DNA from: Muribaculaceae bacterium
GTDB taxonomy: Bacteria; Bacteroidota; Bacteroidia; Bacteroidales; Muribaculaceae
NCBI GenBank assembly: GCA_022484565.1
Contig: JAKVKZ010000005.1
Span: 1 to 64,000, forward strand
Reading direction: 5' to 3'
DNA length: 64,000 nucleotides
Part shown: in pieces, positions 1 through 64,000 of the stretch
How positions within the stretch are numbered: the first letter of the stretch is position 1
Layout: each line of letters opens with the position of its first letter
Position numbers and translations under genes: made by a program
The notes under the pieces: model-generated
The model's input: only the letters and a program-made list of their open reading frames with translations
Database searches by the model: none
What the model was told of the DNA's origin: nothing

Positions 1-63
1 AATTACATGTCAAAGTTAAATTAATAATGCATTTTGAGCAAATCTAATAGAATTATCTTGTCC

Positions 64-1500
64 TTATTTATCATTCCAATTGTCGGTGCGGAATGGCACC
101 AATGGCAACCATCTCATATTATGTATATTTCCCATCGCCCAATTTTTAAAGCAGTAGCGCACAGCCACAATCTTATCCACATCATTGCATGTCAGTTTTA
201 TGTCACGCGCATTAGGTTCTTCCACCTGTGCGGCATGGAAAACACTATCGCTTCCTGCCACCTCAAATCCTTTCAGATCACGATTTGGAGTAAGCCCGTA
301 ATATGCGTTTTTGAAATGAAGTATTGCCGTTTTTCCCTCAACTTTCATTTCTTCAAATTCTGGGCTATTGCAATCAATGCCTTTTATCCCGTACGTCCTT
401 GCTGCTGCCATAAAGCCAAGGCACTCACCTATGGGTTGCTTCTGACTTCCGTGAATGTCATGTACCTCAAATGCCTTCATCAAGTCGCTCGTGCAAATTA
501 TCCCGCAATTCTGAATGAATTTTGCAGCCTTATGCTGCGCTTCACGCAAACGCGCTGCTTCCGTATTGTCAACCCCACTGTAAATATACGGTGGTATTTC
601 GACCATGTAGAATGGAATGTTTCCTTCACCCCACTCTTTCCTCCATTCATTCACCATATCGGCAAGCCGCTCCACATAATCCTTATAATGCTTAACGTTG
701 CTTTCCCCCTGATTCCAGACAATCCCTTTCACAGAATAGCCAATTATAGGATGCAATTGACCATTGTACATTATCATCGGTTCAAACATTCCGCTCACGT
801 TAGTAGATGTTACCTGTGCCAGGTCTACATCAGCATATTTTTCAAGACGTTCTTTCGACATCCATCCTTCTACCGTACTTCCGGCCCAACTGCAATTGAT
901 TATTCCAATAGGCACATTAAGGATTTTCGTCAATGTCTCAGCAAAATAAAATCCTACCGCGCTGAACTCTGGAGCATTTTCGGGACAACTCATTTTCCAT
1001 TTCCCTTTCACACTGTCCTCAGGCACTGGGGAACCATGTTTGGCAATTGTGACCATTCTAATTCCTTTATATTGTCCGGAATATGCAATTGTCTGACTAC
1101 TTCCATCAATCGGCTGAGTCCAATATCCCCTAAGAGGCATTTCCATGTTAGATTGACCGCTACAAAGCCAAACCTCACCTATCAACACATTTTTTAGCGT
1201 CAGCCTATTGTTGAAATCACTGATAGTTATCGTTTGCTCAATAAAACTTGCTTTTGGTGTCACAACAAATAAGTTCCATTTACCTTTGTCATCAACTTTA
1301 GCAGTATATTTGTTATTATCCCATGAGGTTTTCACTTTCACTGTTGTTCCAGGTTTACCCCAGCCCCATAACTTAGCGTTACTTTGCTGCTGTAGCACCA
1401 TATTATCTCCTATTATATCGGGGAGTTTCACTGCATTTACAGCAATCGAGCCATAAAGTAATGCGCAAAGCGCAAATAAAGAAAATAATAACCTATTCAT
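64..1500 (-). CDS. Sialate O-acetylesterase-like SGNH carbohydrate esterase
   Basis: Probably removes O-acetyl groups from the target glycan in the periplasm or at the surface. After a signal peptide (about residues 1-24), an N-terminal beta-sandwich contains DNMVLQQ and the WGWGKPG segment typical of the sialate 9-O-acetylesterase family. The nucleophile serine is in GEVWLCSGQSNMEMPL. A late block, HDIHGSQKQPIGE, carries the probable catalytic His in place of the usual IHP, and the C-terminus has the family ending VPFRTDNW. The frame is open to an upstream ATG at 1545, but the start at 1500 puts a clean signal peptide first and is preferred. It lies 66 bp downstream of the GH95 gene with no terminator between, so the two probably form one transcript. 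The real substrate need not be sialic acid; acetylated galactan or pectin is as likely in this setting. Confidence 0.85.
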   Translation of the reverse strand: MNRLLFSLFALCALLYGSIAVNAVKLPDIIGDNMVLQQQSNAKLWGWGKPGTTVKVKTSWDNNKYTAKVDDKGKWNLFVVTPKASFIEQTITISDFNNRLTLKNVLIGEVWLCSGQSNMEMPLRGYWTQPIDGSSQTIAYSGQYKGIRMVTIAKHGSPVPEDSVKGKWKMSCPENAPEFSAVGFYFAETLTKILNVPIGIINCSWAGSTVEGWMSKERLEKYADVDLAQVTSTNVSGMFEPMIMYNGQLHPIIGYSVKGIVWNQGESNVKHYKDYVERLADMVNEWRKEWGEGNIPFYMVEIPPYIYSGVDNTEAARLREAQHKAAKFIQNCGIICTSDLMKAFEVHDIHGSQKQPIGECLGFMAAARTYGIKGIDCNSPEFEEMKVEGKTAILHFKNAYYGLTPNRDLKGFEVAGSDSVFHAAQVEEPNARDIKLTCNDVDKIVAVRYCFKNWAMGNIHNMRWLPLVPFRTDNWNDK

Positions 1501-1566
1501 TTTGCAAAAGATTAGTTTAATTATAATAGAAAAAACAAATAGCAACTCAACACCATTATGAGAAAA

Positions 1567-3984
1567 TCAAATTTTATTATCATTACTCCATTCCCACGCC
1601 TCGCCTTTGCGCAGTTTCTTTATCGGCAAATAGACATTATTGTAAAGAATCTTATAGTTATTGCCCAACAGCGATTTCACACGAGCCTTCACAATATGAC
1701 CATTTTTCCACTTAATATCTATTTCAAATCCGCCTCTTGCCTTCAATCCTGAAATCTCTCCATCCGTCCATGATTTTGGCAAAGCAGGCAACAATTCTAT
1801 GATATTCGCGCCATCTTCATAAACCTGACTTTGCAGCAGCATTTCAGCAATGCCGGCTGTAGTTCCAAAATTAGCATCAATTTGGAATGGAGGACATTCC
1901 GTGAACAGATTGGGATTTATCCTCTTTTCGATTAATTTATCCAGACTTTCCTTTGCATCTTCCGCACGGTGCAACCGAGCGTACTGGCTTATCAACCATG
2001 CTGAACTCCAACCATTAAATCCACCTCCATTTTTTATTCTGAAATCAATTGATTTATTGGCTGCTTCTGCCAATTCAGGAGTCTGAATCAAATTTATCTG
2101 CGAACCCGGATACACAGCGAACAAATGCGAGATATGGCGGTGCCCTGGCTCAACTTCCTTAAATTCTTCAGGCCATTCCATTATGCGCCCATCGTGTCCG
2201 ATTTTTGTGCCGGCAAGTTTGCTTTTAGCCTCAGCTACCCTTTTACTGAATGAGTCGTCAATCTGCAATGCTTCCGATGCCATTAGGAAATCAGCGAACA
2301 GCTGATTAATGGTCTGTTGGTCATGTGTAGGTCCCATACTAATCTGGCAATGGCTTCCATCAGGTGCGATAAAAGTGTTTTCTGGTGAAACTGCTGGTCC
2401 CGACACCAACATTCCATTTTTAGGATTTACAGTAAGCCAATCCAGATAAAATTCTACGGCCCCCTTCAATACTGGATACATTCTTTTTAAGAACTCCTTA
2501 TCACCGGTAAAGCGATAATGCTCTCCAATATGTTGACAAATCCACGCCGCGGCGGCAGTGTGCATACCCCATGAGGCACTTTGACCAGGTGACGTATAGC
2601 CCCAAACATTCGTTATTGGATGCACAACCCACCCTTTCTTGTGGTATTGAATACTTGCTGTTTTAGTTCCGGGCTGCACCAATGAAGAAATCAAGTCGAA
2701 TAAAGGCAAATGCATTTCCGACAGATTTGTCACTTCTGCCGGCCAATAATTCATTTCTACATTTACGTCAGTATGGTAGTCGCCATTCCATGGAGTACAG
2801 AGTTCATTAGCCCATATACCTTGCAGATTCGCAGGCATTGAGCCAGGACGAGACGATGAAATCAATAGATATCGCCCATATTGGAACATTAATTCATACA
2901 AATGCGGATTCACATTACCTCTACTTGCATTAATCACCATGGAATCAGTAGGCACAGTCCGTAGAGAATCATTCAAATTAAAGGAAACCCTATTAAAATA
3001 CGATGAATAGTCTTTAATGTGAGCCTCAAGCAATTGCTTGTAGGATTTACATGCAGTCCGTTCAAGCCACATTTCCGTCAGTGCACTGAAATCACGCCCT
3101 TTATATGTTGGATACTGCAATTTATAATCAGTAGATGCAGTCAGTAACAACACAGCCTCATCAGCACCTTTTACGGTCACGGAAGAATCAGAATAAACGA
3201 CTTCACCATTAGCAGTAACTGCCTTCAATCTTGCCAAATATCTTAATCCGTCACCACCTTTTCCTTCTGATAAAGCACCAGTCATAATAAGTTGACCATT
3301 TTCAGCATGTGTGGAGAAACGTTCCGGGCGGTTTAACTTGCATGTGAACGACAACTGTTTTTTCTTGCTGGCCGAAAGCTTGACCACCATTACCTGATCA
3401 GGAGCACTTACGAAAACTTCACGGGTGTAACTCACTCCATCCTGCCGATACGACACCTTAGCCACCGCATCACTTAAATCAAGTTCACGATAATAATCTG
3501 TATAAGGCTTCTTATTTTCAAAATCCACCCATAAATTTCCAAGCATCTGGTAGCACCCAAAAGGACAAGAATAACCGCTGCCTGCGACATCGCCACTACC
3601 TGCCCCTTTGCATATTTGAGTTTTATCAGTCAATTCAGATGCTTCCTTGTACTTTCCTTCAAAAAGCAGTGCCCTTATCTGCTCCAGATAATTTGCCGCC
3701 AAGGGATTATCACTGTCCTGAGGGCTACCTGACCACATAGTCTTCTCATCAAGTTGAACCAGTTCTTTATGTACATCTCCGTACACCGAAGCGCCAAGCG
3801 ACCCATTGCCCACTGGCAAAGCCTTCAGCCATTCCTTATCTTCGTTCCAGCCATTATAATAGTGCACATTCTCCACAACTGAAGCATCAGCCGGTGCTCT
3901 ATACCATAATGACAATTTATTGTCCTTCTGCATGACAGAGCAGGAGGTCAAAAGAACCAATATTAATAAACAATAATGTTTCAT
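1567..3984 (-). CDS. GH95 family alpha-L-fucosidase or alpha-L-galactosidase, lipoprotein
   Basis: Predicted exo-acting enzyme removing terminal alpha-L-fucose (or L-galactose) from side chains. The start gives a lipoprotein signal with lipobox LLTSC. The N-terminal beta-domain (about 28-280) has LPVGNGSLGASVYG. The (alpha/alpha)6 barrel (about 300-690) has SSRPGSMPANLQGIWAN and DYHTDVNVEMNYWPAE. E535 in SPEN is the likely general acid. The residue pair that activates water in characterised GH95 enzymes is Asn-x-Asn; here it reads D406-V-N408, which may mean altered specificity. The length of 805 aa is normal for the family. First gene of a two-gene unit with the acetylesterase, driven by a promoter with a 21-bp-spaced direct repeat at 4030-4089. 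Confidence 0.9.
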   Translation of the reverse strand: MKHYCLLILVLLTSCSVMQKDNKLSLWYRAPADASVVENVHYYNGWNEDKEWLKALPVGNGSLGASVYGDVHKELVQLDEKTMWSGSPQDSDNPLAANYLEQIRALLFEGKYKEASELTDKTQICKGAGSGDVAGSGYSCPFGCYQMLGNLWVDFENKKPYTDYYRELDLSDAVAKVSYRQDGVSYTREVFVSAPDQVMVVKLSASKKKQLSFTCKLNRPERFSTHAENGQLIMTGALSEGKGGDGLRYLARLKAVTANGEVVYSDSSVTVKGADEAVLLLTASTDYKLQYPTYKGRDFSALTEMWLERTACKSYKQLLEAHIKDYSSYFNRVSFNLNDSLRTVPTDSMVINASRGNVNPHLYELMFQYGRYLLISSSRPGSMPANLQGIWANELCTPWNGDYHTDVNVEMNYWPAEVTNLSEMHLPLFDLISSLVQPGTKTASIQYHKKGWVVHPITNVWGYTSPGQSASWGMHTAAAAWICQHIGEHYRFTGDKEFLKRMYPVLKGAVEFYLDWLTVNPKNGMLVSGPAVSPENTFIAPDGSHCQISMGPTHDQQTINQLFADFLMASEALQIDDSFSKRVAEAKSKLAGTKIGHDGRIMEWPEEFKEVEPGHRHISHLFAVYPGSQINLIQTPELAEAANKSIDFRIKNGGGFNGWSSAWLISQYARLHRAEDAKESLDKLIEKRINPNLFTECPPFQIDANFGTTAGIAEMLLQSQVYEDGANIIELLPALPKSWTDGEISGLKARGGFEIDIKWKNGHIVKARVKSLLGNNYKILYNNVYLPIKKLRKGEAWEWSNDNKI

Positions 3985-4029
3985 GATGACTGTTTATCTC
4001 CAAATGTGTTTGTTTACTTTAGAAAAATT

Positions 4030-4089
4030 CAAAATTAACCATTATCATTACTTCAATCAATAGACAAAACCATTAAATTGATGGACAAT
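4030..4089 (-). promoter_or_regulatory. Type I operator-promoter of the GH95 unit
   Basis: On the plus strand the -7 box reads CAAAATTA (4030-4037; TAATTTTG in the direction of transcription, matching TAnnTTTG). It is followed by direct repeats TAGACAAA at 4061 and TGGACAAT at 4082, exactly 21 bp apart. The distance from the end of the -7 box to the first repeat is 24 positions, identical to four other sites in the window. A repeat that overlaps the -33 region is the expected arrangement for an AraC-type HTCS activator. The regulator itself is inferred. Confidence 0.75.
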
Positions 4090-4130
4090 ATTACTATTTT
4101 TAAACATTCTGCAATTTATCCGTTTTTGTA

Positions 4131-4161
4131 TTGCTACTTATTGCATTTTAATGTAACTTTG
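4131..4161 (+). promoter_or_regulatory. Possible promoter of the GH43/GH117-like gene
   Basis: TAACTTTG at 4154-4161 matches the Bacteroidota -7 consensus TAnnTTTG, with a TTGC at 4131-4134 at about the right distance for a -33 element. It lies about 54 bp before the ATG. No type I repeat is found at the fixed distance used on the minus strand, so regulation by the same activator is uncertain. Confidence 0.4.
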
Positions 4162-4214
4162 TGAATTATCAAAATCACCTCAAAACCATTTCATAAATAT
4201 TCCAAGCAGATTAT

Positions 4215-5267
4215 ATGAAACATTTCATTTTATTAGTTTTTGCCGCTGTAATTTCGAGTAGCATTGCATATTCGGCTGACGACCTTGATTTGTCGGCAAT
4301 GATCCAACCGGCTGACTCCAGTTTGTTCATCAAAGATTCCCTTTACTACAATTGGGGCAGTTCCATTATCAAGGACAATAAAGGTCTATATCATATTTTC
4401 TATTCAAGATGGCCAAAAGAATACGGCTTTTACTCATGGCTCACCGAGTCGGAAATCGCACAGGCCACATCCACCAAACCAGAAGGGCCATACAATAACC
4501 GTCGGACTGTATTGCAAAAAAGAGACGGATATTGGGATTGCACAACAATTCACAACGTGAAAATCGTCAAATTCGGCAAGACATATTACCTCTACTACAC
4601 GTCAACAAACAGCGGAAACCTTAATCTTACAGAAAACGAAATATGTAATACCGGGAGAACAGGCTATTCAAGTAAATACTGGGGAATTTTAAGAAACAAT
4701 CAAAGAATAGGTGTGGCGTTCTCAAATAATCTTGACGGAACATGGAAGCGGCTGGAACATCCATTGATTGAACCAAGCGGTCCAATTAAAAACATTACAG
4801 TGAACCCCACAGTCTGTAAAGGTAAAGGCGGAAAATATTTCATGATTGTAAAAGGAGACGATGCTAATTCAAATAACTGGCGATTAATACAGGCAATCTG
4901 CACATCCACCAGCCCAATGGGACCTTTCAAATATGAGCAGCAGGCAGCATTCAGTGACATCCCAACCGAAGACATGTCGATGTGGTACGACAAAGGCAGG
5001 AAAAGGTTCTATTCCATTTTCCATGCCCACAACGACAACTTCATCGGATTAATAACTTCCACCGATGGAATACACTGGGTGAAAGCCAATCACTACAAAG
5101 TTTGCAATAAAGAAATATTATTAGCCGGTGGTAAAACTATTCATGTTGACAGGATGGAACGGCCAAACATCTACATAGAAAACGGAAAACCTAAAATTCT
5201 CACTTTTGCCGTGAAAAAAGGAGACTCATCCTTTATTGTGATTTATAAATTGGAAAATGCTCAGTGA
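4215..5267 (+). CDS. Secreted five-bladed beta-propeller glycosidase-like protein (GH43/GH117-like)
   Basis: Signal peptide about residues 1-20, then propeller repeats of the GH43/GH117 type. Visible elements are NWGSSIIKDNKGLYHIFYSR near the start, the blade motif GPYNNRRTVLQKRDGYWDC, KFGKTYYLYYTSTN, NQRIGVAFSNNLDGTWKR, NPTVCKGKGGKYFMIVKG and DMSMWYDKGRKRFYSIFHAH. Candidate acidic residues are in IIKD, NPTV/KGDD and DRMERP, but I cannot assign a catalytic triad with confidence. A role as an exo-acting arabinofuranosidase or galactosidase is only a suggestion. It is the only enzyme gene on the plus strand and is divergent from GH95 across a 230-bp intergenic region, converging on the 5421-7556 gene. 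The start is chosen because the signal peptide begins there. Confidence 0.6.
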   Translation: MKHFILLVFAAVISSSIAYSADDLDLSAMIQPADSSLFIKDSLYYNWGSSIIKDNKGLYHIFYSRWPKEYGFYSWLTESEIAQATSTKPEGPYNNRRTVLQKRDGYWDCTTIHNVKIVKFGKTYYLYYTSTNSGNLNLTENEICNTGRTGYSSKYWGILRNNQRIGVAFSNNLDGTWKRLEHPLIEPSGPIKNITVNPTVCKGKGGKYFMIVKGDDANSNNWRLIQAICTSTSPMGPFKYEQQAAFSDIPTEDMSMWYDKGRKRFYSIFHAHNDNFIGLITSTDGIHWVKANHYKVCNKEILLAGGKTIHVDRMERPNIYIENGKPKILTFAVKKGDSSFIVIYKLENAQ

Positions 5268-5310
5268 CAATAAATCGAAACAATTCAAAGGAATCATCTA
5301 TAAATCAAAA

Positions 5311-5337
5311 GGCTGGACGTTTTCACAACATCCAGCC
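5311..5337. terminator. Hairpin between convergent genes, shared 3' cassette
   Basis: GGCTGGACG / CATCCAGCC form a 9-bp stem with one wobble or mismatch, followed on the minus strand by CTTTTG. It lies between the convergent GH43-like and modular-protein genes and belongs to the hairpin family that follows the tail-cassette genes elsewhere in the window. Confidence 0.75.
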
Positions 5338-5420
5338 TTCACTCATTATCAACTAAACTTTCGTCTCAACTTAATTTAAAAAGCACTAACATTCATATTT
5401 ACTTAGCACAAATATATATT

Positions 5421-7556
5421 TTAGTCAACTTTCACCTTACTTACCTTTCCACCAGCTTTTACGATATACAGTCCTGAAGGAACATTAATTATGCTCTGGT
5501 TATTTACGCTCTTTATCATTCGGCCCATAAAGTCGTAAACCTCTGCATTATTTGCGCCAGTGATATTAATGATGCCTTCTCCGCCACTAATAGTCACATT
5601 GTCAACACTAACACCGATTAACCCTGTAGGTATTTTGCCTGCTTCATAATTAGTGGAAGCTCCATTCCCATTAGTCAGGTTAATTACAGTGTTTGTAACA
5701 TCTGTAGTGCGTTGGTCAAGCCAAACATCATCAGTGGTTGACCCTTCAGAATAACTGTTAACAATTGCACCTTCAACATCTGCTTCGTTAGCAAACGTAA
5801 CATAATTTGAAATCTCAGTAGAAAGGATCGGCATCTTCACCATTGTATAATGAGGTATAATAGCATAGTTATGTGCAATGGCCGCTTCGGCAGCAGTTAT
5901 AACGTCTGAACCTCTACCCGTACTTATCACATCTCTAAAATGTGGCGAAGTTAAATTTTTCACCCAAGCGCTCTGGCTTTCTCCATAGTAATTAACCAAC
6001 GGTGTGGTATAATCTGAAACATTTGTCGTGGCTGTTGCATTATCCAGACGTTTAAGCTCATACCATGATGCTGCACTGACGCCAGAACCATTATCTACTG
6101 CATCAATTACAGCCACAAGAGAACCGCCCATATATGATTTGTAAAGGCGCCCGTCAGCTGTCATATTAATAATATTATTTGTCAGTGAAGGGTCAGAATA
6201 CTTAACCGGAAAATAATTTGACGTTGAATAGCTGTTAGTACCATTAGTGTAATTGCAAATCAATTTAGCCGTTTCCGCTCCATAAACGCCATAAATATTC
6301 AAATCCGATTGTACTCCGTCAGTGGCTTGCCCTGTGAAGTCCTTGCCATTAATTGTCAATGTGTAGTTCATTGTATATCCGCTTGGCACATGATTATCCC
6401 ACTTGATTTCAGTTTCAGGGAATGTGATCCTATAGTTCTTTTTATAATATGTTGAAGTTGTGCTCATCTTTTGTGAACATGCACCGATTTTTGGACTGAG
6501 TCCAATAGTTGATGACGTACCACTTGGAACTGCCGATAGAGCAGTACGTGGATTTGGGTCATTATCAATCCAAATTTCATCCAGATAGCAACCCACATTA
6601 GCCCCTGCATTAGTCTTAAAATACAGTTCATCAATTTCAGAAGCAGTAATGGCGCTTGAAACATAATCAGTCCATACATCTGTTAAGACAGCACTTATGA
6701 AATTAGTTGAAGCATTAGATATCACTACAGTACCATCATCAGTAGGATTCTTTCGCATCATTACGTGCAAATATTGTCTATCGGTTGATGTTTTCACGGG
6801 CTTTAAAAATCCAATCTTAGCTCCATACCACCATTTGGTAGTATTTTTTAGAGCTGTAGGTGACATAAAGAACAAACACCTTTGAGTATTATTAGCATTT
6901 ACGCTCTCAGGGTTCTCATAATAATTACTCAAAGTATAATCAGATGATTGAGTAGATATATCAGCCTTTGCTTCCGTATCATTTTGATCTTCAAAATTAA
7001 GGATAGAATTAGTAGTGAGATATTCACTATCACTAACCCTAATATTGTCAATATAACCAAACACAGAACTTGACAATATTCGACCAGCAGGGATATTATT
7101 ATATCCCAAATCTCCTAAGAATCGTAATTGCGTAACGACTAAATCAGTAGTTCCACTATTACTTACAAGAAATCGCATATTTTGCCACTGACCTAATTGC
7201 GTGTATGGAGCAATAGGACGGATATCAGTCCCTGTTGTATTCACTCTTATACTAATATCAGGCTGCGCAGAATATTTAATTAATATATGAATAATTTTTA
7301 CTCCGCCAGCAGGAATAGTAAATGAAACAGGAATGTCATTAAGCTCATACCAATTTGTCGAGGTTCTTCCAATTTGCAGACATTTTGTTGAAGTGTTTAA
7401 TCCACCAATCGAAGGATTGTCAACAATCTGTTCTGTTGCACCATATACTGGTGTAACAGTCTGATTACTTTCAAAATCACAAAGCATCGTCTCTGTGGCA
7501 CCAGCACAGAAAGGCGATAATAAACAAACGAGAAAAAATAACTTTAAAGATTTCAT
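5421..7556 (-). CDS. Secreted modular protein X1-X2-C-D with T9SS-like tail, no catalytic domain seen
   Basis: Signal peptide about 1-20. Residues about 22-195 (X1) begin MLCDFESNQTVTPVYGAT and end with FGYIDNIRVSD. Residues about 200-350 (X2) begin SILNFEDQNDTEAKADIST and end YLDEIWIDNDPNPR. Both look like galactose-binding-type beta-sandwich modules. Region C (about 360-460, ITFPETEIKWDNHVPSGYTM) resembles Ig-like repeats, and region D contains AIIPHYTMVKMP. The last 65 residues form a T9SS-like tail (VYDFMGRMIKSV, PSGLYIVKAGGKV). X1-X2 recur in the 17164-19047 and 19306-20541 genes; C-D-tail recur in the 48-64 kb genes. Function is unknown; substrate binding on the cell surface is the best guess. 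It has its own type I operator-promoter. Confidence 0.8.
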   Translation of the reverse strand: MKSLKLFFLVCLLSPFCAGATETMLCDFESNQTVTPVYGATEQIVDNPSIGGLNTSTKCLQIGRTSTNWYELNDIPVSFTIPAGGVKIIHILIKYSAQPDISIRVNTTGTDIRPIAPYTQLGQWQNMRFLVSNSGTTDLVVTQLRFLGDLGYNNIPAGRILSSSVFGYIDNIRVSDSEYLTTNSILNFEDQNDTEAKADISTQSSDYTLSNYYENPESVNANNTQRCLFFMSPTALKNTTKWWYGAKIGFLKPVKTSTDRQYLHVMMRKNPTDDGTVVISNASTNFISAVLTDVWTDYVSSAITASEIDELYFKTNAGANVGCYLDEIWIDNDPNPRTALSAVPSGTSSTIGLSPKIGACSQKMSTTSTYYKKNYRITFPETEIKWDNHVPSGYTMNYTLTINGKDFTGQATDGVQSDLNIYGVYGAETAKLICNYTNGTNSYSTSNYFPVKYSDPSLTNNIINMTADGRLYKSYMGGSLVAVIDAVDNGSGVSAASWYELKRLDNATATTNVSDYTTPLVNYYGESQSAWVKNLTSPHFRDVISTGRGSDVITAAEAAIAHNYAIIPHYTMVKMPILSTEISNYVTFANEADVEGAIVNSYSEGSTTDDVWLDQRTTDVTNTVINLTNGNGASTNYEAGKIPTGLIGVSVDNVTISGGEGIINITGANNAEVYDFMGRMIKSVNNQSIINVPSGLYIVKAGGKVSKVKVD

Positions 7557-7653
7557 ATAATATGGTTTTAGTTAAAAATGATTCAAACAAAATTCAATCA
7601 AAATGATTAATCAAGGCATCAAGAACATTGATGATTGTTTTCATTCGACGACA

Positions 7654-7713
7654 CAAAATTATACCATTAAAGGCATCAATAAAATGGAATAAATTACTAT
7701 TTTAATGGACTAT
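7654..7713 (-). promoter_or_regulatory. Type I operator-promoter of the 5421-7556 gene
   Basis: On the plus strand: -7 box CAAAATTA at 7654-7661, repeats TGGAATAA at 7685 and TGGACTAT at 7706. Repeat spacing is 21 bp and box-to-repeat distance 24, exactly as at the other type I sites. The rest of the 7557-7895 gap holds only the hairpin at 7821-7868. Confidence 0.75.
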
Positions 7714-7820
7714 CTTCCAATATTAACGTGAATTGAAGCAATCATTTTTAATGCGTAATTATTGTAAGCAACAAACATAGCAATTCACAGAACACCTATA
7801 CGTCTTAATAAGCATAATGA

Positions 7821-7868
7821 AGGGCTATTGACTGAAAGAAATGAGGGGATTAATCAGTCAATCGCCCT
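7821..7868 (-). terminator. Terminator hairpin after the GH2 gene
   Basis: AGGGCTATTGACTG pairs with CAGTCAATCGCCCT with a single mismatch. It lies 27 bp beyond the stop codon of the minus-strand GH2 gene ending at 7896. Confidence 0.65.
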
Positions 7869-7895
7869 AAAATACAAATTGCAAAGGATGAACAA

Positions 7896-10700
7896 CTACT
7901 TTACAAATAAAGATTTCAATTGTGATTCGGTAACGCTTTGCGAAGGGTGAAATAATCCACCTTTCATATAATCCAAAAGGCTACTGGTCAGTTGAACGGC
8001 TTCAGGGCGATTTTGAGAATTGCTCAATAAGTCAACGCCACATAGCATCAGTGAGCCATTCCCTACTTTAAGCTCCACTATCAATCCCAATGAACGGGCA
8101 GTGAACCAATCATCAATGATGCGAACAATTGGCTTCGCATCGCCCAGTTTATGCAAAGGAAGCGCATTGCAGTGCGACATGGCATCCTGCCACTGATAAT
8201 TGCTGTGATATTCAGTCGGGAAAAGCCGAAGAGCAGGATGAGCAGGATTGCACAATATACCCAAAGTGTGCGGTGCCATGCCATTCGTCCAAAGAGTGTT
8301 CCAGAAAATGGAAGAAAAGCCTACCACCACTGAATCTTTACCCTCATTTCTAAGACTGCCAAGCACTGGACTAAGCAGCACTTTGCCTCCATCTGACAAT
8401 TTTTTCAGCACAGCCTCATTGAGCGAAGAAGCCACCATGACATCACCGTCATCAACTTTAGCATCAGGATAAGCCCAAAGGCTCCATCTGTTTTTATAAC
8501 CACCAACCTCAACAGCAAGCTCCCACTGCTGCGGAGAATCGACTTTAACCAAATGGGAAATGTTCCCCACAGGAGTTAATGCCCCAGTTGGCATATTAAC
8601 AGCTTTCATAACTCCACTGTCAATCTGACGGCCATTCTTAGCAGTAATTTTCCAGCATATCGGCAGATTCAAATCCTGTTGTGAAAACTGAGCAACCTCA
8701 ATATTTGCCCTCAGCGTGTCGCCGGAACGATAAACGAAGCGAGGCATAAGAGCCAATGGGACTATTGAATTGCAGAATTCACTATATTGCTGTGGAGTTA
8801 CGTATCCTTTTGATTTCCAAAACGGATTAAGCACGCCCACAATTGCACTGCCCTGTCCTGGGAAATCGTGCAAATCAAGCAGTTGGAAACCCCCAAAATC
8901 TTTAGTGCGAAGCGCAGCTTCAATATCAGCCTTATAGCACAAAGTCTGCAATTTGCCCGAAGCCAGCAGGAAACTGTCGGCAAGGTTAAGTAATCCATTA
9001 TCCCTCAATCTGTCCTCAAAAATATCAAAATTCTTTGCCTTTAGCACACCAGTGTACTCAGCACGCTCCTTCAAATCAGGATACACGCACCATTGACCTA
9101 TTTCATGGCTGATAGTGGGTTGAGTCTTGGAAATCATGCTGCTCCAATTGAATTCACTATTTGGCGTTTTGGAATTAATAATGCTCTTCACACCCTCACC
9201 CCATCGTTGAATCCTCGGACCTGACACGCAAAGCCAATCACATTCCGGCACAGCGGGCCAACCTGCAGCGGTGGTGAATAGAAGTCTATTTTCGTGTTGT
9301 TTCCAATAGCTGACAAAATTTCTGAGATATTTCTCACGATTCTTGCCCCAAGGCTCGTTGCCGTACGACATCAAGCAAAATGACGGATGATTGCCGTATT
9401 CATCAATAATTCTTTTGCTTTCATCATACACGAACTTGTCAATCGGCTTGCCACTACCAATATCGCCTGACCATGTGTCGCACTCAACATACAAATAAAT
9501 TCCCAATCTATCCGCAGCCCTGAATGCCGCCTCTGGCGGACACCAAGAATGGAAACGGATGTGATTCAAGCCATAAGCCTTGCAAGTCTCCATAATATGT
9601 TTCCATTGATTCTCGTCAGTGGCGGGGAATCCAGTCTTTGGGAAAATGCAACATTCCAAAGTTCCACGGAAAAAGACAGGGCGACCATTGACAGTTATCT
9701 GTGTGCCTTTTACACCAAGTTGGCGCAGCCCAAAAGTATCATTACACTCATCAGCGCCTTCATTCGTCAAAAGTTTCACGTTTAAAGAATACAAATTAGG
9801 TGAGAACTCGTCCCATAGACGGAAATCAGCGCTCATGTCATAATCGGCATTAATCACATTGTCTCCTTTAGCAATGGAAATATTCATTTTCAGCACAGGA
9901 AGTGCGGTATTGTCGGCAGCTGAAGCCGAAATCATTAATATCGCACTATTTCCGATTTTTTTATCTGATGATATGTGAAGGGTGATGTGTATCTTCTTCC
10001 TTGCAATGTCAGGCTCAATCCTGACATTGTTCACAAATGTTTTAGGACGCGCAACGAGTGACAAGTCTCCGACAATTCCATTCCAATTGGTCTGAGTGTT
10101 ATCGGATATGCTGTGAGCATCCAGTCCGGGCTGAATGTCGCCAATGCTATTGTCAACGCACAAAGTGAGATTGTATTCCTTCCCGGGCTTTAATCCGCTC
10201 AACTCATATCTATGGGGAACAGCCAATGAATTTCTGTTGCCCACTTTCTTCCCATTGAGCCAAAGCGATGTCCGCCAATGGCATCTTTCAAGATTCAATT
10301 CCACTGAACGGTTCTTCCAATTTGAAGGAACAACTATTTTCCTTTGATACCATGCCTTACCAACATAATATTTATTAGGAGTGAGCCAAAAAACGATTTT
10401 TGTATTTTCAGGAGAACGGTATTTTTTATAAAAATCACTTTCATACCAACTCTTATTCCACATCGACCCCGTCCATTTAGTGTTTACGCTAATTTCATCG
10501 CCTATTCCATTCGTATTCAATGAGCCAGGCAAAAGCAGCGAATCAGTGAACCAGCTATTGTACCATTTCTCACTCTCGCCAACATTTTTGGGGTCAAGCC
10601 TATAATTCCACTTTCCATCCAATGGTTGAACAGATGTTTGCGCAAAAGCCCCCATAAAAAGAGATGAAGCCAAGAAAAAAACTAAACAAAAATGTTTCAT
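7896..10700 (-). CDS. GH2 family glycosidase (beta-galactosidase or beta-glucuronidase-like)
   Basis: Signal peptide about 1-20, then the GH2 sugar-binding jelly roll (about 24-220, with YYVGKAWYQRKIVVPSNW and CHWRTSLWLNGKKVG), an Ig-like domain (about 225-330) and a TIM barrel (about 335-600). The acid/base is E449 in YGNEPWG and the nucleophile E533 in SHEIGQW. The barrel segment GLNHIRFHSWCPPEAAF is typical of a GH2 subgroup found in plant cell-wall PULs. About 330 residues follow the barrel without a domain I can name. Exact sugar specificity cannot be read from the sequence. It starts 21 bp after the LacZ-type GH2 gene and is probably co-transcribed with it. Confidence 0.85.
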   Translation of the reverse strand: MKHFCLVFFLASSLFMGAFAQTSVQPLDGKWNYRLDPKNVGESEKWYNSWFTDSLLLPGSLNTNGIGDEISVNTKWTGSMWNKSWYESDFYKKYRSPENTKIVFWLTPNKYYVGKAWYQRKIVVPSNWKNRSVELNLERCHWRTSLWLNGKKVGNRNSLAVPHRYELSGLKPGKEYNLTLCVDNSIGDIQPGLDAHSISDNTQTNWNGIVGDLSLVARPKTFVNNVRIEPDIARKKIHITLHISSDKKIGNSAILMISASAADNTALPVLKMNISIAKGDNVINADYDMSADFRLWDEFSPNLYSLNVKLLTNEGADECNDTFGLRQLGVKGTQITVNGRPVFFRGTLECCIFPKTGFPATDENQWKHIMETCKAYGLNHIRFHSWCPPEAAFRAADRLGIYLYVECDTWSGDIGSGKPIDKFVYDESKRIIDEYGNHPSFCLMSYGNEPWGKNREKYLRNFVSYWKQHENRLLFTTAAGWPAVPECDWLCVSGPRIQRWGEGVKSIINSKTPNSEFNWSSMISKTQPTISHEIGQWCVYPDLKERAEYTGVLKAKNFDIFEDRLRDNGLLNLADSFLLASGKLQTLCYKADIEAALRTKDFGGFQLLDLHDFPGQGSAIVGVLNPFWKSKGYVTPQQYSEFCNSIVPLALMPRFVYRSGDTLRANIEVAQFSQQDLNLPICWKITAKNGRQIDSGVMKAVNMPTGALTPVGNISHLVKVDSPQQWELAVEVGGYKNRWSLWAYPDAKVDDGDVMVASSLNEAVLKKLSDGGKVLLSPVLGSLRNEGKDSVVVGFSSIFWNTLWTNGMAPHTLGILCNPAHPALRLFPTEYHSNYQWQDAMSHCNALPLHKLGDAKPIVRIIDDWFTARSLGLIVELKVGNGSLMLCGVDLLSNSQNRPEAVQLTSSLLDYMKGGLFHPSQSVTESQLKSLFVK

Positions 10701-10721
10701 CGACAGCTATATATAATTAAA

Positions 10722-13811
<3,090 letters not shown>

Positions 13812-13843
13812 TTATGTTAAGATAATTTATTCAATAATAGATT

Positions 13844-13875
13844 CAAATTTACATAATTCTATGATTTTCACCAAA
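13844..13875 (-). promoter_or_regulatory. Canonical Bacteroidota promoter of the LacZ-type GH2 gene
   Basis: On the plus strand CAAATTTA (13844-13851, TAAATTTG in transcription direction) and CAAA (13872-13875, TTTG) are separated by 20 bp, matching TTTG-N19/20-TAnnTTTG. The -7 box lies about 40 bp before the start codon. Neither operator type seen elsewhere is present. Confidence 0.65.
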
Positions 13876-13880
13876 CAGTT

Positions 13881-13935
13881 GCATGTGAGGAGTGAAAATT
13901 CATGTAATATGAATCATCCGCATCTCCCCACATGC
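13881..13935 (-). terminator. Hairpin after the sulfatase-GH30 gene
   Basis: GCATGTGAGGAG pairs with CTCCCCACATGC (fully paired in minus-strand RNA by G-U wobble), with an inner ATTCAT/ATGAAT stem. It begins 15 bp beyond the stop codon of the fusion gene and just upstream of the promoter of the next gene. Confidence 0.65.
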
Positions 13936-13949
13936 ACGAATGAGAAAAT

Positions 13950-16790
13950 CTACTTTTTATTAAACACTATTGTTGTAACTGATTTTGATTTCAAAATTAA
14001 ATTAAAGGAGCTATCATCGGAAAAATCGCGCAAAATACGCTCGCAATTTTCGTCAGCAGAGGTCCTGTACATTTCTACTGGCACAAATTCTTCGTTCAAC
14101 GACTTAACGTCGAAATTGAACAGGCTATTCTTGTTATTCCGATTAACAGCAACTACAACCAACCTTTCCCCGTCAGGAGAAATTGCAGCGAGCACATTGT
14201 CATGATTACTGTCTATTATAGTATATCCGGGATTAATAAAGTTCATGAACTGCTTGTGGCAATAATATCCTTTATTCTTCACAAATATCTTCTTATTTTT
14301 ATCAAAACCGACCAACGACCAAACGCCATCGTATCCACCGCCATAATATTGCCAGTCGCACCAGCTGTTAGGACGCATAACATTCAAATCCACAGCCATA
14401 CGTTCAGCCATTATCAAATAATTGTCCAATCCTTTTTCAGTATAGTTCAAAGGGCCGGATTCAGATTGCCACAAACGGATATTATGCGATTTAGCGAACT
14501 CTCCAAGCTCTGCCCTTTTCGTTCCTGCATAGCTATGGGTATTAATCTGGCTGATATATTGCAACACAGAATCTTTTTCATACTTCAAGACGCCATTCAT
14601 ACACTCATCTATGCTGTTGGCATCCATAGCAGAAATGGAAGTGTATTTCAGCATATCTCTATTCTTGAGTTCTTGATATAACGTTTTGATGATTTTCTCT
14701 TGATTTGCTTGATTGAACGCACATCCTTCTTGCTTTCCACCCTCTTTCCACCAATTGGAATATGGCTCATTCACAGGCGAAATGGTTTTGAAAGTAACAT
14801 TATATTTCTTCTTATAATGTTCCACGCAATCAGCAAGATATTTAGCAAAATCTCCAAAACAATCATTACGAATATTATCAGAGCCATCGGGCGTTCCTGA
14901 GGTGCAACCGCTAATAGTCATCCAATATGGAGGCGAATAGCTGGCAGCTTCAAACACGGCATTCGGGCAATTTTTCTTAATCATGAGTAATATTTTGCGC
15001 TGTGCCGCATCGGAATTCCAATCGTAAGCGGAATCCCTTCCGTTTTTATATCCAGGAACTTGTGCGTCAAGCCTCATGTGCATTTTATGGTTGGGCGATT
15101 CACCGCCGCCGATATTGTAACGGAATATATTCATGTTAAGTTCTTTAGGATTTGTCATCCAATCAACCATTGGCGACAGTTCCTTTTCAGTAAATCTTTT
15201 GCCTAAATCATTAGCCCACCATGAGATTGATACTCCCCATCCTTCAAATTTTTGATTTTTAATGTCAGCATTTATTTTCAAAGTGTCAACAGGTACAACT
15301 GAATAATACGGATTGGGTGTAGGAAGTTTGGCACCGACATTTTTTATCCAATTATGCAATTCATTTTTCAGCCTTAGAACTTTGTCAGGATTTTTTGATG
15401 ACAAATCATTTGACTCAGAAATATCCTTCTTCAAATTATAAAGTTCGCATTTCCCGTTTTCATAGAACTCAATTAATTTCCAATCTCCATCACGGACTGC
15501 CGACGCAGGGCTGTCGCCTTTTCCTCCGTATTGAGGGTAATGCCAAAACAATGATGTCCTGTCAATTTTACCGCCTTTCAGCAAAGGCATTAAATCCACT
15601 CCATCCATGTGCTGCTCAGGCTTCAATTTCAATCCGCACGCAGATAGAATTGTAGGATAAAAATCCGTTGATATTACAGGAGTAGTACAAGTTTTCCCCA
15701 CGTTGTTCAAATAAGGGATACGAATCAAGAAAGGAACTCTTATTCCGCCCTCATACAGCCATCCTTTACCTCCACGCAATGGATAATTGCATGTGGGTGA
15801 GCCTTCAGCTGTGGATAAGCCGCCATTATCCGACAAAAAGCAAATGATAGTGTTGTCGTACAGTCCTGATTCTTTCAAATAGTCAATAACTTTACCGACA
15901 TTTTCATCCATGCTTGAAATCAGCGCAGCATAATCAGGGTCGCTTTGAACTGTTCTCTCTTTCCAATGATTGCGAGGGTTTGGGCAATCGTTAAGCCATG
16001 GAAAGTTTTTGGAAAACGCCTTTAACGTATCAATTCCCATTTTGTGAGCCTTGTCTTTGAATATTAAAGCCTTCTCTGGTTTCGGCTGTATCGGCGTATG
16101 CACAGCATAAAAGGAAAGATACATAAAGAATTTATTGTCTTTATGAGTCTTAATCCAATTCACTGCCTCATTTCCAAGCCGGTCAGTAAGAAATTCGCCC
16201 TTAGGTCCATCAGGAAGGTAAGGATTGTGATAAGGCGTGAAATAGGCATTACCCTCTTTTTGGTCGCCGTTAGGATTTCCTTTCATCCAGCCTCCAATAT
16301 TCCTGTCGAATCCTTGATACTGTGGATAATATAAAGAATCTTCACAACAATGCCATTTCCCGACGAAACAGGTTTGATAGCCATTCTCTTTTAAAGCCTC
16401 AGCCACAGTTTCCTCTTCAAGTGGCATATTTATATTTATTTTAGGGACAAGCAATTTATACTGACTTGTCTGCTTGCCTGTCAACCCGTATTGATAACCC
16501 GGAATCCAGTCTGTAATGTTCAATCTTGCAGGATATTTACCAGTCATTATGCTGCATCGTGTTGGTGAACTTATGGCTGCAGCCGCATAACCGTTATTAA
16601 ACACCATACTTTCCGATGCCAGTTTATCAATATTCGGCGTTTCATAATATGGACTGCCATTATAGGAGACATCTTTCCAGCCATAATCGTCAACAAGAAT
16701 AAAAACCACGTTTGGTGAAGGCTTTTGTGGCAATGCACTAAAAGCAAGCCCTGCCATCAACATAAAACTTGATAATCTATATTTTATCAT
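13950..16790 (-). CDS. Sulfatase-GH30 fusion enzyme (bifunctional)
   Basis: Two enzymes in one frame (946 aa from the preferred ATG at 16790, which starts a signal peptide; an ATG at 16835 is possible). Residues about 25-500 are a type I sulfatase: NVVFILVDDYGWKDVSYNGS, serine-type signature SSPTRCSIMTG with S74 as the residue to be converted to formylglycine, FVGKWHC, IICFLSDNGG. Residues about 515-946 are GH30, closest by motif to the endo-beta-1,6-galactanase group: SYSPPYWMTISGC, acid/base E675 in SPVNEPYSNWW, nucleophile E777 in LWQSESGP. A serine-type sulfatase needs an anSME maturase, not present here. Sulfate removal coupled to galactan backbone cleavage is the natural reading. It has its own type I operator-promoter, about 190 bp upstream. 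Confidence 0.9.
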   Translation of the reverse strand: MIKYRLSSFMLMAGLAFSALPQKPSPNVVFILVDDYGWKDVSYNGSPYYETPNIDKLASESMVFNNGYAAAAISSPTRCSIMTGKYPARLNITDWIPGYQYGLTGKQTSQYKLLVPKININMPLEEETVAEALKENGYQTCFVGKWHCCEDSLYYPQYQGFDRNIGGWMKGNPNGDQKEGNAYFTPYHNPYLPDGPKGEFLTDRLGNEAVNWIKTHKDNKFFMYLSFYAVHTPIQPKPEKALIFKDKAHKMGIDTLKAFSKNFPWLNDCPNPRNHWKERTVQSDPDYAALISSMDENVGKVIDYLKESGLYDNTIICFLSDNGGLSTAEGSPTCNYPLRGGKGWLYEGGIRVPFLIRIPYLNNVGKTCTTPVISTDFYPTILSACGLKLKPEQHMDGVDLMPLLKGGKIDRTSLFWHYPQYGGKGDSPASAVRDGDWKLIEFYENGKCELYNLKKDISESNDLSSKNPDKVLRLKNELHNWIKNVGAKLPTPNPYYSVVPVDTLKINADIKNQKFEGWGVSISWWANDLGKRFTEKELSPMVDWMTNPKELNMNIFRYNIGGGESPNHKMHMRLDAQVPGYKNGRDSAYDWNSDAAQRKILLMIKKNCPNAVFEAASYSPPYWMTISGCTSGTPDGSDNIRNDCFGDFAKYLADCVEHYKKKYNVTFKTISPVNEPYSNWWKEGGKQEGCAFNQANQEKIIKTLYQELKNRDMLKYTSISAMDANSIDECMNGVLKYEKDSVLQYISQINTHSYAGTKRAELGEFAKSHNIRLWQSESGPLNYTEKGLDNYLIMAERMAVDLNVMRPNSWCDWQYYGGGYDGVWSLVGFDKNKKIFVKNKGYYCHKQFMNFINPGYTIIDSNHDNVLAAISPDGERLVVVAVNRNNKNSLFNFDVKSLNEEFVPVEMYRTSADENCERILRDFSDDSSFNLILKSKSVTTIVFNKK

Positions 16791-16981
16791 AACTTTTGCA
16801 TTTAAATTAATTCGATATATTACGGATAGCAACATCTATTGCTGTTTGTTCTGAACAAACAAAAAGAGCAACGAGACACTGCTATTAATTCGTTGAAAAG
16901 AGGATATGTATTTATATTTGAGTTTCACTGATGTGGAATTAAATTCTAAATTGAAATGACATTCGTTATAAAAATCTCATA

Positions 16982-17041
16982 CAAAGGTATTTTTTATAGA
17001 TTAATCATAAAATAGATTATCTTACTTTATTGATGGACAAT
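16982..17041 (-). promoter_or_regulatory. Type I operator-promoter of the sulfatase-GH30 gene
   Basis: On the plus strand: -7 box CAAAGGTA at 16982-16989, repeats TAGATTAT at 17013 and TGGACAAT at 17034 (21 bp apart, box-to-repeat distance 24). This predicts a 5' leader of roughly 185 nt to the preferred start; I see no strong structure in the leader. The remainder of the gap up to 17163 shows nothing else I can name. Confidence 0.75.
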
Positions 17042-17163
17042 TGTTCAATAAACTTGTATCGAGAGCAGTATTTGATTCCAACCGCTTCTTCGTATAAAAA
17101 ATGGATGATAATCTTGTTTTCCCCTATGTATCCGGTCCTAAGCATATAGATTTGATTGTATTG

Positions 17164-19047
17164 TTAGCTGACAATGATTTTGGTATGATTCAACAAATAA
17201 AGGCCTGATGCAACATGAATAGTGTTGCTGCCTTTCTTTACACCAATATTTTGAATGAATTTCCCCGATAAATCAAATAAAGGCAATATTATATCATAAT
17301 CAGAATCAATTTGAATTCCACCTTTAACGCCATATAATTTTATACCATGTAACTTTTCTTTAGCAATTCCCGTTGAATAAACGCGTGGGTTAGGATTATT
17401 GTCAATCCATACTTCATCTATATAACACTTAACATTTGCTCCAGAATTCATCTTGAAATACAACGAATTTATTGTTGATGCGGGTATGGCACTTGAAACG
17501 TAGTCAGTCCACTTATCCGTTATTTTCGTGCTGATATATGTATTGCTGACATCAGCGACATGAACCGTTCCTTCATCAATCGAGTCTTTCATCATCATTA
17601 CATGCAGATATTTTCTGTCTTCATTTACACTTACCGGTTTTTTAAATGCAATCTGTGCACCATGCCACCAATTTCCTGTGTCAGTTAATTTAACAGGCGA
17701 TTCAAAGTATAGGCAACGGGCTGTTTTATTAAGACTTGTGTCAGAAGGATTAGCACAATAGTAATCCAAACTGTATGTAGAGGATTGAGTGGTTATTATA
17801 GTTTTTGCCTCTGTATCACTTTTGTCCTCAAAATCCAATATGGAATTAGCCGTTATCTCTTCTGGAATAAATAGTCGAATCTCATCAATATACCCAAATG
17901 TAGTGCCCGACAATATTTTACCGGCTGGAGAATTGTTGTAACCAATATCTCCAAGAAAGCGCAATTGTGTTACTGGTAAATCAGATGTTCCACTATTATT
18001 TACCATAAATGTTATGTCTTGCCAATTTCCGTAATCAGTATAAGCTGACAACGGGCGGATATCTGTTTGGGAAGTATTTACCCTGATAGCAATATCAGGC
18101 TTTGACATATACTTCACAAGAATATGCACTTCACGGGCCTTTCCTGCGGGTATAATAAAAGATACTGGAATATCCACCAATTCATACCAATTTGATGAAG
18201 TTCGACCAATCTGTAAGCACTTATTTGTTGTGTCCAATCCTGATTTCAATGGATTATCCACAATGCTTGCCGTCGCACCGAAATTTGATGTTACTTTCTC
18301 TGCATTCTCAAAATCGCAAAGAGTTCCAGAATCCACATAATTAGGCGCGAACCATTTATATATTTCAGCAGCAACTATCTTATGACCCAATTCATTTATA
18401 TGATTGCTTTGTGCCATGTATTTGTTCAGCGTCTCTCCATTTTGCCTCATTTTCTTGAAAACGGCATAGCTGTCAACCAGCCCTACATGATATTTTGATG
18501 CAATCGCCCGTATCTGAATGGCCTGTTTTGCCAATGGTGCTGAATCATTAAGTATGTCTTCTGTAATGTCGGGCGTTGGAGTCAACAATATGACTTTGCA
18601 ACCATAAGCCAAAGCTTTCTGTACCATACTTTCCCATGCGGCCCTTGACCTTGCCAGACTAATTCCCCTGTCGTTCAATCCATAATCTATGAACAGCACA
18701 TCAGGACGCATGCACAGCACCTCTTTATCAAACCTCGTTGCCCCCTGCTCCGACTGTTCACCACCTATACTGGTCGTTATTGAGTTCACAACAGCCGACG
18801 TATATGTTTCCTTGACTAATGCCAAAGTCTGGTGCGGATATGCCGCCAATGTATTTACAACAGGTGTGGCAAAATAGCCTGAAGGCACGCTGTGACCATG
18901 AAAAACCAGATTTATTGTCCTGTTATTTGGCCATTGTACCAATAATTCCGTCTTTAAAGTTTTCAAATATGTACCTTCATCAGCTATCTGAGAATAACAT
19001 ACTATGCCTGAAAACAACATCAATAAAATAAAAATACTTTTTTTCAT
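17164..19047 (-). CDS. SGNH hydrolase with X1-X2 modules and T9SS-like tail
   Basis: Signal peptide about 1-19. The SGNH domain (about 20-235) has the nucleophile S53 in FHGHSVPSGYF, an oxyanion block TSIGGEQSEQGA, block III IDYGLNDRG, and the catalytic His H216 in SNHINELGH. That set supports an esterase, probably acting on acyl groups of the glycan. Residues about 238-385 (X1) and 390-560 (X2) repeat the modules of the 5421-7556 and 19306-20541 genes and likely bind carbohydrate. The last 60 residues are a short T9SS-like tail (LPLFDLSGKFIQNIGV, SGLYLLNHTKIIVS). It is monocistronic, with its own type I operator-promoter and a terminator of the preceding unit at 19260-19289. Confidence 0.85.
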   Translation of the reverse strand: MKKSIFILLMLFSGIVCYSQIADEGTYLKTLKTELLVQWPNNRTINLVFHGHSVPSGYFATPVVNTLAAYPHQTLALVKETYTSAVVNSITTSIGGEQSEQGATRFDKEVLCMRPDVLFIDYGLNDRGISLARSRAAWESMVQKALAYGCKVILLTPTPDITEDILNDSAPLAKQAIQIRAIASKYHVGLVDSYAVFKKMRQNGETLNKYMAQSNHINELGHKIVAAEIYKWFAPNYVDSGTLCDFENAEKVTSNFGATASIVDNPLKSGLDTTNKCLQIGRTSSNWYELVDIPVSFIIPAGKAREVHILVKYMSKPDIAIRVNTSQTDIRPLSAYTDYGNWQDITFMVNNSGTSDLPVTQLRFLGDIGYNNSPAGKILSGTTFGYIDEIRLFIPEEITANSILDFEDKSDTEAKTIITTQSSTYSLDYYCANPSDTSLNKTARCLYFESPVKLTDTGNWWHGAQIAFKKPVSVNEDRKYLHVMMMKDSIDEGTVHVADVSNTYISTKITDKWTDYVSSAIPASTINSLYFKMNSGANVKCYIDEVWIDNNPNPRVYSTGIAKEKLHGIKLYGVKGGIQIDSDYDIILPLFDLSGKFIQNIGVKKGSNTIHVASGLYLLNHTKIIVS

Positions 19048-19075
19048 AATGAAATAATGTTATAATAATTTTACA

Positions 19076-19135
19076 CAAAAATATATTTTGCGAAATTATT
19101 GTGGAATGGATAATATTACTTTATTGATGGACAAT
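19076..19135 (-). promoter_or_regulatory. Type I operator-promoter of the SGNH gene
   Basis: On the plus strand: -7 box CAAAAATA at 19076-19083, repeats TGGATAAT at 19107 and TGGACAAT at 19128. Spacing of 21 and 24 is identical to the other type I sites. The segment after the second repeat (TTGTTCAATAAACTTG) is also identical to that at 17040-17055, so the conserved block is longer than the repeats alone. Confidence 0.8.
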
Positions 19136-19259
19136 TGTTCAATAAACTTGTGATAAACAAATTGCCTTTATTAAATGGCAATTTCGATATATTAATGCGA
19201 AAAAATCAAGTTGCCTCATAACAATATTGCAACCTTTTTTTCGTAATAGAAAAAAACAA

Positions 19260-19289
19260 GCCTTGGCACAAATTTCTTCATACCAAGGC
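19260..19289 (-). terminator. Intrinsic terminator of the SusC/D operon
   Basis: GCCTTGG / CCAAGGC stem with a long loop, followed on the minus strand by CTTGTTTTTTT. It lies 16 bp past the stop codon of the last gene of the 29703-19306 operon. Confidence 0.8.
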
Positions 19290-19305
19290 CATCGAACAGA
19301 ATAAC

Positions 19306-20541
19306 TTACTTAACGACTACTTTGGACCCGTTCAGAATGTAAAGTCCTGATTGGATATTTACAAAGTTATCGCCATTTCTTACGGAAATATTCTTAACTA
19401 ACCGACCCAGCACATCGAAAACTGGGATGTTAACATTTCTATCGGATATAACTTCGATTCCACCGTTAGTTCCAAACACCTTTAAGCCATTAGTGCTTAT
19501 GCCTTTAACTCCAGAATCAACTGTACGAGGATTCGGGTCGTTATCAACCCAAATATTATCAATATAGCATTTCACATTTGCACCGGAGTTCATTTTGAAA
19601 TTCAGCACATTAATTGTTGTGGCAGTAATAGGACTTGAAACATAGTCAACCCAATCTGTACCTGCGAATACTACAGAGATGTAATTAGTGTTATCATCCG
19701 CTACCCAAACTGTGCCACCATCTACAGCGTCTTTCTTCATCATGATATGAAGATATTTTCTGTCGGTATCCAATTTTATAGGTTTTTTGAACGCTATCTT
19801 CGGACCATGCCACCAATTCCCTGTATTTGTCAAAAGAACAGGTGATTCAAACAGCAAGCACTTATTGGATTTATTGATAGTACCATTTTCTGGGTTATCG
19901 CAGAAATTATCCAATGTGTAAGTATCCGACTGCGTGGTGATAGCAACCTTGGATTCAGTGTCAGCCTTATCCTCAAAGTTCAATATGGAATTAGTTGTTA
20001 TCATTTCAGGAACTTCGAGCTTGATTTCATCAATGTAGCCAAATGTTGTACTTGATAAGATTTGACCAGATGGTACGTTTTCAAAACCCATATCTGCTTC
20101 ATAGCGCAATTGTGTAACAGCTAAATCGGTAGCATCAGTGTTTGTTATCACAAAAACCAAGTCTTGCCAATTTCCAAAATCAGTATAACGCGCTATTGGA
20201 CGGATATCTGGATTACTGGTATTCACTCTGATTGCAACATCAGGCTGTGCTGCATACTTCACAAGAATGTGAATGTCACGAGTTTCCCCTGCAGGAATTG
20301 TGAATGATACAGGAATGTCGGTCATCTCATACCAATTCGATGAAGTTCGGCCAACCTGTAAGCAATTATCTGTTGTGTCCAAACCAGCTTTCAACGGATT
20401 AGCTACAATAGATGCTGTAGAACCATAATTAGTGGTTAATGTTACTGCACTCTCAAAATCAACAAGAGTGGTTTCAGTTGCATAGGAACCAAAAGGCACC
20501 AGCAAGCATGACAAGAAGAACAAATTAATTAATTTTTTCAT
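19306..20541 (-). CDS. Secreted X1-X2 two-module protein with T9SS-like tail
   Basis: Signal peptide about 1-21. X1 (about 23-180) begins TLVDFESAVTLTTNYGSTA and includes QVGRTSSNWYEMTDIPVSF. X2 (about 185-345) includes SILNFEDKADTESKVAITT, NTGNWWHGPKIAFKKPI and ends CYIDNIWVDNDPNPR. The tail (about 350-411) has IPVFDVLGRLVKNISV and SGLYILNGSKVVVK. There is no catalytic domain; it is essentially the binding half of the SGNH protein as a separate gene. Last gene of the SusC-SusD operon, 11 bp after the LamG-GH30 gene, so a surface or secreted glycan-binding role is likely but unproven. Confidence 0.8.
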   Translation of the reverse strand: MKKLINLFFLSCLLVPFGSYATETTLVDFESAVTLTTNYGSTASIVANPLKAGLDTTDNCLQVGRTSSNWYEMTDIPVSFTIPAGETRDIHILVKYAAQPDVAIRVNTSNPDIRPIARYTDFGNWQDLVFVITNTDATDLAVTQLRYEADMGFENVPSGQILSSTTFGYIDEIKLEVPEMITTNSILNFEDKADTESKVAITTQSDTYTLDNFCDNPENGTINKSNKCLLFESPVLLTNTGNWWHGPKIAFKKPIKLDTDRKYLHIMMKKDAVDGGTVWVADDNTNYISVVFAGTDWVDYVSSPITATTINVLNFKMNSGANVKCYIDNIWVDNDPNPRTVDSGVKGISTNGLKVFGTNGGIEVISDRNVNIPVFDVLGRLVKNISVRNGDNFVNIQSGLYILNGSKVVVK

Positions 20542-20552
20542 AAATTTAAGTA

Positions 20553-23500
20553 TTAGCGTTTAACAATCAATTTTTTAGTTTCTCGAATATTATTTTCATT
20601 ATATAATACTACTACATATACACCAGGCGTCATATTGCTGGTGCTAATCTGATAAGAGTTCAGCCCATTCACATTAAAATCAGAAATGAGGCGTCCCATC
20701 AAATCATACACACGGAGTGATGTGGCTTTATCAAAGCTACAATTCACATCTTGACCTTGATTTACAGGATTCGGGTAAACTTTCATATTATCTTTTACGA
20801 TAGCCACATCCTGCAAACCGGATTTTGCCTTTGCTTTACCAACAAATGTGACAACCGATGTGCCCGACATCTTATACAATGAGCCATATTTCACAGCTGG
20901 ATAGCACTTCAGATTATCACCTTCAGCATCCGAAGTCACATAAGGCGTAAATTCAGGAATAGTGTAATCAGGATTAAAATTATTTACATCTAATTTTATG
21001 CTGACATCGCTTGTTGAAGCATTCACTGCAACAAAAACCACATTATTCGTTATTGAGTCGTAATATCCTGTCACCATCTGATTCGTTACGGCATTCTCAT
21101 CGCTCAAATTGTCGGAGCGGTCAACATCAATGCGTACCATTCCCGGACGTATAAACCTTGAATAGTTACCTAAAGTATATAACAATTTTGTAGTTCTGTA
21201 TATGCCATCGGTCTTAGTAGTGTTGAGTGCGTAAGGTATCAGGACGTACCTGTCTTCCGACGACCAGTCAGTGCCAAAAACTGTCCACCATTGCCATGCT
21301 GATGCATTGGCAAGTTTCAAATCATTATGGATAATTCGTGCCAAAGAAATGCCCGATTCCATTGGCGTTAATGTACTGTTTGTATGGCCAAATTTATATC
21401 CATCACCAAGAAGGCTATATTCAGTTTCCCAATAATCAAGACCCATTGATTTAATTCTTGTCCCTAATTGCGCTCTTTTTTGGCACAAGTCGGAAGCGCT
21501 GCCATCAGTCCAATAGCTGTGTGATGTTGGAATCATCGCCAACTTCGACAGCTTGCCAAAATAATCTGCACCACTCGGCGACCATAAATCATTAAGCTGG
21601 TCAGAAGCATAACCGCCACTCGACAACAAAGAATTAATGCTTCCAGCCTCACCCACAACTATCTTGGCATCGGTGTTATTGGACTCAAATGCAGAATTTA
21701 TGGCAACTACCACGTCATGGATTTCAGCATTAGTCCATGGGCTTCCTTCCTGTGAAATTGTACCGCCAGATGAACTTGGACTCCACTCGTATTGAGGTTC
21801 ATTCAAAGGACTGATATATCCTATTTTAATGCCATTTTCATTAAAGTGGTTCACCACCTTGGCAAGAAAATCGCCATAAGCGCCATATTTATCCGATTTC
21901 AATATCGTGCTGTGCCCATCGCCATATTCCTTGAAGCCAAGACCTCTTTTAGTGAACTGCACTGGAGGACAATTCTGCCACCCCATAATTTCGGCATGAT
22001 ATGTTTTTGCAGCTTTCTCCACGAACCATTGCTGACCGGCCTGCTTTGTCCAGTCGTAAGTTCCGTCGGCATTCAGGAAACATTCAGTCCTTGCCATGAC
22101 TGTTGAAATTCTGCTGGCATCACCTTGTTCAGCTGTGCCAGAGCCAATATTGAATCTCCATAGCGACAACCCGATGCCCTTTGGATTACCATCAGCATCA
22201 TTTTCCGTGCTTAACAGAAGCTCAGCCAAAGCATCTTTCTTTTGCTCAGGGAAATATTTGCCAACGTATGCACCGTCCCAAGCGTCAGAAGCGCCAAAAT
22301 TCGACATCGTCTGCTCTTTTTTGCTTGCATCTGCTGTAAAACTAATGTATTTGGTCTCACTGTTGTTGAAATTCACTATCTGTGCAGATGTCAATTCTTC
22401 CTTATATGAATTCAGATTGCATATTTTATACGACAACCCGTCAACAGCATCTCCGAAGCAAATATTTGCACAAGGCAGAGTATTGACATCAGTCCTTGCT
22501 ATGACCAAAGAGGATACACCATTCACATATACTCTTATGGCAGCAGTTCCTTGAGCGGTATATGTCTGAACAAAAGCTATAGAATTCCATTCATTCTCAT
22601 TCAAGCCACCTATTGCTCCTTCCTTTACCACCGTCTGTTCTCCATCAATCGATGAAACAAACTGCAAATCCCATTTACCACTTGATTTACCCATCCGCAA
22701 TCCATAAAAATCGCCTCCAGCGGATTGATATTTCATAACATATTTGCTGCTGTCGGAGCTTGCAAAAGTCGAAGGTTTAAACAAAAAGGCTACAGTAGAT
22801 TTACTATTACCAATAAACGTTTCAGGCAATTTCAGGTAGCCTCCATCGTTGATTGATAGCGCAGAACCTTTTAACGCATCTTCAACAATCGCAGTATTGC
22901 TGCTGGTCAATATCTTCGTATTTCCTTTTGTGTCGATGTAATCATTCTGTAGAGGGAAATTTGAATAAGGTATTCCTGATACGAATGGAGCAGGAACTGA
23001 GTCCTCACCTGCCATCAAAGCTTGTATCTGATTGTCCGATAGTACTGAATGGTAAATCTGTATATTGGATATACGTCCCGACATCGGATAACCATTCTCA
23101 GGTTCATTGCCGACATACCATCTGATTGTATTGAAATCCGACAATTTTGTCAGCATCATCGTTTCAGCACTTTGTACTCCATTCTTGTAAAGTTTAACCT
23201 TATTTCCACTAAATACTACGGCAAAATGATTCCAAGTTCCATCCGCAGTGTTGTCGGCCCCCACACTCTTATATATTGAATATGGCTTATTGTCTAAATT
23301 CAGAGCCGTTTGGTCATTCCAAGTAGTTTTTGTGGTGAGATAAACATTACTTTCATCAGCAGCCGCAAAACAGAAAATTCTGGCCCAGTATGAATTAATG
23401 TTGTCTGATTCCCTTTTAACCCAAAAGGAAATTGTCATATCATCATTTAATGGTGAACTTGCGAATTTCAAGCATCCTTTTTGGCTTGCCGAAAATGACA

Positions 23501-23699
23501 TCACATTGCATTTGCGGTCGGAATCGTATACCACTGTCGCGCCATTAAGCAACGTTGTAGTTGCATTGCCAAGGACGTCTTTAGCTGTACCGTCAGCAAA
23601 ATTGATGTTGGCATAGTGCTTGTATTCGCCATAATTAGTACTTGCCTTTACTGAAAAGGCAAGTACTATAAAAGCTATTACAACTAAAAATTTATTCAT
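20553..23699 (-). CDS. LamG-LamG-GH30 secreted enzyme with T9SS tail
   Basis: Signal peptide about 1-19. Two concanavalin A-like/LamG domains (about 25-230 and 235-445) carry MTISFWVKRESDN, ADGTWNHFAVVFSGNKVKLY and NEWNSIAFVQTY. The GH30 catalytic region (about 450-955) starts QTMSNFGASDAWDGAYVG, with acid/base E634 in SPLNEPQYEW and nucleophile E760 in YWETEYS. A classic T9SS type A tail (about 970-1048) has VYPNPVNQGQDV, RVYDLMGRLI and MTPGVYVVVLY. It should cleave a beta-linked galactan or related glucan-type backbone at the cell surface. It sits 9 bp after the glycan-binding lipoprotein gene in the SusC/D operon, the usual place for the surface endo-enzyme. Confidence 0.88.
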   Translation of the reverse strand: MNKFLVVIAFIVLAFSVKASTNYGEYKHYANINFADGTAKDVLGNATTTLLNGATVVYDSDRKCNVMSFSASQKGCLKFASSPLNDDMTISFWVKRESDNINSYWARIFCFAAADESNVYLTTKTTWNDQTALNLDNKPYSIYKSVGADNTADGTWNHFAVVFSGNKVKLYKNGVQSAETMMLTKLSDFNTIRWYVGNEPENGYPMSGRISNIQIYHSVLSDNQIQALMAGEDSVPAPFVSGIPYSNFPLQNDYIDTKGNTKILTSSNTAIVEDALKGSALSINDGGYLKLPETFIGNSKSTVAFLFKPSTFASSDSSKYVMKYQSAGGDFYGLRMGKSSGKWDLQFVSSIDGEQTVVKEGAIGGLNENEWNSIAFVQTYTAQGTAAIRVYVNGVSSLVIARTDVNTLPCANICFGDAVDGLSYKICNLNSYKEELTSAQIVNFNNSETKYISFTADASKKEQTMSNFGASDAWDGAYVGKYFPEQKKDALAELLLSTENDADGNPKGIGLSLWRFNIGSGTAEQGDASRISTVMARTECFLNADGTYDWTKQAGQQWFVEKAAKTYHAEIMGWQNCPPVQFTKRGLGFKEYGDGHSTILKSDKYGAYGDFLAKVVNHFNENGIKIGYISPLNEPQYEWSPSSSGGTISQEGSPWTNAEIHDVVVAINSAFESNNTDAKIVVGEAGSINSLLSSGGYASDQLNDLWSPSGADYFGKLSKLAMIPTSHSYWTDGSASDLCQKRAQLGTRIKSMGLDYWETEYSLLGDGYKFGHTNSTLTPMESGISLARIIHNDLKLANASAWQWWTVFGTDWSSEDRYVLIPYALNTTKTDGIYRTTKLLYTLGNYSRFIRPGMVRIDVDRSDNLSDENAVTNQMVTGYYDSITNNVVFVAVNASTSDVSIKLDVNNFNPDYTIPEFTPYVTSDAEGDNLKCYPAVKYGSLYKMSGTSVVTFVGKAKAKSGLQDVAIVKDNMKVYPNPVNQGQDVNCSFDKATSLRVYDLMGRLISDFNVNGLNSYQISTSNMTPGVYVVVLYNENNIRETKKLIVKR

Positions 23700-23708
23700 T
23701 AATAATTT

Positions 23709-24812
23709 TTATTTGATTGTTACTATCAGTTGCGCTGATAGTGTATATTTAGGATCTGAATTTCCAAGAAGTGACATTGAAATGTTATAGGTCACCTGCT
23801 TAGAGGTAAAGTCCACCGACGTCACGCCACTGGTCTGATTCACTCCGCCGACTGTGACAGCATAGTTCGTACCGTCAGTCAACGATGAATTGTTTTCCAA
23901 TACCACAAACTCAGGCTTTAATGAAGTCAAATCAGTTCCGTCGGGCAAGCTCAGCACAGCATCGAATTTATCGTACGATGCTGTCTCACGTGTTATAGTG
24001 GCTTTATAGTCCGTGCCACCGACATTCACCGAGAATGATGTGATTTCCGGTATCATCAGTGCTGCCATATTATATTCCGTAGTATTGCCCGAGGCAGTCA
24101 CTACCTTGAATTTCTGTACAGCCAGTTTGCCGCTCGCATCTGTAAAGCTAACCACACGCGTAGCTGTCGAACCCGACACTAACTCGTATTCTGTATTGTC
24201 AGTCGGGTCTATCCAATATAAGTTAGCCAATGAAGAAGCTAAACGGAATGTCGTGGTCAATTTCTTCAACTTTGAAAGCAGGCTGAATTTCTTCCATGAC
24301 TCAAATATCAGCGGGCACACAACTGTGGTGCCATCAACAAACTTGCCGGCTGCCTCATACGCCGAATTTGAATATTCTGCCATGTTATAGAAATTGGAGA
24401 TGCTGAACTGGTCCAATCCACCATTGGTGGCCTTAACCACTACCGTACTCTCCGATGACTTCGACACAATCGTCCCGTCATCCTTTATTGATGAGGCTAC
24501 CCAAGTGACTTTATATTCACCAGGTTCCTGATAGGAATATGAGAACAGACCGTCAGAGGTAGCAGCATATCCTGTTGCGCCGCTTTCTCCATACACATGA
24601 CCTTTATCGCCAGTGAATATGACAAAATTCTGACCAGCACCAGTACTCTTAAAATTCACAGTCTCGAATACCTCAAAGAATGATTTATCCGAATCCTGCG
24701 CAATCTTAAAACTTGCATCAGGCTCGACATAAAGGTCATCGATATATTTGTCAGTACATCCGCAAAAAGCAGACAATACTAATAAACTCAATATTATTAC
24801 ATTGATTTTCAT
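23709..24812 (-). CDS. Surface glycan-binding lipoprotein (SusE/SusF position)
   Basis: Lipoprotein signal with cysteine in SAFCGC near residue 19. An N-terminal PKD-like domain (about 35-130) has FVIFTGDKGHVYG and SYSYQEPGEYKVTW. Further beta-rich repeats end the protein; the segment VQKFKVVTASGNTTEYNMA is typical of DUF5018-like repeats in such proteins. It follows SusD by 12 bp and precedes the GH30 gene by 9 bp. I infer it binds the polysaccharide at the outer membrane surface. Sequence similarity in this class is low, so the call rests on the lipobox, domain type and operon position. Confidence 0.8.
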   Translation of the reverse strand: MKINVIILSLLVLSAFCGCTDKYIDDLYVEPDASFKIAQDSDKSFFEVFETVNFKSTGAGQNFVIFTGDKGHVYGESGATGYAATSDGLFSYSYQEPGEYKVTWVASSIKDDGTIVSKSSESTVVVKATNGGLDQFSISNFYNMAEYSNSAYEAAGKFVDGTTVVCPLIFESWKKFSLLSKLKKLTTTFRLASSLANLYWIDPTDNTEYELVSGSTATRVVSFTDASGKLAVQKFKVVTASGNTTEYNMAALMIPEITSFSVNVGGTDYKATITRETASYDKFDAVLSLPDGTDLTSLKPEFVVLENNSSLTDGTNYAVTVGGVNQTSGVTSVDFTSKQVTYNISMSLLGNSDPKYTLSAQLIVTIK

Positions 24813-24824
24813 TTGTTCTTTTTT

Positions 24825-26570
24825 TTAATAACCGAAATTCTGCTTTATTATTCCGTTGGAAATATACACTTCTTTCTGAGGAATAGGGAAGATTTCATTA
24901 ACGCCCTTTCTGAAATATGTACCACGATGGCGCGTGCCACCGGCAGCATCCGATACTTCATGGTTCTTCATGTATTCCATCCTTTGAGAGACAGTGCCAA
25001 GACGGCATATCTCAAACCAGCGGTCGAATTCTCCTGCCATCTCTATCCTCTTCTCCTTGAGGATGGCATTCCGAATTATGTCCTGTGGAGCCAAGCTCAG
25101 CAACTTGAAGTTTGATGCTGACACCTTCTGATATTTAGCGGTGGTTTCCGAAGTAAACAACTTCTGTGCTCTTGCACGTACCTTATTTACCATTTCCACT
25201 GCATGCTCAGTGTCGCCTGTCTCATTCAGTGCCTCTGCATAAATCAACAGAGCTTCCGCATACCTCATAATCACATAATTTCTCATTCCTGCACCTCCTT
25301 CGGAAGTCGTTGTGAAATATTTTGTGAACTGAAGCATATCACCAACGCCATACCACCATCCGGAAACTTCAAATGAAACGCCATTGTCAAGTTTAAAATA
25401 CTCATTTATGTTTCTGTCGCCGATAGTGAACATCTGGCGGGGATCATTAGCAAATTGGTCAAGCAGGTCTTTCGTCGGGACAACGTATAAATCGCTCGTT
25501 TGGCTCTGGTCATTAATGTAGCCATTGAGTCTCCATTTTTCATCAACTGTTGAACCCGAACCAGAATAATCATATTGGTTTATCTCGATAAGTGGCTCTT
25601 CGCTGAATTCGCCGGAAACTCTGAAAAGTTTGTCGAAAGCATAAAGTCCGTGGGTATTGCATACATTCACGCCCGACAGCACTGTACTCTTCGTCATGTC
25701 TTTAGGCAATACCATTCTCTGGGCAAATTCATCCCACGTCTCAGTTCCGCTGTAATTAGCATCGAATTTAATCAGGTCGTTGACGCTGATGTCCTTGCCG
25801 TCGATGAAATATTTGCCTATTTCCACAGCTTCCTTCATCTTTGCAGCCTTGTCAATGGTTTTCGTTGGAACTCCACTTGAGGCTTCATATAAAAGCACCT
25901 TCATAAGCAGTCCCAATCCGCCGCCAGCGTCTATCTGTCCTGCTTGCGAAGTCTGATATCTATTCTTTTCAAGCAATAATATAGATTCCCTCAAGTCCTT
26001 TTCGATATACGCATAGGTCTCGTCAAGAGTAGAACGTGGAACAACGAGACTACCCAGTTCTTGAGTCTCCGGCTGGATGGAAACACCACCGAATGTCTTG
26101 ACAAGATTAAAGTAGAACAGTGCTCTGAGCAACTTTGCCTGGCCATAGACCATCCTTATCTCACGCTGGTTCTGCACCAAAGCCGTATCATAATCCACAT
26201 AAGGAATTGAGCGGATTATCTGGTTGACAATATTTATTCCCCTATAATTTATTTGATATCTTGATAGAATATAGGGATTATCCGTGTTGAACGTGAAATT
26301 CACAATATCACTTACATTTCCTGCTGTCACATCCTGCATAGTCCAGCAGTCATCACTTATCGCATCGCCAAAAAGCACTTCGCTGCTCTGATATTGCTGG
26401 TTCTGAAGCACATCGAATGCTGAATTCAGCGCATACCTTAAATTATTGATATTCTTGTAGAACACCACATCTTCCACATTACCTTTATGCTCTCCATCGT
26501 AAAAGTCAGAGCAGGAGCACATCATTGCTGCTATCAAGCAGACGGCAATATATATATATTTTCTTTTCAT
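24825..26570 (-). CDS. SusD/RagB family outer-membrane glycan-binding lipoprotein
   Basis: Partner lid of the adjacent SusC transporter. Lipobox MMCSC near residue 20, followed by SDFYDGEHKGNVEDVVFYKN. The TPR-rich SusD fold shows AKLLRALFYFNLVKTFGGV, the characteristic YAEALLIYAEALNETGD helix, and IRNAILKEKRIEMAGEFDRW near the C-terminus, all family hallmarks. 581 aa is a usual length. It starts 10 bp after SusC ends, in the order SusC-SusD-lipoprotein-GH30-X1X2. Confidence 0.95.
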   Translation of the reverse strand: MKRKYIYIAVCLIAAMMCSCSDFYDGEHKGNVEDVVFYKNINNLRYALNSAFDVLQNQQYQSSEVLFGDAISDDCWTMQDVTAGNVSDIVNFTFNTDNPYILSRYQINYRGINIVNQIIRSIPYVDYDTALVQNQREIRMVYGQAKLLRALFYFNLVKTFGGVSIQPETQELGSLVVPRSTLDETYAYIEKDLRESILLLEKNRYQTSQAGQIDAGGGLGLLMKVLLYEASSGVPTKTIDKAAKMKEAVEIGKYFIDGKDISVNDLIKFDANYSGTETWDEFAQRMVLPKDMTKSTVLSGVNVCNTHGLYAFDKLFRVSGEFSEEPLIEINQYDYSGSGSTVDEKWRLNGYINDQSQTSDLYVVPTKDLLDQFANDPRQMFTIGDRNINEYFKLDNGVSFEVSGWWYGVGDMLQFTKYFTTTSEGGAGMRNYVIMRYAEALLIYAEALNETGDTEHAVEMVNKVRARAQKLFTSETTAKYQKVSASNFKLLSLAPQDIIRNAILKEKRIEMAGEFDRWFEICRLGTVSQRMEYMKNHEVSDAAGGTRHRGTYFRKGVNEIFPIPQKEVYISNGIIKQNFGY

Positions 26571-26580
26571 TTCGATTATT

Positions 26581-29500
26581 TTAAAAATCCATTATAACGC
26601 CCATCGTATACGACCTTGATTGCGGATACACACCTTCGTCTATTCCCATGAACAGATTGCTTGAAGTGCCGACCTCAGGATCCATACCTGAATATTTCGT
26701 GAAAGTCAGTGGATTCGTCACGGTTAAATACGCCTTAAACGATGAAAGGAACTTGCTCTTTTCACACAATGCCTTAGGCAACGTGTAAGTAAGCTGTATC
26801 TGTTTTAAGCGCAGGTAGGAGCCACTTTCAATATAAAAATCGGAAGTTCTGAAATTTATCTCGTTTCTCGTTGGGTCAGTGCTCGGTGCAGGAACTGTAC
26901 CTCCCACATTTGGTCCCCAATGGTCTCTGTATGTCGTTCCCTGACCGCTTGTTGAAGGGCGGTAAACCTTTGAGAAATAATCGCTGGCTGAATTGGAAAA
27001 ACCGCCATTAGCCCAAGAACCGCCACTGTTTACACAAGAATACATGAAATATTTGGTAGCATTGAAAATGCTGTTGCCCTGCTCTCCATTGAAGAATAAT
27101 GACAAGTCAAAGTCCTTATATCCCAAATCGATATTAAAGGAATAGTACCAGCTTGGCTGCGGATTTCCTAAATATGTCTTGTCGTTGTCATCAATGACGC
27201 CATCCTTATTGACATCCACAAATTTCATGTCGCCGGGATTGTATTTATTATTTGAAGCGAATGTCGGCACTAATGCGTTGCCGTCGGCATCAAAATCCGA
27301 TTCTTTCATAAGTCCGTCTGTCTTCCATCCATAGAAACAGGCGATTGGTGCTCCCACTGTAGTCTTATTTGTATAACCCAAATTATTAGGACTGTTCAAA
27401 TAGCCACCGTAAATAGGCTCGCCTCTTGACCCTAATTTAGTCACCCTGTTCTTCACATAAGTTGCGTTTCCGCCAACTTCATAGCGGAATGAACCGATAT
27501 TGTCCTTATAGCTGGCTTGGAATTCAAATCCCTTATTCCTTACGCTGCCCGCATTCTGCATAGGCGTGTTGGGGTAACCGGCCATATATACGATAGGAAC
27601 AGCAATAAGCATATCCTTGGTGTCCTTTATGAAGAAATCCAAAGTTGTTGACAATCTGTTCTTCAGAATGTTGAAATCCAAACCTGCGCTGTAGGATTGG
27701 GTTCTCTCCCATTTTATATTCGGATTGCCGTATTGGGTAATTGAATATGCAGGTACGATTGATGGCACTCCTGTGCCGTAAATATACTGGCTTCCACTGG
27801 ATGACACCACAGTCTTATAGGCATAGTTGCCAATTTTGTTGTTTCCAAGCTGTCCCCAGCCCAATCTTACCTTCAACAATGAAATCCATTTGTATGGCTT
27901 CAAGAATGATTCTTCATTCAACTTCCATCCTATGGATGCGCTTGGGAAATATCCCCAACGGTTGGTCTTCGCAAACCTTGAGCAGGCATCAGCACGGAAA
28001 TTGACCTGCAACAGATATTTCTCAGCATAGTTGTAGCTTACACGTCCAAGCAAACTGAATGTGTTGCAGCCTTCTGTATATCCGCTTACTGCCCTTCCGT
28101 ATTGAGCAAAAGCCATGGCATCAAAGGAGTCATCGTAGCCGCCGTAGCCTGTTCCTGAAAAACTGTTGACATCAGTCTTATATTTTTCCATTGTTTGACC
28201 GACTGTCAAATCCAAATGGTTCTTACCGAATACATTGCTGTAAGTGGCGATGTTTTCCCAGCTGAAATTAGTTGTAGTCACTGGATAACGTGACACTGTA
28301 TATTGTATCGTTCCAACTGCCCTGTCGTTACCATTATATTTATTGAAGCCATCAATGTCAGAATTGTATGAGGTGTAGCTTGCACGAGTCACGAACTTAA
28401 GGCCCTTATAAATATCCCATGTCAAGTTCAACTGTCCCAAAAGGTTATTGTTGTACCAGTCATACGTTGCACGTCTTAACATCTCCACTGGAGTGCTCCA
28501 GTTATAGCTTCCTGAAACTGGGTCAATGATTGGGGTGAACGGGTTATAATCAATGGCTGTTTTCACAACGCCCCATTGTCCTTCAGGCACAACCGTTCTG
28601 TCCTCTCTTGAATATATAAGGTTTGCACCTACATTCACCTTATCACTAAGTTTCATATTAATCTTCATGTCAAGCGACTTACGCTGATAATCGGATTGCT
28701 TGATAATACCGTCAGTTCCCTGAATGCCTCCGCTCAGGTAATAGTTGAATCCTCCAGTGTTACCGGAAATCGACAAGTTTGCCTTGTATTGTGATGCGTT
28801 TTGTGTCACTTCGTCCCACCATGATGAAGGACATGTCTTAGCCAATGCCACTGCTGCTGAATTCATCACAAGATTACCTGCTGAATTCAATTCAGTCATA
28901 TTGCCCTGATTCTGCACATAGTCGCTGAATTTCGCATAATCAGTCTGCGACATCACGTCAGGCTTGTTTAAAACATTTTGTATTCCGTAATAACCACTGA
29001 AATTAATATCATATTTCTTGCTTCCGCCCTTTTTGGTAGTCACAAGTATTACACCGTTTGCGGCACGTGAACCGTAAATGGCAGCTGAGGCTGCATCTTT
29101 CAGCACCTCTATTGATTCTATATCATCGCTCGACAGATAATCAATCTTGTCCATTGCGATTCCGTCAACCACATATAATGGCTCAGAATTATTCACTGTG
29201 CCCATTCCTCGAATTCTGATTGATGTACTTGAACCAGGCGCGCCTGAATTTCTCACTACCTCCACACCCGACGCTTTTCCTTGCAGCGCCTGTGCCACTG
29301 AAGTCGTCGGCATACTCTGTATTTCTCCTGATTTGATGGAGGAAACTGCACCGGTCAAGTCGCTCTTCTTTTGCACACCATAACCAATGACAACTACTTC
29401 ATCAAGTTCAGAGGATGTCTCGAATAAGGTTATCTGCAGCGCGTTGCCGCCTGCTTTCCAGTCCACATGCTGTGTCTTGTAGCCCACATAGCTTATCGTC

Positions 29501-29703
29501 ACCTTGGCTGTCTGGGCTGTTGTAGTCATAGCAAATTTACCGTCTAAGTCCGTCACTGTCTGTAATTTCTGCCCTTCTACCTTGACATTGGCTCCGATTA
29601 TCGGCTCATGAGTTGAACCGTCAATCACAGTTCCAGCTATCTCGGCTCCATAAACCGGCAACAGACTAATAAAACATAATATTACCAGTATTATTCTGTT
29701 CAT
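26581..29703 (-). CDS. SusC/RagA TonB-dependent oligosaccharide transporter
   Basis: Imports oligosaccharides across the outer membrane with SusD. Signal peptide about 1-19, carboxypeptidase-regulatory-like domain about 21-100 (GTVIDGSTHEPIIGANVKV), then a plug (VVVIGYGVQKKSDLTGAV, ALQGKASGVEVVRN, IRIRGMGTVNNSEPLYVVDG) and a 22-strand barrel to the C-terminus (SRSYTMGVIMDF). 1040 aa is a normal size. There is no operator or good -7 box in the 75 bp upstream; instead a strong hairpin at 29718-29764 separates it from the ELWxxDGT gene. It is probably expressed by read-through from the promoter at 31668. Confidence 0.96.
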   Translation of the reverse strand: MNRIILVILCFISLLPVYGAEIAGTVIDGSTHEPIIGANVKVEGQKLQTVTDLDGKFAMTTTAQTAKVTISYVGYKTQHVDWKAGGNALQITLFETSSELDEVVVIGYGVQKKSDLTGAVSSIKSGEIQSMPTTSVAQALQGKASGVEVVRNSGAPGSSTSIRIRGMGTVNNSEPLYVVDGIAMDKIDYLSSDDIESIEVLKDAASAAIYGSRAANGVILVTTKKGGSKKYDINFSGYYGIQNVLNKPDVMSQTDYAKFSDYVQNQGNMTELNSAGNLVMNSAAVALAKTCPSSWWDEVTQNASQYKANLSISGNTGGFNYYLSGGIQGTDGIIKQSDYQRKSLDMKINMKLSDKVNVGANLIYSREDRTVVPEGQWGVVKTAIDYNPFTPIIDPVSGSYNWSTPVEMLRRATYDWYNNNLLGQLNLTWDIYKGLKFVTRASYTSYNSDIDGFNKYNGNDRAVGTIQYTVSRYPVTTTNFSWENIATYSNVFGKNHLDLTVGQTMEKYKTDVNSFSGTGYGGYDDSFDAMAFAQYGRAVSGYTEGCNTFSLLGRVSYNYAEKYLLQVNFRADACSRFAKTNRWGYFPSASIGWKLNEESFLKPYKWISLLKVRLGWGQLGNNKIGNYAYKTVVSSSGSQYIYGTGVPSIVPAYSITQYGNPNIKWERTQSYSAGLDFNILKNRLSTTLDFFIKDTKDMLIAVPIVYMAGYPNTPMQNAGSVRNKGFEFQASYKDNIGSFRYEVGGNATYVKNRVTKLGSRGEPIYGGYLNSPNNLGYTNKTTVGAPIACFYGWKTDGLMKESDFDADGNALVPTFASNNKYNPGDMKFVDVNKDGVIDDNDKTYLGNPQPSWYYSFNIDLGYKDFDLSLFFNGEQGNSIFNATKYFMYSCVNSGGSWANGGFSNSASDYFSKVYRPSTSGQGTTYRDHWGPNVGGTVPAPSTDPTRNEINFRTSDFYIESGSYLRLKQIQLTYTLPKALCEKSKFLSSFKAYLTVTNPLTFTKYSGMDPEVGTSSNLFMGIDEGVYPQSRSYTMGVIMDF

Positions 29704-29717
29704 TTTTATTGAAAATT

Positions 29718-29764
29718 AACAAGGCATCTGCATATCAATTCAATATGACCACAGATGCCTTGTT
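29718..29764 (-). terminator. Hairpin between the ELWxxDGT gene and SusC
   Basis: AACAAGGCATCTG pairs perfectly with CAGATGCCTTGTT across a 21-nt loop. It lies between the stop codon at 29779 and the SusC start at 29703 and fills most of the gap. As SusC has no visible promoter of its own, this may be a partial terminator or a processing site that sets a step in expression. Confidence 0.7.
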
Positions 29765-29778
29765 TGATTATGTTCTGA

Positions 29779-31614
29779 TTATTTCTTTATTATCTTTTGT
29801 GAAACCACTTCACCATCAGACAATTTTACCATAACAATGTAAAGTCCGCTCTGCAATGAAGCCACGTTGATGGTGTTTACTGCGTCTGCTGATGCCAATA
29901 CTCTGCCGTCCAATCCCATTACGGATATGTTCTTGACAGATTTCGTTGCTTTCACATTCACCATGTCAGTTACAGGATTTGGATAAACTTTAATTGATGT
30001 TGCAACGTTTACGCGTTGAACTCCAGAGTTCGGCTGCATCTCATAAAGTTTGCCGTCAACTGTAGCTACGAAATACAGATTGCCATTCAAGTTAACCAGA
30101 CTGTATGGAGCACCGTTACCAGTAAAATCATATACTTTGTAAGGGTCAGTGTCGTTACTGTCCATGCACCAAAGTTCAGTATTGTTGTCTGCATCAGTAG
30201 CAACAAAATACAATTGAGTACCAACTTGAGTGTAATACTTTGCATGATCAGAATAATTAGGTGTACCGATAGTCAGCTGTGTAGGTGACCATGTAGCAAG
30301 ATATGCGGCTGTGTCGATTTTTGCAACATCCATTGAAGATACGTCAATTCTCCACATGCTATATCCTGAGTACAAATCCTGCGACATGTTCGGTTGCAAG
30401 TGGTAAGTGCCGTTTGCATTGAAATAGACCATTCCATTATAAGGGCCTTCCCATTCCTGTGGCCAGCTTGGTTGCTTTGATGAAGGGAATCCCCATGGAT
30501 TTATATCCATTACTTGCTTAGGATTAACACCCTTTACAAATGGTTGATTAAGATCCATAACGCATGGCTCCACACTGTGAACACCATCATCAGCTCTGAA
30601 TAATACCAGATGGTCATTCAAAGGTAATGTCCATGCAAATTGCGTTTGAATTGGAGAGCCACCGTCTGAACCTGGCGCGAAATCAACGCCAATCCAATTT
30701 GTGCCTGCGGCAGTACCATCACTAACCCAAATTTCACTGCCGATGTCACCATTCACACCAAGACTTGCATCATTTGTAACCTCAGATACTGTCTCTGCTC
30801 TGAAGATAGCTTTATTTCCAACTGCACAAAGCCATTGTATTGTGGCAGGTTGTGTCTTTGCCCATCCAGTAAATGCTTTAGGATTGATGTCCTTTATGGC
30901 CTTAGTGCCTTCTTTTGTACCATCTGTTACCCACAGAGTCTCATTCATGTCGGCTGAAAAACCAGGGAACACGGCTTTGTCACCTATTACGGCAAAATGT
31001 CCGCGGTTGCTGTCCCATCCAGTTTCACGTGTTGGGGTGTCACCTATTCTTACTGTTCCAGTTGCTGTTCCATCGCTTACCCACAACCATTTCTCTGGCT
31101 TCGTACTGTCAACCACAGGAACCAATTCGCTCTCGTCATCCATTGCAAAGAATAATACTTTGCTTCCAAAAGGCTCAATGAATATAGGAGTTGAACTTCC
31201 TGTTCCGGCATAGATGTCCTTTACCATGGTAGTACCACTTTCAGTACCATCGCTTACCCATAATTCTGTTCCTGCATCAGGAGTAGTGGCTGCAAAGAAG
31301 CATTTGTCACCTACTAAGCAAAGGTATTGAGGATTGGATCCATCTGCACCTGGCACAATGTCTTTCACCATTTTCGTGCCGGCTGCTGTACCGTCGCTAA
31401 CCCATAATTCATCACCTGCAGCGTCGGTTTTTGCAGTGAAGAAAATCTTGCTGGCATTGCTTACCAGTCTTTTGTCATTGTTTAGTGACGCTCCTTCTTT
31501 CGAAGTTACCGTTACTCCGTCTGGTGTGATGGAAGCAACAGTCTGGTTTACACCATTTACACTTATCGACGTTGCCGCCAACAATGCAAATAATAAGTAA
31601 TTTTTAGCTTTCAT
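29779..31614 (-). CDS. ELWxxDGT-repeat secreted protein with T9SS tail
   Basis: Signal peptide about 1-21. At least five copies of an ELWVSDGTxxGT repeat are spread through residues about 70-300: ELWVSDGTAAGTKMV, ELWVSDGTESGTTMV, WLWVSDGTATGTVRI, TLWVTDGTKEGTKAI, EIWVSDGTAAGTNWI. A degenerate copy, ELWCMDSND, is near residue 480. The repeats resemble blades of a propeller. The C-terminal T9SS tail has VYPNPVTDMVNVKATKSV, VMGLDGRVLASAD and LQSGLYIVMVKLSDGE. No enzyme motif was seen. It is the first gene behind a type I operator-promoter and directly precedes the SusC operon. A surface adhesin or scaffold role is a guess. Confidence 0.82.
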   Translation of the reverse strand: MKAKNYLLFALLAATSISVNGVNQTVASITPDGVTVTSKEGASLNNDKRLVSNASKIFFTAKTDAAGDELWVSDGTAAGTKMVKDIVPGADGSNPQYLCLVGDKCFFAATTPDAGTELWVSDGTESGTTMVKDIYAGTGSSTPIFIEPFGSKVLFFAMDDESELVPVVDSTKPEKWLWVSDGTATGTVRIGDTPTRETGWDSNRGHFAVIGDKAVFPGFSADMNETLWVTDGTKEGTKAIKDINPKAFTGWAKTQPATIQWLCAVGNKAIFRAETVSEVTNDASLGVNGDIGSEIWVSDGTAAGTNWIGVDFAPGSDGGSPIQTQFAWTLPLNDHLVLFRADDGVHSVEPCVMDLNQPFVKGVNPKQVMDINPWGFPSSKQPSWPQEWEGPYNGMVYFNANGTYHLQPNMSQDLYSGYSMWRIDVSSMDVAKIDTAAYLATWSPTQLTIGTPNYSDHAKYYTQVGTQLYFVATDADNNTELWCMDSNDTDPYKVYDFTGNGAPYSLVNLNGNLYFVATVDGKLYEMQPNSGVQRVNVATSIKVYPNPVTDMVNVKATKSVKNISVMGLDGRVLASADAVNTINVASLQSGLYIVMVKLSDGEVVSQKIIKK

Positions 31615-31667
31615 TTGTTTAATGTTTAAAGGTAATACTTACGTTTACTATTTAAAGTTTAACTATA

Positions 31668-31727
31668 CAAAAATACGCTTACCCTGACTTTTAAAAAATG
31701 GACAATAACACTATTTTGATGGATAAT
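31668..31727 (-). promoter_or_regulatory. Type I operator-promoter of the ELWxxDGT-SusC/D unit
   Basis: On the plus strand: -7 box CAAAAATA at 31668-31675, repeats TGGACAAT at 31699 and TGGATAAT at 31720 (21 bp apart, box-to-repeat distance 24). It probably drives the ELWxxDGT gene and, by read-through, the five-gene SusC operon. Confidence 0.8.
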
Positions 31728-32063
31728 CTTACACTGCGAGCGAACTCTTAACTTATTATAATAATGTGTAATTACAAATTGCAATAAGATAAATTCCTCT
31801 CACAAACCCATGCTTATTGAACTCTCAATAATAATTCGGTCGCAACCGCATAATAGCAGAATTCTTCATTTTTAGTTTTAGGTAATCTTTATCTACCACA
31901 AAAGTAGCTTATCAATTCAACTCACACTTTATATCCTGCTCCAAATAATTTATAAAATGTTCCAAATTCATGAAAATTCGAATAATTCATGCTCTTTTAG
32001 AAAATGTGCAATAATTCTTTGCGTAGTCTCAACCAGTTCATTCATAATGCGTAATGAGCAAAA
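31728..32063. other. Intergenic region between the two halves, no gene seen
   Basis: About 335 bp of AT-rich sequence between the type I operator and the terminator of the right-hand operon. I see no convincing ORF, operator or hairpin. It marks the boundary between the two regulatory halves of the locus. Confidence 0.6.
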
Positions 32064-32094
32064 ACTGCCTGACATTATCACAACGTCAGGCAGT
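32064..32094 (-). terminator. Intrinsic terminator of the right-hand SusC/D operon
   Basis: ACTGCCTGAC pairs with GTCAGGCAGT (10 bp), followed on the minus strand by TTTTTGC. It lies about 100 bp after the stop codon of the GH2 gene that ends the 45071-32193 operon. Confidence 0.85.
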
Positions 32095-32192
32095 CTCACT
32101 TATTTTGACCTTAAAAAAACTTCTGCTTAAACTCGTTAAGCCAACCTATGTCATCTTTTTCACCTTACGATTATATAATGTTGTGTTATATT

Positions 32193-34613
32193 TTATTTAA
32201 TGTTGATGCTCACTTCAGCACCCTTCAGCAACGGCGAAGTGAATTTTACCTTCACCATGCCAGCCTGACCATTCGACTGGATGTAGGCAAGCAAACGTCC
32301 GTGATAGGCTCGCTGTACATTGTCGGTGTAGTCGCCCATGTCTGTGTTGTCGGAGCCTTCAAGTCCGAGCAACTTCGCCTGGCCATCGACTACGCAGGTT
32401 ATATCGTTGTCACCCAATTTCACGATTGTGCCGTTCTCATCAACCACGTTAATGATGATGTGCGCAACTGCCCTATCCTTCGATATCTCATTTTTGTCCA
32501 CGCTGACTTTCAGGGCATAGGGCCTGCCGGAACTCTTTATGGTATATTCCGACATAACTTTTCCGTCCTTGTCGCATCCCTGGGCGGTAAGTTCCCCTTG
32601 CGAATAAGGAATGTCCCAGCTGATTATTCCGCTTTTCTTGTCGTATGCCTTCATTGCGCCCACTTCTTTGCCGTTGAGCAACAGGCGGGCCTGTGGGGAA
32701 TTGGTGTAGCAAACCACCCGAATCATCTCGCTGTCGTCATAGTTCCAGATGTCCCATGCGTCAATCGACAGGTCATTGTGCTTTATTACCCAGTCGTTAG
32801 CGGGGTATGTTCCGATGTAAGTCATCGGTTTATCGCACCAAAGTGAGGCGCGGAAGTAGCCACGGGGCTTGGGGAAGCTGCCGAAATCGAGCAGACCGGT
32901 GTTAAGTCCACGCGATGGCCATCTGCCTGATTCGCCGAGATAGTCGGTGCCTGTCCAAATGAACTGCCCGAATATGAATTTGCGGTCACGCACGGCATAC
33001 CACGCATTGATGTCGGGGGTGGTCTCGCTGCTGTAGATTATACGTTTCGGATATGTCGCATGGTCGAGGTCGAAGCGGCTCTCTGTATAGTTGTAACCAA
33101 CCACGTCAACAGCCGTGGGATATGCCGTCTGGTTCGACATCACTACGCCTGCCAACGCGCCGGTGGTAGGACGCGATGTGTCGATGCCGCGGACTATGGC
33201 CGACAGACGTTTTGCTATCTCTCCTATCCGCATTGCGCTCGGCGCCTTTGGATTGTAGCCGCCGAAGTTCTGCTGTTTGATGCTGACGCTGTCAAGTATC
33301 GGGTGTGAATACGGGTCGTTTGGATAATCAACCTCATTGCCGATGCTCCAAAGGAACACTGACGCGTGGTTGCGGTCGCGCTTTACCATATCAGCCACAT
33401 CACGGTCAATCCATTCGTTGAAGAAGTCGTAAGAGCCTTCAAATCCGGGTGTGCCCACATTCCAGCCCTCTATCCATTTGCGCTTTGGAAATTCCCATTC
33501 GTCGGAGGCCTCGTCCATCACGAGCAGTCCGAGTTCGTCGCACAGGTCATACACTGCAGGGGCTTGTGGGTTGTGGCTCATGCGGATGGCGTTTACACCT
33601 ATACTCTTGAGGTTGGTGAGCCTTCTGCGCCACACATCGGCTGGAACTACTGCTCCGAGCACTCCTGCATCGTGGTGCAGGCACACTCCCTTAACTTTCA
33701 TCCATTTTCCGTTCAGCGCGAATCCATTGTCTGCATTGAAGGTGAGTGTGCGAATGCCAACACGGGTATTGTAGCTGTCAACCTGTTTGCCGCCTACTGT
33801 CAGCACATTTTTGAGTGTATATAAGCAAGGTGAATCCAAGTTCCAGCGTTTGGGATGGGCAACTTTAAGATTGACCGATGCCGACAGCTTGCCGGCTGAC
33901 TGATGCACACTTTGCGATGCAGTCGCCACTTCCTTGCCGGATGCGTCCAGCAGCGTGGATTTCACTTCCATCTTGCCTTTAGCTGCGGCAGTTGACTCTA
34001 TCGCCATGTCAACATGGATTGTGGCTTCTCTGTCGCTGATTTTCTCGGCTTTCCAGCCTATTCCCCACTGGGCGAAATGTGTGTCGCCAGCACCTATCAG
34101 GTACACGTCGCGGTAGATTCCTGAGCCAGTGTACCACCGAGAATCGGCATATTTGCTGTGGTCAACTCGCACGGCAATCACGTTGTCACCAGGTTGCAGA
34201 TAGGGCGTGATGTCGTACATGAACGAGATGAATCCGTTGGGGCGCTTACCCAGCAGTTTTCCGTTTAGGTACACCTCGCTGCGGTTATACACGCCTTCAA
34301 AATAGATGTAATGGTGGCTGAAACCGTCATTAACTGTGAAATGCTTCCTGTACCAACCTATCCCGCCCGGCAGATAGCCTGTGCAGCTTGCCAGCGAGGG
34401 CGACAGACGTCCTTCGACTGACCAGTCATGGGGCAGGTCAAGTTTCCGCCATTTGCTGTCATCGGTTGCAGCGTTTTTAAAACTTTGGTCATCGGCGAGA
34501 ATGAATCGCCAGCCATTGTCGAAATTCACAGGCTGCCCGAACGAGGCCTGTGCCATTCCCCTGCCGACTGCCGAAAGGAGTAATAGTAATAAGATTAATC
34601 TGAAATTTTTCAT
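32193..34613 (-). CDS. GH2 beta-galactosidase/beta-glucuronidase-type enzyme
   Basis: Signal peptide at the preferred ATG (34613; a second in-frame ATG lies at 34631). The jelly roll (about 25-190) has LPHDWSVEG, GGIGWYRKHF and NRSEVYLNGKLLGKRPNG. An Ig-like domain follows, then a TIM barrel (about 290-590) with IRMSHNPQAPAVYDLCDELG, acid/base E427 in SIGNEVDYPND and nucleophile E530 in YSSETTPDINAW. The C-terminal part (about 600-806) has DNSEMIRV-type sequence (WDIWNYDDSEMIRVVCYTN) and Ig-like domains typical of DUF4982-containing GH2 enzymes. Base composition is visibly more GC-rich than the modular-protein genes. Last gene of the operon, trimming terminal beta-linked sugars. Confidence 0.9.
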   Translation of the reverse strand: MKNFRLILLLLLLSAVGRGMAQASFGQPVNFDNGWRFILADDQSFKNAATDDSKWRKLDLPHDWSVEGRLSPSLASCTGYLPGGIGWYRKHFTVNDGFSHHYIYFEGVYNRSEVYLNGKLLGKRPNGFISFMYDITPYLQPGDNVIAVRVDHSKYADSRWYTGSGIYRDVYLIGAGDTHFAQWGIGWKAEKISDREATIHVDMAIESTAAAKGKMEVKSTLLDASGKEVATASQSVHQSAGKLSASVNLKVAHPKRWNLDSPCLYTLKNVLTVGGKQVDSYNTRVGIRTLTFNADNGFALNGKWMKVKGVCLHHDAGVLGAVVPADVWRRRLTNLKSIGVNAIRMSHNPQAPAVYDLCDELGLLVMDEASDEWEFPKRKWIEGWNVGTPGFEGSYDFFNEWIDRDVADMVKRDRNHASVFLWSIGNEVDYPNDPYSHPILDSVSIKQQNFGGYNPKAPSAMRIGEIAKRLSAIVRGIDTSRPTTGALAGVVMSNQTAYPTAVDVVGYNYTESRFDLDHATYPKRIIYSSETTPDINAWYAVRDRKFIFGQFIWTGTDYLGESGRWPSRGLNTGLLDFGSFPKPRGYFRASLWCDKPMTYIGTYPANDWVIKHNDLSIDAWDIWNYDDSEMIRVVCYTNSPQARLLLNGKEVGAMKAYDKKSGIISWDIPYSQGELTAQGCDKDGKVMSEYTIKSSGRPYALKVSVDKNEISKDRAVAHIIINVVDENGTIVKLGDNDITCVVDGQAKLLGLEGSDNTDMGDYTDNVQRAYHGRLLAYIQSNGQAGMVKVKFTSPLLKGAEVSINIK

Positions 34614-34659
34614 TTTATTCTGATTCTTCATTGAGAAATATTTGTCCTTTTTCTATTTG

Positions 34660-36264
34660 TTAATGATATAATGGACTAATATCTATTTTGTCCACATCAG
34701 GGCTTTTTCCATGAGTTGCTAAAATTACCAATATGTTGTCACCTTTTTTCAGCGTAACTTTTATTTCTTTTTCAAACGGCGCATATTTGGACTGCTTAGC
34801 TATCTGCAATTCACTAATTGACTTATTTAATGACAAATTGAGTGTAGCTGCCTCATCATTAAATCCAGAGAGACGCAACACGTAATCGCCGGCATGAGCA
34901 ACATGTATTGCAGGGAATCTGCACCAGTTGGACGCATTACCTCCCAAACTCTTCACGACATGACCATTTGAAGCATCTTTATAAGCGAACACTGCGGCAC
35001 TTTGCGGAGAATCGGGATTGTAGTCGTTAAGAAATGACTGCTCGGCCTCATAAACGGTGGCATCGAGCCTTTTGCCACCCTTGAGAGTGAACAACGCGCA
35101 TCCATGACGCGGCACATCAGCATAAAAGCCTTCGGCTGACGCTGGCACAGAGCAATGCTGCCATAAATCACGGACTTGAACTTTCCCATCCAAGAGGAAG
35201 TCGGCAAAGGGGCAGAACACACGCTGAGGCTTCTCTGAACGGTTATAGACGGCGACGGCGCGCATATTAGAATACATTTTTTTGAGGTCCTTCGCCAAGA
35301 CAATGACATCATCGGTCTGCCTCACGACTTGCGCCTGCAATCCGAGAGGGTCCTGATTGAGAGCAATCACTTCTTTGTTAAGCAGCAAGTCCAACGTAGA
35401 ATCGGAGATAGAGCGCACATCACAGCCAATCATCAATGGAGATGACATAATGCACCACATTCCGAAATGTGTTTTTTCCTCGTCAACATTCATACCGCGA
35501 CCCATTTCGAGCATGTCCATGTCGTTGTAATGTCCAAGCGAGGCATACGCTCCTAAATAAAGGTTCTTAAGGATAAGAGCATCAATTTTTTTGTAATCGG
35601 GAGTGATGTCACCGTCGATGCGCCAAGAATCGGCTAAACCGACTGCCCAAGTGCCTGGAAATTGCCAACGGCATATATTGAAGCGGATGTCCTGCCGCTT
35701 GCGGTCGCGGAGATGGCGATAGATATTAGTGTAAAGTTCTTTGTCACTCTTCTTTATATTAAGACCGCCGCAGAAGTCCACTTTGATGAAGTCGAAGCCC
35801 AATTCATCGAAAAACTGATGGAAATCGGCATTCTCGTGCTGCCACAAGCCCACACCGCGCCCACTGGGATTATTGTCCCAAGTGACGCTGCACAAGTCAT
35901 CGCCAGCATCGGAATAGATTCCGGCTTTCATTCCTAACCGGTGGACATGCTGCACAATAGGTGCCAGACCGTTAGGAAAATTAGAGTTCCAAAACAGCCG
36001 GCCGTCGCTGTCGCGGCCACCAAAAAAGCCGTCGTCGATATTCACATAGTTATAGCCTGCGGCAAACAGCCCCTTGGCCACCATTGAATCAGCGACACTG
36101 GTAATCAGCGATTCATTGATGTTGATCCGGAAACTGTTCCACGAACTCCAGCCCATCATGGGAGTATTTATCCGCTTCGCGCCAAGTGCCTGCGTGCCTT
36201 GGCAGCAGAGCAACAACGCGATAAACGAGACAGATGCAACGAATTTAGTGTTGAAGGATTTCAC
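34660..36264 (-). CDS. GH27 alpha-galactosidase-type enzyme with C-terminal CBM-like domain
   Basis: Signal peptide about 1-28. The TIM barrel (about 33-310) starts TPMMGWSSWNSF and includes NYVNIDDGFFGG, nucleophile D163 in FIKVDFCGG and acid/base D219 in SWRIDGDI, followed by the GH27 beta-sandwich (about 315-400). The last 130 residues (VYEAEQSFLNDYNPD, VKSLGGNASNWCRFPAI) look like a CBM6/CBM35-type sugar-binding domain. GH27 also contains beta-L-arabinopyranosidases; the intact Asp-Asp in NIDDG is what I would expect of an alpha-galactosidase, though this is a weak argument. It lies 9 bp after GH30 in the operon and 46 bp before GH2. Confidence 0.88.
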   Translation of the reverse strand: MKSFNTKFVASVSFIALLLCCQGTQALGAKRINTPMMGWSSWNSFRININESLITSVADSMVAKGLFAAGYNYVNIDDGFFGGRDSDGRLFWNSNFPNGLAPIVQHVHRLGMKAGIYSDAGDDLCSVTWDNNPSGRGVGLWQHENADFHQFFDELGFDFIKVDFCGGLNIKKSDKELYTNIYRHLRDRKRQDIRFNICRWQFPGTWAVGLADSWRIDGDITPDYKKIDALILKNLYLGAYASLGHYNDMDMLEMGRGMNVDEEKTHFGMWCIMSSPLMIGCDVRSISDSTLDLLLNKEVIALNQDPLGLQAQVVRQTDDVIVLAKDLKKMYSNMRAVAVYNRSEKPQRVFCPFADFLLDGKVQVRDLWQHCSVPASAEGFYADVPRHGCALFTLKGGKRLDATVYEAEQSFLNDYNPDSPQSAAVFAYKDASNGHVVKSLGGNASNWCRFPAIHVAHAGDYVLRLSGFNDEAATLNLSLNKSISELQIAKQSKYAPFEKEIKVTLKKGDNILVILATHGKSPDVDKIDISPLYH

Positions 36265-36273
36265 GCTAAAAAT

Positions 36274-38154
36274 TTATTTATGGTTAATAATAAAATGACC
36301 TATTACTCCATTGCCATTTCTCACTACTACAATATTCATACCCTGATGCAACCGCACTGATGCCTCATCATCGCGGGCAGTGACAGTGCCGAGCAGCATT
36401 CCAGCAGTGTTATACACGTAAATCTGCGAGCCAGCTACGTCTTGTACAGTCACTTCATCACCATTCTGATGCCATGAAATGGTGGACTTTTCAGCCACAG
36501 GAGATGAAACTCCTGAGGCTGATTTTTCCACGAATGTAACGATGCTCCTTGCAGGCATGGTGAATTGAGCACCTGTCTCTATTTCAGTCATTGGACGCAT
36601 CTTGTCAGCAGCATCGGATGAGGTGATATATGGAATGAACGTATGCTTTGAGCCATCACTGATGGCAAGATTCAGGCTGACTGAGCTGGTGCCGTAATTG
36701 AGCATTACGCACACAAGCTTCCCATCCTTGTTTTGATAGGAAGATACCATCATGCCTTTTATGTTGTCCACGCCCTGCCAATTGGTAACCGTCAAACGGT
36801 GTGCCCCCGGGCGAATCCATCTGGAATATTGTCCAAAACACCATAAAGCTTTTGGCACAACCACTTCCGCCTCCTGATAAACGGTGGAATACATACTTGA
36901 CGACACAGAGCCAGTGGAACTGCTCGACAGCTGATAAGCCACGTTGTACGAGCCATTACGCCGCAAATAAAGCAATCCGTCGGTGTAAGGGACATCGGTA
37001 AGAGCCAGCCACCAATGCCAAGCTGAAGCGTTGGCGAGAGAAAGGTCGCAGTGCATAAGCCGGGCTATTGCCAAGCCATAATTAATGGTGAGGTCAGCAG
37101 TATTCTGATTAGTGATGAACTCGTCGAGAGATTCGCCACCGATGCACCACTCTGTTTCCCAATATTTGGTGTTGTACTGCTTCAATACGGCAGGCATTGG
37201 CGTGCGGTAATTCACCATAGGGCCATCAAGGTAAGTGCTCCAATATCCATGAGCCGTGGCAATACGGGCCACAGTCGGCAAATCGCCTACGTAAGCCGAT
37301 GAACTTGTGTTGCCGAAAAAATTCTGGATTTTCGACCCGTAGTCGTATTTATTATACGGTGAATCCATATCCCGGTCTTTATAGAGAATCTGTATCTGTC
37401 CTGATTCAGGAATAAGAATTTTCGTTGAAATGCTCTTGGCAAGCAGACGCGAGTTTAGAGCAACACAAATTTTCTTTATGTCGTAATTGGTAGCGTTCAT
37501 GTTCTCGCCCATATTGGCGGTCCACTCCGGCTCGTTAACGGGGGCAACATAATCGAAAGTCACTCCATGCTCCTCCTTGGTGCGACGCAGCACTTCGCTG
37601 AGATATTCGGCGAAATTCTGTATTCCGTTGTCGTCAAGATTGAGCTTGGTGCTGTATTCCGTATTGTTGTTGCCAGTTGTCTCACCGTTGCGCGTCATGA
37701 AATAAGGCGGTGAATTCACAAATCCGAGAGTGTACTCACATCCACGTTCCTTAGCCTTCTTGAGCATATTGAACTGGCCGCCGCACTTTCCGGTAAGGCT
37801 CAAATCGTAAGTTCCGTCCTTCTTCATGATGCACGGAGTGCGCCCGCGCACATCACGGTAAGCACCAAAAGCGTTATCGTCGCTGCCTGCGCCGAAGTTC
37901 ATACGCCACAAAGATAGTCCGATACCGAGTGGCTTACCGTTGGCATCGAAATCCTTGCTGAACAGTAAGTCGGCAACTTTGTTGACATTGTCTTCAGTGG
38001 CATATTTGCCAAAACGGTACATTGTCCAACAATCGGATGCTCCGAAATTGTCAATCTCCTGCTGAGGCTGATCTATATGGATAAGATAAGTCGTCTGAGC
38101 TGATATTGTCCCGAAGGAGAATAAAACTGGAATGAATAAGAATTTTAATTTCAT
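36274..38154 (-). CDS. GH30 family enzyme, tandem copy 2, with tail-like C-terminus
   Basis: Signal peptide about 1-19. The GH30 barrel begins QEIDNFGASDCWTMYRFGKY and includes GIGLSLWRMNFGAGSDDN, FVNSPPYFMTRNG, acid/base E208 in APVNEPEW and nucleophile E335 in YWETEWCIG. The flanking beta-sandwich (about 435-555) has GQYSRWIRPGAHRLTV and MPARSIVTFVE. The last 65 residues (VQDVAGSQIYVYNTAGMLL, LHQGMNIVVVRNG) are a short T9SS-like tail. It is a tandem paralogue of the 38197-40077 gene, 42 bp downstream of it, and of the catalytic half of the 48157-51972 gene. Predicted to act on beta-linked galactan or glucan-type chains; subfamily not assigned. Confidence 0.88.
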   Translation of the reverse strand: MKLKFLFIPVLFSFGTISAQTTYLIHIDQPQQEIDNFGASDCWTMYRFGKYATEDNVNKVADLLFSKDFDANGKPLGIGLSLWRMNFGAGSDDNAFGAYRDVRGRTPCIMKKDGTYDLSLTGKCGGQFNMLKKAKERGCEYTLGFVNSPPYFMTRNGETTGNNNTEYSTKLNLDDNGIQNFAEYLSEVLRRTKEEHGVTFDYVAPVNEPEWTANMGENMNATNYDIKKICVALNSRLLAKSISTKILIPESGQIQILYKDRDMDSPYNKYDYGSKIQNFFGNTSSSAYVGDLPTVARIATAHGYWSTYLDGPMVNYRTPMPAVLKQYNTKYWETEWCIGGESLDEFITNQNTADLTINYGLAIARLMHCDLSLANASAWHWWLALTDVPYTDGLLYLRRNGSYNVAYQLSSSSTGSVSSSMYSTVYQEAEVVVPKALWCFGQYSRWIRPGAHRLTVTNWQGVDNIKGMMVSSYQNKDGKLVCVMLNYGTSSVSLNLAISDGSKHTFIPYITSSDAADKMRPMTEIETGAQFTMPARSIVTFVEKSASGVSSPVAEKSTISWHQNGDEVTVQDVAGSQIYVYNTAGMLLGTVTARDDEASVRLHQGMNIVVVRNGNGVIGHFIINHK

Positions 38155-38196
38155 TTATGATAAATATGTATATTCAATAATTTAACGTCAAAATAA

Positions 38197-40077
38197 TCAT
38201 TTGCAGGAAACTATAAAGTGCCCCATTACTCCACCGCCGTTTCTCACCACGACGATATTTATCCCTTGATTGAGCTGAAATGAAGTCACATCGTCACGTG
38301 CAGGGAGAGTCTTAAGTAACATTCCTGCGCTGTTGTAAACGTAAATCTGCGAACCGACGACATCTTGCAAAGTAACCTCGTTGCCATTAAGATGCCATGA
38401 CAACTTTGATCTCTCCGCCAAAGGAGATGATACTCCAGAGGCTGACTTTTCCACAAAAGTCACAATACTTCTTGCAGGCATGGTGAATTGACCACCAGTC
38501 TCTATTTCAGTCATAGGGCGCATCTTGTCGGCTGCATCAGAGGATGTGATATATGGAATGAACGTATGCTTTGAGCCATCGCTGATAGAGTCATTCAGAC
38601 TGACTGCATTTGTGCCGTAATTAATCATTACGCACACGAGCTGTCCATCTTTATTTTGATAGGAAGATACCATCATGCCCTTGAGATTGTCCACACCCTG
38701 CCAATTGGTAACCGTCAGACGATGTGCTCCCGGACGAATCCAACGGGAATATTGGCCGAAGCACCACAGGGCTTTTGGTACTACAACCTCAACTTCTTGA
38801 TAAACTTCAGAATATTTGCTTTTCGATACAGTCCCCGTAGAAGAACTTGAGAGTTGTGAAATGATGTCGAATGAGTTATTGCGCCGCAAAAAGAGTAAGC
38901 CATCAGTGTAAGGGACATCAGTAAGTCCAAGCCACCAATGCCAAGCCGATGCGTTGGCCACAGAAAGGTCACAGTGCATGATGCGTGCTATTGCCAGTCC
39001 ATAATTAATGGTGAGGTCAGCAGTATTCTGGTTAGTAATAAACTCGTCGAGTAGTTCAGGACCAATACAAAATTCTGTTTGCCAATACTTAGTGTTGTAT
39101 TGTTTCAGCAAGGCCGGTAGAGGTTTCCGCAAGTTCACAAGCGGGCCACTAACATCAACCGTCCAATAAGAATGAGCTGCAATGACACGGGGCACAGTGG
39201 ATAAACCGCCAACATAAGCCGATGAACTGTTATCACCAAAGAAATTTTTGATTTTTGAGCCGTACAAGTACTTATTGTAATTCGACCCCATATCAGGGTC
39301 TTGATTAAGGAAAACTATGGTACCTGCTTCAGGAATTAGAATTTTTGTTGAAAGGTTTTTGGCAATCAAACGCTTGTCGAGAGCTTCGCATATTTTCTTG
39401 ATATCGTAGTTAGTAGCGTTCATGTTCTCGCCCATATTGGCGGTATATTCAGGCTCGTTGACCGGGTCAACATAGTCAAAAGTCACGCCATGCTCTTCTT
39501 TGGTACGACGTGCCACCTCGCTGAGATATTCAGCGAAATTTTCTATTCCCGCCGAGTCAAGGTTGAGTTTTGTGCTGTACTCAGGATTATTGTTGCCTGT
39601 CGTTTCCCCGTTGCGCGTCATGGAATAAGGCGGCGAGTTCACAAATCCGAGCGTGTACTCGCATCCGCGTTCCTTGGCTTTCTTTAGCATATTGAATTGT
39701 CCGCCACATTTCCCGTCAAGACTCAAATCATACGTCCCGTCCTTCTTCATGATGCACGGAAGGCGCCCGCGCACATCGCGGTATGCGCCAAAAGCGTTAT
39801 CATCGCTACCTCCGCCGAAAACCATACGCCACAAGGAAAGCCCGATACCGAGGGGCTTTCCATTGGCGTCGAAATCTTTGCTGAACAGCAAATCGGCAAC
39901 TTTATTGACATTGTCTTCTGTAGCATACTTGCCGAAGCGGTACATAGTCCAGCAGTCGGATGCCCCGAAGTTATCTATTTCCTGCTGAGGCTGATCTATA
40001 TGAATAAGATAAGTCGTCTCAGCCGATATAGTCCCGAGGGAGAATATTAAGGGAATAAATAAGAATCTAAGCTTCAT
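38197..40077 (-). CDS. GH30 family enzyme, tandem copy 1, with tail-like C-terminus
   Basis: Same architecture and length (626 aa) as the downstream neighbour, with acid/base E208 (DPVNEPEY) and nucleophile E335 (YWQTEFCIG) at identical positions. Differences from the copy cluster around the active site: MVFGGGSDDN for MNFGAGSDDN, PPYSMTRNG for PPYFMTRNG, NEPEY for NEPEW and WQTEF for WETEW. The flanking sandwich and tail are nearly the same in both. That pattern suggests duplication followed by change of substrate preference. It lies 11 bp after SusD in the operon, the usual place for a surface or secreted key enzyme. Confidence 0.88.
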   Translation of the reverse strand: MKLRFLFIPLIFSLGTISAETTYLIHIDQPQQEIDNFGASDCWTMYRFGKYATEDNVNKVADLLFSKDFDANGKPLGIGLSLWRMVFGGGSDDNAFGAYRDVRGRLPCIMKKDGTYDLSLDGKCGGQFNMLKKAKERGCEYTLGFVNSPPYSMTRNGETTGNNNPEYSTKLNLDSAGIENFAEYLSEVARRTKEEHGVTFDYVDPVNEPEYTANMGENMNATNYDIKKICEALDKRLIAKNLSTKILIPEAGTIVFLNQDPDMGSNYNKYLYGSKIKNFFGDNSSSAYVGGLSTVPRVIAAHSYWTVDVSGPLVNLRKPLPALLKQYNTKYWQTEFCIGPELLDEFITNQNTADLTINYGLAIARIMHCDLSVANASAWHWWLGLTDVPYTDGLLFLRRNNSFDIISQLSSSSTGTVSKSKYSEVYQEVEVVVPKALWCFGQYSRWIRPGAHRLTVTNWQGVDNLKGMMVSSYQNKDGQLVCVMINYGTNAVSLNDSISDGSKHTFIPYITSSDAADKMRPMTEIETGGQFTMPARSIVTFVEKSASGVSSPLAERSKLSWHLNGNEVTLQDVVGSQIYVYNSAGMLLKTLPARDDVTSFQLNQGINIVVVRNGGGVMGHFIVSCK

Positions 40078-40088
40078 TATTGTCGGAA

Positions 40089-41942
40089 TTAATACCCAGG
40101 GTTCTGAACCAAATTAGGGTTGATTTTTATATCTTCCACATAGATTGGCTGCAAGTAGTCCTGCGGAGTGCGGAAAATACGGTCGTATTTCTCGTTCGAC
40201 TTAATAGTTCTCCAGAATTTTTGATATGTTGTCTGGTTAATATCAAGATTTGTAGTCTTTCCATTGAGATACTTATCACCCAAGCACCACCTTCTGTAAT
40301 CTTGGAAATGGTGTCCCTCAAAGGCAAGTTCCACAAGGCGCTCGGTACGAACGGTCTCAAGGTCGGTGATTGTGCGTGTGGCAAGACCTTTCACGCTCTC
40401 CCAAGTTGGAAGACCATTTTTCTTACGAATCATGTCAAGATAGGTAAGTGCCTGTCCATCGAGTTTACCATAATACTCAACATACGCTTCCATATAATTG
40501 AGATAAAGTTCTGAGAGACGGATAATCGGGAACGGATAAGTCTTGACAGTACGTTTATCCTGACTTTCAAACACCGTCTGCGGATGCACACCTTTCTTTA
40601 CCAAAAATCCTGACACGCTGAAGTTTACGGAGTTCTGAGGCTTTCCGTGCTGCTCCTTATAGCGCATTTTGAGGCGGATTTTGGTATTGTTTATTTCGTA
40701 ATATCCACGGTCGTAGCCAATGCAGGCATAATAACGTGGCTCACGATGCAGATTGAAGTTAGCCACCATTTCACCGTCAACTTCAGTGAAAGTTGTAAAG
40801 CGGTTGGCATAGTCGAAATCAGGATCAGCATCAATTGGAAGTCCCTTGTCGGTGTAGTACATTGATGCCACGCTAAGCGTCGGAGCATACAGTTCGTAAG
40901 GCAGTCCACCACTTGCAATTCGCGGAGCAGCAAGGCATTGGAACGAATTCTCCTGATACTGATTTTCATTCCATCCTGAATAGCCCCAAATAAGTTCCTT
41001 GTTCCACGGGTCAACCATAGTGTAGCGGGCATTGTCCACAGCATGCTGGAAAGCGTCGGTGGAACTGGAACTCTTAGGATAATCATAGAGGGCGCAGCCG
41101 GCAGCCGTTGCAGCATCAATAGCCGTTTGGGCAGCATCAAGCGCCTTTTTCCATTTTTCCTTATCGTAGGTCTGTGAAATCAGGTTCGTTCCGTCTTTGC
41201 CCTTGAAATCAGCATAGAATTCCGTATTACCATTGAAAAGCGGACTTGCGGCATAAAGCAACATACGCGATTTGATGGCGAGAGCTGCTGCCTTGGTTGG
41301 CTTGCCATAGTCGGCCGAAGCCACGGTAGTAGGCAAATCGGGAATAGCCTCGTCGAATTTCTTGGCAATCCAGTCAACACATTCATCGTAAGTAGAACGC
41401 GACTGCATCATTTCATCCTGTGAAGTAGTCAGCGGAATATATTTATCCACTATCACGATTGGTCCGTAGTACTTCAAGAGAGTATAGTGATAGAAAGCAA
41501 TAAGGAAATTAGCTTCAGCTTTCCATTCCTTCTTCTTTTCATCCGACAATCCGGGCACTCCGTCAACTTTCTGTAAGAACAAGTAAGCCGAACGGATACC
41601 CTCGTACATCGGATAATTTATTCTCCACATATAGAAGTGCGACCAGAAATTGGCAGTCGGCTGTGTGGCGCTGTTTTCACCAGTGTAGATATTTACAGCC
41701 GGGAACCAGTAGTTGTCACCGTTGTGCACAAACTCATCGGAGGAAACCCAGTCGATATTATTTCTGCAATGTGAGAAATTCGGCATATAGGAATACACTC
41801 CATAAAGAGATTTTTGAGCTTCCGTTTCATTCTGAAACGCATCGTCGATAGTGGAAATATTTGGCGGCACGATGTCGAGGTAACTACAAGAACTGCAGAA
41901 TAGAAGAGAGAGGACTGCAACTTTGAAAAATATATTTTTCAT
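40089..41942 (-). CDS. SusD/RagB family outer-membrane glycan-binding lipoprotein
   Basis: Lipobox FCSSC near residue 20 when translation starts at the ATG at 41942 (an in-frame ATG at 41969 would put a charged stretch before the signal). SusD features are STIDDAFQNETEAQKSLYGV, the TPR helix NFLIAFYHYTLLKYYGP, the late helix SELYLNYMEAYVEYYG and TERLVELAFEGHHFQDYRRW, ending with NPNLVQNPGY. It differs strongly from the other SusD of the window, so the two pairs probably recognise different glycans or different parts of one. It follows SusC by 27 bp and precedes the tandem GH30 genes. Confidence 0.95.
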   Translation of the reverse strand: MKNIFFKVAVLSLLFCSSCSYLDIVPPNISTIDDAFQNETEAQKSLYGVYSYMPNFSHCRNNIDWVSSDEFVHNGDNYWFPAVNIYTGENSATQPTANFWSHFYMWRINYPMYEGIRSAYLFLQKVDGVPGLSDEKKKEWKAEANFLIAFYHYTLLKYYGPIVIVDKYIPLTTSQDEMMQSRSTYDECVDWIAKKFDEAIPDLPTTVASADYGKPTKAAALAIKSRMLLYAASPLFNGNTEFYADFKGKDGTNLISQTYDKEKWKKALDAAQTAIDAATAAGCALYDYPKSSSSTDAFQHAVDNARYTMVDPWNKELIWGYSGWNENQYQENSFQCLAAPRIASGGLPYELYAPTLSVASMYYTDKGLPIDADPDFDYANRFTTFTEVDGEMVANFNLHREPRYYACIGYDRGYYEINNTKIRLKMRYKEQHGKPQNSVNFSVSGFLVKKGVHPQTVFESQDKRTVKTYPFPIIRLSELYLNYMEAYVEYYGKLDGQALTYLDMIRKKNGLPTWESVKGLATRTITDLETVRTERLVELAFEGHHFQDYRRWCLGDKYLNGKTTNLDINQTTYQKFWRTIKSNEKYDRIFRTPQDYLQPIYVEDIKINPNLVQNPGY

Positions 41943-41969
41943 TTCTATCTTTGTTTTTGTTTTGTACAT

Positions 41970-44900
41970 TTAGTTGAAGTTTAATTGAACTCCGAAATTG
42001 AACACCCGCAGTGTTGGATACGCGATTCCATAGTTGCCTACTTCAGGATCCCAATATTTGAATTTCGAGAAAGTCAATAAATTGGTTCCGCTCACATATA
42101 CTCTGAACTGCTTGATGGTATAACCAACCTCTGCATTCTTCAGACGCACGAAAGAGCCATCTTTCGACCAGAAGGTTGACGTCTGGGTGTTGTGCTGGTT
42201 GTCACTTGCCGTGAGACGTGGATAAGCAGCGTTTGGATCAGGATTGGCATCGCTCCAGTGGCTCTTGGCAATAAAGTCATACACTTGGAATCTGTAAGTT
42301 CCGAATGGGTGCATTCCCGACATTTGGATTGAAGTATTGGCAACTCCCTGGAAAAATATTGAGGCATCAAATTTTTTATATTTGACTGAAGCACCTATAC
42401 CATACACGATTTCAGGAACGGTTGGCTTGCCAATGAATGTGCGGTCGAAGCCATCAATCACGTTGTCGCCGTTGAGGTCCTTGTACTTGATGTCGCCGGC
42501 CATCACATTAGATTCAAAAGTTGGTCTAGCTAATTTGCCTGCCTTGATATCCTCGATATCTTGCGCAGTATATAGCCCCTCGGCTACATATCCGAAGGTG
42601 GAATTCAACGGATGACCTATTTCCGACTGATAACTATATATCTGTGCCGGTTCATCACGGTCCAAAAGCTTATTGGCTGCATAAGTGAATGTTCCTTTTA
42701 TCGACAAGATAAAGTCGGGCTTGAAGGCGTGGTTGAACTCAAGCGACATATCCACACCATGATTAGAGACTTTACCGATATTAGCGTACGGAAGTGCGCT
42801 ACCTATACCAACTGTGGTTGGAACCACACGGCGCTGCATGAAGATTCCGCTACGTGTTTCCTTGAAAATATCAGTTATAAGAGTCAATTCGTTGAATAAT
42901 CCGATTTCAATACCGCCATTTATTTTCTTACCAGTTTCCCACTTTGCGTCTTCCTCGCCATATTTGGAAATGCTGTAGCCATAGAGCGTGTTGTTCCATT
43001 GTTCGCCAAATGTATAGCCACGGTTGCCATCATTCAGATTAACTGATGTGATGTAAGGGAAACGTGGGTCGGTGAATGAATTTCCTACTAATCCGTAAGA
43101 ACCTCTGATTTTAAGCAAGCTTACTACGTGCCTGAACTTCGTGAAGAAGTCTTCATTGGAAATCAGGTATCCAACTGCAACTGATGGGAAGAAGCCAAAG
43201 CGGTGTCCCTTCTTGAAGTTTTCGCTGCCGTTGTAACCGAAGTTGAATTCAGCGAAATAGCGGGTCTTGTAGTTGTAAGTGAAACGTCCGGCAAGACCTT
43301 GCTCACGATATGCGAGGTTTCCGTAGAAATCCCATGAAGGCTGACGGAATTCACGTTGATGATACAGGAGCATAGCCGAAACATCATGGTCATTATTGAA
43401 TGTGCGATTGTAATCGACTGCTGCTTGAATGTTTATAGTATTGTTTGTCCAATGGGACACATCTTTCACGCTCACTGACTCCTCGCCCACCTGCATCTGG
43501 TTGATTGTGTAATCATAAGTGGTAGGATCGTAGGATGTAAGCTCATAGAAGAATGGATTGCTACCATAGGTGCTTGCTTTTTTCGACCAGAATTGAAATG
43601 AAATCAAGCCTCTGGCTGACAGCCCAGGAGTGATAAAGTCAAGTTTTTGTTCAATATTGAATGAAGAGAGCATATTCGTCTCAAATTCATTTTTTTGCTT
43701 GCTCAGCAGCAATGCCAATGGGTTGCCCACACCTACGCTGCTCTTATTGCCATAATAGATATGCTTAGAGCCTTCAGGAGTCGGGAATAATGCCGGAAAA
43801 TCTATAGGATCGGCCTGCATTGCCTTGTTGAACAATAAATTACTGGATTCACCAGGACCATCTGCATCACGGATTTGTGTCATGATGTGAAGACCTATCT
43901 TAGTGGTCTCAGTCAGCTTTGCATTGATGTTGTTCTGGAATGAATAACGTTGCTGGTGAATGTTGTTTGAATTGAATTGGCTTTGAGGGTAATCTCTATA
44001 CATACCCGTTTCATTGAAGAAACTGGCATTAACGAAATAATCAACTTTCTTTGAACCACCAGTTACATTTAGATTAGCTGAGAAGTTATGTGAAGCATTC
44101 TTGAACAGCAAGCCGTACCAGTCCACATCAGGATAAATATATTGATTCAAGTGCTGCTCGGTGGCATTGATTTGCTCATCGGAATAAGGTACAGTAGCTT
44201 CAGGGTTGCGCCCCAACGTAGCTTCGTTGTAAAGGCGCATATAGTTGGCACCATTCACGAATGAAGGTAACTTGTTAGGTTGCGAGATAAAATATTCGAA
44301 TCGTGCATTCACACGTGGCTTACCTAAATCTTGACCATTTTTTGTAGTGACAACCATTACACCGTTGGCACCTTTGGCACCATAAAGTGCGGTGGCAGTG
44401 GCATCCTTCAAAATAGAGAAACTCTCGATTGATTCAGGTGCAATGGCATTGAGGTCGGCAGCCGAAATTTCAACTCCGTCCATTACTATCAACGGGCTTG
44501 TAGGCCCGGCAAATGTGGATATACCGCGAATCCAGAAACTGGCTCCGTCAGCTCCAGGCTCGCCAGAGCGCTGTACGGCAATCACACCTGCTATCTTTCC
44601 TGCGAATGCAGTGGTGAGGGAACTTGACGGTACCGTCAAATCACTTCCTTTTAGCACTTGGATTGAACCGATTATGCTTTCCTTCTTTTGAGTACCGAAA
44701 CCAACTACTACGACTTCTGATATTTTTTTAGACTCATCGCTCAGTTCCACGAGCTTCAATTTGCTCATATTTGCTTCGGTAATCTCGATGGTCTGCGCTG
44801 TCATTCCAAGATATGAGAACTTCAATGCTTTAGCAGTTGTCGGCACCTCAATTTTATAGTTTCCATCCACATCGGTGTTTGTTCCTGTCGATGTTCCGGG

Positions 44901-45071
44901 CACTATCACCACAGCGCCAATCAGTGGCTCTTTAGTGGTCTGTGAAACCACCTGTCCACTTATTGTCCGTGTTGATGGCTTGTCAGCAAATACCGCCAAT
45001 GGGACAGAAAAAAAGAGGAATATTACAAGAATAAGTTTCCAAGTCTTTGAAAAGATGGATCTTCTATTCAT
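41970..45071 (-). CDS. SusC/RagA TonB-dependent oligosaccharide transporter
   Basis: Signal peptide about 1-29, carboxypeptidase-regulatory-like domain about 35-115 (SGQVVSQTTKEPLIGAVVIV), plug with VVVVGFGTQKKESIIGSI, FAGKIAGVIAVQRSGEPGAD and ISTFAGPTSPLIVMDGVEI, then the beta-barrel to the final LRVFNFGVQLNFN. 1033 aa is normal. Upstream there is only 94 bp to the modular protein gene, filled by a hairpin at 45090-45150 and lacking a recognisable -7 box or operator. Transcription by read-through from the type II promoter at 47899 is the simplest explanation. First of six operon genes SusC-SusD-GH30-GH30-GH27-GH2. Confidence 0.96.
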   Translation of the reverse strand: MNRRSIFSKTWKLILVIFLFFSVPLAVFADKPSTRTISGQVVSQTTKEPLIGAVVIVPGTSTGTNTDVDGNYKIEVPTTAKALKFSYLGMTAQTIEITEANMSKLKLVELSDESKKISEVVVVGFGTQKKESIIGSIQVLKGSDLTVPSSSLTTAFAGKIAGVIAVQRSGEPGADGASFWIRGISTFAGPTSPLIVMDGVEISAADLNAIAPESIESFSILKDATATALYGAKGANGVMVVTTKNGQDLGKPRVNARFEYFISQPNKLPSFVNGANYMRLYNEATLGRNPEATVPYSDEQINATEQHLNQYIYPDVDWYGLLFKNASHNFSANLNVTGGSKKVDYFVNASFFNETGMYRDYPQSQFNSNNIHQQRYSFQNNINAKLTETTKIGLHIMTQIRDADGPGESSNLLFNKAMQADPIDFPALFPTPEGSKHIYYGNKSSVGVGNPLALLLSKQKNEFETNMLSSFNIEQKLDFITPGLSARGLISFQFWSKKASTYGSNPFFYELTSYDPTTYDYTINQMQVGEESVSVKDVSHWTNNTINIQAAVDYNRTFNNDHDVSAMLLYHQREFRQPSWDFYGNLAYREQGLAGRFTYNYKTRYFAEFNFGYNGSENFKKGHRFGFFPSVAVGYLISNEDFFTKFRHVVSLLKIRGSYGLVGNSFTDPRFPYITSVNLNDGNRGYTFGEQWNNTLYGYSISKYGEEDAKWETGKKINGGIEIGLFNELTLITDIFKETRSGIFMQRRVVPTTVGIGSALPYANIGKVSNHGVDMSLEFNHAFKPDFILSIKGTFTYAANKLLDRDEPAQIYSYQSEIGHPLNSTFGYVAEGLYTAQDIEDIKAGKLARPTFESNVMAGDIKYKDLNGDNVIDGFDRTFIGKPTVPEIVYGIGASVKYKKFDASIFFQGVANTSIQMSGMHPFGTYRFQVYDFIAKSHWSDANPDPNAAYPRLTASDNQHNTQTSTFWSKDGSFVRLKNAEVGYTIKQFRVYVSGTNLLTFSKFKYWDPEVGNYGIAYPTLRVFNFGVQLNFN

Positions 45072-45089
45072 AATTTATGTTTCTTAAAA

Positions 45090-45150
45090 CATATTCTTAT
45101 CCCTATGGCTTCGTCACAAAAAAATGGCAAAGTTTCAGGATAAGAATATG
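45090..45150 (-). terminator. Hairpin between the modular protein gene and SusC
   Basis: CATATTCTTATCC pairs perfectly with GGATAAGAATATG (13 bp, 35-nt loop). It begins 16 bp after the stop codon at 45166 and ends 19 bp before the SusC start. On the minus strand a short TTTT follows. It is either a terminator or an attenuator/processing site in front of SusC. Confidence 0.65.
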
Positions 45151-45165
45151 ATGTTTATAATTTAT

Positions 45166-46425
45166 TTATTTAATAACGACTTTTTGTACTTGAGTGCCAT
45201 TTACGCCATTAACCTTAACAATGTAAATTCCAGATTGTAATGGAGTTGTGGTATCAGTAATGACTCTCTGTGACAAATATTGAACACCAGTCATTCCATA
45301 AACCTGAAGCATGCAAGGAGATGTAACACCTACCAACTGCAAAGCTCCATTGCTGGCAAATATCTTAGCGTTTACACCCTTTACTGTCGGAACGCCGGTC
45401 AATTTGTCGCGCTGTGTAGGATTTCCGTCAAGCTGAATATCATCAAGACCAGCTGTAATCCACCAGCCATTCACAGTGAAGCCTAAATATTTCACAAGTG
45501 TACCCACACCTAAGTCGATTGTAACATCATTCCAAGTGTTCTTTGAGTTTGTAGTGCTCTCAAATTTGTTGTCGCCGTCCTCTGTAAATACCCACAAAGG
45601 CAATGATTTGTAAGCTGAGGTGTCATTAGGATTATAGTAATAGCGTACATGGAGATAGCGAGCGCTTGGCGTGGTGTATCCATACACACCCGTGTAACGG
45701 CCACCGCCATATTCGGAATATCCACCATTTTCAATCCACACGCGCATGCACTTTGCAGAAGTATTCAGAACTGTTGCGCCATTGTAAGGAGTAGCGTCCA
45801 CATCAGAACGATATGTCGCGCCCTTGCCAGTAAAGTTGCTGGTCCAATTAGCGTCGCTGCCTTCAGCTTCAAAATCCATAGTGAACGGCTTTAAATCCGG
45901 AATTGTAGGGCCGACATTGCTCAAGCGGATGTCGTCGATATAGAAATTGCCGTCATGGCGTGGCTGAATCCTGATTTTATCGAAAGTTGTACCTGCAGGA
46001 ATCTTATAGCATAATTCTTGCCATGCTGTGTCGAGCATTGCAGCAGGAATAGCCCCTACAGAGAACAGTTCTGAACTGCCGTTGAAAATTCTCAATTCAA
46101 AATTTGTGTTGAATTTACTCTCGGCGCGAACTTTCAAATAAACGAAACTTGTGTCAGCCAAAGTAACTGAAGGCAGATTCACATAAATTCCGCCCCACCA
46201 TTCAATCCCGTTTTGCGCGTTAAATGTAATACATTTTGCTGAACTGTTAATACCATTAGTTACGGTATTGGCAACAACGTTAAGGGTACCGTCAGTGACC
46301 CATCCTGCAATAGAAGTAGCAGGGGTGTTCACTGAATCTTCAAAAGTGTAGCTATAGGTATCTGTCGCATTAGCGCAGATAGCTGCTGCAAGTGATAAAG
46401 ATAAAAATGCAATTTTTAATTTCAT
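45166..46425 (-). CDS. Secreted A-B two-module protein with T9SS-like tail
   Basis: Signal peptide about 1-20. Module A (about 22-185) begins YSYTFEDSVNTPATSIAGW and ends IRIQPRHDGNFYIDDIRLS. Module B (about 190-340) includes CMRVWIENGGYSEYGGGRYT, VYGYTTPSARYLHVRYYY, PLWVFTEDGDN, WNDVTIDLGVGTLVKYLGFT and ends LDDIQLDGNPTQR. Both look like galactose-binding-type beta-sandwiches with many exposed aromatic residues. The tail (about 350-419) contains LQVYGMTGVQYLSQ and SGIYIVKVNGVNGTQVQK. No catalytic residues were recognised. It lies directly before SusC, in the position of a surface glycan-binding protein; its neighbour at 46572 is a paralogue. Confidence 0.8.
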   Translation of the reverse strand: MKLKIAFLSLSLAAAICANATDTYSYTFEDSVNTPATSIAGWVTDGTLNVVANTVTNGINSSAKCITFNAQNGIEWWGGIYVNLPSVTLADTSFVYLKVRAESKFNTNFELRIFNGSSELFSVGAIPAAMLDTAWQELCYKIPAGTTFDKIRIQPRHDGNFYIDDIRLSNVGPTIPDLKPFTMDFEAEGSDANWTSNFTGKGATYRSDVDATPYNGATVLNTSAKCMRVWIENGGYSEYGGGRYTGVYGYTTPSARYLHVRYYYNPNDTSAYKSLPLWVFTEDGDNKFESTTNSKNTWNDVTIDLGVGTLVKYLGFTVNGWWITAGLDDIQLDGNPTQRDKLTGVPTVKGVNAKIFASNGALQLVGVTSPCMLQVYGMTGVQYLSQRVITDTTTPLQSGIYIVKVNGVNGTQVQKVVIK

Positions 46426-46509
46426 AAACGTACTGTTTTAAAAAATGGTTTAATGTTAATATCTTAAATTCTGGAAAAATGCGGTTTAGTTATGCAAAAT
46501 GGTCCAAAT

Positions 46510-46554
46510 ATTCCTATCCCACTATTCCACTACGGATATAAGTGGGATAAGAAT
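46510..46554 (-). terminator. Hairpin between the two A-B module genes
   Basis: ATTCCTATCCCACT pairs with AGTGGGATAAGAAT with a single A-C mismatch that becomes a G-U wobble in minus-strand RNA, making the RNA stem complete. It lies 18 bp past the stop codon at 46572 and shares the ATTCTTATCC stem sequence with the hairpin at 45090-45150. A weak T-run makes simple termination uncertain. Confidence 0.6.
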
Positions 46555-46571
46555 AAGAGTTTCACAAAAAA

Positions 46572-47873
46572 CTATCGAACTACTACTTTCTGTACTTGGA
46601 CATTATTAGCAGTGCGAACCTTAACTACATAAATTCCTGGTTGGAGGGAGATTTCAGAATCAGCTGTTAAAGTCTTAGAAGTATTAAGCATACCAGTGAT
46701 TCCATATACCTGAACGTAACTTGGCTCAGTGATTCCGACAAGGCGCAGAGTGCCGTTTGCAGCATATATCTTCACATTGCTGCTTCCTTGCACAGAAGCC
46801 ACACCACTTAGGTCTTCACGTTGAGTTGGATTGCCGTCAAGCTGAACATCATCAATTCCCATTGTCACCCAATAGTCGTTGACATTGAAAGCCAAATATT
46901 TAACTAACGTTCCAACGCCTAAATCAATCGTCACATCATTCCACTGTTTACGCAGTTTCGTCATACTCTCGTAGCAACTGTCGCGGTCCTCAGTGAACAC
47001 GCATAGTGGCAAATTGTATTGAGCTGGATGGTCCTCATTGGAAAGGAAGAAATAACGAACGTGCAGATAGCGAGCCTTCTCGGTTGTGTAACCATACACT
47101 CCAGTGTAGCGACCGCCGTCGTAATCCGACCAACCGCCATTCTGTATCCAAATTCTGACGCAATAGTTGGAATTGTTCATGATAGTGGCTTTATTGTAAG
47201 GGTCGTCATTCACTGTAGCAATATAGGTTGCCCCATTACCTAATGTGGAATTGTTAATCCAGTTTATGGAGTCGTTGTGTGAAGGATTCTCAAAATCGAG
47301 AGAGAAAGGCTTCAAATCAGGAATCGAAGGTCCCTCATCACTCAAGCGTACGTCATCAATGTAATAAGTGCCCCAATGACGTGGTTGCAAACGGATACAG
47401 TCGAAAGTTGTGCCCTCAGGAACCATATAGCAATATTCCTGCCAAGTCTTGCCGAGCATTGTGGAACGAGTGGCATTAAGATAAATGCCCAATTCCACAG
47501 GATTACCTACAGTGTCCTTGCCATTGAACAAGCCGACCTGAAAATTTGTTTTCACATCATCTTCAGCAAGCACCTTAAAATAAAGGAAGCGCATAGTTGA
47601 TGTTGTGGTTTCTTGCTTTACGGTAAGCAGAGGACCGCCCCACCATTCTATTCCGTCCTGTGCCTCGAAAGTGAAGCAAGTGGCAGAAGCATTAATTCCA
47701 TCAGTCACTGGATTGTCTGTGGCCTTTACACTTTCGGTGACAGTCCATCCGCCGGTTAAAAAGCCTAACGGACTTGTAGCGTCCGATTCAAAATCGTAAA
47801 GATAAGCATTGGTTGCACCGGCACTTATTGCCAATGCAAGCAGGCTAATTAATAAAGTAATTTTTCTTTTCAT
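46572..47873 (-). CDS. Secreted A-B two-module protein with T9SS-like tail (paralogue)
   Basis: Same plan as the 45166-46425 gene: signal peptide (preferred start 47873, MKRKITLLISLL; an ATG at 47912 adds a non-hydrophobic stretch), module A (about 20-190, ending LQPRHWGTYYIDDVRLS), module B (about 195-365, with CVRIWIQNGGWSDYDGGRYT and WNDVTIDLGVGTLVKYLAFN) and tail (VQVYGITGMLNTSK, LQPGIYVVKVRTANNVQVQK). No enzyme motif. It is the first gene behind a type II operator-promoter and probably heads the unit leading to SusC/SusD. Carbohydrate binding is inferred from fold and context only. Confidence 0.8.
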   Translation of the reverse strand: MKRKITLLISLLALAISAGATNAYLYDFESDATSPLGFLTGGWTVTESVKATDNPVTDGINASATCFTFEAQDGIEWWGGPLLTVKQETTTSTMRFLYFKVLAEDDVKTNFQVGLFNGKDTVGNPVELGIYLNATRSTMLGKTWQEYCYMVPEGTTFDCIRLQPRHWGTYYIDDVRLSDEGPSIPDLKPFSLDFENPSHNDSINWINNSTLGNGATYIATVNDDPYNKATIMNNSNYCVRIWIQNGGWSDYDGGRYTGVYGYTTEKARYLHVRYFFLSNEDHPAQYNLPLCVFTEDRDSCYESMTKLRKQWNDVTIDLGVGTLVKYLAFNVNDYWVTMGIDDVQLDGNPTQREDLSGVASVQGSSNVKIYAANGTLRLVGITEPSYVQVYGITGMLNTSKTLTADSEISLQPGIYVVKVRTANNVQVQKVVVR

Positions 47874-47898
47874 GTCATTATAAGTTTTAATGTTGATG

Positions 47899-47965
47899 CA
47901 AATATATTCCAATTTTCCATCTTGTACTTTATTTCACGTTCCAAAAACACCAAATGTCGTTTCAA
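47899..47965 (-). promoter_or_regulatory. Type II operator-promoter of the A-B module/SusC/D unit
   Basis: On the plus strand: -7 box CAAATATA at 47899-47906, direct repeats CGTTCCAA at 47937 and CGTTTCAA at 47958. The repeats are 21 bp apart and the first starts 31 positions beyond the -7 box, exactly as at the 52158, 54875 and 59683 sites. The stretch between the repeats (AAACACCAAATGT) is also shared with the 52196 site. The -7 box lies 26 bp from the start codon. Confidence 0.8.
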
Positions 47966-48052
47966 CAGCAAGAAATTACAAAAAATGTACAATTCCACGC
48001 CGCAATCCATTCTTGATTTTGCTTTTGCTCTTATTATCGTCAGAAAACGAAA

Positions 48053-48079
48053 GGCTGAATACTATCACAGCATCCAGCC
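48053..48079 (-). terminator. Terminator hairpin of the GH30-A-B-C-D gene, shared 3' cassette
   Basis: In minus-strand RNA, GGCUGGAUGC pairs with GUAUUCAGCC over 10 bp using wobble pairs. On the plus strand the same positions mismatch, so the structure is conserved for minus-strand transcripts. Confidence 0.75.
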
Positions 48080-48156
48080 TTCTCCAATTATCAACTAAAA
48101 CTATTAATAAAAATCTGCCATTTTAAATAATCATATTAATCAAAGTCACAAAATAT

Positions 48157-51100
48157 TTAGTCAACCTTCACCTTACTTATTTTTCCACCAGCTTTTACTA
48201 TATATAATCCTGAAGGAACATTGATAACACCCTGATTATGCACATTCACAATCATTCGGCCAGTGAAATCATAAACTACTGCATCATTAGCACCCGTAAC
48301 ACTGATGAAACCTTCTCCGCCAATGATAGTTACCATGTTGGCTGAAACGCCTTCAATGCCTGTTGGCGTTAGATCATTCGCTATAAATGTTACAAGTTTA
48401 TGATTCCAATAGGAAGTCGAACCTATGCTTGCCACAGCTACATCAGTTGCATTATCATATAAGTCATCAGCCGTAGTGCTCACTGTCTTTATTCTTGCCT
48501 TACCTACGCTTTCAAGTGTAAGTGCCGGTGCGCTACTTACGCTCCAGCTGTCCTGAAGGGTATTGATTGTCCCAGCTTCAGACTTGACAATGCTTGCCAT
48601 TTCCGAACTTGTGTATGGGCCAGTTTTTACCATTAAATAGTGAGGGACAACAGCATAATTTACAGAAACGTTCGCTGACAATTTCGCTCCAGGAGTAGTG
48701 GTAGCGGCTACATCTGAGAAACTTGGGTTCATCAGATAAATATTTTGGGCTTTCATATCTGATACTCGTATTATGCTTCTGCTGCCAGCGACAGGAACAA
48801 TTGAAGTGTTGTTATAATCACTTAAAGTTCCGTCATCGCTTGTGCTTGCTGATTTCATCGGAGCATAGTAACTTGGCACATAGCCACCTGTCTTATCATC
48901 AGTTGCCGACACAGCTGCCACTGCTTGACCATTATTGAAGAGTTGCGTGGCAATAGACCCGATATTCACACCATTGTCTGTTATGTCGCCGCTGCCAAAA
49001 TAGGTAAGAGGTACAGTAGCTGTTTCAGTAAATACTGACCCGCTAATATTGTTGGCAGTAGGAGTATAGGTGAATGTCATCGGAGCTGATGTCTGTCCCT
49101 TAATTCCATAAAGGTCGAATGCATTTGACCCTTCGGCACAGTCACCGGTAATGGTTCGTCCATTAATAGTGGTTGAATAAGCCACAGCGTAATCTGTTGG
49201 CATTGTCTGCGACCAAGAAATATGAGTTCCAGGGAAAGTAAGTCTATAGTGGGTGCCAAACCATGTAGTGGTGGCTGTCGCCTTATTGTTGCTTCCATAT
49301 TCTATGGCCCTTTCTCCAACTATTGGCTCAACCGAACCAGATTGATAAGCTGAAGAGAAATTTCGCGAATTTGGGTCACCGTTAAGCACAATATCATCAA
49401 TGCCAGCTGTTATCCACCAGCCATTTACCGTGAAGCCTAAGAATTTCACAAGAGTGCCAACACCTAAATCAATTGTAACATCGTTCCACTTTTTCCTCGA
49501 ATTTGTGGAACTTGCGTGCATATTATCACCGTCTTCAGTAAATACCCACAAAGGCAATGATTGATAGGCAGTGGTGTCATTAGGATTATAGAAGTAGTGA
49601 ACATGCAGATAACGTGTGGCGGCTGTGGTGTAGCCATACACACCTGTGTAGCGGGCACCTCCATATTCAGAATATCCGCCATTCTCTATCCAAATTCTCA
49701 TACATTTTGCTGAGGTGTTGAGTACGGCAGCTTTATTGTATGGGTCAGCGTTCACGTCCGACCGATAAGTGGCTCCCTTGCCAGTATAATTGCTTGCCCA
49801 GCCTTCTCCACTGTTTGGACGTTCAAAATCAATGGTGAACGGAGTTAAGTTAGGGATTACTGGAGCGACATCGCAAAGGCGGATATCGTCAAGATAGAAA
49901 TTCCCGGCATAACGTGGCTCAACACGGAATTGATCGAATGTTACTCCAGATGGAATAGCAAAGCAATATTCATTCCAGATGGAATCCATCATTGTTGCTT
50001 TTGTTGGACTATATACAGTCCCTTCTGTTCCGCCATTAAACAATTGGATTGTGAAATTGGTATTGAATACTTTATCGGCGCGTATCTTCATATAAAGATA
50101 GCGAATGGCAGAAGTGGTAGTGGTGGATGGCACATTCACTCTAATTCCACTGTACCAGCTAAAGCCGGATTGCATTTGGAACGTGAGGCATTTCAGCGAG
50201 TAGTCGTTGCCGTCAGGTCTGGCGTTACTGGCAACTTGGAGTGTCCCCGACTGCACGTAATTGTCAATTGATGTAGTAGGAATTGTAGTTCCATCCTCAA
50301 ATGTGTAGTAAAACGCATTGTTAGAGTTATCTGCTACCGGAGTAACGTTTGTGGTTTCCACGAAAGTCACAATAGACCTTGGCGGCATATTGAATTGGTC
50401 ACCAGTATTAATGGCGGTAAGCGGACGCATTCCATCGTCAGGATTGTCAGTGGTTATGTAAGGGATGAACGAATGTTGCGTTCCATCGCTAAGAGTGAGA
50501 TTCACTACATTTGCGTTGTCACCATAATTCAGCATCACGCATACAAGTTTACCATCCGTATTTTTATATGACGAAACCATCATGCCAGTGATATTGTCCA
50601 CTGTACCTGAAGTGGAACTGGTTACAGTAAGGCGGTGAGCACCCGGGCGAATCCAACGGGAATATTGGCCGAAGCACCAAAAGGCCTTTGGCACTACCAC
50701 TTGCACATCACCATATACTCTGGCATATTCACTCGGCTCTATCGGACCATCGGTGGTGCTGCTTGTGAGCTGGTGAGCCACATCGAATGAGCCATTTTTC
50801 TTAAGATAGAGCAATCCATCGGTGTAAGGAATATCAGTAAGCCCAAGCCACCATTGCCAAGCCGAGGCATTGGCTAAAGAAAGGTCACAGTGCATGAGTC
50901 GCGCTATCATCAATCCATAATTGATGGAAAGGTCGGCTGTGTTTTGGTTTCTTACATACTTGTCGAGCGACTCATCGCCAATGCACCACTCGGTCTCCCA
51001 GTATTTTGTATTGTATTGGCTAAGCACAGATGGAAGTGGCGTTCGCAAATCCACAAGCTGAGAAGTGTTGGCTGCAGCGCTCCAATATCCATGAGCTGTG

Positions 51101-51972
51101 GCAATGCGTGCCACAGTTGACAAATTCCCCACATAAGCTGAGGAACTGCTGTTCCCAAATAAATTCTTTATTTTCTCCCAGTAATTACCATATCCCGAAG
51201 GCTTTGAATTAAGTAATTGTATTTTGCCGGCTTCCGGAATAAGGATTTTGGTGGTAATATTCTTCGATGTCAATTTGCTGTCGAGTGCCACGCAGATATT
51301 CTTTACATCATTGTTAGTGGCATTCATTCCTTCACCTGTTGAATGGTCCCACTCAGGCTCGTTGACTGGCGCAACATAATCGAATGTCACTCCATGTTCT
51401 TCCTTGGTGCGACGAAGCACTTCGCTAAGGTATTCAGTGAAATTCTGTATGCCGTTGTTATCAAGATTTAGCTTTTTATTATAAGTTGTACCTCCATTTG
51501 TCTGGCCGGTGATTGTCATAAAATATGGCGGAGAATTCACAAAACCAAGGGTGTACTCACATCCACGCTCTTTCGCTTTTTTCAGAAAGTTGAATTGGCC
51601 ACCGCATTTTCCAGTAAGACTTAGGTCGTAAGTGCCATCAGATTTCATGATGCATGGAGTGCGGGCACGCACATCGCGGAAATTACCAGAAACGTTGTCA
51701 TCGCTGCCGGCACCAAAGTTAACGCGCCACATGGAGAGGCCTATACCTTTAGGCCTTCCGTTAGCGTCTAAATCTTTGCTGAACAACAAGTCAGCTACTT
51801 TGTTGATATTTGCTTCGGTGGCATATTTACCGAATCTGTACATTGTCCAACAGTCGGATGCTCCGAAGTTGTCAATCTCCTGATTCGTCTGATCCACATG
51901 AATTTGATACGTCTGTGCAGATACAGTCCCGAAAGTAAATAACAGAGGAATTAATAATGATTTGAAATTCAT
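48157..51972 (-). CDS. GH30 fused to A-B-C-D modules with T9SS-like tail
   Basis: Signal peptide about 1-19 from the preferred ATG at 51972. GH30 (about 20-550) matches the tandem pair at 36-40 kb: QEIDNFGASDCWTMYRFGKY, MWRVNFGAGSDDN, acid/base E205 in VNEPEW, nucleophile E328 in YWETEWCIG, MPPRSIVTFVE at its end. Then follow module A (about 560-735, FYYTFEDGTTIPTTSIDNY), module B (about 740-900, ending IDDIVLNGDPNSR), the C region (GERAIEYGSNN, FPGTHISWSQTMPTDY), the D region (YVPSYYAPMKSAS, VVPHYLMVKTGP) and a tail (VYDFTGRMIVNV, PSGLYIVKAGGKI). In effect it is the operon GH30 with its short tail replaced by the binding-protein architecture. It has its own type II promoter and a roughly 180-nt leader. 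Confidence 0.88.
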   Translation of the reverse strand: MNFKSLLIPLLFTFGTVSAQTYQIHVDQTNQEIDNFGASDCWTMYRFGKYATEANINKVADLLFSKDLDANGRPKGIGLSMWRVNFGAGSDDNVSGNFRDVRARTPCIMKSDGTYDLSLTGKCGGQFNFLKKAKERGCEYTLGFVNSPPYFMTITGQTNGGTTYNKKLNLDNNGIQNFTEYLSEVLRRTKEEHGVTFDYVAPVNEPEWDHSTGEGMNATNNDVKNICVALDSKLTSKNITTKILIPEAGKIQLLNSKPSGYGNYWEKIKNLFGNSSSSAYVGNLSTVARIATAHGYWSAAANTSQLVDLRTPLPSVLSQYNTKYWETEWCIGDESLDKYVRNQNTADLSINYGLMIARLMHCDLSLANASAWQWWLGLTDIPYTDGLLYLKKNGSFDVAHQLTSSTTDGPIEPSEYARVYGDVQVVVPKAFWCFGQYSRWIRPGAHRLTVTSSTSGTVDNITGMMVSSYKNTDGKLVCVMLNYGDNANVVNLTLSDGTQHSFIPYITTDNPDDGMRPLTAINTGDQFNMPPRSIVTFVETTNVTPVADNSNNAFYYTFEDGTTIPTTSIDNYVQSGTLQVASNARPDGNDYSLKCLTFQMQSGFSWYSGIRVNVPSTTTTSAIRYLYMKIRADKVFNTNFTIQLFNGGTEGTVYSPTKATMMDSIWNEYCFAIPSGVTFDQFRVEPRYAGNFYLDDIRLCDVAPVIPNLTPFTIDFERPNSGEGWASNYTGKGATYRSDVNADPYNKAAVLNTSAKCMRIWIENGGYSEYGGARYTGVYGYTTAATRYLHVHYFYNPNDTTAYQSLPLWVFTEDGDNMHASSTNSRKKWNDVTIDLGVGTLVKFLGFTVNGWWITAGIDDIVLNGDPNSRNFSSAYQSGSVEPIVGERAIEYGSNNKATATTTWFGTHYRLTFPGTHISWSQTMPTDYAVAYSTTINGRTITGDCAEGSNAFDLYGIKGQTSAPMTFTYTPTANNISGSVFTETATVPLTYFGSGDITDNGVNIGSIATQLFNNGQAVAAVSATDDKTGGYVPSYYAPMKSASTSDDGTLSDYNNTSIVPVAGSRSIIRVSDMKAQNIYLMNPSFSDVAATTTPGAKLSANVSVNYAVVPHYLMVKTGPYTSSEMASIVKSEAGTINTLQDSWSVSSAPALTLESVGKARIKTVSTTADDLYDNATDVAVASIGSTSYWNHKLVTFIANDLTPTGIEGVSANMVTIIGGEGFISVTGANDAVVYDFTGRMIVNVHNQGVINVPSGLYIVKAGGKISKVKVD

Positions 51973-51995
51973 AATTAAAATTATTTTGCATAATC

Positions 51996-52024
51996 CTATC
52001 CCAATATCCATGGATATTGGATAG
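51996..52024 (-). promoter_or_regulatory. Palindrome in the 5' leader of the GH30-A-B-C-D gene
   Basis: CTATCCCAATATCCAT is followed directly by ATGGATATTGGATAG, a 15-bp near-perfect palindrome with one bulged C, 24 bp before the start codon. The -7 box is at 52158, so it would be in the transcribed leader. A leader attenuator, RNA stability element or protein site are all possible. Confidence 0.5.
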
Positions 52025-52157
52025 AACCATGCGGATTGTATTATTTAATTAATCACGATTTTATGACACTTGAATTCTAATCGACATCGTTCGCGGTAAT
52101 AGTTATTCTGTTAAAAGTAATAATCACCATTTCACGAGTTCATAGTTTTAATTGTTA

Positions 52158-52224
52158 CAAATTTATTCCGATTCCTAATAATTCGATTTATTTCATGTTC
52201 CAAAAACACCAAATGTCGTTTCAA
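52158..52224 (-). promoter_or_regulatory. Type II operator-promoter of the GH30-A-B-C-D gene
   Basis: On the plus strand: -7 box CAAATTTA at 52158-52165, repeats TGTTCCAA at 52196 and CGTTTCAA at 52217 (21 bp apart, box-to-repeat distance 31). The 52225-52369 segment beyond it is AT-rich with no other feature recognised. Confidence 0.8.
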
Positions 52225-52369
52225 TGACAAAAAATCATAAATAATTTTCAGGATTCCATATAATCAATACGTTTTTCTTATTGATTCATACAAATTCAAC
52301 TTCATTGATTTCAGATTTAAACTTCACACCTATTATAATATATATTCTTATCCACATTACTAAACAGAA

Positions 52370-52396
52370 GGCTGAATGCTTTCACAGCATCCAGCC
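52370..52396 (-). terminator. Terminator hairpin of the A-B-C-D gene, shared 3' cassette
   Basis: GGCTGAATGC / GCATCCAGCC, a 10-bp stem in minus-strand RNA with one wobble. It is about 92 bp past the stop codon and embedded in 3' flanking sequence nearly identical to that of the sister genes. Confidence 0.75.
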
Positions 52397-52487
52397 CTCG
52401 CCCATTATCAACTAAAACCATCTAAAAAATCAACTTTTCTCAAATACCGACATTATCATTCATACTTAACTTACGTGAACGAAAAAT

Positions 52488-54740
52488 TTAGTCAACTTTC
52501 ACCTTACTTACTTTTCCACCAGCTTTTACGATATACAGTCCTGAAGGAACATTAATTATGCTCTGATTATTTACGCTCTTAATCATTCGGCCCATAAAGT
52601 CATAGACCACTGCATTGTTTGCACCGGTGATATTGATGATGCCTTCTCCGCCAACGATAGATACTGCATCGACTGAAACGCCTTCGATGCCTGTTGGAGT
52701 TAAGGCATTAGCTACAAAGGTTACAAGTTTATGATTCGTTATGCCAGTTGCACCTGCTATGCTTGTCACGGCTACATCAGTTGCATTAGTATATAAGTCA
52801 TCTGCAGTTGTGCTTACAGCCTTTATTTTTGCCTTACCAACACTTTCCAGATTAAGTGCCGGTGCACTGCTTACGGTCCAACTGTCCTGAAGAGTATTGA
52901 TTGTTCCACTAACGGTTTCGACAATATTTCCCATTTCTGTGCTTGTGTAAGGACCAGTAGTTACCATTAAATAGTGAGGAACGACAGCGTAATTTACAGA
53001 AACATTAGATGTTAATTTATCTCCGGCTTTAGGTGCATATGCTGCAACTTCCGAAAAGCTTGGAGTCATCAGATAAATATTTTGGGCTTTCATATCCGAT
53101 ATTTTTATTATTGACAGTTTTTTAGTATTATCAGTGGAAACAGGAGTAACATCATTGCTATAATCACTAAAGGTTGCATCGTCACTTGAGCTTGTTGATT
53201 TCATTGGAGCATAGTAGCTCGGTACATACCCACCTGTCTTATTATCTGTTGCTGGCACTGATGCCACTGCCTCACCATTTTTATAAAGAACTGTTCCTAT
53301 AGTCCCAATATTCACGCCATTATCAGTTATTTCACTGCTTCCAAAATATGCAAGAGTAGCATTTTGAGTTTCAGTAAACGCTGAACCAGTCGTGTTACTT
53401 GCGGTTGGCGTATATGTGAATGTCATCTGTGCTGTCGTCGGCCCTTTTATTCCGTATAAATCAAGAGAGTTGGCTCCGTTAACACTTGTACCCGTAATTG
53501 GTCTTCCATTAATTGTAGTTGAATAACCTACCGTGTAATCTGATGGCATATTTAGTGCCCAAGTGATATGTGTTCCAGGGAATGTGAGTTTATAATGCTC
53601 ACTAAACCATGTGGTGGATGATGTTGCTTTTGCCCCACCATAACTTATAGCCCTTTCTCCAACTATTGGTTCAATCGAAACTGATTGATAAGCAGAAGTG
53701 AAATTGCGCGAATTAGGGTCTCCGTTGAGCACTATGTCGTCAATGCCTAAAGTAATCCACCAATGTTCCATTGTGAAGGTTAGATAACTTACCAATGTTC
53801 CAACTCCTAAATCTATAGTCACATCGTTCCACTGACCCATGGCATTTGACGAGCTTGTGAAATGTGTTTCTCCATCTGCGGTAAACACCCATAAAGGCTC
53901 TGAAGCTAAAACAGTCTTATCTGTGGACTTATAAAAATAGCGGACGTGAAGATATCGAGTACTTTCGGTTGTATAGCCATATACTCCAGTGTAACGGCCA
54001 CCACTGAAATCAGTAGAAGCTCCATGTTGAACCCAAATTCTCATGCCATTGCCCGATGCCGCAAGGAAAGGATCATTAGTTAACGCATCTCTGTACGTAC
54101 TACCGTTGGCACTATTATTTGTCCAACCGCTACCACTACCTGATGGCTCAAAATCAATCATAAATGGTTTCAAATTTGGTATCCCCTCATCACTTAAGCG
54201 AATGTCATCAACATAAAAGACACTTTGGTATTGCGGCTCAACACGTATGCAATCAAACGTTGTTCCTACGGGAATCTCATAACAATATTCTTTCCATGTT
54301 TGATCTATCATTGTTGCTCGAGTCGCCTTCAAGTCTAAATTTATATATGCTGGATTTGTTCCACCTGACTCTGTCCCATTATACAATGATACCATGAAGT
54401 AATTATTGGTGACCGTTGAGCTCATCGATGCATCGGCACGTACTTTTAAATAGAGATAACGCATACTTGCTGTTGTCGTTGTTTGCGTCAAAGTAAAATA
54501 AATACCACCCCACGATGGAATGCCGCTTTGCGTTTCAAACGTATAACATTTCAATGAATTATCAATACCTGTGGTAACCGAATTATCAATAACTTTGTAA
54601 GAATTATCGGCCACATAATAACGTTGAGGCACTGTTGGCGTATGCGCAGCATCCTCAAATGTGTAATTATACGCATCAGTTGCATTAGCAAAGACTGCTA
54701 TTGCAAACATACAGATTAATAATGTAATTTTTCGTTTCAT
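52488..54740 (-). CDS. Secreted A-B-C-D modular protein with T9SS-like tail
   Basis: Signal peptide about 1-20. Module A (about 22-200) begins YNYTFEDAAHTPTVPQRYY and ends VEPQYQSVFYVDDIRLS. Module B (about 200-355) has MRIWVQHGASTDFSGGRYT and WNDVTIDLGVGTLVSYLTF and ends IDDIVLNGDPNSR. Region C (about 360-480) includes VGERAISYGG and FPGTHITWALNMPSDY. Region D (about 480-680) includes YVPSYYAPMKSTS and VVPHYLMVTTGPYTS. The tail (about 690-750) is VYDFMGRMIKSV, PSGLYIVKAGGKV. No catalytic domain was seen; it is the non-enzyme counterpart of the 48157-51972 protein. It is divergent from the HTCS with a type II operator-promoter. Confidence 0.8.
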   Translation of the reverse strand: MKRKITLLICMFAIAVFANATDAYNYTFEDAAHTPTVPQRYYVADNSYKVIDNSVTTGIDNSLKCYTFETQSGIPSWGGIYFTLTQTTTTASMRYLYLKVRADASMSSTVTNNYFMVSLYNGTESGGTNPAYINLDLKATRATMIDQTWKEYCYEIPVGTTFDCIRVEPQYQSVFYVDDIRLSDEGIPNLKPFMIDFEPSGSGSGWTNNSANGSTYRDALTNDPFLAASGNGMRIWVQHGASTDFSGGRYTGVYGYTTESTRYLHVRYFYKSTDKTVLASEPLWVFTADGETHFTSSSNAMGQWNDVTIDLGVGTLVSYLTFTMEHWWITLGIDDIVLNGDPNSRNFTSAYQSVSIEPIVGERAISYGGAKATSSTTWFSEHYKLTFPGTHITWALNMPSDYTVGYSTTINGRPITGTSVNGANSLDLYGIKGPTTAQMTFTYTPTASNTTGSAFTETQNATLAYFGSSEITDNGVNIGTIGTVLYKNGEAVASVPATDNKTGGYVPSYYAPMKSTSSSDDATFSDYSNDVTPVSTDNTKKLSIIKISDMKAQNIYLMTPSFSEVAAYAPKAGDKLTSNVSVNYAVVPHYLMVTTGPYTSTEMGNIVETVSGTINTLQDSWTVSSAPALNLESVGKAKIKAVSTTADDLYTNATDVAVTSIAGATGITNHKLVTFVANALTPTGIEGVSVDAVSIVGGEGIINITGANNAVVYDFMGRMIKSVNNQSIINVPSGLYIVKAGGKVSKVKVD

Positions 54741-54874
54741 AAAATATTATTTTAAATGTTTAGAATTCGCAAAAAATATTAGGACATTTATTTGAACATC
54801 AACAACGCGACTTAAAAGTGGATATATAATAATGTAAGAATATTCTTTCCACTGTCATTAAGTTTTAGTTGATG

Positions 54875-54941
54875 CAAATTTATTTCAGGCATTTTATTTT
54901 CACTTTAATCCACGTTTCAAAAAGTATCAATCACGTTTCGC
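54875..54941 (-). promoter_or_regulatory. Type II operator-promoter of the A-B-C-D gene
   Basis: On the plus strand: -7 box CAAATTTA at 54875-54882, repeats CGTTTCAA at 54913 and CGTTTCGC at 54934 (21 bp apart, box-to-repeat distance 31). The predicted leader of about 130 nt contains a weak stem AGTGGA (54817) / TCCACT (54848). Confidence 0.8.
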
Positions 54942-54993
54942 AATAAAAAAAATCCATAAAATCCATATCAACATTTTTGACAGTTTTATTTGA

Positions 54994-55022
54994 CGTTTCA
55001 ATTTCTTTAATTCACGTTTCAA
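54994..55022. promoter_or_regulatory. Second type II direct repeat, next to the HTCS gene
   Basis: Two perfect CGTTTCAA copies at 54994 and 55015, 21 bp apart, in the same orientation as the other type II sites. No minus-strand -7 box lies at the fixed 31 distance. On the plus strand a TATCTTTA (55070-55077, one base off TAnnTTTG) precedes the HTCS start. It may serve autoregulation of the HTCS or be a second site for the divergent gene. Confidence 0.65.
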
Positions 55023-55158
55023 AACAAAAAAAACATAAAACCAAACCTTTCCCCTATTGAAAAAAACACTATCTTTACAAAGAATAAATCAAGGGGAGCA
55101 TTTTTGTTCATTATCCCCAAAGCATTAATTGTCAACTCTTACCGACAAAACCATTATT

Positions 55159-58100
55159 ATGAGACGTTATCTTTTAGCATTATTTTGCGCCACTCTGTGC
55201 TTCTATCCGAATTTCACGGCACAGACTTTCTCCATACGCAACTACACCAGCTACGACGGACTGGTGAGTGATAAGATTATGAGTATCCAGCAGGACTATA
55301 TGGGCAGGATATGGATAGGCACGCCTCACGGACTATGCTGCTTCGACGGGTCGGAATACACACATTACACAAAAAGCCAAAACATCCCCAACCATATTTC
55401 CAACAATATCGTGCAGACCATTCTTCCACGCCCCAATGGTGACGTGTGGTTCGGTACTCCTGACTCATTGAACATTTATTGCTGGAAAGACGATAAAATA
55501 CATGCCTATGGCAAAGTAAAAGGACTAAAATCGAAAGACATTACAGTTCTTGCCAACGGCAGTAACGGCAGCGTTTGGCTTGGAACTTTTGGAGAAGGCA
55601 TTTTCAGATACGATGAAAAGAAGGACGCATTTTCCACAATCAGCGCAATAGCAAGGCAACATGGCACTGCAAAAATCATGGCACTGTGCGAAGATTCCAA
55701 CCGTCAGCTTTGGATAGGCACACGCTATAACGGATTATTCATCTACACTCCAAACACAAACGAATGCAGGCAAATAAGCGGAATTTCACCAAATGATTTC
55801 GTGAAAATAATTTTTCAGGACCTAAGCGGAAACATTTGGGTAGGGACTGACACCAATTTATATCATATAGAGAATAATGAGGCCAGGCCTGTGAATCAGC
55901 AGGTTTTCGCCGGAAAGAGCATTTTCTCAATTTGCGAGAATCCTGCCGGCACGCTATGGGTAGGATGCGATGAATTATTGACACAATTCAAGCCAAACGA
56001 TTTATTTGCCAGCGACGGAGCCAGCATAAGCACTGTTTTTCACAATTACGACTACTCCCACAAAGGCATACACTCAATGCTTAGCGACAAGGACGGCAAC
56101 CTGTGGATCGGCACTTACGGTGAAGGAATAAAGGCCATAAACCATTATTCATATTTCTCTCACATAATCCCTGGCGAGAGCAATATCACCGAACCGGCTT
56201 TTCCTTTTGCCACCTATGCCATCAGCCAAGCCCCTAACGACGAAATGTGGCTTGGAAAAGAGAGGATTGGAGTGCTGCGATATAATTTCGACACTCAGAA
56301 AGTAACTGAAGCAATCAAGCTTAATAAATCAGACGTTTTAGCCCTACTGGAAGACAACGGCGGAAATCTATGGATAGGAACTACTGCTGACGGACTTCTT
56401 CTGCGGCGGAAAAACGCACAAAGCCCCACCCGCATAGCCAATCCGATAGGGACTAGTGTGCGGTCGATATTTCAGGCCAAGGACTCTTCAATATACATTT
56501 CAGATGTAAATGGCTTTTTCCGCACTAAGGATGTCGGGAAAAACTGGGAAAATGTGCTCCAGCACTGGTATGCCAAAAATCCTGACGTAAGGTGCGCCGA
56601 ACAGGATGCAATGGGCCGCCTCTGGCTCGGCACCTATAATAGCGGACTATTCTGCTACGACCCTCGCCGGCACAGTCTCCATCCATATCTCAAGCCCAAT
56701 GGACTAAAATCAAACATCATCTTCGATGTGCTGATTGACGGAAACACATTATGGATTGCCACAGATGAGGGACTGGCCTCCTACTCCATCACTTCCGGCT
56801 CATTCACTAACCAATTCCCATGCCGGAATATCCCCGACATCTCAATCTTTGCCATCCAAAAGGACAAACTCGGCAATTTGTGGTTTTCTTCATCAATGGG
56901 ACTTTGGCAATATGAAGTAAAACATCACAGGATATATCATTTCTCAGCCCGCAACCTGCCTAAGATAAGTGAATTCACTGAAGGTGCCTCGGCAATTGAC
57001 ACTCAAGGGAATGTGTATTTCGGCTCGTTCAATGGCCTGCTGCAAATCAATCCCTACCACAATCAAATAGTAGCCAACAAAACGAATCTTATCTTCACAA
57101 AGGTGGTTATAGACGACCAAGAGGTTGTCCCCGACGCTGAATCATCACGGTCGAATCTGACCGAAAATGTGAATGTCAGTCGCCAGATAAATATCTATTC
57201 ACAAAACCATTCCGTCACCATCCATTTCTCGCTCCCTTATTACGACAGGGACGTGCAATATTATTACAAGCTCGACAAAAATGATGAAGGCTGGAAATTA
57301 TTGGGAAATCAGAACTGGGTGACGTTCCGCGACCTCAACCCTGGTGATTACCACCTGATAGTCCGCGCAGTGGTGGAAAGTGACCATACCGAAACGTTAT
57401 CGGAAATTCAGATTTCAGTTTTTCCTCCGTTGTGGGCCACTTGGTGGGCCAAAATATTCTATTTCCTTGTGATTTGCACGGCACTGTGGTATGCCTTTCA
57501 TTTGGTTAAGTCGCGTATGCGTATGGCCCATAGCATTGAGATTGAAAAGAACAACCGCAAGAGGGAGGAGGAAATTCATGAGGCAAAATTGATGTTCTTC
57601 ACTAATTTAAGCCATGAACTCCGCACCCCGCTGACGCTGCTTCTCACTCCATTGCAGGAATTAATCAGCCACGAAACCAATGAGAGCAAGAAGAATACAT
57701 TGAAAATAATCAACAAGAGCGCCAACCGCCTGATGCTCCTCGTGAATCAGATTCTCGATTTCAGAAAGAGTGAAAAGGGAGAAATGAAACTTTCAGTGCA
57801 AAAAGTTGATTTTCCTAATTACATCAACGACATAAGCTCGTATTTCAAGGAATTGGCAAAGGATAAAAACATAGATTTCTCCCTGATAACGCATCAACTT
57901 CCTGAACAGGTTTGGATTGACCCTGACAAGATTGAGAAAATATGCTTCAATCTGCTTTCAAACTCATTCAAATTCACTCCTAAAAACGGGCATATAGAAT
58001 TATCCGTTTCAGCCGACGGCGAATGGCTCACACTGAAAGTATCCGACAATGGCATAGGAATCCAGCAGGAATCACAAAAGTCAATATTCAAGGCCTTCTT

Positions 58101-59172
58101 TCAGGAAAATCGGCCTATTCCCGATGCAAACCACACGACCATAAACAGCGGTTCGGGCATCGGGCTGCATCTCGTGAAGAGTATTGCCGAACTTCACCAC
58201 GGCTACATATCATTCAGCAGCGTGCCTGATGCGGAGACCATATTTACTGTAAGAATCCCCTACCTCAAGGAGGCCTACGATGAAAAGGAAATATCGACCG
58301 GTAAGCAGCTATTGCCTCAGGACATCATCCCTTCAGGGCAAATCAGCACGCCAGAGGCCCTCTCTGCACAAAAGCAACAACAATCACATATTCTGCTCGT
58401 TGAGGATAATGAGGACCTTCTCAACTATATCCAGCCTATTCTTTCAAAGCGATATCAGGTTTCAGTCGCCCACAATGGAATTGAAGCCGTGGAACTGGTG
58501 AAAAATGAGGAATTCGACCTTATTATCAGCGATGTAATGATGCCTCAAATGAACGGCTTGGAACTGTGTAAATTCTTGAAAGGGAATAATGAGACCAACT
58601 ATATTCCTATCATTCTCCTCACCGCAAAATCAAGCATGGACGACATGATTGAAGGCGCGGAAACAGGTGCTGATGCCTATATCACAAAACCTTTTAACCT
58701 CACTTATCTGATTGCACGCATCGACCAGATTCTTGGAAGCCGGCAAATTCTGAGGAATAAATTCTCCCAGATTTCGGAGCAGAACCTGAATTTGAAAAAC
58801 AGTGGCGGAGTTGAAAACAAATTCATGTACGAAGTCACAGAAATTATTCTTGCACACATCTCGGAAGAGAACCTGAACGGAAATATCATAGCGAATGATC
58901 TGTGCATGAGCCGTACAAGCCTGCACCGCAAGCTGAAGTCGATAGCCGGCATTTCGGCAGGCGAACTGATCAAGAATATCCGCATCTCCAAAGCATCCCG
59001 GGAACTGCTCCAAACTAATTCCACCGTTTCAGAAATAGCTTTCCGAAATGGATTCAGCAGCCTGTCGTACTTCTCGCAGAGCTTCGCCAGCATTTATAGC
59101 ATGAGTCCTAAAGAATATCGTCAGCAAAACCCGAATTTCACGGACAAGAATCCTGACGACACCGAATCATAA
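55159..59172 (+). CDS. Hybrid two-component system (HTCS) sensor-regulator
   Basis: Single-protein sensor and activator. The signal peptide starts at the ATG at 55159 (an upstream TTG at 55129 is less likely). The periplasmic sensor is a double propeller of about 12-14 Reg_prop repeats (about 25-690, for example MGRIWIGTPHGLCCF, DGNLWIGTYGEGIKAI) with a Y_Y_Y domain (about 690-755). A transmembrane helix (about 764-786) follows. Then come the histidine kinase with H819 in NLSHELRTP, the ATPase N box NLLSNSFKF, G boxes DNGIGI and GSGIGLHLV, a receiver with D1125 in ISDVMMPQMNG, and a C-terminal AraC-type HTH (about 1225-1330, ending MSPKEYRQ). Type II repeats lie directly upstream and at neighbouring promoters, so it is the best candidate activator of the right-hand half. 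Confidence 0.95.
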   Translation: MRRYLLALFCATLCFYPNFTAQTFSIRNYTSYDGLVSDKIMSIQQDYMGRIWIGTPHGLCCFDGSEYTHYTKSQNIPNHISNNIVQTILPRPNGDVWFGTPDSLNIYCWKDDKIHAYGKVKGLKSKDITVLANGSNGSVWLGTFGEGIFRYDEKKDAFSTISAIARQHGTAKIMALCEDSNRQLWIGTRYNGLFIYTPNTNECRQISGISPNDFVKIIFQDLSGNIWVGTDTNLYHIENNEARPVNQQVFAGKSIFSICENPAGTLWVGCDELLTQFKPNDLFASDGASISTVFHNYDYSHKGIHSMLSDKDGNLWIGTYGEGIKAINHYSYFSHIIPGESNITEPAFPFATYAISQAPNDEMWLGKERIGVLRYNFDTQKVTEAIKLNKSDVLALLEDNGGNLWIGTTADGLLLRRKNAQSPTRIANPIGTSVRSIFQAKDSSIYISDVNGFFRTKDVGKNWENVLQHWYAKNPDVRCAEQDAMGRLWLGTYNSGLFCYDPRRHSLHPYLKPNGLKSNIIFDVLIDGNTLWIATDEGLASYSITSGSFTNQFPCRNIPDISIFAIQKDKLGNLWFSSSMGLWQYEVKHHRIYHFSARNLPKISEFTEGASAIDTQGNVYFGSFNGLLQINPYHNQIVANKTNLIFTKVVIDDQEVVPDAESSRSNLTENVNVSRQINIYSQNHSVTIHFSLPYYDRDVQYYYKLDKNDEGWKLLGNQNWVTFRDLNPGDYHLIVRAVVESDHTETLSEIQISVFPPLWATWWAKIFYFLVICTALWYAFHLVKSRMRMAHSIEIEKNNRKREEEIHEAKLMFFTNLSHELRTPLTLLLTPLQELISHETNESKKNTLKIINKSANRLMLLVNQILDFRKSEKGEMKLSVQKVDFPNYINDISSYFKELAKDKNIDFSLITHQLPEQVWIDPDKIEKICFNLLSNSFKFTPKNGHIELSVSADGEWLTLKVSDNGIGIQQESQKSIFKAFFQENRPIPDANHTTINSGSGIGLHLVKSIAELHHGYISFSSVPDAETIFTVRIPYLKEAYDEKEISTGKQLLPQDIIPSGQISTPEALSAQKQQQSHILLVEDNEDLLNYIQPILSKRYQVSVAHNGIEAVELVKNEEFDLIISDVMMPQMNGLELCKFLKGNNETNYIPIILLTAKSSMDDMIEGAETGADAYITKPFNLTYLIARIDQILGSRQILRNKFSQISEQNLNLKNSGGVENKFMYEVTEIILAHISEENLNGNIIANDLCMSRTSLHRKLKSIAGISAGELIKNIRISKASRELLQTNSTVSEIAFRNGFSSLSYFSQSFASIYSMSPKEYRQQNPNFTDKNPDDTES

Positions 59173-59197
59173 GCATAAAAATCCACCATATCGCAAA

Positions 59198-59212
59198 TCC
59201 CATAGTATGGGA
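59198..59212 (+). terminator. Possible HTCS terminator palindrome
   Basis: TCCCATA G TATGGGA, a 7-bp stem with a single-base centre, 26 bp after the HTCS stop. There is no clear T-run and the loop is too short to be typical. The next hairpin at 59247 could serve instead. Confidence 0.3.
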
Positions 59213-59246
59213 GACCGTGCTTTATATTCATCATTAAATAATGGAA

Positions 59247-59273
59247 GACTGAATGCTTTCGCAGCATCCAGCC
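59247..59273. terminator. Hairpin after the decayed cassette copy
   Basis: GACTGAATGC / GCATCCAGCC is the cassette terminator with one extra substitution in the stem. It is followed by the same ATAAACTAAAACCATCTAAT-type 3' flank as the intact genes. It lies between the convergent HTCS gene and the pseudogene and could terminate both. Confidence 0.6.
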
Positions 59274-59376
59274 TTCACTCATTATAAACTAAAACCATCT
59301 AATAAATCAACCTTTCTCGCATAACAACATAATTGTTCATACCTAATGTTTACTTAATCGTCAATTTAGTCAACTT

Positions 59377-59640
59377 TCACCTTACATTTTTTCTACCAGC
59401 TTTTACAATATCTTTATCCCGAAAGAACATTAATCTATTTACTCTCTTAATCATTCGGCACATAAAGTCATAAACCATTCCATTGTTTGCGCCAATGACT
59501 TTGATGATACCTTCACTGCCAACGATAGGCGCTGTGACTGATGCCAAAATTTCAATTCCTTCCGGCTTCAAATCAGCCTTGAATGTCACTGACCTATGAT
59601 TTGTCCATAAAGCGGTCGTCATCAAGAGCAATTCTGAAAA
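59377..59640 (-). pseudogene. Decayed remnant of a C-D-tail modular protein gene
   Basis: An 84-codon frame (59377-59631) reads SVTFKADLKPEGIEILAS, then GSEGIIKVIGANNGMVYDF and MCRMIKRVN. It aligns with the last 80 residues of the 59983-62229 protein (SVTFKAGLVPTGIEGVSA, GGEGIINITGASNAVVYDF). Then the match breaks: the NQSIINVPSGLY segment is lost or frameshifted and the end reads DIVKAGRKNVR. Everything upstream of the end of region D is missing, yet about 40 bp upstream a type II -7 box and degraded operator repeats survive, and the shared terminator follows. It is a gene with an internal deletion, not an active gene. Confidence 0.75.
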
Positions 59641-59682
59641 GTAAACATTTCCTTTTCACAATTGCCATAGCTTAAGTCAATG

Positions 59683-59749
59683 CAAATGTATCACAGTTAT
59701 GTAACTTTCAGTTTAGCATTTGATTCAAAAAGTTCCATTTTTGTGCCAA
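59683..59749 (-). promoter_or_regulatory. Degenerate type II operator-promoter of the pseudogene
   Basis: On the plus strand: -7 box CAAATGTA at 59683-59690, then TGATTCAA at 59721 and TGTGCCAA at 59742, each 6 of 8 to CGTTYCAA. The 31 and 21 spacings are exactly those of the intact type II sites, which is why I accept such weak repeats. The rest of 59750-59864 shows no other feature. Confidence 0.5.
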
Positions 59750-59864
59750 TCTCATAAAATGGCCTGCACACAATCAAATGCGTCCTGTAAATCACGGAGA
59801 ATTGCCATTTTTATTACTGTTCCAATATTCTGAAAATATATTTAAGGCAAGCCATTAATAACAA

Positions 59865-59891
59865 GGCTGGATGCTTTCGCAGCATCCAGCC
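59865..59891 (-). terminator. Terminator hairpin after the 59983 gene, shared 3' cassette
   Basis: GGCTGGATGC / GCATCCAGCC, a perfect 10-bp stem with a 7-nt loop, the best-formed member of the cassette hairpin family. On the minus strand the stem is followed by TTGTTATT. Confidence 0.8.
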
Positions 59892-59982
59892 TTCTCTCAT
59901 TATCAACTAAAACCATCTAAAAAATCATTTCTTTTCGCATAACAACATAATCATTCATAATTAAATTATGCGGATAATAAAT

Positions 59983-62229
59983 TTAGTCAACTTTCACCTT
60001 GCATACTTTTCCACCAGCTTTTACGATATACAGTCCTGAAGGAACATTAATTATGCTCTGATTATTTACGCTCTTAATCATTCGGCCCATAAAATCGTAA
60101 ACCACTGCATTGCTTGCGCCGGTGATATTGATGATGCCTTCTCCGCCAACGATAGAAACCGCACCGGCTGAAACGCCTTCGATGCCTGTTGGAACCAAAC
60201 CAGCTTTGAATGTAACAGACATATGATTTGTCACCGCAGCTCCACCAATTTCATCGCCAGCTATACTCGATACGCCAACATCACTTGAATGCGCGTATAA
60301 GTCATCCGCTGTTCTGCTTATAGTTGCAGGAACATTTGCATTTAAGGTCCAACTGTCCTGAAGAGTATTGATTGTCCCATCAACGGTTTTCACAATACTG
60401 CTCATCTCATCCTTTGTGAAAGGGCCACTGGTTACCATCAAATAATGAGTGACAACAGCATAATTTACAGTAAAGTCCTGTGCTAAATTCGTTCCAGCAG
60501 TTGTTGTTTTGGCAACATCCGAGAAGGCCGGACTCATCAGGTAAACCTTTCGAGCTTGCATCTCTGATATGTTTATTAATTTCGTACTGTCAGCGGCAGG
60601 TACGATTGTAGCGTTGCTGTAATTATTTAATACAGTGTTGTCGCTTGAGCCTGAAGCTTTCATTGGAGCATAATAACTCGGCACATAGAAATCACTCGTC
60701 TCTCTCGCATGCACTGTTGCCACTGCTTCACCGTTTGTAAAAAGTTGTGGGGTAATTGAATCGATGTTTACTGTATTGCCAGTTATGTCTTTACTCCCAA
60801 AATATTCAAGCGGTACATTCATAGTCTCAACATATTCTGTTCCTGTAGTGTTGCTTGCAGTAGGGGTGTATGTTATTTTCACAGTGACTGACTTTTGTCC
60901 ATAAACCCCATAAAGTTCGTCGAGATAGTTAAACCCGTCATAACAGCTGCCTGTAAACGTACGCCCATTGATAGTAGTTGAATAATTCGCAGTATAGCCG
61001 GTTGGAATCGTCTGGTTCCATAGAACCTGAGTCCCTGGGAAAATAAGTCTGTAATGTTCACTGAAGTCCGTGGTGGCAGATGTAGCTTTATCAGTGCTGC
61101 CATATTTTATCGCCCTTTCACCAACTTTGCTGGGATAAAGGTCAAATGATGCTAAATCCGTCGCGCTACGACTGCTTTCACCATTGAGCACAATATCATC
61201 TATACCAACATCAATCCATTGTCCTGCCATGTTGAATGCTAAATACTCAACCAAAGTACCCACGCCTAAATCAACAGTAACATCATTCCATTGACCTTTA
61301 ATACTTGCATCATCACTTGTGAAAGCTACCGCATCGTTTCCCCCATGGGTAAATATCCTCATGGATTGATTGGTTGTAGAAGTGCCTCCAGCAAAATAAT
61401 ATCTAAAATGCAGATAACGGGTGCTTTCAGTCGTCTTTCCATACACACCTGTGTAACGCACTCCACCATAATTTGGCTCAGCTCCATTTCCAATATGGAA
61501 CCTCAACCATCTTGAAGTACCATTTTCTGCTATAGGAGTGCCAGAGGTTGGGTCCACATAAATATATTCGCCATCACTTATCGGATACATTCCATTGAGA
61601 ATCCAATTGTTGTCAACTGGTCCGTTTCCTTTATCGTCAATGGCTAAATCCTCAAAATCACAAGATAATCCCTTTAAATCAGGAATTGTTGGAGCCACAT
61701 CACTTAGACGGATATCATCTATATAAAATGTTCCCGTATTTCGCGGCTGTATCCTGATTTTGTTAAAATCAGCTGTGGAAGGTATCTCGAAGCAATATTC
61801 CTTCCAAGTTCCGTCAAATCTTGGTCCTGGAATCGCTGATAAGGGAATGTTAAGGTCGGTGTCGTCTTTAAATAATAATATTCCGAAATTGGCATTAAAT
61901 GCCCCATTGGGGATATCAGCACGCACTTTCATGTAAATGTAGCGTCCAGAAGCTGCCGCAGAAGATGGAAGATTAACGTAAGCGCCTTCCCACCACCAGC
62001 CAAAATTAGCAGCTGCGACATTTGTTGTTAAGGAAAGGCATGTCGCTGAATTGTTAATGCCATCTGTCAACGTATTTGTCGCACTGGCATTAACTGTCAC
62101 ATTGCCTGACGTTGAAGATGTGGTCGGTGTATTCCCTGCATCTTCAAATGTGTAGTCATACGTATCAGTTGCATTAGCACATAGCGCCGCTGCAAGTGAC
62201 AAAGCCAAGAAAACAATTTTTACTTTCAT
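59983..62229 (-). CDS. Secreted A-B-C-D modular protein with T9SS-like tail
   Basis: Signal peptide from the preferred ATG at 62229 (MKVKIVFLALSLAA); a second ATG at 62256 is unlikely. Module A (about 20-195) starts YDYTFEDAGNTPTTSST and ends IRIQPRNTGTFYIDDIRLS. Module B (about 198-360) has a variant binding face, GMYPISDGEYIYVDP and WLRFHIGNGAEPNYGGVRYT, and ends VGIDDIVLNGES. The C region (VGERAIKYGSTD, FPGTQVLWNQTIPTGY), D region (VVTHYLMVTSGPFTK) and tail (VYDFMGRMIKSV, PSGLYIVKAGGKV) follow. No catalytic domain. It starts about 70 bp after the 62301 gene, without an operator or -7 box between, so the two are probably co-transcribed. Confidence 0.8.
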   Translation of the reverse strand: MKVKIVFLALSLAAALCANATDTYDYTFEDAGNTPTTSSTSGNVTVNASATNTLTDGINNSATCLSLTTNVAAANFGWWWEGAYVNLPSSAAASGRYIYMKVRADIPNGAFNANFGILLFKDDTDLNIPLSAIPGPRFDGTWKEYCFEIPSTADFNKIRIQPRNTGTFYIDDIRLSDVAPTIPDLKGLSCDFEDLAIDDKGNGPVDNNWILNGMYPISDGEYIYVDPTSGTPIAENGTSRWLRFHIGNGAEPNYGGVRYTGVYGKTTESTRYLHFRYYFAGGTSTTNQSMRIFTHGGNDAVAFTSDDASIKGQWNDVTVDLGVGTLVEYLAFNMAGQWIDVGIDDIVLNGESSRSATDLASFDLYPSKVGERAIKYGSTDKATSATTDFSEHYRLIFPGTQVLWNQTIPTGYTANYSTTINGRTFTGSCYDGFNYLDELYGVYGQKSVTVKITYTPTASNTTGTEYVETMNVPLEYFGSKDITGNTVNIDSITPQLFTNGEAVATVHARETSDFYVPSYYAPMKASGSSDNTVLNNYSNATIVPAADSTKLINISEMQARKVYLMSPAFSDVAKTTTAGTNLAQDFTVNYAVVTHYLMVTSGPFTKDEMSSIVKTVDGTINTLQDSWTLNANVPATISRTADDLYAHSSDVGVSSIAGDEIGGAAVTNHMSVTFKAGLVPTGIEGVSAGAVSIVGGEGIINITGASNAVVYDFMGRMIKSVNNQSIINVPSGLYIVKAGGKVCKVKVD

Positions 62230-62300
62230 TGATATCTTATTGTATTTAACTTTCATTAATTACTGAAGTTATAGCCATGTAATAGCTAAAATCCACTTGC

Positions 62301-64000
62301 TCATTGAACTTTCACCTTGCATACTTTTCCACCAGCCTTTACGATATACAGACCTGAAGGAACATTAATTATGCTCTGATTATTTACGCTCTTAATCATT
62401 CGGCCCATAAAGTCATAGACCACTGCATTGCTTGCGCCAGTGATATTGATGATGCCTTCTCCACCAACGATAGAAACCGCATCGGCTGAAACGCCTTCAA
62501 TGCCTGTTGGCGTTAAGTCATTAGCTACGAAGGTTACAAGTTTATGATTCGTTATGTTGCTTGCACCAGCAATGCTTGCAACAGCTACATCTTGTGCATG
62601 TAAATATAAGTCCGCCGCCGATAAATCCACTGCCTTTATTCTTGCCTTACCTACGCTTTCAAGATTAAGTGACGGTGCACTGCTGCCCACCACCGTCCAA
62701 CTGTCCTGAAGGGTATTGATTGTTCCAGTCTCAGTTTTGACGATGTTTGCCATATCAGCAGTCGTGTAAGGGCCAGTAGTTACCATCAAATAGTGAGGAA
62801 CGACAGCGTAATTTACAGAAACATCATATTGTAATTTTGCTCCGGCTGAAGGTGCATTTGCTGCTACATCCGAGAAACTTGGGCTCATCAGATAAATATT
62901 TTGGGCTGTCATATCTGATACTCGTATTATGCTTCTGCTGCCATTCACAGGAACGATTGAAGTGTTGTTATAATCACTTAAAGTTCCGTCATCGCTTGTA
63001 CTTGTTGATTTCATTGGAGCGTAGTAGCTCGGTACATACCCACCTGTCTTATTATCTGTTGCAGGCACTGATGCCACTGCTTCACCATTTTTATAAAGAA
63101 CCGTTCCTATAGTCCCGATATTCACGCCATTATCAGTTATTTCACTGCTGCCAAAATATGTAAGTGGCACAGTAGCTGCTTCAGTAAACGTTGTTCCTGA
63201 AGCAGGAGTATATGTGAATGTCATAGGGGCTGATGTCTGTCCTTTTATTCCATAAAGGTCAAGAGTGTTTGCCTCGCTATTACAGTTACCAGTAATTGTA
63301 CGTCCATTAATGGTTGTTGAATATGTCACAGTATAGCCTAATGGAATAGTTTGCAACCAAGAAATTTCAGTTCCAGGGAAAGTAAGTTTATAATGCGTAC
63401 CAAACCATGTAGTGGAAGCTGTTGCTTTATCAGTACTATTATATTTAATAGCTCTTTCGCCAACTATTGGATCAATCTGAGTTGATGTAAATTGTGTAGT
63501 GAAATTCCGAGAATTAGGGTCTCCGTTAAGCACAATATCATCAAGACCCACATCATTCCATCTTCCATTAATATTAAATTCTAAATATTCAACTATAGTA
63601 CCCACGCCTAAATCAATAGTAACATCATTCCATTGACCTTGAGCACTTGCTTCACTCGAAAAGGCAGCTTCATCGCCTCCTCCATGAGTAAACACCCTCA
63701 TTGATTGTGGACCTGTTGTTCTCTTATCTCCCGGATAATAATAGCCTCCTGTATAATAGTATTTAAAATGCAAATAACGGGTGCTTTCTGTTGTCTTTCC
63801 ATACAAGCCAGTGTAACGTACTCCACTATAATTTGGATTATAGCCTTCCCCGATACGAAACCGCAACCACTTTGTAGAGCCGTCCGTTGCTATCGGAGTG
63901 CTTGTGGTTGGATCCACATAAACATATTCTCCGTCACTCGATGGATACATTTCGCCGAGAATCCAATCATTATCAACAGGCTCTGTTCCTGTACTTCCAC
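62301..64000 (-). CDS. Partial modular protein (B-C-D-tail), 5' end beyond the window
   Basis: The frame is open from the stop at 62301 to the window edge; the ATG at 63950 is internal, because EPVDNDWILGEMYPSSDG matches the sister protein's PVDNNWILNGMYPISDG. Visible parts are module B (VYVDPTTSTPIATDGSTKWL, VRYTGLYGKTTESTRYLHFK, WNDVTIDLGVGTIVEYLEF, ending LDDIVLNGDPNSR), region C (VGERAIKYNSTDK, FPGTEISWLQTIPLGY), region D (VVPHYLMVTTGPYTT) and the tail (VYDFMGRMIKSV, PSGLYIVKAGGKV). A module A and signal peptide are expected upstream. It is the closest relative of the next gene downstream, suggesting a tandem duplication. Confidence 0.82.
   Translation of the reverse strand, partial: GSTGTEPVDNDWILGEMYPSSDGEYVYVDPTTSTPIATDGSTKWLRFRIGEGYNPNYSGVRYTGLYGKTTESTRYLHFKYYYTGGYYYPGDKRTTGPQSMRVFTHGGGDEAAFSSEASAQGQWNDVTIDLGVGTIVEYLEFNINGRWNDVGLDDIVLNGDPNSRNFTTQFTSTQIDPIVGERAIKYNSTDKATASTTWFGTHYKLTFPGTEISWLQTIPLGYTVTYSTTINGRTITGNCNSEANTLDLYGIKGQTSAPMTFTYTPASGTTFTEAATVPLTYFGSSEITDNGVNIGTIGTVLYKNGEAVASVPATDNKTGGYVPSYYAPMKSTSTSDDGTLSDYNNTSIVPVNGSRSIIRVSDMTAQNIYLMSPSFSDVAANAPSAGAKLQYDVSVNYAVVPHYLMVTTGPYTTADMANIVKTETGTINTLQDSWTVVGSSAPSLNLESVGKARIKAVDLSAADLYLHAQDVAVASIAGASNITNHKLVTFVANDLTPTGIEGVSADAVSIVGGEGIINITGASNAVVYDFMGRMIKSVNNQSIINVPSGLYIVKAGGKVCKVKVQ

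Follow-up and report, generated by a model that had tools for sequence, protein, structure and literature searches.

A rigid direct-repeat operator in a Muribaculaceae PUL that is probably read by a one-component AraC protein

The window considered here, i.e., the whole stretch of 64,000 nucleotides that was analysed, lies on contig C5 of a Muribaculaceae MAG (2.95 Mb in 93 contigs, 82.5% complete). Its left half is occupied by genes for polysaccharide degradation and uptake. Five of their promoters carry the same operator, here called type I, followed by the box TAnnTTTG:

4030-4098, minus strand: type I operator and TAnnTTTG, leading to GH95 (1567-3984) and a SASA-type esterase (64-1545)
7654-7722, minus strand: type I operator and TAnnTTTG, leading to a 711-aa protein of unknown family (5421-7556), for which no Pfam family was found
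16982-17050, minus strand: type I operator and TAnnTTTG, leading to a sulfatase/GH30-like fusion (13950-16835), a LacZ-like GH2 (10722-13805) and a further GH2 (7896-10700)
19076-19144, minus strand: type I operator and TAnnTTTG, leading to a GDSL-lipase-like esterase (17164-19047)
31668-31736, minus strand: type I operator and TAnnTTTG, leading to a T9SS-tail protein (29779-31614), a SusC-like protein (26581-29703) and a SusD-like protein (24825-26570)
The last run continued, minus strand: a 367-aa protein (23709-24812), GH30_2 (20553-23699) and a 411-aa protein (19306-20541)

A first-pass annotation of this DNA had reported the five sites with fixed spacings, and it was exact: at 4030, 7654, 16982, 19076 and 31668 the plus strand invariably reads CAAAnnTA, 23 bp, an octamer, 13 bp, and the second octamer. 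The direct-repeat operator of two helical turns claimed there is likewise borne out, since the tandem repeat has a period of 21 bp at all five sites (consensus ..GTAATATTGTCCAT..). In gene orientation, i.e., on the minus strand, the consensus becomes A.AGTAA.ATTGTCCATcAA...AGTaatATTgTCCATT - 21 bp - TAnnTTTG; the repeat unit has the core ATTGTCCAT, extended to AGTAA.ATTGTCCATcAA, and the box starts 23 bp past the proximal octamer. The relaxed geometry CAAAnnTA-N23-TRGA-N17-TRGA is met five times on the plus strand of the window and never on its minus strand; 40 first-order Markov surrogates contained no match. Scored with an operator PWM, the five sites reach 43-52 and the sixth-ranking position of the window 11. 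When the matrix was built from four sites and applied to the fifth, each site stayed among the window's top five.

Repeats of this kind could, of course, be remnants of duplicated promoters or mobile DNA and have no regulatory meaning. The sites at 16982 and 19076 are in fact near-identical also upstream of the operator and may stem from a common recent duplication. The remaining ones, however, have only the functional columns in common; their flanks and spacers differ, and the spacer columns of the matrix hold almost no information. Since the identical geometry also turns up in many other genera (see below), we consider duplication a most improbable explanation of the set.

A whole-genome scan had been named beforehand as the test that could overturn the proposal, and the proposal withstood it. 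The scan was performed on the entire draft genome with the operator alone, the -7 box being left out of the query, and yielded 11 sites on three contigs, 8 of them perfect and 3 with two mismatches. Five are those of the window; six lie on two other contigs:

C32:18290, type I site
C32:20674, type I site
C32:488, type I site pointing off the contig end
C32:8901, type I site
C32:18111, type I site
C76:3654, type I site upstream of a GH106 gene

TAnnTTTG is found at the identical offset in all 11, as compared with none of 12 weaker, three-mismatch matches taken as background. This includes 6/6 sites outside the window, where the box had been predicted and would occur by chance with a frequency of about 4e-4 each. 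The full pattern of operator plus box gives 11 matches in the genome, a reversed control pattern none. The genes downstream of the sites on C32 encode a T9SS-tail protein with two GH30 enzymes, an MFS sugar porter, GH92 and GH29, and behind the porter gene are those of a DUF5107-TPR protein, GH2 and GH27. Thus, 10 of the 11 sites open onto clusters for carbohydrate degradation or sugar transport, and the eleventh exits its contig. The idea of a readable regulon holds in that the 11 sites lead to a gene set; the regulon is larger than had been assumed, comprising at least 11 sites on three contigs. No overlap of contig ends was found that would link the left ends of C5, C32 and C76 and the right end of C32.

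The box TAnnTTTG corresponds to the -7 element of Bacteroidetes promoters, the consensus of sigma-ABfr (PMC7366714). All 11 type I sites have this element, and none of their promoter spacers contains the TTTG that a sigma-ABfr promoter has at the -33 distance, which fits dependence on an activator. Some 20 bp separate the end of the proximal half-site from the -7 box, so that the placement directly upstream of the core promoter, regarded as activator-type in the first-pass annotation, finds support. A precedent is araI1-I2 of Escherichia coli, where the tandem half-sites are 21 bp apart and the proximal one adjoins the core promoter. By analogy, the layout would suit an activator that replaces the upstream promoter contact.

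The best candidate for such an activator is encoded on C32:

C32:22047-22940: one-component AraC-family regulator of 297 aa, with AraC_binding domain and double HTH

Its N-terminal sugar domain matches AraC_binding (PF02311) with 55.9 bits, its C-terminal double HTH matches HTH_18 with 64 bits and HTH_AraC with 71 bits, all above the cut-offs. The gene sits 232 bp behind that of GH29, which has a perfect type I site in its promoter; within 4 kb of the regulator gene there are three type I sites. Being on a different contig of an 82.5% complete MAG, the regulator owes its membership in this genome to the binning and to the common operator.

The linkage between operator and regulator is conserved. 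In 148 related genomes, searched twice and independently for the type I pattern and for the AraC protein, both searches coincide on eight contigs, where the motif lies 54-103 bp from a divergent AraC homologue (44-48% identical where matched). Within the same family, the motif is present in 10 of 12 genomes that have the AraC protein and in 9 of 76 that lack it (Fisher p ~1e-6). A further set comprised 80 named loci of AraC homologues across Bacteroidales, each up to 12.9 kb, from Alistipes, Parabacteroides, Bacteroides, Mediterranea, Phocaeicola, Xylanibacter, Segatella, Paludibacter, a MAG labelled Flavobacterium and others. When scored with our genome's own matrix alone, 41/80 loci as a whole exceed the 99th percentile of a column-permuted control, and the top-scoring position of a locus repeatedly falls on the strand opposite to araC, 110-150 bp ahead of it. 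A matrix refined on these same 80 loci detects the operator within 400 bp upstream of araC in 54 of them, and in no case on the strand of araC itself (1% in the column-permuted control). There, it usually precedes an MFS sugar transporter. About a third of the loci are without a clear site; some of these contain diverged paralogues or other gene arrangements. A flexible scan over 99 combinations of spacings gave 22 matches at (21, 22), 6 at (22, 22), 2 at (22, 21) and 2 elsewhere, against 0 in the reversed control. This concentration ties the spacing to the regulator itself; a spacing of 22 is used by several relatives, with Prevotellaceae among those inspected.

The first-pass annotation had assigned the operator to an AraC-domain HTCS, and there are two such proteins on the contig. 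The right half of the window also has repeats of its own, here called type II (GAAACG-N15-GRAACG, with GRAACA as the last half in one copy; 21-bp period, 30 bp to TAnnTTTG):

55129-59172, plus strand: HTCS with propeller sensor, HisKA, HATPase, REC and AraC-type HTH
C5:67720-71796 (L062:3720-7796): second HTCS, 81% identical to the first, with 70 of 90 HTH residues identical
47937-47963, minus strand: type II operator before the gene 46572-47912 and a run of susC, susD, GH30, GH27 and GH2
52196-52222, minus strand: type II operator before a GH30_2 protein (48157-52011)
54913-54939, minus strand: type II operator before the gene 52488-54740, within the stretch between it and the divergent HTCS gene
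54994-55020, minus strand: a further type II repeat pair within the same intergenic region, having no TAnnTTTG at type II distance on the minus strand

All four copies are located in the right half, three of them with TAnnTTTG at the 30-bp distance, and type II is probably the operator of the HTCS 55129-59172. In the divergent promoter of the second HTCS, yet another direct repeat of 21 bp is found. Two HTCSs that are 81% identical and have different repeats offer a natural pair for studying shifts in HTCS operator specificity.

Some other features of this half should be mentioned in passing. The 27-bp type II pattern is also matched, identically, in the coding DNA of two large proteins (52978 and 62797, plus strand), an example of a chance match. 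A long inverted repeat, CATATTCTTATCC...GGATAAGAATATG, lies between the susC-like gene and the gene upstream of it; its diverged counterpart is found a further gene upstream (45072-45165, 46426-46571). A hairpin like GGCTGGATGCTGTGA...TCACAGCATCCAGCC, flanked by TTTTAGTTGATAATG, recurs between genes at about 48040-48110, 52380-52420, 59240-59290 and 59860-59920; it is possibly a repeated terminator.

Binding of the type I operators by an HTCS, most simply by 55129-59172 or its 81%-identical neighbour, is an obvious thought. In Bacteroides thetaiotaomicron, HTCS operators have been predicted to be direct repeats of 21 bp on average (PMC3878776), and an HTCS shares the PUL with the type I sites. 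HTCS and AraC also have the same kind of HTH, which makes cross-regulation by an HTCS conceivable on sequence. The type I set, indeed, shows the direct repeat of about 21 bp expected of an HTCS regulon; what it does not show is linkage to an HTCS gene. Over all 16 HTCS loci, those of homologues included, the highest type I score found up to about 1.5 kb from the gene is 5.7 (threshold 14), and both HTCS promoters bear the different 21-bp repeats just described. The homologues in relatives are about 30% identical, and none of the matches listed shares its contig with the type I pattern, whereas AraC homologues are found at the distances given above. We therefore hold control by an HTCS to be unlikely and abandon that assignment: the regulator of type I is most likely a soluble AraC protein. 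The postulated AraC-type DNA-binding domain is retained, yet as part of a one-component protein. Across Bacteroidales, the operator tracks this soluble regulator, not an HTCS.

Another AraC-family regulator of the genome might also be in charge, e.g., C76:6772-7647 (L045), which has an AraC-type HTH and shares its contig with one type I site, 3.1 kb away. It has, however, no type I site within 1.5 kb and escaped detection in the homologue search with the C32 regulator (E 1e-20), and the conserved partner of the operator in dozens of other genomes is the C32-type AraC. The other AraC-type regulator loci of the genome, when scanned, likewise had no type I site, except for a borderline score of 14.3 at L050. 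Such a substitute is thus very unlikely. We estimate at roughly 85% the probability that the type I regulon is controlled by the cytoplasmic one-component AraC protein of C32 through these activator operators. Its binding to, and activation at, the type I sites would be the natural reading of the sequences.

The sensor domain of the C32 protein provides a hint at the signal. It matches that of BgaR (PDB 6nwh; E 9e-13 by profile, 4e-8 by single sequence), a lactose regulator of Clostridium perfringens with lactose as ligand. This is the closest solved sensor domain, at low identity and with the sensor domain alone aligned. In most cases, the genes of the AraC homologues diverge from that of an MFS sugar porter about 51-69% identical to the C32 porter, and other site-bearing or neighbouring genes in relatives encode GH2, GH35, GH36 and aldose 1-epimerase. 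Galactose or a galactoside would be the simplest signal and is, in our opinion, somewhat favoured. The presence of GH92, GH29 and GH106 in the regulon leaves the effector sugar less firmly fixed; it may also be L-arabinose, fucose or a different product of that polysaccharide. A candidate for a pathway enzyme is the following protein of about 1,100 aa:

L024:13391-16648 and homologues: DUF5107-TPR protein, conserved beside the regulon's MFS porter in many genera

In relatives it often follows the porter, as on C32. No functional paper on DUF5107 was found in the literature searched.

The mechanism may be pictured as follows. Galactose or a small galactoside would be taken up by the MFS sugar porter, itself under the control of the regulator, and act as inducer. 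Two AraC protomers would then line up in tandem along the same face of the helix, on half-sites 21 bp apart, and the proximal one would occupy the place of the -33 contact and recruit RNA polymerase, as AraC does at araI1-I2. Induction should switch on the left half of the window, with its SusCD pair, GH30, GH2, GH95, sulfatase and esterases, and simultaneously the C32 genes (two GH30, GH27, GH2, DUF5107-TPR, MFS porter, GH92, GH29) and GH106 on C76.

In a wider sense, there may be a Bacteroidales-wide regulon of a galactose(-ide)-responsive one-component AraC protein, with a rigid 21(22)-bp operator, that holds half of a large PUL including its SusCD pair, while an HTCS runs the other half via a similar second operator; we would give this picture an even chance. 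If true, a cytoplasmic sensor of the end product and a periplasmic sensor of oligosaccharides would divide one PUL locus between them. The promoters become a defined regulon with a regulator gene, which tells which sugar-degradation genes switch on together. For regulon prediction, it also matters that a 21-bp direct repeat ahead of a PUL promoter in Bacteroidetes does not suffice to indicate an HTCS. Cultured relatives for testing are Bacteroides ilei, Mediterranea massiliensis, Phocaeicola massiliensis and Parabacteroides goldsteinii.

The type I regulon resembles known systems in several respects. It has the half-site spacing and the domain order of E. coli AraC, and the best NCBIfam match of the C32 protein is the AraC model; its score for the equivalog NF007860, however, is 85.6 bits against a cut-off of 208, and its promoters, unlike that of E. 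coli, have the Bacteroidetes sigma and -7 box. For B. thetaiotaomicron, direct-repeat operators with an average of 21 bp between the sites have been predicted for 16 HTCSs (Ravcheev et al. 2013, PMC3878776). Repeats of about 21 bp, an AraC-type HTH and a position upstream of PUL genes are common to both cases, but those operators were assigned to membrane HTCS or SusR-like proteins and type I goes together with a soluble AraC protein of the one-component kind. In the same paper's table of other regulators, the AraC family is represented by RhaR (rhamnose) alone. Our literature search for AraC regulators of galactan PULs in gut Bacteroidetes gave only the Zobellia case and reviews, and no description of the C32-type AraC family, its operator or its regulon was found, most subscription journals being outside the search. 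In Zobellia galactanivorans, CgrA (ZGAL_3159) is an AraC-family positive regulator of the carrageenan regulon (PMC5698469); there, too, a one-component AraC protein governs a galactan-type PUL regulon with dispersed genes, among them a distal susCD pair. The architecture of 21-bp repeats and an AraC-controlled carrageenan regulon are, thus, already known, and the type I AraC regulon joins that kind.

Follow-up and report, generated by a model that had tools for sequence, protein, structure and literature searches.

Does a single gene in the genome of a Muribaculaceae bacterium (GenBank assembly GCA_022484565.1) encode a genuine fusion of a sulfatase with a GH30 glycoside hydrolase, and would the two halves serve one substrate? 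An earlier note on the first 64,000 nucleotides of contig JAKVKZ010000005.1 (all of which we call the window) described a serine-type sulfatase and a complete GH30 domain, with both catalytic glutamates, in one frame behind one signal peptide. The open frame, Pfam matches and residue mapping bear out each part of this description. We examined the gene, its junction, its two halves, its neighbours and its relatives (Table 1).

Table 1. Coordinates of the fused gene, its parts and the surrounding locus in the window.
Feature	Position	Strand	Basis or comment
Polysaccharide utilisation locus (PUL) around the fusion	5421..29703	minus	All genes on the same strand; the end genes are putative members, assigned by strand and order
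SusC	26581-29703	minus	
SusD	24825-26570	minus	
Probable surface glycan-binding protein	23709-24812	minus	
GH30 with T9SS tail	20553-23699	minus	
Gene with no assigned function	19306-20541	minus	
GDSL esterase	17164-19047	minus	
Whole fused gene	13950..16835	minus	961 codons, open frame without stops; both domains by Pfam
Export signal and short spacer, residues 16-41	16715..16790	minus	Sequence reading; no lipobox cysteine seen
S1 sulfatase domain, residues 41-511, nearest S1_16 enzymes	15303..16715	minus	Pfam, solved-relative search, residue mapping, tree, structure match
Codon of S89, serine expected to become formylglycine	16569..16571	minus	Aligned to Cys58 of AMOR_S1_16A (PMC11760155)
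Linker, residues 512-517	15285..15302	minus	Alignments; low model confidence at 503-517
GH30 domain (TIM barrel and beta-sandwich), residues 518-961, GH30_5-like	13953..15284	minus	Pfam, solved-relative search, tree, residue mapping, model
Codon of E690, acid/base (Glu217 of Sa16Gal30A)	14766..14768	minus	Residue mapping; identical in 17/17 aligned relatives
Codon of E792, nucleophile (Glu320 of Sa16Gal30A)	14460..14462	minus	Residue mapping; identical in 17/17 aligned relatives
Two GH2 enzymes, beta-galactosidase-type	10722-13805 and 7896-10700	minus	
Gene with no assigned function	5421-7556	minus	

The fused gene and its export signal

Three Pfam families match the fusion above their curated cut-offs: Sulfatase (residues 41-401, 186.6 bits), SGSH_C (357-497, 68.2 bits) and Glyco_hydr_30_2 (520-762, 72.5 bits). 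The architecture, with a single export signal ahead of both domains, is that of sulfatase-glycoside hydrolase fusion enzymes that act sequentially. The probable start is the ATG at 16790, which encodes the second methionine (Met16) and gives a protein of 946 amino acids. Met16 is the likelier start because a signal-peptide-like stretch (MIKYRLSSFMLMAGLAFSA) lies immediately downstream of it, and the earlier note had placed the end of the gene at this same position. The exported protein is most likely periplasmic, because neither a lipobox cysteine nor a T9SS tail was seen when its sequence was read by eye. The neighbouring GH30 enzyme, unlike the fusion, does carry a T9SS tail.

The junction between the two domains

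The junction was said to be short, and the linker is indeed only about six residues long. AlphaFold pLDDT falls below 50 at model residues 488-502 (residues 503-517 of the full frame), as expected if the modelled stretch is a flexible linker.

Such a protein could also arise artificially, from a chimeric assembly or from a sequencing error that joins two neighbouring genes. The fusion comes from a single genome, a draft in 93 contigs that is 82.5% complete, and no second copy was found, both of which favour an artefact. Against this, the genome contains the junction DNA only once, the junction holds no 16-mer that is repeated in the window, and neither GC content nor codon usage breaks there. 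The codon-usage distances of the two halves to their neighbours (0.067 and 0.079) lie within the span of the neighbouring genes (0.063-0.103). The position of the join also argues against an error. Stand-alone sulfatases end in ..PTPNP.. plus a few residues, and the mature part of stand-alone GH30 proteins starts just before EGWG. In the fusion, the natural sulfatase end and the mature GH30 start are only a few residues apart, and nothing is left of a second signal peptide or of intergenic DNA, an outcome that a frame error would not give. The features of the sequence thus make an assembly artefact unlikely, contrary to a concern raised in the earlier note, and we regard a chimera as very improbable.

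The sulfatase half

The sulfatase half carries the maturation motif [C/S]-x-[P/A]-x-R as S89-S-P-T-R93, with P91 and R93 kept. Mapping onto solved relatives shows that the calcium ligands of the D-D-D-N/Q site are complete (D49, D50, D336 and N337), so the possibility that required metal ligands are lacking can be set aside. The catalytic lysine and histidine of the S1 family (K287 and H201 in 9fo1) correspond to K357 and H246, and K160 and H162 are also present. An inactive sulfatase was considered and rejected, since every ligand is in place.

A serine-type sulfatase calls for an anSME maturation enzyme, and the search for its gene that had been proposed was successful: the genome encodes an anSME that scores 461.8 bits (curated cut-off, 349.45). 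The sulfatase can therefore be matured without oxygen, and a missing maturation enzyme was rejected as an explanation. No sulfatase other than the fusion was found on contig 5; there are five further Pfam Sulfatase matches in the genome.

By nearest sequence and modelled fold, the sulfatase half is S1_16-like. Among PDB sequences, 6ust scores best (438 bits), ahead of 9fo1 (401 bits), and the third reaches 305 bits; the first two are termed S1_16 (PMC11760155). The half shares 48% identity with 9fo1 across 440 aligned positions. In a tree of sulfatases the fused half falls among the S1_16 structures, its exact place there not being settled. An AlphaFold model of this half alone (pTM 0.83) matches 9fo1 with a Z-score of 44.8 and an rmsd of 2.2 over 425 residues. 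This is the top structural match, nearly tied with three others (7stv and 6ust are within 1.1 Z). The same half was poor in the full-length model, probably because the alignment used there carried three sulfatases only; an alignment combining many sulfatases misplaced the GH30 rows.

Residues that bear on specificity are partly kept. W110 is the equivalent of Trp79, which is reported as essential for 4-O-sulfate activity of S1_16 enzymes on Gal/GalNAc (PMC11760155, PMC10154612). Of the two histidines described as characteristic of S1_16, His125 is kept (H162) and His149 is replaced by N187; near relatives likewise lack His149. A further change in the sugar (S0) pocket replaces Asn369-Gln370 with G438-K439. 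With the pocket altered at N187, G438 and K439, the 4-O specificity of this half is uncertain.

The GH30 half

The earlier note had proposed an enzyme of the endo-beta-1,6-galactanase type. As a prediction from sequence, this is supported: both the solved-relative search and the tree place the GH30 half nearest subfamily GH30_5. Its closest solved relative is Sa16Gal30A, a GH30_5 endo-beta-1,6-galactanase (157 bits vs 60 for the next; 33% identity). The residues named for that enzyme (PMC13431644) are kept as N689, E690, W695, Q702, Y769, E792, W828 and W839. E690 and E792 are the two catalytic glutamates of the GH30 fold, those of strands 4 and 7. In Sa16Gal30A the counterpart of Q702, Gln229, makes a hydrogen bond to the axial O4 of the galactose bound at subsite -1 (PMC13431644). 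Subsite -1 as a whole, with this O4-reading glutamine, is conserved in the GH30 half and in 17/17 relatives.

Subsite -2 has changed. Asp354-Pro355-Ser356 in loop 8 of Sa16Gal30A is replaced by Gly-Gly-Gly, and the position of the subsite -2 residue Asp354 is Gly832 here, Glu in 16 of the 17 relatives and Ala in the other. We use the name GH30_5-like because this aspartate of the sole solved member is replaced.

In a tree that included few reference subfamilies, the GH30 half groups with Sa16Gal30A against three other GH30 proteins of the window (support 100/100), on a long branch (1.04). It adjoins proteins from another family of the order (98/95; loci L067 and L104) and not those of its own family. 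The AlphaFold model of the GH30 part (model residues 501-946) aligns to 7n6h with a Z-score of 41.7 and an rmsd of 2.9 over 421 residues, and confirms the predicted fold of a (beta/alpha)8 barrel with an appended beta-sandwich.

The three other window GH30s in the tree resemble GH30_4, and for one of them the best solved relative is 3clw. In the window, 36274-38154 and 38197-40077 encode tandem GH30 paralogues that are 84% identical over 626 amino acids; among solved structures, the first is closest to 3clw (GH30_4). A 1284-aa GH30 protein at 48157-52011 has a long C-terminal part without a Pfam family. Distant GH30 domains also occur in two proteins, each of about 1050 amino acids, that are encoded in tandem on contig 32 of the same genome (L081, 616-6931).

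The surrounding locus

The fusion lies within a PUL (Table 1). The GDSL esterase and the two genes with no assigned function share a repeated domain (..QIGRTSxNWYEL..DIPVSF..) that no Pfam family matches. Between this locus and a second SusC/D locus, 29779-31614 encodes an ELWxxDGT-repeat protein with a T9SS tail. Long frames without a Pfam or NCBIfam match in or near the loci are 4215-5267 (plus strand), 52488-54740, 59983-62256 and 62301-63950; by eye, the first has the look of a five-bladed-propeller glycosidase.

Distribution of the fusion and its relatives

The earlier note had suggested a search for the same architecture elsewhere. This was done, and no other fusion was found in more than 1,000 sampled genomes altogether. 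A full-length search of 99 relatives did not return a second copy. With the GH30 half as query, none emerged from sets of 393 (order), 395 (phylum), 347 (family) and 395 (class) genomes, or from 12 genomes in the nearest relative's family; these sets overlap. A scan of contigs in the genome collection recovered relatives of the sulfatase half only, with no GH30 of the fusion's kind near them.

None of 25 close GH30 relatives carries a sulfatase when read with a sulfatase profile. They are stand-alone or have added modules, several with a ricin-B lectin and one with FG-GAP repeats. The FG-GAP fusion is a 1696-aa protein encoded at locus L091 (genome G950, 9434-14524). Sulfatase neighbours are rare for this GH30 group, occurring at one of about 25 loci. 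At L073, in another genome, a stand-alone member of the group precedes a melibiase-like gene and a pair of sulfatase genes. The GH30 gene is two genes away from the sulfatases, the nearer of which is 37% identical to the sulfatase half.

The closest relatives of the sulfatase half, at about 50% identity, come from other families of the order, Flavobacteriaceae, Cyclobacteriaceae and Planctomycetota, and the best match within the fusion's own family is 37% identical. Both halves may have been acquired by horizontal transfer, because the nearest relatives of each belong to other families.

Proposed function and alternatives

The reading that we hold to be somewhat better than an even bet is a bifunctional exported enzyme of an arabinogalactan-type PUL, in which 4-O-desulfation is followed by cleavage of beta-1,6-galactan by the GH30_5-like half. 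Sulfated galactan pieces would enter through SusC/D, and anSME would convert S89 to formylglycine. The S1_16-like half would take a sulfate, most likely 4-O, off the galactose at the non-reducing end of galactan oligosaccharides that have been imported. Next, the GH30_5-like half would cut the beta-1,6-galactan chain that the sulfate had shielded, and the neighbouring GH2 enzymes would finish the fragments. A 4-O-sulfate in subsite -1 should block the GH30 half because it would collide with the O4-contacting glutamine, which would give a reason for desulfation first. The sulfatases beside a stand-alone GH30 at L073 and the two GH2 enzymes of the locus also speak for this reading; the altered sugar pocket, Gly832 in subsite -2 and the rarity of sulfatase neighbours speak against it. 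The substrate, the 4-O position, the order of steps and the periplasmic location are all points that we infer. The earlier note's statement that the fusion implies coupling is too strong. The two activities may act on one sulfated beta-1,6-galactan.

It is possible, though we think it unlikely, that the fusion is a self-contained enzyme for 4-O-sulfated beta-1,6-galactan, in which the sulfatase clears the -1 sugar and the glycine at subsite -2 tolerates sulfate on the neighbouring galactose. Loss of the acidic subsite -2 residue may reflect tolerance of negative charge. If true, this would make it the first sulfatase-galactanase fusion directed at sulfated type II arabinogalactan. We are equally doubtful that both halves are active but that the sulfatase targets another sulfated sugar on a branched galactan, the fusion merely keeping the enzymes together. 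The target could be 6-O-sulfated galactose or GalNAc, or a side chain of sulfated arabinose or sulfated uronic acid. Codium arabinogalactan is sulfated at several sites, with backbone, side chains and arabinose all modified (PMC8406133), and 6ust, the best match among solved structures, bears the name N-acetylgalactosamine-6-sulfatase (a 6S-GalNAc sulfatase in PMC11760155). The changed S0-pocket residues point the same way, but Trp110, which is tied to 4-O activity, is kept.

Doubt may also be directed at the other half. Instead of being an endo-beta-1,6-galactanase, the GH30 domain could have drifted towards a different glycan with beta-linked galactose or fucose, or could act in exo mode or release disaccharides. 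Its low identity to Sa16Gal30A, its long branch and the remodelled loop 8 would all fit. However, conservation of the entire -1 subsite, both here and in all 17 relatives, makes such drift improbable.

Returning to the proposed desulfation and cleavage by one protein, enzymes that cut sulfated arabinogalactans are scarce, and few gut Bacteroides can open these glycans as a nutrient (PMC8406133). One enzyme for both desulfation and chain cleavage would aid the reading of galactan structure and show which sulfate position blocks a galactanase.

Comparison with known systems

The earlier note knew of no well-described enzyme with this pairing. A literature search confined to open papers found no description of an S1_16-like sulfatase with a GH30_5-like domain, so the claim stands for the exact pair; sulfatase-glycoside hydrolase fusions as such are well described. 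P36 of Formosa agariphila joins an S1_25 sulfatase to a GH78 rhamnosidase, and the two catalyse consecutive steps on ulvan (PMC8511951, module 6hr5). Like the fusion, it belongs to a Bacteroidota PUL and has its S1 sulfatase and glycoside hydrolase on a single chain, and its order of action, non-reducing-end desulfation and then cleavage, is the one proposed here. It differs in sulfatase subfamily, glycoside hydrolase family and substrate, and its catalysis is experimental whereas that of the fusion is predicted. PbSulf1-GH195 of Polaribacter, in which an S1_51 sulfatase and GH195 take consecutive steps on diatom mannan (PMC13063451), likewise combines a sulfatase and an endo-acting glycoside hydrolase in one protein. 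Its sequential action is only proposed for the fusion, and its substrate, in contrast, is alpha-1,3-mannan.

Each half also has a stand-alone counterpart. Sa16Gal30A of Streptomyces avermitilis (24td; PMC13431644) shares with the GH30 half the fold, both glutamates, the -1 subsite with Gln229 and the subsite -2 residue Trp359, but is without a sulfatase, is distant in sequence and differs in loop 8. AMOR_S1_16A (9fo1; PMC11760155) and BT3057/BT3796 of B. thetaiotaomicron (PMC10154612) share with the sulfatase half the fold, calcium site, catalytic residues and 4-O tryptophan, but they stand alone and their His149 and Asn369-Gln370 are not kept in the fusion.

A parallel in role is PUL13 of B. 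plebeius, where periplasmic desulfation (BpS1_8, BpS1_14) is needed before a galactanase acts on sulfated arabinogalactan (PMC8406133). The same opening of the substrate is proposed for the fusion, although in PUL13 the sulfatases are separate proteins of other subfamilies and the dependent galactanase tested was GH43_24. The fusion is thus a new combination within an already known class of sulfatase-glycoside hydrolase fusions, to which it adds a further type, one in which each half has solved structures among its relatives.

Follow-up and report, generated by a model that had tools for sequence, protein, structure and literature searches.

Direct repeats of the AraC I1/I2 type involve an AraC-type HTH, with an A-box and a B-box in each half-site and a 21-bp tandem arrangement, and their proximal half-site lies at the upstream promoter element. 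For the HTCSs of Bacteroides, the predicted motifs are direct repeats with a mean of 21 bp between tandem sites (PMC3878776). Most HTCSs also carry an S/CHIP motif in the receiver, which belongs to the S/CHIP-DK inhibitory interface (PMC11253607), and the -7 consensus of the phylum Bacteroidota is TAnnTTTG (PMC7366714). Another paper, PMC12125979, was considered as a source on HTCS sites and set aside, as it treats a Vibrio XylR-like regulator and has no bearing on them.

The window, that is the whole stretch of DNA analysed here, takes up the initial 64 kb of a contig of 73.8 kb from a genome that is 82.5% complete and is the sole member of its genus. It is a Bacteroidota-type polysaccharide-utilization region with SusC/SusD pairs and several GH30, GH2, GH95 and sulfatase genes; a single open reading frame (13950-16835) combines a sulfatase with a GH30-type domain. 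Similar terminator-like hairpins with their flanks follow genes at 48038-48152, 52355-52469, 59232-59346 and 59850-59964. The regulator HTCS-A (55159-59172, plus strand, with ATG 55159 as its likely start) has the make-up of an HTCS protein, since a periplasmic propeller sensor (Reg_prop repeats and Y_Y_Y), HisKA, HATPase_c, a receiver and an AraC-type HTH are found in a single chain. Its likely -7 element, TATCTTTA (55070-55077, plus strand), recurs as an identical string upstream of a second regulator, HTCS-B (contig C5:67762-71793; L001:3720-7796), which lies just past the window, is preceded by type II-like tandem pairs of its own and is 81% identical to HTCS-A, the first recognition helix being nearly unchanged. 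A SusC gene (41970-45071) and a SusD gene (40089-41969) are located on the same contig as both HTCS genes, in keeping with the location of HTCS operators. Searches of the genus, the family, the order and the GTDB collection gave no close ortholog of HTCS-A, the best matches reaching about 30-37% identity, and no clear 21-bp repeat shows in the intergenic regions next to the three nearest HTCSs found in the order. A by-eye alignment finds NYIP and not S/CHIP in the receivers of both HTCS-A and HTCS-B, at the alpha3-beta4 loop. According to PMC11253607, DNA binding by the unphosphorylated proteins would then be expected to be less strongly inhibited, and HTCS-A could possibly bind DNA independently of phosphorylation.

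Three sites on the minus strand, which the preliminary description had already grouped as a second operator type with a fixed geometry, display exactly the same layout, made of an octamer, 13 bp, a second octamer, 30 bp and TAnnTTTG. The first (47899-47965), TTGAAACG-N13-TTGGAACG-N30-TATATTTG, is, we infer, the promoter of a gene series running from 47872 to 32193 that encodes a surface protein, SusC, SusD, GH30s, a GH27-like protein and a GH2. The second (52158-52224) lies upstream of a gene encoding a GH30 protein (48157-52011), and the third (54875-54941), GCGAAACG-N13-TTGAAACG-N30-TAAATTTG, upstream of a surface-protein gene (52488-54740). A search with TTGAAACG as both octamers, allowing up to 3 mismatches, gives 4 matches in the window and none in 100 shuffles. 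Within the intergenic DNA of the contig, pairs of TTGAAACG (at most 2 mismatches in total) occur 4 times at a lag of 21 (shuffle mean 0.01); lags 14-20 and 22-29 have none. Because no shuffle matches and 21 is the only lag at which octamer pairs are seen, this type II layout is not due to chance.

The same layout extends to less regular sites. A worn copy had been reported at 59683 (59683-59749, minus strand); its layout is indeed intact, but its octamers (TTGGCACA / TTGAATCA) carry 5 mismatches to TTGAAACG, so that it is better described as a degenerate site, nearer to the HTCS-B-type sites. Downstream of it lies a remnant (59389-59604, minus strand) of a truncated paralog of the surface protein encoded at 59983-62256, with 55% identity to residues 676-750 of this protein (tblastn, E 1.5e-18). 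A distal tandem pair absent from the preliminary description, TTGAAACG-N13-TTGAAACG (54994-55022, minus strand), consists of two perfect octamers located between the divergent promoters of HTCS-A and gene 52488-54740; it lacks its own -7 box at the spacing seen in type II and has a counterpart at the HTCS-B locus. Type II sites are not confined to the right half of the window, as had been thought, since a type II-like site (31899-31965, minus strand; TTGGAACA / TTGGAGCA, TACTTTTG) that departs from TTGRAACR-N13-TTGRAACR-N30-TANNTTTG at 1 position is found in the left half, upstream of the type I promoter at 31668 and in the same intergenic region. Region 31615-32192 therefore carries the type II-like site 31899 and the type I site 31668 in tandem before one gene series, an arrangement that suggests dual control. 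Past the window, further type II-like sites (contig positions 64745, 67492 and 73507) surround HTCS-B. The genome-wide scan that had been put forward as a check finds that the sites gather around the two HTCS genes, with 1 comparable match elsewhere, on contig C23 (G000:C23:27495-27561; L191:9896-9962). This match precedes two genes named by eye, a rhamnulokinase-like one and then a rhamnose isomerase-like one, and may be read by a different AraC-type protein.

The HTCS-A and HTCS-B intergenic regions are 62% identical overall, and half-site positions 3, 5, 7 and 14-17, which were picked post hoc, are identical in all 4 half-sites that they contain. These positions conserved between the two regions define the type II half-site, TTGnAACr-n5-TAAA, about 17 bp in length.

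The reading that we favour with good confidence is that the type II sites are the operators of HTCS-A and/or HTCS-B, consisting of direct repeats of these half-sites of about 17 bp with a 21-bp period and probably acting in a class II-like activation, and that the type I sites, in the corresponding position, are probably read by an AraC-cupin regulator. The assignment to the HTCS of 55159-59172, already proposed, remains the most likely one in view of the clustering of the sites, their 21-bp repeats and the HTCS-susC matches, with the reservation that its paralog HTCS-B is also a candidate. The 21 bp between tandem sites corresponds to the mean spacing published for predicted HTCS operators. 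Among 396 other genomes of the family, the type II pattern (at most 1 mismatch) has 7 matches, 3 of which fall in the stretch separating the 3' end of an HTCS gene from an adjacent susC (2 if near-identical relatives are counted once). A generic scan covering 155 promoters in the vicinity of other HTCS genes gives mild support, with 8 lag-21 repeats versus 0.3 in shuffled sequences, lags 12, 22 and 23 being also above chance and some of the hits being simple repeats. The genome encodes several further AraC-type HTH proteins, and the C23 site precedes rhamnose-type genes, where a soluble AraC-type regulator is expected; it is nevertheless unlikely that one of these proteins, and not the HTCSs, reads the type II sites, given that the sites cluster around both HTCS genes, that tandem pairs are conserved at both HTCS promoters and that sites adjoin HTCS genes in other genera.

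The type I sites, used here as a comparison set, are all on the minus strand (31668-31727, 19076-19135, 16982-17041, 4030-4089 and a weak one with 4 mismatches, 7654-7713). They are defined by the octamer ATTRTCCA, and the scan of the family used this pattern with its -7 box. Of 397 family genomes, 21 contain it, and 20 of these carry an ortholog of an AraC-cupin protein (query, the 297-aa protein G000:C32:22047-22940); this ortholog is found in 38 of the 397 genomes (E <= 1e-40). The co-occurrence has an odds ratio of about 377 (Fisher 3e-21 without the genome studied here), uncorrected for genome kinship, and in five genomes a type I site lies at most 600 bp from the AraC-cupin gene. The best NCBIfam match of the protein is an AraC model, with a score below the model cut-off. 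As type I is confined almost entirely to genomes with the AraC-cupin ortholog, these sites are probably not HTCS sites and would be those of the AraC-cupin regulator encoded on contig C32. The distinction between two operators made in the preliminary description is supported.

The repeat period is 21 bp in both types, and the distance from the octamer to TAnnTTTG is 30 bp in type II versus 23 bp in type I. The arithmetic behind the 7-bp difference noted previously is correct, but its interpretation as an activator sitting two-thirds of a helical turn further upstream in type II is not supported. Taking the T of TAnnTTTG as 0, the octamers extend from -52 to -45 and from -31 to -24 in type I, and from -59 to -52 and from -38 to -31 in type II. 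Outside the search octamer, type I sites carry a G at -57 in 8 of 10 sites of this genome and 19 of 27 family sites, and a G at -36 in 7 of 10 but in just 10 of 27 family sites. Type II sites carry both G's in 8/8 sites, these positions being part of the search pattern. The conserved footprint spans about -60 to -20 in both types. Because of these shared G's and of this common footprint, the two octamers would be different boxes of one half-site: the 7-bp shift is best understood as an effect of register, the type I octamer being the downstream B box and the type II octamer the upstream A box of an AraC-type half-site. On the simplest reading, there would be one AraC-type half-site, conserved mostly in its B-box in type I and mostly in its A-box in type II. 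A true displacement of the activator by 7 bp would account for the distances of 30 and 23 bp, yet it has little probability: it explains neither the G's that type I conserves beyond its own octamer nor the fact that type II conservation reaches TAAA at about -25 to -22, which would be needless for a footprint ending 7 bp upstream. A comparison of whole matrices also goes against it, shift 0 being better than shift -7 in 4 of 4 versions, although a shift of +11 comes top in 3 of 4, which makes this a weak test. The register reading suggests that seemingly different promoter geometries in the phylum can reduce to one layout, for HTCSs and soluble AraC regulators alike, and this layout, with an A-box G at -57 and -36 before TAnnTTTG, could help to predict operators of uncharacterised HTCSs.

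As the surface-protein genes and terminators of the neighbourhood are mutual duplicates, modules having been copied as units, common descent of the sites must be weighed. That recent duplication of whole modules, with no shared operator, is all that the type II similarity reflects is very improbable even though these genes and terminators are repeats of each other, since sites 47899 and 52158 are identical at 37 of 38 operator positions versus 10 of 21 in the spacer and 25 of 60 in the upstream flank, the exact layout is found at 54875 too, and similar sites adjoin other HTCS genes in other genera.

If the type II sites are operators of the HTCSs, the following mechanism can be proposed from the arrangement of the sites. 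Each site would be a direct repeat, with a 21-bp period, of the AraC-type half-site of about 17 bp, TTGnAACr-n5-TAAA. Counted from TAnnTTTG, the A-box G's would fall at -57 and -36, with the proximal B-box occupying roughly -25 to -22. This proximal B-box would cover the expected position of the -33 element; TTG is absent at the position of this element from most of these promoters. The HTCS would sense a glycan product, its presumed ligand, bind the two tandem half-sites as a side-by-side dimer and activate transcription like a class II activator. At the type I sites, the same place would probably be read by the soluble AraC-cupin regulator from contig C32.

The operators associated with the two paralogs are not fully alike. 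At the HTCS-A and HTCS-B promoters, position 8 of the half-site is G versus A, respectively, in all four half-sites. When sites are assigned by position, the HTCS-A set has G there in 7 of its 8 half-sites and the HTCS-B set has A in 11 of its 12; G thus occurs in 7/8 versus 1/12 (Fisher 8e-4, with half-sites that are non-independent and a grouping made post hoc). One may tentatively suppose, as a possibility that does not have the balance of probability on its side, that the duplicated HTCS genes split their regulons through a matching operator change at position 8. If true, this would offer a snapshot of the co-divergence of regulator and operator after duplication of a polysaccharide-utilization locus. 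The G/A divergence between the two regulons is the part of this work most worth following, and the HTCS-A/HTCS-B pair provides a test case for the mutual insulation of newly duplicated HTCSs.

Globally, the type II sites are real and are most likely operators of an already known kind, and they give an orphan HTCS a likely operator and regulon. Like AraC I1/I2, they are associated with an AraC-type HTH and made of half-sites with A- and B-boxes repeated every 21 bp, the proximal one lying at the upstream promoter element. They differ from AraC I1/I2 by the Bacteroidota -7 promoter TAnnTTTG, by the replacement of the soluble arabinose sensor by an HTCS membrane hybrid kinase, and by a TAAA B-box instead of the TCCAT of AraC; the type I sites, with TCCAT, are closer to AraC sites than type II sites are. 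The operators predicted for the HTCSs of Bacteroides thetaiotaomicron (Ravcheev et al. 2013, PMC3878776) resemble type II in being direct repeats with a mean of 21 bp, located upstream of susCD and glycan-degradation genes and near the HTCS gene. In comparison with these, type II has an apparently distinct motif, TTGnAACr-n5-TAAA, and its fixed distance to TAnnTTTG has been measured. Moreover, the present locus associates two close HTCS paralogs with sites that differ at one position.
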